A DNA stretch of 21,137 nt, from positions 7,171 to 28,307 of IMG/VR virus record IMGVR_UViG_3300030328_003950. One strand, written 5' to 3'. This DNA comes from a virus. Of this stretch, positions 1-21,137 are shown in pieces (within the stretch, counting starts at the first letter, position 1; every line of letters begins with the position of its first letter). A program made the translations under genes and the position numbers. Under the pieces are notes generated by a model. The model saw only the letters and a program-made list of their open reading frames with translations. It did not search any database and had not been told where the DNA came from.

Positions 1-3000
1 TGGTATATTTCTTTACCTAAAAATGCAACTGGTACAAACGGAAATACAAATATTGCAACTACTAATGGTTCATATATTTGGGGATTACAGGCGGAAGAAG
101 TTACAAATTATCCAACTGAATACATTCCTACTAGTGGATTACCAAGAACTGTAGATACTATAGGTTCTGTAAAAGATTATCATAAAGGAAAATTTGTAGA
201 TATTGGTTCTAATATAGGAATAGGATGTACTCACGTCTTTAAGTATCCTGATATTGAAGTTAAATTGGAAAGTACTTCTGGTCGTGAGGTAATTGAAGCT
301 TCTTCATTGCCTATTATTAGACCATTAATGCGAGGAAGTATTAGAGATGTATTTCTAACTGAAACTGGTGTTGGATATGGTTCTACAGACACCATTAATG
401 GACACAGAAGACCTTTGGTTACTATTTCTAATGGTTCTAAAGGATTGGTTGATGTTGATGTTTCAAATGGAGAATTAAGTGATGCTTTTGTAAAAATTAG
501 TGGTGAAGGATATGCTTCTCCTCCAGAATTAATTGTGGAAGGTGAAGGCAAATATGGAAAATTGATACCTAATGTTGAAGATGGTCAACTTACAAGTGTT
601 ATTATTGCAGATAAAGGTAAAGATTATACAAAAGTTCCAGATACAACCGTAAGAATAAAACCACAAGGTTCTGGAGCTGTTTTTAGAGGAGATTTGAGAG
701 AGTGGAGATTAACAACAGTTGATAGATATAAAAATTCAATTAGTCAAAATGATGACGGTATAATTTTACCAAGTCAACATTCTGAGTATGGTTCAAAGTT
801 TGTATCTGCATATTTGCCAAGAAAATTAAGATTAATTCTTGATGATAATATTAATACAGATCTCAGTGAGAAAACATCTCTTTCTCATTCTCCTATAGTT
901 GGATGGTCGTATGATGGAGCTCCAATTTATGGGCCATATGGATATACATCTAATACTGGAGGAACAGTTCGTAGACTACTTCCTGGATATACAGCTAATT
1001 TAAAATCTAATAGACCACCAACTTCTGTATTTCCTCTTGGATTCTTTGTTGAAGATTATGACTATACTGCAAGTGGAGACTTGGATGAAAATAATGGTAG
1101 GTTTGGAAAGACTCCAGAATATCCAGATGGAGTTTATGCATATTTCTGTACTATTTCCTCTGAGGATGGTGATGGGCCATTTACAGCATCTAAGAAACCA
1201 GTATTCCCATACGTTTTAAATGGATATCATTTTAATAAGGAAGAATTGAACGGTAGACCATTATCTTTACAAACTTTACCAATACTTAATAGTGGTGATC
1301 TTATAAGAAATACTCTACCATATAAACTTGGATTCCTTAATGCTGATTATGATTATTTGGTATCTAATAATATTGAAGATACTGAATTAAGTATTCAAAC
1401 TATTGCTAAAAGTGGTATAGGTTCTGTATTAGTTAAGGAACCTGGTGAAAATTATAAGATTGGTGATACTGTAGTCTTTAATAATGATTATTCTGGTGGT
1501 AGAAATGCTATGGCTAGAGTAAGAACTCTAGTTGGTAAAGGTATTACTGAAGTATCATATACAAAAACTACTATTAATAATATAACATTTGATTATAGAA
1601 ATGCAAATGGAAATGGTATAGGTATTGCAGCTACTGCTCATGGATTGCAAAATAATGATTTGGTTATTGTTTCTGGTATTGGAACAGGAGAATTAAAATT
1701 CCTTGAAGGGCCTAAAACAATTGCAGTAAGTTCGGTAACTTCTAAATTAGGATCTGAGTTACGTAGGATTGGATTAACTGGTGATACTGAGTTTATAGAA
1801 CTTGTTGATGTTGTGGGTGGTAGGACTAAAGATGATGATATAATGGTTGATGATTGGTTAATTATTGGAGAAAATGAGGAAAAGGTTAGAGTTTTAGAAA
1901 TTGATGAAACTCTAGGAAGATATAAAATTTTACGTCAAACTGGTATAGGTCAAACATGGTTTGATGCTGGTACTAAGGTTTCTATAGATCAAAGTAAATT
2001 TACTTTTCCAGCTGGTATAGGTACTGATTTAATTATTAGACGTAATGCAACTCTTACATTTGATCCTCAAGGTACTATTGGTATTGGAACTGTATTAGTT
2101 AATCTTACAACGGATAATGGATTAACTGCTCCAACTGTAAGAATGAAAGCTAGAAATAATGAAATTCTAGAAGATCATCAATTACCACCAAATATTGGAC
2201 AACCTGGTAGTAATGCCGATAATACTATTTCTATACCAAATCATGGTTTATTGACAGGACAAAGATTAAGATATTCTAAGAGTCCTGTTGGTGCTGCATT
2301 ATCAGTGTCACCAAATGTTGGTTTGGGCAATTCTTTCAGATTAGAGGATGGTAGTTATGTTTATGCAGTTAAAAAGAGTAATGATTTACTTGGTATTACT
2401 ACAACTAGGGTTGGTGTAGGAACTACCTCTGCTTCTTTGTATATTTGCACTATCAAGGATGCTAATAAAGTAGCTCATTCATTTAGAACAACTAATGAAG
2501 AACATGTTGGTTCAATAGATAAAATTGATGTTGGTGTTTATACTGTTTCTGAACATACTTTAAAAACTGGCGATGATGTAACTATTGATATTTCATCTAA
2601 TGACACAATTAATAAAACTATTGAATATGATTCTGATTCTAGAAGTACTATAGTTGATCCATATTATATTGCAAGTAGTAATATATCAACTAGTGATTCT
2701 TCCTTTACTTTAAATAATCATGTATTTGAAGATGGTGATAAGATACTTTATTCACATACTACAAATCCATCTAATAAAGTATCTACTTTAACTAATGGTG
2801 GTGAATATTATGTTAAAAAAATAAGTGCGAATAAATTTAGATTATTTGATAATCGTAAAGATTCTATTAGTGTTCCATCTGCACATATAAAAATAATTCA
2901 TGCTGGATCTGGTGTTCATAGAATTGTAAAAATTAATCCACCAATATCTGTTATGAGAGGAGAAACTGTTGGTTTTGCAGTTTCTGACCCTTCTAATACA

Positions 3001-6000
3001 GGATTCATACTTGAATTCTTTAAAGATGAGAAATTCAAAAATGAATTTGATGGTATTGGAATTTCAACAGAAATTGTAAGAACTGGTACTCCTGGTACTG
3101 CTGGTGCTATAGTTAATTTAAAATTAACTAATGATGTGCCATTACCATTATGGTATAAATTAACTCCAACTTCTCTTAATACTATTAATGATTCTAAGAG
3201 AGATAGTTATCCAGATGATAATGTTATTAGTAGATCTAAAATATCTATTACTCCTAGCACATATGCTGGTAATTTTGGAATTAAAACCACTGGAATAACT
3301 TCGTTTACTTATCAAGTACCTGTTATACCAGAAAGAACTTCTTATACTCAATCTGGAATTAGTACATATCGATATGTTACAGATTCTGAAAATGCATTAG
3401 GTGGAATTAATGAAATCCAAGTAAGATTTCCTGGTGTTGATTATCAAAAGAATCCTGGCATTTCTAGTATAAGAACTACTACTGGAAAGGATGGATTTAT
3501 TAGAATGTATGATGATACTTTAGGTCGTCCTGGATATAAAGAAGTTGTAAAAATAGGATATGATTATCCAACAGATAAGTCTTTAAGTCCTAGAGCTGAT
3601 ACTCCAGTAACTGTAACTGTAGAAAATAACCTTGTTATTGGTTCAATTGGTATAGTAACTGCTGGTAGAAATTATAGTACAGCTCCAGATTTATTTTTCC
3701 CAATTAGACCTACAGCTAAGACTAAGGTTCATTTAGAAGGTACTTCTATAGGATCTGTTGAAATTCTTGAGGATAGTTTAACTGGATTTAATGAGGTTCC
3801 AAATCCACCAAGAATCATACCAATTAATAATACTAATGGTGTTGGTGTTGTTACTGCTAGATGTTTTGATAATTCTGGTAATCCTAATAAATTCCCATTA
3901 ATTGAAATAAAAAGACCAATTGGTGGATGGAGACCAGCAGAACATGATGATGGTACTAATTTCCCATTTGCAGTTGGTGATGATGTTTATATTGAAAATG
4001 TTAATATTGATGAAGGTGATGATCCTCGTGTTTATGAACAAGGAAAAGTAATTGGTTATAATTCAGATATGTATGATTATACTACATTTAAAATTACAGA
4101 AATTAATATAGGTAATTCTTGGTTTAAATATTCTCTTGTTGGTATAGGTACTTGGGGTGGTACATTCGATCCTATTAATAGTGCTGGTAGAGTTATTAAA
4201 AAAGGAGATCTACCAACATTCAATGTTACTTTTGAACATAGAGATTTCATTAATGGAGAACCAGTTACATTTGGTGATGGATCAGCTACTGGAGAAATGC
4301 TTAAGAATTGGGGATGGGATGCAGCTACTAACTCATTTAGATTAAGGAATCTGACTAGAACTCCTTATGTGGGTGATGTAATTGTTGGTAAACTCTCAAA
4401 AGCTTCTGGTAAAGTTGTAAAATCTGTCTTTAAAGAGAAATATTTTACTCTTGATCATAAAGCTGATAGAGTAAAAGGTTGGCAGAAAGATACTGGTAAG
4501 TTAAATAACGATTTTCAAAGAATTCCAGATAATGATTATTATCAGAATTTCTCATATTCAATTCAAAGTGAAGTTCAAGAACAAAACTTTAAGGATGCTT
4601 TAGAAAATATAGCACATCCTACTGGATATAAAAATTTCTCAGATCTAATTATTAAATCTAATGCGACTCCTGGTTTTGCTAGAAGCACTACTCTTACAGC
4701 AAGATCACCACAAAGTGCAACAGATCTAAAAGTTAATATTGATAATATTGCTTCCATGTATGTGAAAAATGATTATGATTTTGCAACGGAAGAGACATTT
4801 AACACTGGTGGATCTGCTGGTGGTGGTACAGATTTATCTAAGTTTATTAGTTTCCAGAATAGAAAAATTACTAACCTTTTAAGTGTTAGTTCTGCTAAGG
4901 TGGAAATAATTGATGATATTAGTGGTGAATTTGATGGAAAAACTGGATCATTCCTTGGAGAGCATACATTCCTTAGATCAGATCCAAGTATTAATGGTGG
5001 TGCTGGTATCACTATAGTATCTGGAGGATCTGGATCATTAACTCCAGCTGTACAAAAATATCATAGTGTTAGTAATGCAGCTTATACTGCTTCAAATGGT
5101 AATATGGTATTGACCTTAGAATCTGGTCATGGATTGTTAGTGGGTGAAAGTATTCATATAGAGAAAGAAAGTCTTCCATTTACATGTGCAATGGATGGTA
5201 ATTCTTATATTAAGAATTATCCTCGTAGTACTGATCCACAATATAATAAATTTGTAGATATTACTGCCGTAAGTGGTAATAATATTACTGTAAATGTTGG
5301 AACATCACCAATAGTAAATCATAACGTTACTAATGCTACATATAACCCCAATACTGGTGATATGGAGTTAACCATTGGTTCTCATACACTTGATATTGGT
5401 GAAAGTGTTAAAATTACAACGGGATCATTAATATTCCAATGTACTCAGGATAATAATGGCTCTGATCATGCGTATCCAAGAAATACTATTGATAATCATA
5501 CAGCTGTTGATGCTGATTATGATCCAGCTACTGGATTAATTGACATTAAAACATCTGCAGCTCATGGAATGACTGTTGGTGATTTAGTTAAATTGGATGA
5601 TAATTCAATATCATTTAAGTGTGATTATGGTAATTATCCACATACTTATGTTGGTGGTACTGTTACTAATGGTGTTTCTGTAACTGGTGGTAGTTCATTT
5701 AATGTTACTGATGCATATTATACTGGTAATAATGGTCATTTGGTATTGACAATAGGAACTCATAGTTTAACAACGTCCAATACAGTTACTCTTACCAGTG
5801 GTGCATTTAAATTTACATGTGATTCTGATAGTAATACTGCTATAATAAGTTATCCTCGTGCTACAGATCCTGCTCATAATACTGCAATTAATATTATTGC
5901 AGTAGATCAAGCTGGTGGAAGAATTACAGTTAATGTTGGTACTAAGGCTGATGATGTTAAATCTTATCCAAGAGCGACTGATCCTATCAGTGGAAAATGG

Positions 6001-9000
6001 AAAAAGGTTATAAGTACACCATCAAATGATAGATTTGTTATTCAAGTTTTGAATACAATTCCTTCTACCAATACTGATACTCATTATTTTGTATCTGCTA
6101 CTAATAATGGTATTAAACAGAAGAGGGATAGATCATATGATTCTGCTATTCCAATTAAAGCTGTAACATCAACTAAAATTACATTAAATGTTGGTAAATC
6201 TTCCAATACAACTACTCATAGATGGAAACCAAGTCATACCGCATCTAATGCTATCCAAAGTGGTGGTAATTATACACATACTTGGATTGGTGGAACTAAA
6301 ACTGATTCTGTTACTAGTGGTGGTACATCTTATGATCCATATACTGGCAAATTAACTATTGTTACTACAACTGCACATGGATTGAATAATGGTGCTACTA
6401 TCTCGATTTCTGATAATTCTCTAATATTTGCTTGTGATAGAGATAATTATACTACAGAACATGCATATCCTCGTACTTCTGATCCAGCATCAACTTCAAA
6501 TGCTAAGTTGAATAATGGTGTTTTAGCTATTTCTAATAAATCTGGATCATCATTTGATGTTACGATAACAACTCCAGTATTAGGTGGAAGGGTAGTTGGT
6601 TTAAGTTCATTTAGACTTACTAGTCAGAATGGAGGAGTTCCTTTATTTACTAAGGTGTTTAATCCATCAGATAGTACTATAATGACTCTTAATTCTGATA
6701 TCTTTAGAATTAATAATCATGGTTTTGCTACAGGTGAGAAGATTCAATATGATCCTGGTAATTATAATTATGGTAATAATAGAGTTAGTATTGCTGCTAC
6801 TAATACATATGAAGCATCTGTTGGTGGTGCAACAACTAATTTCTTGCCATCAACTTTGTATGTTATAAAGTTAGATAATAATAGATTTAAAGTTACTGGA
6901 TTCTCCACATCTACAGCTGACAATACTTTTGTTCCTACAGCTGTAGGAACAGGTACAGAACATTCATTTGATGCTGGTAATCCAGAAAATAGAGTGATGA
7001 TTGATATTGATGGTATTATCCAATCTCCTTTATATAATAAGAGTGTTTCTGTTGTATTGGCTAATGCAGTAGGTCTTACATCAACATCACTTAAACTTAA
7101 AGGTGCAGGTGGTCAAGCTGGAATTACATCTATAAAATCAAATGATATTATTAATATTGGTAATGAATTGATGAGAGTTAATCAAGTAGGTATTGGATCT
7201 ACTAATGTCGTATCTGTTGATCGTGCTATTTTTGGTACTACCAGAGAATCTCATTTGGTTAGTGCAGCATGTACGATGAAGGCTGGTCATTTTAATATTG
7301 TTAAGGATGTACTTTACTTTAAGACACCTCCATATGGGCCAACAGGAGAAGTAGGACTTACTACACAATCTTCATTCCATGGCAGAGTGTTTAATAGAAG
7401 AGATGTTGCAAATAATTTTATATTTGATGATATTTCTCATAAATTTACTGGAAATGCTGGTACAGGAAGAACATTTACATTAACTGAAAATTCTTCTGAT
7501 GTAACTGGTATTGTTACTACAGTTCAAGGTTCTGGTGGAAGTGATGAAGTTACTAATTATGGTGTTATTTTAATTAATGGTGTTTTCCAAAGACCAAAAG
7601 TTGATTATGAAATGACTCCTAGATCAATATCACCACATGTTGGTATTGGTGGATCAGTATCATTTACAGGCGAAACTATTGAGTCTATTCCTAGAGGTGG
7701 GAAAATTGGTGAAGTAGTTCCTCATAGTGTTCTTAATAGTGGTTTTGGTGGTGGATATCAACCAAGAATACCTGCTGCAGCAACTGCAGTTATTAATGCT
7801 GCTGGTTCTGTTCAAAGTGTTACTGTTACTGGTAGTGGATCTGGATATCAATCTGGGCCAGTAACTGTTGAAATTCAAAATCCATTAGGAGTTGGTTCTG
7901 CAGCAGTTCTTACAGCAACTGTTGGTACTGGTGCAAATCAAGGTAAGATTACAGGTATTACTACTGTTAGTGGTGGTACTGGATATTCTTCTACAGTACC
8001 TCCAATAGTTAAAGTTGGTATTGCTACAGGATATACTAATTTATCATTTACAGGTGGAACTGGTAGTGGATTTGTAGTTGATGCTGTTGTTGGTGCTGCT
8101 GGAAGTATAATAAGTTATGATATACGTAATAGAGGTTTTGGATATAAGAATGGTGAAGTGTTGACAATAGCTGGTATTCCTACAGATGTTACTGCAGGTG
8201 CTGGATATAGTTCATTTGAATTTAAAGTAAAAGAAGTCTTTGATGATGAATTTTCTGGTTATAGTTTTGGTCAATTAGTACCTTTGGATGATTTCTCTAA
8301 AGAATTTAATGGTGTTAAGAAAGTATTTACTTTAACCAAAACAGATATAGTAAAAGAAGTTGTGACTATTCTTTCTTTAGATACATCTGTTAATGCTACA
8401 AATAATCTCTTAATATTCCTTAATGATGTTTTACAGAAACCAGGAGAAAATTATAGTCTTACTGGTGGTACTACAGTTAATTTTGTAGAAGCTCCAAGGG
8501 GTGGAAGTAAGTTACAAGTATTATTCTATAGGGGTAGTAATGCAGATATTGAAGCATTAAATCCAGTTAAGACAATTAAAGTTGGTGATAAAATTCAAAT
8601 ATTACAAGGTGAAAATCTCCAATCTCAAACTGATCGTGTTGTTTCTGAAATTACTGATGTTAGTAAAGTAGAAACACCTCCTTATGGTGGTGGTGGAATT
8701 ACTACCGATACCAGTTTAGTTAGAGTTTCTGCTTGGAAGAAACAAGAAAGTGATTTGATAGTTGACGGTTTACCTATTGCTAAAGATAGACCAACACTTA
8801 TTGGTAAATTTACCCCTAGTGCAAATATTATTCAAAGTGTTGGCATTACTTCTGGCACACTTTATGTCGATAATGCGTTCCCACTCTTTAGTGCATATGA
8901 TAATAGAACTGATACTGATGATATTCCTGGTGAAGTAGAATTATTAAATGTGCAAGATATTAAATCTGCTCATGGTTACAGTACTATAAGTGCTGGTGGT

Positions 9001-11061
9001 AAATTAACTTCTATTACTCTTAATAATGGTAGTGTTGGATATGCAATGAGTGATTTTCTATATGTTTCTGATAGAAAATTGGGTGGTGGTGGAGCTCCAG
9101 ATCTTGTAATTAAGGTTGATACTATATCACAAGGTGGTTCTATTGTTGCATTTAGTGAACAATCTGGATTTGCTAATAATACCAAGAGAGTTCCTGGTTA
9201 TTATGAAAATGTATCTACTACTGTTGGATTCAGTACTTCTACGGGTAAGGGTATTGGTGCAATGTTTGATATTTCAGTTGATGGTAATGGTAAACCAACA
9301 GCTATTGATATTGCTGGTGGAAGGGGATATGAAAATGCACCTACAATTTCTATATCTTCTAAAGTACCACAAACTCCAGAAATTGGAAATGGTTGGACAA
9401 AAGTACAATCAAATACAGATGTTAATTACAGAGCTGTAGATTATACTCCACAGGGGGTATTTGTTGCAGTTGGTTCTACATCTGGTATTCAAACTTCTAC
9501 AGATGGTAAAAATTGGACAACATCAAGTAAGGGAAGTACTGAAACAAAATATTATCATGGTGTTGTTGGACTTTCAACTTCTATTGTTATTGTAGGTGCT
9601 GGAGGTACAATTATTACAAGTAATAATGCTGGATCTAGTTTTGGGCCAACTAAACTCTTTAATAAGATACTTACTGGATTCCAGTATGATTATAGTGAAT
9701 ATAAGATTACACAAACTCTTAATGATGCTGCAGTAGGTAAACGTATAGTTCCATCAATTAGTTCAACTATACCACAAGAAAAAGTTGTAGTAGTTGGTGC
9801 TGGAGGAACTATTATTATTAGTGAGCCAGGAGTTTCTGGTGTTACAACAACTTTTGTTGTTAACTCATTCCATGCAACACAAGATTTTAATGGAGTTGAT
9901 CATAATCAAATTGATGATAATACTGGTACTTTTGTTGCTGTTGGTAATGCTGGTGCTATCTATAGATCTACTAATGGAGAACAGTGGGCAGGTAGGACTA
10001 CTCCTGCTATAACTACTAATCTTAGATCCGTAGCTTATGGAGAAGACAATACTTGGATTGCTGTAGGAGCTGCTGGAACTGTTATTAAATCTACCGATGA
10101 TGGTCTATCATGGACTGTTGTTAATGGTGGTAATATTGGTGTTGGTAATACAATTTCTTTACATAGTGTCCATTATCAGAAAAATGTTTGGGTTGCTGTG
10201 GGTACTAATGGTATGGCTTTAAATTCTATTACTGGTGATACTTGGTATAAGAAACATATTGTTAATGCTGGAACACCTGTTGGACAAATAATGTATGGAC
10301 TTTCTTATGGTGATAATAAGTTAGTATCAGTTGGTATGTCATCAAGTATTGTTTGGACTGGTAGTGAAGTTCGTAAAGCAACCGCAACTTCTACTATTGG
10401 TGCTGCTGGTACTGTTACTGCTGTTACTATAACAGACGGTGGTTTTGGATATGATACTTCCAATCCTCCTAATATATTATTCTCTCAAGAAACGGTAACT
10501 CGTGAAAAACTTAAGAGTGTTAATATAAAAGGTGATTTTGGTTCTATTGTAGGTGTTGGTACTAGTTCTAATGGAATTGGTGCTGGTACTACATCACAAA
10601 GAGTTATATTTGAATTGGATTCTGATCCTTTCCTAAATCAAGCTGCTTTTGGTAACATCGCAAGATCCCAATTAACTGTTGGTGATTACTTTATAGTAAA
10701 AGGATCAAGAGTTGGTGGTGCCGTAACTTCTGTTACTAAGGATGGTAATGTAATTGGTATAGGAACTACTTTTGCAGATAATGTATACAGAGTTGAAGAA
10801 TCAATAACTTCAACATCTGGTATTACTACTGTACATTGTAACATTGAGTCTAATATTGGTATTGGTTCTCATAGTTCTGCATTAAAACTTGAATTTGGTT
10901 ATTACAGTTGGGGTAAATTATATGACTTGACAAGAGGAGTAACTCCTAAATCATATAGTATTAATAATGATAATGGTTATGTCGGTCTAACTACAGGGCC
11001 TACAGTTACTCGTATTAACCCATTAGCGGTAACTTATAGTAACTTTGATCAAACTTCATAA
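1..11061 (+). CDS. Giant YHYH-domain virion structural protein, gp7 position (5'-partial)
   Basis: The reading frame is open from base 1, so the gene starts upstream; 3,686 codons precede the TAA at 11059. A TTG at 265 opens a shorter frame, but the codons before it are clearly coding. Residues 25-46 carry the W-G-x-Q-x-E-E...Y-I-P-T-S-G signature found at the end of lectin-like modules in tail proteins. Residues ~294-420 are a YHYH domain (GWSYDGAPIYGPYGY near 301, YAYF, then NGYHF). Further on are 'HGL..G' repeats, a conserved virion segment (YYQNFSYSI...HPTGYK, ~4530-4640), five Cys/PRxTDP repeats, two 'ING/LND-V-x-Q-x-P-x-x-x-Y' motifs, GxGY repeats, a seven-repeat propeller (~3125-3458) and a conserved C-terminal segment. 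The protein is rich in Gly, Asn, Thr and Ser, and I see no transmembrane segment. Lying directly before gp8, it occupies the place of T4 gene 7 (1,032 aa), but I cannot show homology to gp7. Virion role: strong inference. Exact position in the baseplate: unknown. Confidence 0.85.
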   Translation, partial: WYISLPKNATGTNGNTNIATTNGSYIWGLQAEEVTNYPTEYIPTSGLPRTVDTIGSVKDYHKGKFVDIGSNIGIGCTHVFKYPDIEVKLESTSGREVIEASSLPIIRPLMRGSIRDVFLTETGVGYGSTDTINGHRRPLVTISNGSKGLVDVDVSNGELSDAFVKISGEGYASPPELIVEGEGKYGKLIPNVEDGQLTSVIIADKGKDYTKVPDTTVRIKPQGSGAVFRGDLREWRLTTVDRYKNSISQNDDGIILPSQHSEYGSKFVSAYLPRKLRLILDDNINTDLSEKTSLSHSPIVGWSYDGAPIYGPYGYTSNTGGTVRRLLPGYTANLKSNRPPTSVFPLGFFVEDYDYTASGDLDENNGRFGKTPEYPDGVYAYFCTISSEDGDGPFTASKKPVFPYVLNGYHFNKEELNGRPLSLQTLPILNSGDLIRNTLPYKLGFLNADYDYLVSNNIEDTELSIQTIAKSGIGSVLVKEPGENYKIGDTVVFNNDYSGGRNAMARVRTLVGKGITEVSYTKTTINNITFDYRNANGNGIGIAATAHGLQNNDLVIVSGIGTGELKFLEGPKTIAVSSVTSKLGSELRRIGLTGDTEFIELVDVVGGRTKDDDIMVDDWLIIGENEEKVRVLEIDETLGRYKILRQTGIGQTWFDAGTKVSIDQSKFTFPAGIGTDLIIRRNATLTFDPQGTIGIGTVLVNLTTDNGLTAPTVRMKARNNEILEDHQLPPNIGQPGSNADNTISIPNHGLLTGQRLRYSKSPVGAALSVSPNVGLGNSFRLEDGSYVYAVKKSNDLLGITTTRVGVGTTSASLYICTIKDANKVAHSFRTTNEEHVGSIDKIDVGVYTVSEHTLKTGDDVTIDISSNDTINKTIEYDSDSRSTIVDPYYIASSNISTSDSSFTLNNHVFEDGDKILYSHTTNPSNKVSTLTNGGEYYVKKISANKFRLFDNRKDSISVPSAHIKIIHAGSGVHRIVKINPPISVMRGETVGFAVSDPSNTGFILEFFKDEKFKNEFDGIGISTEIVRTGTPGTAGAIVNLKLTNDVPLPLWYKLTPTSLNTINDSKRDSYPDDNVISRSKISITPSTYAGNFGIKTTGITSFTYQVPVIPERTSYTQSGISTYRYVTDSENALGGINEIQVRFPGVDYQKNPGISSIRTTTGKDGFIRMYDDTLGRPGYKEVVKIGYDYPTDKSLSPRADTPVTVTVENNLVIGSIGIVTAGRNYSTAPDLFFPIRPTAKTKVHLEGTSIGSVEILEDSLTGFNEVPNPPRIIPINNTNGVGVVTARCFDNSGNPNKFPLIEIKRPIGGWRPAEHDDGTNFPFAVGDDVYIENVNIDEGDDPRVYEQGKVIGYNSDMYDYTTFKITEINIGNSWFKYSLVGIGTWGGTFDPINSAGRVIKKGDLPTFNVTFEHRDFINGEPVTFGDGSATGEMLKNWGWDAATNSFRLRNLTRTPYVGDVIVGKLSKASGKVVKSVFKEKYFTLDHKADRVKGWQKDTGKLNNDFQRIPDNDYYQNFSYSIQSEVQEQNFKDALENIAHPTGYKNFSDLIIKSNATPGFARSTTLTARSPQSATDLKVNIDNIASMYVKNDYDFATEETFNTGGSAGGGTDLSKFISFQNRKITNLLSVSSAKVEIIDDISGEFDGKTGSFLGEHTFLRSDPSINGGAGITIVSGGSGSLTPAVQKYHSVSNAAYTASNGNMVLTLESGHGLLVGESIHIEKESLPFTCAMDGNSYIKNYPRSTDPQYNKFVDITAVSGNNITVNVGTSPIVNHNVTNATYNPNTGDMELTIGSHTLDIGESVKITTGSLIFQCTQDNNGSDHAYPRNTIDNHTAVDADYDPATGLIDIKTSAAHGMTVGDLVKLDDNSISFKCDYGNYPHTYVGGTVTNGVSVTGGSSFNVTDAYYTGNNGHLVLTIGTHSLTTSNTVTLTSGAFKFTCDSDSNTAIISYPRATDPAHNTAINIIAVDQAGGRITVNVGTKADDVKSYPRATDPISGKWKKVISTPSNDRFVIQVLNTIPSTNTDTHYFVSATNNGIKQKRDRSYDSAIPIKAVTSTKITLNVGKSSNTTTHRWKPSHTASNAIQSGGNYTHTWIGGTKTDSVTSGGTSYDPYTGKLTIVTTTAHGLNNGATISISDNSLIFACDRDNYTTEHAYPRTSDPASTSNAKLNNGVLAISNKSGSSFDVTITTPVLGGRVVGLSSFRLTSQNGGVPLFTKVFNPSDSTIMTLNSDIFRINNHGFATGEKIQYDPGNYNYGNNRVSIAATNTYEASVGGATTNFLPSTLYVIKLDNNRFKVTGFSTSTADNTFVPTAVGTGTEHSFDAGNPENRVMIDIDGIIQSPLYNKSVSVVLANAVGLTSTSLKLKGAGGQAGITSIKSNDIINIGNELMRVNQVGIGSTNVVSVDRAIFGTTRESHLVSAACTMKAGHFNIVKDVLYFKTPPYGPTGEVGLTTQSSFHGRVFNRRDVANNFIFDDISHKFTGNAGTGRTFTLTENSSDVTGIVTTVQGSGGSDEVTNYGVILINGVFQRPKVDYEMTPRSISPHVGIGGSVSFTGETIESIPRGGKIGEVVPHSVLNSGFGGGYQPRIPAAATAVINAAGSVQSVTVTGSGSGYQSGPVTVEIQNPLGVGSAAVLTATVGTGANQGKITGITTVSGGTGYSSTVPPIVKVGIATGYTNLSFTGGTGSGFVVDAVVGAAGSIISYDIRNRGFGYKNGEVLTIAGIPTDVTAGAGYSSFEFKVKEVFDDEFSGYSFGQLVPLDDFSKEFNGVKKVFTLTKTDIVKEVVTILSLDTSVNATNNLLIFLNDVLQKPGENYSLTGGTTVNFVEAPRGGSKLQVLFYRGSNADIEALNPVKTIKVGDKIQILQGENLQSQTDRVVSEITDVSKVETPPYGGGGITTDTSLVRVSAWKKQESDLIVDGLPIAKDRPTLIGKFTPSANIIQSVGITSGTLYVDNAFPLFSAYDNRTDTDDIPGEVELLNVQDIKSAHGYSTISAGGKLTSITLNNGSVGYAMSDFLYVSDRKLGGGGAPDLVIKVDTISQGGSIVAFSEQSGFANNTKRVPGYYENVSTTVGFSTSTGKGIGAMFDISVDGNGKPTAIDIAGGRGYENAPTISISSKVPQTPEIGNGWTKVQSNTDVNYRAVDYTPQGVFVAVGSTSGIQTSTDGKNWTTSSKGSTETKYYHGVVGLSTSIVIVGAGGTIITSNNAGSSFGPTKLFNKILTGFQYDYSEYKITQTLNDAAVGKRIVPSISSTIPQEKVVVVGAGGTIIISEPGVSGVTTTFVVNSFHATQDFNGVDHNQIDDNTGTFVAVGNAGAIYRSTNGEQWAGRTTPAITTNLRSVAYGEDNTWIAVGAAGTVIKSTDDGLSWTVVNGGNIGVGNTISLHSVHYQKNVWVAVGTNGMALNSITGDTWYKKHIVNAGTPVGQIMYGLSYGDNKLVSVGMSSSIVWTGSEVRKATATSTIGAAGTVTAVTITDGGFGYDTSNPPNILFSQETVTREKLKSVNIKGDFGSIVGVGTSSNGIGAGTTSQRVIFELDSDPFLNQAAFGNIARSQLTVGDYFIVKGSRVGGAVTSVTKDGNVIGIGTTFADNVYRVEESITSTSGITTVHCNIESNIGIGSHSSALKLEFGYYSWGKLYDLTRGVTPKSYSINNDNGYVGLTTGPTVTRINPLAVTYSNFDQTS
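859..1260 (+). other. YHYH domain within the giant virion protein
   Basis: The encoded segment has the hallmark order of phage YHYH domains: G-W-S-Y-D-G-A-P-I-Y-G-P-Y-G-Y at 901-945, then F-F-V-E-D-Y-x-Y, G-D-L-D-E-x-N-G-R, Y-P-D-G-V-Y-A-Y-F and finally F-P-Y-V-L-N-G-Y-H-F. This domain is common in large structural proteins of T4-like cyanophages; its biochemical role is not established. It follows a GxGY-rich stretch (about 349-690), as is usual for the family. Confidence 0.75.
5068..6486 (+). repeat. Five divergent protein repeats with one Cys and PRxTDP signature
   Basis: Five units of about 55-100 residues begin near 5068, 5326, 5503, 5704 and 6310. The shared pattern is Y-x-P-x-T-G-x-(L/M)-x-(L/I)-T-I, then (A/S/T/G)-H-(G/T/S)-(L/M), x-x-G-x-x-(V/I)-x-(L/I), S-(L/I)-x-F-x-C-x-x-D. 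Most units end in Y-P-R-(A/S/T)-(T/S)-D-P or a remnant of it, followed by I-T-V-N-V-G-T or a variant. Each unit has exactly one Cys, at the same place. The DNA copies are diverged, so these are old protein-level duplications, probably small beta-sandwich units. Similar units are known in large cyanophage virion proteins. Confidence 0.75.
7750..8260 (+). repeat. Cluster of GxGY (glycine-tyrosine) beta repeats
   Basis: Repeated units of the form (V/I)-T-x-x-G-x-G-Y-x-x-x-P-x-V-x-(I/V) occur here: near GSGSGYQSGP, GGTGYSS, NRGFGYKNGE and GAGYSS. They alternate with G-x-G-S-x-A-x-x-x-A-x-V segments. Isolated copies occur elsewhere in the same protein (around 365, 510, 3430, 3660, 9330, 10445), in gp8 and in the 2,492-aa protein. 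They look like short beta-hairpin or beta-helix building blocks. Confidence 0.6.
9385..10374 (+). repeat. Seven-repeat Ycf48/BNR-like beta-propeller segment
   Basis: Seven copies of a (V/I)-(A/V/S)-V-G-x-x-G-x-I-x-x-S strand pair are visible, most followed by x-D/N-G-x-x-W. They sit near 9463 (VAVGSTSGIQTSTDGKNW), 9583 (VIVGAGGTIITS), 9787 (VVVGAGGTIIIS), 9931 (VAVGNAGAIYRSTNGEQW), 10054 (IAVGAAGTVIKSTDDGLSW), 10189 (VAVGTNGMALNS) and 10321 (VSVGMSSSIVW). The pattern matches BNR / Ycf48-type beta-propellers, and seven copies suit a closed seven-bladed ring. The segment sits just before the conserved C-terminal part of the giant protein. Confidence 0.7.
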
Positions 11062-11064
11062 ATA
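11057..11064 (+). promoter_or_regulatory. Candidate T4-type late promoter before gp8
   Basis: CATAAATA differs from the T4 late promoter core TATAAATA only in its first base. It overlaps the stop codon of the giant virion gene and would start transcription near 11070, about 15 nt before the gp8 ATG. In T4-like phages this element is read by the late sigma factor gp55. Short AT-rich motifs also arise by chance in this DNA, but this one lies in one of only two real intergenic gaps. Confidence 0.5.
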
Positions 11065-11084
11065 AACAAAAATAGTCTAATAAA

Positions 11085-12689
11085 ATGCCTGCGATTATTT
11101 CAGACCAATTTAGAATATTAAATGCTGCGAATTTTGTCGCTGGTGTAGCTGACACTTCGCAGACATATTACACATTTATAGGATTCCCAAATTCTCAAGA
11201 TGTTGCTGCTGGTTACGGTAAAACAGATTGGAATACTAATACTCCTGCACCTAAAGATGGATTTAAAGAGTATAATGATGTATGGGATACTATGCTCGGT
11301 CTTAAAAAATTGACCGATGGTGATATACAAAGAATGGTGAAGAAAAATACATGGACTGCTGGTACTGTCTATGAAATGTATAAGAATTCTTATACTAGGG
11401 AAACTCAGAGTCCTAAAACATCTTCTACCAATTTATATGATGCACAATATTACGTTGTTAATAGTGATCTTAAAGTTTACATTTGTATTAACAATGGTCA
11501 AAGTCCTGACAACCCACAAGGTAGACAGTCACTTGACGAACCCAATTTTGTTGATTTAGAACCAAGAGCTGCTGGTACTAGTGGTGATGGTTATATTTGG
11601 AAATATCTTTATACAATTAAACCAGCAGAAATAGTAAAATTTGATTCCATTGACTTTATGCCTGTTCCTAATGAATGGGGATCTGGTGAAAGTTCAGATG
11701 TTAAAAATAATGCGGTAGATGGAAAGATTGAAACCGCAGTTATTGTTAATGCTGGTGATGGTTATCAACCTATAGGTACTACATTTAATAATGTTCCTAT
11801 TCTTGGAGACGGTACTGGCGGTAAAGCATCAGTAACAGTTAATTCTCAAGGAAGAGTATCTGATATTACTATAACAAATGGTGGTACTGGATATAGTAGA
11901 GGTGCTATTCGGTTTTATCCAGGAGCTCCTGGTGCTGAGACTGGTGGGCCACTTAATGGATTATCTGCTGTTGGTGTTGCTGGAACGTCTGTTGCTGAAT
12001 TTGAAGTTGTTATTCCACCTCCAGGTGGTCATGGTAATGATGTTTATACAGAACTTGGTGCATATAGAGTACTAATGTATTCTAGATTTGAGAATGATGC
12101 ATCAAATCCAGATTTTATTGTTGGAAATGATTTTGCTCAAGTTGGTTTAGTTAAAAATCCACAAACTATTAGTGGTGCTAATCTAAATATTGCAAAAGCT
12201 AGTGCTTTAACTGCTCTTAGACTTAAGACAACTGGTGGTGGAAATATTGGAGATACTGTATTTACAGTAGATACTCCAGTATCTCAAACCATAGGTGTTG
12301 GTTCTACTGCAGTAGGTTATGTTGCTAGTTGGGATTCATCAACTAGAATCTTGAAGGTATATACACCAACTGGTATTGGTAATTCAACTTATGGATTCCG
12401 TATGGTTGATTTTACATCTAAAATAGGGCCAGGTGGTAGTTATAATATTGTTGGTAATGCTAGTGGTAGTGCATGTGGAATTGATACTACTTTTGGTACA
12501 GATTCCGTAAAAGTTTCTTCTACTACAGTTGGAACTGCAATTGTTCAATTAGGACAAGATTTTGCAGAAGGTGTCGCTTTACCAGAAGTTAAAAAATATT
12601 CTGGTGAGATCTTATACATAGATAACAGGGCCGCAATACAACGTAGTGCTACCCAGAAAGAAGACGTAAAAATCGTATTAGAGTTCTAA
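11085..12689 (+). CDS. gp8: Baseplate wedge subunit gp8 (enlarged T4 gp8 homologue)
   Basis: The product is 534 aa; T4 gp8 has 334. Colinear matches to T4 gp8, recalled rather than computed, run along the chain: an FR..N-NF start (residues 9-17), D-V-W-D-T-M-x-G near 65-72 (T4 D-M-W-T-H-M-M-G), G-D-G-Y-I-W-K-Y-L-Y at 167-176 (T4 G-D-G-Y-V-W-E-Y-L-F), and the C-terminus S-G-E-I-L-Y-I-D-N-R at 506-515 (T4 S-G-E-M-I-Y-M-E-N-R) before the final beta strand. gp8 is a wedge component that bridges gp7, gp6 and gp10 in the T4 baseplate. Extra length lies at about 216-310, with two GxGY units, and about 360-500, a Gly/Thr-rich beta segment. The ATG is 23 nt after the previous stop, with no clear Shine-Dalgarno sequence; the candidate late promoter at 11057 lies just upstream. 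The next gene follows after 4 nt. Confidence 0.88.
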   Translation: MPAIISDQFRILNAANFVAGVADTSQTYYTFIGFPNSQDVAAGYGKTDWNTNTPAPKDGFKEYNDVWDTMLGLKKLTDGDIQRMVKKNTWTAGTVYEMYKNSYTRETQSPKTSSTNLYDAQYYVVNSDLKVYICINNGQSPDNPQGRQSLDEPNFVDLEPRAAGTSGDGYIWKYLYTIKPAEIVKFDSIDFMPVPNEWGSGESSDVKNNAVDGKIETAVIVNAGDGYQPIGTTFNNVPILGDGTGGKASVTVNSQGRVSDITITNGGTGYSRGAIRFYPGAPGAETGGPLNGLSAVGVAGTSVAEFEVVIPPPGGHGNDVYTELGAYRVLMYSRFENDASNPDFIVGNDFAQVGLVKNPQTISGANLNIAKASALTALRLKTTGGGNIGDTVFTVDTPVSQTIGVGSTAVGYVASWDSSTRILKVYTPTGIGNSTYGFRMVDFTSKIGPGGSYNIVGNASGSACGIDTTFGTDSVKVSSTTVGTAIVQLGQDFAEGVALPEVKKYSGEILYIDNRAAIQRSATQKEDVKIVLEF

Positions 12690-12693
12690 GAAA

Positions 12694-15600
12694 ATGCCTC
12701 AAGAGACCAATCTGAACGTTTCTCCGTATTTTGATGATTTTAATGAAGATAAGAACTTTAAACGAGTTCTATTTAAACCTGGTAGCCCTGTTCAGGCTAG
12801 AGAATTAACTCAGTTACAAACTATTTTACAGAATCAAATTGAAAAATTTGGTCAACACTTCTTTAAAGAAGGTTCTATAGTTATTCCAGGTCAACTGTCA
12901 TATGATGCACAGTATGAAGCAATTGAATTGCAGAATACTTTTTTGGGTGTTCCTGTTTCAGAATATCTTGATCAATTAGTTGGTAAAGTTATAAAAGGAG
13001 AAACTTCTGGTGTAGAGGCAAAAGTAGTTAATTATATTCTTTCTACAAGATCTGATAGAGGTACTAATACTTTATACATCAAATATACGAAAGCTGGTGA
13101 TGATTTTACAACTAATACATTTAATGATGGTGAAAATCTTATAGCTTCAACTGATATTGAGTATGGATTATCCTCTCGTGTTATTGCTAATAATCCATTT
13201 GCTACAACTATTGCATTAAATGCTGCATCTACTGGTTCTGCTGCTTCTGTGGCTGAAGGTGTATATTTTATTAGGGGTTATTTTGTAAAAGTAACTGCAC
13301 AAACTGTTATTATAGATCAGTATGATAATAGTCCTACAGCTAGAGTTGGTTTATATTTGGATGAGAATGTAGTAACTGCATTTGATGATGCTACTTTATT
13401 CGATAATGCAGCTGGATTCTCTAACTTTGCAGCACCTGGTGCTGATAGATTTCAGTTAAAACCAACATTAATTAGTAAAGATATTGATGATCTTAATGAT
13501 GCTAATTTTATAGAATTATTAAGAGTTCGTAATGGTAATAGAGAAAAATTTGTTAAGAAGACAGAATATAATATTATTGCAGATGAACTTGCTAGAAGAA
13601 CATATGATGAAAGTGGGAATTATTACGTAACACCTTTCGGTGTACAAGTTAGAGAATCTCTTAATAATAGAGAAGGTAATAATGGTGTATATTTTGATAC
13701 TCAGAAAACTTCTAAGGGTAATGATCCAAGTTCAGATCTTATGATCTATCAAGTAGGCCCAGGCAAGGCTTATGTTCGAGGATATGAAATTGAAAATCCA
13801 GGTAATGATTTTCTTGATGTAGAAAAACCAAGAACTACTAAAACATTAAAGAAACAAGCAGTTGCTTTTGATAGATGTTCTAAGATAAAATTAAATCGTG
13901 TTTTTGGAGCTGCTTCTGTTGGTTTAGGCAATAATACTGTAATTGAATTAAGAGATCAAAGATGTGCAGCAAGTCAAACTAGTGGTGCTGGTAATCAAAT
14001 TGGTGTTGCTAGAGTATATGATTTTAAATTAGAAGCTGCTGCATATTCTAACGATGCAAGTGTATATGAATGTTTCTTATGGGATATTCAGACATTTACT
14101 ACTCTAGTAGTAAATAGTTCTCTTACTGCTATTGATGGGTCATTAATTGAAGGTGCTAGAAGTGGTGCAAGAGGATATCTTAAATCTGCAGCAAGTGGTA
14201 CAACACTTAGTTTAACATCTGTAAGTGGTGAATTTGTTATAGATGAACCAATAAAGGTTAATGGTGTTGAAGATGGTAAAACTATTACTTCAATAACAGA
14301 ATTTTCTATTGATGATGTTAAATCAATTTTTAAAGATTATGGTGGTGGACGTGAGTTTGCTGCAGATACAGTTCTTTCTAGATTAGGTAATCCAGCACCT
14401 GCAGGAACAGAATATACAATTGCTACTAATGGTGTTGTTAAGGTTGGTGGTGCTAGATTTAGAAGTGGTATTAAAATTGGTGATATTGTAAAATATCAAA
14501 AATCTAATGAATCTGATCCAACATATAATAGAGTTTCTGCTATTAATTCTGCTGGTACTGAAATTACAATTGATGCACTAGCTGCAGATGTTGCTGGAGT
14601 TTGTCAGAAGGAAAGACCAAGTGGTTCTGCTATTGTAACTAGTGATTTTAAAATAGCCAGACCATACTTAATTGACGCTAGAAATTCAAGTCTTCTATCG
14701 GACTTACCAGCTACGTTCATATCAAATGTAGATCTTGGAGACTCTGAAGTTCAAATTAGAAAAGAATATTCTGTTAATGTTTCTGGTAGTAGAGCTACAG
14801 TTACTATAACTGATACTGATTTATTTTTTGAAACATTTGATGAGGAAAGATATAATCTTACATTTGCTAATGGTGCAGTTCAGACATTAACTGAAGAGAA
14901 TATTCAATTTAATGCAACTAGAAAAACTGCTACATTGGTTGGTCTTGATCAAGCTAGCAGTTCTGGATCTATATTTTTAACAACATTAAAGAGAACAACA
15001 CCTAAGGCTCAAACAAAGTCTTTAACTAGATGTAAAACAATTACTATTAATAAAAGTAAATTAAGTGGATCTGGTACTGCTAATAATACTAAAAATGATG
15101 GATTAACTACAAGTAATGTTTATGGAACTAGGGTTCAGGATAATGAAATTTGTTTGAATGTTCCTGATGGTGTTAGAGTTCATGCGGTTTTTGAGTCTAG
15201 TACTAAAGGTAATCCAGTTTTACCAAGAGTAGTCTTGGTTAATAGATCTTCAAACTTGAATAATACTATTCAAGGTGAAATAATGTTGGGTACAGTTAGT
15301 GGTGCAGCTGCAAGAGTAGTAGCTTCCGCAGCTAAGAGAGTTGATGTAGTTTATATCAATGATTTGGAGTTTGAGGAAGAAGAAAGAGTTATTTTTAAAA
15401 GTTCTGGAATAGTTGGAGATGTTTCTAGAGTTGATGAAGGTGATAAAGAAATTAGTTCAGATTTTAGATTTGATACTGGCCAAAGAGCAGAATATTATGA
15501 TTATGCTAGAATAATTAGAAAACAAAATACACCAGATCCAAGCAAAAGAATTACTATAGTATTCGATCATTATATTCTTGATGGTGATGCAGGTGATTTT

Positions 15601-18600
15601 GCAACAGTTAATAGTTATTCACCAGATAATTTTGAGAATGATTTACCAACTTTCAGAGGAACAGATGTTAGTGATTATATTGATGCTAGACCAAGAGTAA
15701 AGGAGATTAGTTCTTCATCGGCTTCTCCATTTGATTATGATAGTCGTGATTTTAGTGTTTCTGGTGTAGCTCCTTCTGTTTTAGTTGGAGATGAGACTGT
15801 AACATTAACATATTCACATTATCTTTCTAGAGTTGATAAAATATATCTAAGTAAAGATGGATTCTTTGAGTTAAAACAAGGATCACCAGCTCCACAAGGT
15901 GATGTTGTCCCACCAGAAGATCCTGCAGGATCTTTTTGTGTCGCTACAATTTTCTGTGCTCCATATGTACGTAGAATTAGAGGATTTACTAATGTTATTG
16001 TAGCAAAACATAAGCGATATACAATGTCTGATATTGCTAGATTGGAAAGTAGAGTAAAAAATGTAGAATTTTATACTCAGTTATCTTTATTAGAAACTGA
16101 TACAGCTACTCTTACAATTACTGACGCAAAATCTGGACTTGATAGATTTAAATCTGGATTCTTTGTAGATAACTTCAAGAGTCATTCTGCTCATGCAGTT
16201 GGACATCCTAATTTTAGTACTTCAATTGATAAAGCTAAAGGAGAATTAAGGCCAACTCATTATACTCATGGTCTTGATCTTCTTCTTGGATCCGAACAGG
16301 TTATTGGTATTGGTACTACAGCTGATCCGAATGCAGATTTAAGTGAAGTTGCAGATTTGCAATCAAATGATCTAAAGAGAAGTGGTGATATAGTAACATT
16401 AAATTTTGATGAAGTTGAATTTATATCACAGAAATTTGCTACAAGAACTGAAAATGTAAATCCATTCGCAGCTGTTGTGTGGGTTGGTGGTGTAGAATTG
16501 AATCCTAATAGTGATGTATGGGTAAATGAAAAAAGACTTGATGCAAATGTTGTTGATGTTGAAGGTGATTATGCAAAAACATTACATAATTTACAAATAG
16601 ATCCTAATACAGGATTAAGTCCTATTGATTGGAATTCATGGGAAGAAGTTTGGTCTTCTACTGATGTTAGTGTTAAAAAGACAGGTTCTAAGCAATCTGG
16701 TTTTCAAACTACTAGGGTAGAAAGGTGGAGTCAAGGAGGTGATGATTATACAAGAACACATCAAGTAAATACAACAACTGATTATTTTGAGGAGTCAACT
16801 ACAGTTGATCGTGGAATGTCACGTAGTGGTATTCAGTTTGAAGTTGTTGAAAAAATTGATAGTCAGAGTTTAGGTGATAAACTTGTTAGCCAGGAAACTA
16901 TTCCTTATATGAGATCTAGAAATATTGAATTTATTGCAACAAGAGTACAACCAGGTACTAGATTCTATACATTCTTTGATGGTCAAGATGTAGATAAGTA
17001 TATGACACCAAAACTTCTTGAAATTGAAATGGAAAGTGGTGTATTTCAGGTTGGTGAAACGGTTGTTGGTACTAAAGGTGATCCATTACACACAGGTTCT
17101 GGGCCAAGAATAACATTTAGAACTGCACAACCAGATCATAAATTTGGTTCATATAATGATCCTAGAATAGTATATGATGTTAATCCATATTCAGATACTA
17201 TTGGCATAGGTTCTAATTATTCTGCAACAAGTACAATTTTGAATATTGATACTAAATCTTTACAAGAGAAAGTACTTGGTAAATTTAATGGATATGTTTC
17301 TAAAGGTATGGATCTAGTAGGTAATACTAGTGGTGCTATTGCAAAAATAGTTGATGTTAGATTAATTAGTGACGAAAAAGGTGCTTTATTAGGATCTTTC
17401 TTTATACCAGATCCAACATTTACATCTGCTCCTGAATTTAGAACTGGTAAGAAGACATTTAGAATGACCAGTAGTAAAACTGATTCTCGAGCACCTCTTG
17501 ATCGTGCATCTGCAGCTCAAGCTAATTTTAGAGCTGAAGGAACCTTGAATACAATTCAAGAAGATATAATGAATATCAGAAATGCTGAAATTCAACAGAA
17601 TAGTGTGAGTGATAGTAAGATAGTAAGTAAGACTACAACAAAAACATTCCAAACACAATCATTTGAAGAGAGACATTCAACACAAGTTCAATATGCTGAT
17701 CCTCTTGCAGAATCATTTGAAGTAACTGACGTTAATGGTGTCTTTATTAACTCTTGTGATATTTGGTTCCAAACAAAAGATACTAAGATTCCTGTAACTT
17801 GCCAAATTAGAACAATGGCATCAGGATTACCTACTACTAAGATTTTAGCTTTTGCTGAATGTACATTAGATCCTGATCAGGTTGAAGTTTCTAAATTTGG
17901 TACAAAGAAAACAACATTTACATTCCCATCTCCAGTATATCTTGAGGGTGGTGGTGAAGAATATGCAATAGTTCTAATTTCACAATCTAATGATTATAAT
18001 GTGTTTATTTGTAGGATGGGTGATGAAGATCTTGAGGATAGAAATCTTGAAGAAAGTGAAAGAAGAATTGTTTCTCAACAACCATATTTGGGATCATTAT
18101 TTAAATCACAAAATGGTTCTACATGGGATCCAAGTCAATTTGAGGATCTTAAATTTACACTTAATAAATGTAAATTTGTTCCTGGCCCAGGCGCATTAAA
18201 ACTTTATAATCCAGAATTGGGTGAAGGTGAAATGGAGAATCCTATTTTGAGACCAAATCCATTTACATTTAACTCTAATCATGTAAAAATTGAATTACAA
18301 GGTAATAGTAGTACTGCTACAAGTAATTGGCCAATTGGTTCTAGATTAACACAAACAAGTAATACAAGTACTGAAGGTTTTGTTGTTGCACATTTAGGAT
18401 CTCTTAATACAGCTGCATATCAAACTGGAACTGGTATTGGATTAACTCCTGCTGCTAGTAATTTAACTTACACTGGAATTGGATTAACATCTATTACTGG
18501 TGATGGTGATGGTGCAGTAGCTTCTATCGTTATTAATAGTGGTGCTGTTAATAGTATTAGTGTAACAGGTGCTGGATCTGGATATAAGGTGGGTGATGTT

Positions 18601-20172
18601 CTTGGAGCTTCTCTTGGAGAAACTGGTAGAAATGTAAGATTTTCTGTTACTGCTGTTAGTGGAACAAATAGTGTTATTCTGAATAAAGTTCAAGGTGAAT
18701 TTAATACTTCTGGAACATTACAATCTATAGCAGCAAATGGTACTAAGACTAGTTTAAATAATGGTAAACCTGATGCAGTTAACACACTAACTCCAGATAA
18801 AGATGGATTATATGTTCATGTAAAACATAGAAATCATGGTATGCACGCTTCTAATAATAGAGTTATCATATCTGATGCTGTAGGTGTTACTACTACCACT
18901 AGATTATCCGAAAAATATGAACATAATTCAAGTAAATTTATTTCTGTTGATGATGCATCTATCTTTACCTCATTTGAAAATATCGCTGTTTCTGCAGCTA
19001 ATACTGGATATGTAAAAATTGGAAATGAAATTATTGGATATAAAGGAACTAATACTGGTACTACACCAAATAGACTTACTGGTATTTCTAGAGGTGTTGA
19101 TAATACAAATGCAGAAACACATAAAGCTAAGAAAAGAATTCGTAAATATGAAGCTGCTGGTGTTTCATTGAGACGAATTAATACTACTCATCAATTCTCA
19201 ACTGTTGATAATACATTACAACCTACTCTTGATGGGTATTATATTAAAATTGATGTTACTGGTACTGGTAATGGTACAATTAGGGATGGAAGTAACTCTT
19301 TTGCAAAATTAAAAATTGCTGAAGATGAAGTTACTGGTGGTAAAATAGTGAGAGCTACACAAAATATTCAATTTGAAGCTGTAACTCCATTGATTGAATT
19401 TATGACTCCTGTTGATACATCTTTAAGTACTAGAGTAAGAACGGTATCTGGAACAAGTGTTGGAGGTGCTGAAGCTTCATTCCAAGATCAGGGATTTGAA
19501 TCTATTGGATTGGGAGGTGCTACATATTTTGATACTCCTAGAATTATATCTTCTAAGATAAATGAACAAAATAATTTGACTAGTTTACCTGGTTCTAAAT
19601 CTTTCACTACAGAATTAATTTTATCCAGTAAGGATACAAATGTATCACCAGTTATTGATTTAGATAGACTTTCTATTATTACAACAACAAATAGATTAGA
19701 TAAAGTAACTACTGACTATAAGACAGATTCTAGAGTTAATAGTTTGTTTGATGATCCAAATGGTGCTGTTTATATTACTAAACGTGTTAATTTGGAAAAT
19801 CCAGCAACTTCATTACAAGTAAGATTTGCTGCTTATATGCATGTTAGTAATGATATTAGAGTTTTATATCGTTTAATTAGACAGGATAGTCCAGTAAGTG
19901 AATCTCCATTCCAACTATTCCCAGGATATAGGAATTTAAGAGATACTACTGGTGATGGATTTGGTGATGAGTTAATTAATTATAGAGATTCTGATGGTAC
20001 TCCAGATAGAAGAGTTCCAGCTTCGAGACATGATGATGAGATGAGAGATCATCAATATACTGCTAATGATTTAGTAGAATTTCATGGATTCCAAATTAAA
20101 GTTATAATGACTGGAACCAATCAGGCTAAAGTCCCTAGAATCAGAGACTTTAGGGCCATTGCGTTAGCATAA
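12694..20172 (+). CDS. Giant DUF4815-type virion structural protein (gp9/gp10 position)
   Basis: The product is 2,492 aa. Its N-terminus (N-V-S-P-Y-F-D-D-F, then F-K-P-G-x-P-V-Q-A-R-E-L-T-Q-L-Q-T at 27-43, then G-P-G-K-A-Y-V-R-G-Y-E-I at 355-366) is typical of DUF4815 proteins of T4-like cyanophages. Later conserved blocks are D-I-A-R-L-E-S-R-V-K-N-V-E-F-Y-T (~1112-1127, short helical segment), N-P-F-A...L-N-P-N-S-D-V-W (~1256), I-P-Y-M-R-S-R-N-I-E-F followed by F-F-D-G-x-D-V (~1403-1432), and D-P-L-A-E-S-F ending in a Y-A-I-V-L-I-S-x-S-N block (~1668-1775). A GxGY unit (18520-18663) and an IGNE...RG...H module (18973-19180) follow, and the protein ends in a conserved F-Q-I-K-V-I-M-T...R-I-R-D-F-R-A-I-A segment. 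T4 has genes 9 and 10 here, so a baseplate-fibre connecting role is likely but inferred. It starts 4 nt after gp8 without a clear Shine-Dalgarno site and its stop overlaps the next start by one base. Confidence 0.85.
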   Translation: MPQETNLNVSPYFDDFNEDKNFKRVLFKPGSPVQARELTQLQTILQNQIEKFGQHFFKEGSIVIPGQLSYDAQYEAIELQNTFLGVPVSEYLDQLVGKVIKGETSGVEAKVVNYILSTRSDRGTNTLYIKYTKAGDDFTTNTFNDGENLIASTDIEYGLSSRVIANNPFATTIALNAASTGSAASVAEGVYFIRGYFVKVTAQTVIIDQYDNSPTARVGLYLDENVVTAFDDATLFDNAAGFSNFAAPGADRFQLKPTLISKDIDDLNDANFIELLRVRNGNREKFVKKTEYNIIADELARRTYDESGNYYVTPFGVQVRESLNNREGNNGVYFDTQKTSKGNDPSSDLMIYQVGPGKAYVRGYEIENPGNDFLDVEKPRTTKTLKKQAVAFDRCSKIKLNRVFGAASVGLGNNTVIELRDQRCAASQTSGAGNQIGVARVYDFKLEAAAYSNDASVYECFLWDIQTFTTLVVNSSLTAIDGSLIEGARSGARGYLKSAASGTTLSLTSVSGEFVIDEPIKVNGVEDGKTITSITEFSIDDVKSIFKDYGGGREFAADTVLSRLGNPAPAGTEYTIATNGVVKVGGARFRSGIKIGDIVKYQKSNESDPTYNRVSAINSAGTEITIDALAADVAGVCQKERPSGSAIVTSDFKIARPYLIDARNSSLLSDLPATFISNVDLGDSEVQIRKEYSVNVSGSRATVTITDTDLFFETFDEERYNLTFANGAVQTLTEENIQFNATRKTATLVGLDQASSSGSIFLTTLKRTTPKAQTKSLTRCKTITINKSKLSGSGTANNTKNDGLTTSNVYGTRVQDNEICLNVPDGVRVHAVFESSTKGNPVLPRVVLVNRSSNLNNTIQGEIMLGTVSGAAARVVASAAKRVDVVYINDLEFEEEERVIFKSSGIVGDVSRVDEGDKEISSDFRFDTGQRAEYYDYARIIRKQNTPDPSKRITIVFDHYILDGDAGDFATVNSYSPDNFENDLPTFRGTDVSDYIDARPRVKEISSSSASPFDYDSRDFSVSGVAPSVLVGDETVTLTYSHYLSRVDKIYLSKDGFFELKQGSPAPQGDVVPPEDPAGSFCVATIFCAPYVRRIRGFTNVIVAKHKRYTMSDIARLESRVKNVEFYTQLSLLETDTATLTITDAKSGLDRFKSGFFVDNFKSHSAHAVGHPNFSTSIDKAKGELRPTHYTHGLDLLLGSEQVIGIGTTADPNADLSEVADLQSNDLKRSGDIVTLNFDEVEFISQKFATRTENVNPFAAVVWVGGVELNPNSDVWVNEKRLDANVVDVEGDYAKTLHNLQIDPNTGLSPIDWNSWEEVWSSTDVSVKKTGSKQSGFQTTRVERWSQGGDDYTRTHQVNTTTDYFEESTTVDRGMSRSGIQFEVVEKIDSQSLGDKLVSQETIPYMRSRNIEFIATRVQPGTRFYTFFDGQDVDKYMTPKLLEIEMESGVFQVGETVVGTKGDPLHTGSGPRITFRTAQPDHKFGSYNDPRIVYDVNPYSDTIGIGSNYSATSTILNIDTKSLQEKVLGKFNGYVSKGMDLVGNTSGAIAKIVDVRLISDEKGALLGSFFIPDPTFTSAPEFRTGKKTFRMTSSKTDSRAPLDRASAAQANFRAEGTLNTIQEDIMNIRNAEIQQNSVSDSKIVSKTTTKTFQTQSFEERHSTQVQYADPLAESFEVTDVNGVFINSCDIWFQTKDTKIPVTCQIRTMASGLPTTKILAFAECTLDPDQVEVSKFGTKKTTFTFPSPVYLEGGGEEYAIVLISQSNDYNVFICRMGDEDLEDRNLEESERRIVSQQPYLGSLFKSQNGSTWDPSQFEDLKFTLNKCKFVPGPGALKLYNPELGEGEMENPILRPNPFTFNSNHVKIELQGNSSTATSNWPIGSRLTQTSNTSTEGFVVAHLGSLNTAAYQTGTGIGLTPAASNLTYTGIGLTSITGDGDGAVASIVINSGAVNSISVTGAGSGYKVGDVLGASLGETGRNVRFSVTAVSGTNSVILNKVQGEFNTSGTLQSIAANGTKTSLNNGKPDAVNTLTPDKDGLYVHVKHRNHGMHASNNRVIISDAVGVTTTTRLSEKYEHNSSKFISVDDASIFTSFENIAVSAANTGYVKIGNEIIGYKGTNTGTTPNRLTGISRGVDNTNAETHKAKKRIRKYEAAGVSLRRINTTHQFSTVDNTLQPTLDGYYIKIDVTGTGNGTIRDGSNSFAKLKIAEDEVTGGKIVRATQNIQFEAVTPLIEFMTPVDTSLSTRVRTVSGTSVGGAEASFQDQGFESIGLGGATYFDTPRIISSKINEQNNLTSLPGSKSFTTELILSSKDTNVSPVIDLDRLSIITTTNRLDKVTTDYKTDSRVNSLFDDPNGAVYITKRVNLENPATSLQVRFAAYMHVSNDIRVLYRLIRQDSPVSESPFQLFPGYRNLRDTTGDGFGDELINYRDSDGTPDRRVPASRHDDEMRDHQYTANDLVEFHGFQIKVIMTGTNQAKVPRIRDFRAIALA

Positions 20173-20375
20173 TGGATTATACACAAGTCGAAGGTAGGAA
20201 TGATCTTTTCAGGGATAGTGATAGTGGAGCTATCATTAATACTGATAGATCATCCTATTTGGCATATAAAACTAATAGAGAACAAAAACTAAAAGATGTG
20301 GAAAGAATTAATAAATTGGAAAATGATGTTTCCGATATAAAGACTCTTCTTAACACAATAATCGATAAGTTATAA
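20172..20375 (+). CDS. Small conserved phage protein with C-terminal coiled coil (67 aa)
   Basis: This 67-aa protein starts at the ATG sharing one base with the stop of the preceding giant gene (TAATG), suggesting translational coupling; no good Shine-Dalgarno site is seen. The N-terminal half has V-E-G-R-N-D-L-F-R-D and S-G-A-I-I-N-T-D-R-S-S-Y, a pattern I recognise from small hypothetical proteins in the structural clusters of T4-like cyanophages. The second half is charged and helical, with heptad-spaced hydrophobics (R-I-N-K-L-E-N-D-V-S-D-I-K-T-L-L-N-T-I-I), so it probably forms a short coiled coil. There is no signal peptide or membrane segment. Its function is unknown; a minor structural or assembly role is inferred from context only. 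Confidence 0.75.
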   Translation: MDYTQVEGRNDLFRDSDSGAIINTDRSSYLAYKTNREQKLKDVERINKLENDVSDIKTLLNTIIDKL

Positions 20376-20376
20376 T

Positions 20377-20392
20377 TAGATAAATATATCTA
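20377..20392. repeat. AT-rich inverted repeat in intergenic gap
   Basis: TAGATA and TATCTA form a perfect 6-bp inverted repeat around the 4-nt centre AATA, directly after the stop of the 67-aa gene. It overlaps the candidate late promoter at 20379. The stem is all A/T except one G-C pair and has no U tract, so it is a poor terminator. Confidence 0.5.
20379..20386 (+). promoter_or_regulatory. Candidate T4-type late promoter before the small tail-gene block
   Basis: GATAAATA matches the T4 late promoter core TATAAATA at 7 of 8 bases. It would start transcription near 20392, about 22 nt before the ATG at 20414. It lies in the largest intergenic gap of the window (38 nt). Confidence 0.5.
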
Positions 20393-20413
20393 GACGAAAC
20401 TACATCTTAAATA

Positions 20414-20755
20414 ATGGCTGTATACGTTGTAAATTTGGTAATAGATCAAGGGGCAGATTTTAGCCAGACATTTAATCTTGAAGATGATGCTTCTGGTGGT
20501 GCTTTAGATCTTGCTGGATATGCAGGAGCAGCACAACTCCGTAAACATTCTTCTAGTAAGAAGAAATATGATTTTGCGGTGGCATTTCCTGATAGGGGGA
20601 ATGGAATTGTAAGAATTGATATGACAGATAGTGTGACAACTGGTATTAAAGCTGGTCGTTATGTTTATGATATTCTTCTTACTGATTCTGGTGGTAGTAG
20701 GACGAGGATCGTAGAAGGATCCGCTCTAGTTAGAGAAGGTGCTACAAAGGTTTAA
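20414..20755 (+). CDS. Small tail protein with BppU/Ig-like fold pattern (113 aa)
   Basis: The 113-aa product follows the pattern of a widespread small phage domain similar to the N-terminal domain of baseplate protein BppU: D-Q-G-A-D-F-S-Q-T-F-N-L (residues 11-22), D-L-A-G-Y-x-x-x-A-Q-L-R (32-43), G-N-G-I-V-R-I-D-M-T (62-71), G-x-Y-V-Y-D-I-L-L (81-89), then I-V-E-G-S-A-L-V at the end. Such domains are all-beta and usually attach receptor-binding parts to the baseplate or fibre. The ATG is 38 nt after the previous stop behind a candidate late promoter; no clear Shine-Dalgarno sequence is present. The next gene starts 3 nt after the stop. The fold assignment is by pattern only. Confidence 0.75.
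   Translation: MAVYVVNLVIDQGADFSQTFNLEDDASGGALDLAGYAGAAQLRKHSSSKKKYDFAVAFPDRGNGIVRIDMTDSVTTGIKAGRYVYDILLTDSGGSRTRIVEGSALVREGATKV
20746..20750 (+). promoter_or_regulatory. Ribosome binding site for the 73-aa gene
   Basis: AAAGG ends 8 nt before the ATG at 20759 and lies inside the last codons of the preceding gene. It supports that start and coupled translation. Confidence 0.5.
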
Positions 20756-20758
20756 CTT

Positions 20759-20980
20759 ATGGCTATTAAAGTTCGAGTTGGTCAACAAACTGGTGTAAAG
20801 GTTCCAACAACATCGTCTACATCTGGTGGTACTATGGCTAGTATGTCAGATACTGATGTGAGTGCTGTTTCTAACGGCTCTGTTTTGGTTTATGATGCTA
20901 ATTTGAGTAAGTGGATTGCCACTAATGAATTAACACCAACAAATACAAAAAATCTAGACGTTAACGGAGGATCGTTCTAA
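20759..20980 (+). CDS. Small tail-fibre-associated protein (73 aa)
   Basis: This 73-aa protein begins M-A-I-K-V-R-V-G-Q and has the segment D-V-S-A-V-S-N-G-S-V-L-V-Y-D with S-K-W near residues 34-52. That segment matches a short motif (L-x-D-V...G-x-x-L-x-Y-D...x-W) recurring in phage tail-fibre and tail-associated proteins. Small proteins of this shape sit before fibre genes in T4-like cyanophages. It has no membrane or signal segment and is rich in Ser and Thr. It is preceded by an AAAGG site, and its stop codon overlaps the ATG of the next gene by one base. A structural role is inferred; the exact function is unknown. Confidence 0.7.
   Translation: MAIKVRVGQQTGVKVPTTSSTSGGTMASMSDTDVSAVSNGSVLVYDANLSKWIATNELTPTNTKNLDVNGGSF
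20966..20970 (+). promoter_or_regulatory. Strong Shine-Dalgarno for the downstream fibre gene
   Basis: GGAGG lies 9 nt before the ATG at 20980, within the last codons of the 73-aa gene. It is the best ribosome binding site near any start in the window and fixes the start of the fibre-like gene. Confidence 0.7.
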
Positions 20981-21137
20981 TGGCCAGTAAGATTAGAATA
21001 CATAGATCTACTGGTGCGGCTGCTCCTAGTTCTTTGGAATTTGGAGAATTAGCAGCAACTGTAGAACAGGGAACCGCTGGTACTTCCGCCAATAAAGCGG
21101 GACGTATTTTTATAGGTAATGTTGCAGGAAACCCTGT
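20980..21137 (+). CDS. Tail-fibre-like protein, N-terminal fragment (3'-partial)
   Basis: Only the first 52 codons lie in the window. The sequence M-A-S-K-I-R-I-H-R-S-T-G, then A-P-S-S-L-E-F-G-E-L-A, then A-G-R-I-F-I-G-N follows the known N-terminal pattern K-I-x-x-(R/K)-R-S...P...L-x-x-G-E-L-A...(G)-R-(L/I)-(F/Y)-(I/V)-G-N of phage tail fibres and major-tropism-determinant-like proteins, where it forms a small attachment domain. The ATG overlaps the preceding stop (TAATG) and has a good GGAGG site. The receptor-binding part would lie beyond the right edge. Confidence 0.75.
   Translation, partial: MASKIRIHRSTGAAAPSSLEFGELAATVEQGTAGTSANKAGRIFIGNVAGNP

What the first reader, a model, noticed from the sequence alone, without database searches (positions are those of the whole stretch)
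1..21137. Complete absence of GGWCC with GGSCC retained: an AvaII-type restriction-avoidance footprint
Reading the whole window I find no GGACC and no GGTCC, yet 12 GGGCC (931, 1174, 1708, 7336, 7855, 9643, 10996, 11946, 12426, 12628, 17101, 20153) and 2 GGCCC (13756, 18184). Base composition alone predicts the opposite ratio; at about one third G+C I would expect roughly ten GGWCC. Gly-Pro pairs show it best: all 12 use GGG (10) or GGC (2), although GGT and GGA dominate everywhere else and GGG before other residues is seen only a handful of times. The substitutions are synonymous, so the DNA word itself is selected against. GGWCC is the AvaII specificity of Anabaena, common among cyanobacteria. 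This suggests that a host, or a recent host, carries such an enzyme. CCWGG, GATC, GAATTC and CTGCAG are all present, so palindromes in general are not avoided.
Basis: partly seen in the sequence, partly recalled or inferred. Interest (0 to 1): 0.75.

Follow-up and report, generated by a model that had tools for sequence, protein, structure and literature searches.

The report
Cyanophages that purged every GGWCC site
A lineage of viruses that infect cyanobacteria has removed every copy of one five-letter DNA word, GGWCC, most likely because some of their hosts carry an enzyme that cuts DNA at it, and plausible genes for that enzyme turned up in a few picocyanobacterial genomes.

Summary
The window is the baseplate operon of a Kanaloavirus-like T4-type cyanophage. 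The absence extends to the rest of the record and 28 other contigs of its clade (0 against ~189 in 296 kb, all codon frames). A second lineage (118,934-bp contig) also has zero, against ~86. Close relatives such as S-CAM9 have normal counts, so the word was probably lost at least twice. Of 57 S-CAM9 GGWCC sites alignable to that contig none is kept and 27 became GGSCC; control words are kept 19-52%. Host restriction-site avoidance is the best explanation. A SinI-type (GGWCC) nuclease plus C5 methylase lies in an island beside guaA in 1 of 400 Cyanobiaceae genomes, itself depleted in GGWCC (57 against 153). Two low-GC Cyanobiaceae carry an 85-86% identical methylase with a different nuclease. 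No phage copy was found. Correction: other palindromes are avoided too (CCGG; family-wide TTCGAA, GGTACC, GTGCAC). The kind of phenomenon is known; the clean repeated case, in hosts thought poor in restriction systems, is the interesting part.

The parts
1..21137 (.). Stretch without any GGWCC; it is bases 7171-28307 of a 28,307-bp virus record that has no GGWCC anywhere
1..11061 (+). Giant baseplate-wedge ORF (open at its 5' end), collinear with the S-CAM9 ORF at 52887-64541
11085..12689 (+). gp8-like baseplate wedge protein, 534 aa, 72-74% identical to S-CAM9 and S-8S53/55/56
12694..20172 (+). Large structural protein, 2,492 aa, collinear with the S-CAM9 structural protein at 66178-73704
20414..20755 (+). 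Small ORF (113 aa) at the place of the S-CAM9 ORF annotated as L-shaped tail fiber assembly protein
   Evidence: by position only
931..935 (.). GGGCC at a Gly-Pro pair (frame 0)
1174..1178 (.). GGGCC at a Gly-Pro pair (frame 0)
1708..1712 (.). GGGCC at a Gly-Pro pair (frame 0)
7336..7340 (.). GGGCC at a Gly-Pro pair (frame 0)
7855..7859 (.). GGGCC at a Gly-Pro pair (frame 0)
9643..9647 (.). GGGCC at a Gly-Pro pair (frame 0)
10996..11000 (.). GGGCC at a Gly-Pro pair (frame 0)
11946..11950 (.). GGGCC at a Gly-Pro pair (frame 0)
12426..12430 (.). GGGCC at a Gly-Pro pair (frame 0)
12628..12632 (.). GGGCC in frame 1 of gp8 (not Gly-Pro)
13756..13760 (.). GGCCC at a Gly-Pro pair (frame 0)
17101..17105 (.). 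GGGCC at a Gly-Pro pair (frame 0)
18184..18188 (.). GGCCC at a Gly-Pro pair (frame 0)
20153..20157 (.). GGGCC in frame 1 of the structural protein ORF (not Gly-Pro)

Best explanation
The window comes from a T4-type cyanophage whose lineage has eliminated the word GGWCC under selection by a host Type II restriction enzyme of AvaII/SinI specificity. Phage DNA entering a cell unmethylated would be cut at any GGWCC; a genome with none cannot be cut. Where the protein forces GGNCC (Gly-Pro), the only silent escapes are GGG and GGC, which makes the GGSCC excess. Shown here: the word is gone in two lineages, in every codon frame, in large part by synonymous change. Shown by homology: a few Cyanobiaceae carry a SinI-family nuclease with a C5 methylase, or a near-identical methylase with another nuclease. 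Inferred: that these or similar systems are the selecting agent, that such cyanobacteria are hosts of these phages, and that the enzymes are active.
For: 0 GGWCC against 12.3 in the window, 0 against ~189 in 30 clade sequences in all three frames, 0 against 85.8 in the 118,934-bp contig G001. G001 groups with S-8S55 (27 sites in 50 kb), apart from the window clade; S-CAM9 is normal, 131 against 139. At 57 S-CAM9 sites G001 keeps 0 and has GGSCC at 27; six control words are kept 19-52%. Only Gly before Pro shifts codon. SinI-family nuclease plus C5 methylase in Cyanobiaceae genome G125, whose sampled 200 kb has GGWCC 57 against 153 but GGSCC 136 against 119 and CCWGG 290 against 262. Methylase 85-86% identical in G438 and G453 beside another nuclease. 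Several other restriction-like palindromes are also avoided. Literature: elimination of Type II sites is common in dsDNA phages (PMC6286503).
Against: No host is known for these phages. Matching systems are rare among sampled Cyanobiaceae: 1 of 400 for the nuclease, 3 of 400 for the close methylase. The specificity of the host enzymes is inferred from families and from G125's own depletion. Host depletion in G438 is slight (111 against 128).
Confidence: 0.87

Rival explanations
1. The phage itself encodes a GGWCC-specific nuclease that degrades host DNA or competing phages, and protects its own genome by having no sites.
For: Absence is total, and the genomes of the clade are incomplete, so such a gene could lie outside the sampled parts. 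A Streptococcus phage record does carry a SinI-family nuclease with a methylase.
Against: No SinI nuclease or C5 methylase family in 22 cyanophage records, including 119 kb of G001 (the SinI search had no ringing control, but the same model rang in cyanobacteria). No tblastn hit of the host proteins in the fetched phage loci. No relative of either nuclease among IMG/VR contigs; methylase hits there are only 30-39% identical.
Confidence: 0.05
2. The footprint is a relic: the enzyme acted on an ancestor and the present hosts no longer carry it.
For: Matching host systems are rare. The sister group is intermediate: G019 1 against 15.8, G017 11 against 21.6, G018 14 against 19.4, all with a GGSCC excess, as if sites were returning after release.
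Against: In the window clade no site has returned in any of 28 diverged gp8 rows or in 296 kb, so selection there is recent or continuing. An incomplete gain of avoidance would look the same in the sister group.
Confidence: 0.12
3. A mutational or translational bias, such as deamination of methylated cytosines, codon-pair bias at Gly-Pro, or chance with low G+C, removed the word without restriction.
For: Most expected sites are Gly-Pro codon pairs (168 of ~190), so a codon-pair effect had to be considered.
Against: Frames 1 and 2 are also empty (14 and 8 expected). Deamination would change C to T, but 27 of 57 sites changed only at W. Other four-fold codons before Pro do not shift comparably. 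Near relatives with similar proteins keep the word.
Confidence: 0.02

Closest known systems
Elimination of Type II recognition sites by prokaryotic dsDNA viruses (Rusinov et al. 2018, PMC6286503)
   Same: A short palindromic Type II word is missing from a phage genome although composition and protein predict many copies; typical of non-temperate phages.
   Different: Here it is resolved to lineages: two phage lineages with none beside near relatives with normal counts, and the replacing codons are seen. The main text of that paper does not mention cyanophages.
SinI/AvaII-type (GGWCC) restriction-modification systems
   Same: The G125 locus has an RE_SinI nuclease (PF09570, 138 bits) and a C5 methylase 57% identical to the partner of a SinI-type nuclease in Synechocystis salina.
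   Different: In G438 and G453 nearly the same methylase stands with an unrelated-looking 281-aa nuclease that only weakly resembles RE_TdeIII. Specificity not measured.
Synechococcus phage S-CAM9 and S-8S55 (Kyanoviridae, Kanaloavirus)
   Same: Same baseplate gene order, gp8 72-74% identical to the window; share avoidance of TTCGAA, GGTACC and GTGCAC.
   Different: GGWCC normal or nearly so (131 against 139 and 24 against 30).

Membership tests
Restriction-site elimination in a phage genome | Word absent or nearly so against a null that keeps protein and codon use | tested here: met
Restriction-site elimination in a phage genome | Effect acts on the DNA word, not on one codon pair or one strand frame | tested here: met
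   All three frames empty; other four-fold codons before Pro not comparably shifted
Restriction-site elimination in a phage genome | A host with a restriction enzyme of this specificity | tested here: inconclusive
   SinI-type and related systems found in 3 sampled Cyanobiaceae; no phage-host link and no measured specificity
SinI-type (GGWCC) R-M system in Cyanobiaceae genome G125 | SinI-family nuclease next to a C5 cytosine methylase | tested here: met
SinI-type (GGWCC) R-M system in Cyanobiaceae genome G125 | Cuts and methylates GGWCC | not testable with these tools
   Only indirect: the genome itself has GGWCC 57 against 153
Kanaloavirus (Kyanoviridae) | Nearest annotated relatives and collinear baseplate operon | tested here: met
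Kanaloavirus (Kyanoviridae) | Whole-genome similarity at genus level | not tested
   Only a 28-kb record of the phage is held

The most novel reading that the evidence does not exclude
A mobile GGWCC restriction cassette, with one methylase and interchangeable nucleases, often beside guaA, circulates at low frequency in marine picocyanobacteria and is strong enough to have driven at least two lineages of large T4-type cyanophages to purge every site, although these hosts are thought almost free of restriction systems.
Probability: 0.4. Interest if true: 0.7.

Novelty: new member of a known kind. Interest (0 to 1): 0.52.

Why it matters
Picocyanobacteria are reported at the bottom of the restriction-system distribution, typically 0 to 1 per Prochlorococcus genome (PMC8262939), so restriction is easily left out of their arms race with phages. 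Total loss of one word over 119 kb, apparently at least twice, with near relatives unaffected, says that a GGWCC enzyme does shape cyanophage evolution. It is a readable record of which phage lineages meet which host defence, and it comes with candidate host genes to test.

Tried and rejected
AvaII by name: no AvaII sequence was used; the SinI family (PF09570) stood in for the specificity. Direct pattern search for GGWCC in genomes: pattern too short. Deamination, codon-pair and composition explanations: rejected. Positive selection for GGSCC itself: rejected, since outside frame 0 GGSCC is near expectation (6 against 2.7, 4 against 3.9). Phage-encoded nuclease or methylase: none found. Assembly or sequencing artefact: rejected, because many separate metagenomes agree and sites are replaced by silent changes rather than missing. 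The literature searches made turned up no report of GGWCC avoidance in cyanophages, but only open-licence papers are held.

Full report
WHAT THE WINDOW IS. The window is bases 7171-28307 of a 28,307-bp IMG/VR virus record. Four plus-strand ORFs fill most of it: a giant baseplate ORF (1-11061), gp8 (11085-12689), a 2,492-residue structural protein (12694-20172) and a small ORF (20414-20755). The nearest annotated genomes are Synechococcus phages S-CAM9 and S-8S53/55/56 (Kyanoviridae, Kanaloavirus), with gp8 72-74% identical and the same gene order.

There is no GGACC or GGTCC, and 12 GGGCC and 2 GGCCC stand at the listed positions. With synonymous codons shuffled, 12.3 GGWCC are expected (5,000 shuffles never gave fewer than 8) and 0.75 GGSCC. 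Gly before Pro ends in G or C in 12 of 12 cases, against 1 of 34 before other C-starting codons (p 3e-10). Ala, Val, Thr and Pro before Pro show nothing of the kind in the window.

IT IS CLADE-WIDE AND RECURRENT. A search of IMG/VR with gp8 gave 80 loci. In 30 sequences (the window, the rest of its record, 28 contigs; 296 kb) GGWCC is 0 against about 189. The zeros hold in frame 0 (168 expected), frame 1 (14) and frame 2 (8), and in 7 kb outside called ORFs. These sequences share ancestry, so the 189 are not independent events. A second case therefore matters: contig G001 (118,934 bp, found through its DNA polymerase) has 0 against 85.8, with GGSCC 110 against 30. The gp8 tree puts G001 beside S-8S55 (27 sites in 50 kb) and near S-CAM9 (31 in 50 kb), away from the 28-row window clade. 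S-CAM9 has 131 against 139 and distant cyanophages 178 against 168. Loss therefore happened at least twice, unless several lineages regained the word or it spread by recombination, which a one-gene tree cannot exclude. A sister group of five is intermediate, from 1 against 15.8 to 14 against 19.4.

HOW SITES WERE LOST. Where S-CAM9 has GGWCC and G001 aligns (57 sites), G001 keeps none; 27 are GGSCC and the rest differ in other ways. Six control words are kept in 19-52% of cases. A change at W with both G and both C intact is what selection for a silent escape predicts; deamination of a methylated C would change C instead.

OTHER WORDS. A scan of 4- to 6-mers in the clade shows CCGG 1 against 169, CGCG 1 against 29, GGTACC 0 against 47, GTGCAC 0 against 27 and TTCGAA 0 against 56. 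GGTACC, GTGCAC and TTCGAA are avoided in the related cyanophages generally. CCGG is reduced in all and nearly gone in the window clade and its sister group. Loss of GGWCC is the lineage-specific layer.

HOST SIDE. RE_SinI (PF09570; SinI cuts GGWCC, established knowledge) is present in 5 of 50 named cyanobacterial genomes, none of them a Synechococcus or Cyanobium, and in 1 of 400 Cyanobiaceae, G125. There a 211-aa nuclease precedes a 390-aa C5 methylase in a stretch of 32-34% G+C next to guaA, in a genome of about 41%. G125 itself is depleted in GGWCC (57 against 153 in 200 kb) but not in GGSCC (136 against 119) or CCWGG (290 against 262). Two Cyanobiaceae of 1.5-1.6 Mb and low G+C (0.29-0.33 where sampled) have an 85-86% identical methylase beside a different 281-aa nuclease, identical in both; in G453 it again follows guaA. 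They are 2 of 266 in their genus. Depletion in G438 is slight (111 against 128). Specificity there is inferred from the methylase only.

NOT IN THE PHAGE, AS FAR AS SEEN. No homologue of these proteins in the fetched cyanophage loci, no C5 methylase family in 22 phage records, no relative of either nuclease in IMG/VR. G001 has no obvious restriction gene among its ORFs unmatched in S-CAM9, judged by eye and by tblastn with the host proteins. The phage genomes are incomplete, so this is not final.

PLACE IN WHAT IS KNOWN. Site elimination is an established phage strategy, complete or almost complete in about a tenth of viral genomes (PMC6286503). Picocyanobacteria sit at the bottom of the R-M distribution (PMC8262939). 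A 2010 review suggested a restriction-modification phenomenon behind host-range asymmetry of marine Synechococcus phages (PMC2984593). AvaII methylase (GGwCC) is known from Anabaena PCC 7120 (PMC4390886). The finding is a strong new instance with candidate host enzymes, not a new kind.

Noticed in passing
window 1-21137; L006-L036; S-CAM9 L003-L005; L060-L081: TTCGAA, GGTACC, GTGCAC (also CTCGAG, CACGTG) are strongly avoided across related T4-type cyanophages, and CCGG is reduced in all and nearly absent in the window clade: a layered, family-wide set of restriction-like avoidances.
   Followed up: partly
L260-L265 (G019, G017, G018): Sister group with intermediate GGWCC counts and a GGSCC excess: either a decaying footprint or avoidance in the making.
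   Followed up: partly
L351:1372-3193; L355:611-2688: In two different Cyanobiaceae a C5 methylase with different partner nucleases sits directly after guaA, which suggests an integration hotspot and nuclease swapping.
   Followed up: partly
L356 and L357 (G286, G434): Two further low-GC Cyanobiaceae carry C5 methylases beside an EcoO109I-like and a TdeIII-like nuclease, families whose known sites share a GGNCC core.
   Followed up: no
L219, L149, L159: Short contigs from other cyanophage lineages also have no GGWCC (expected 3-5) and extra GGSCC; possible further independent losses, too short to be sure.
   Followed up: no
OP662530.1, about 18582-20723: Streptococcus phage YS162 carries a SinI-family nuclease and a C5 methylase 48% identical to the picocyanobacterial one.
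   Followed up: no
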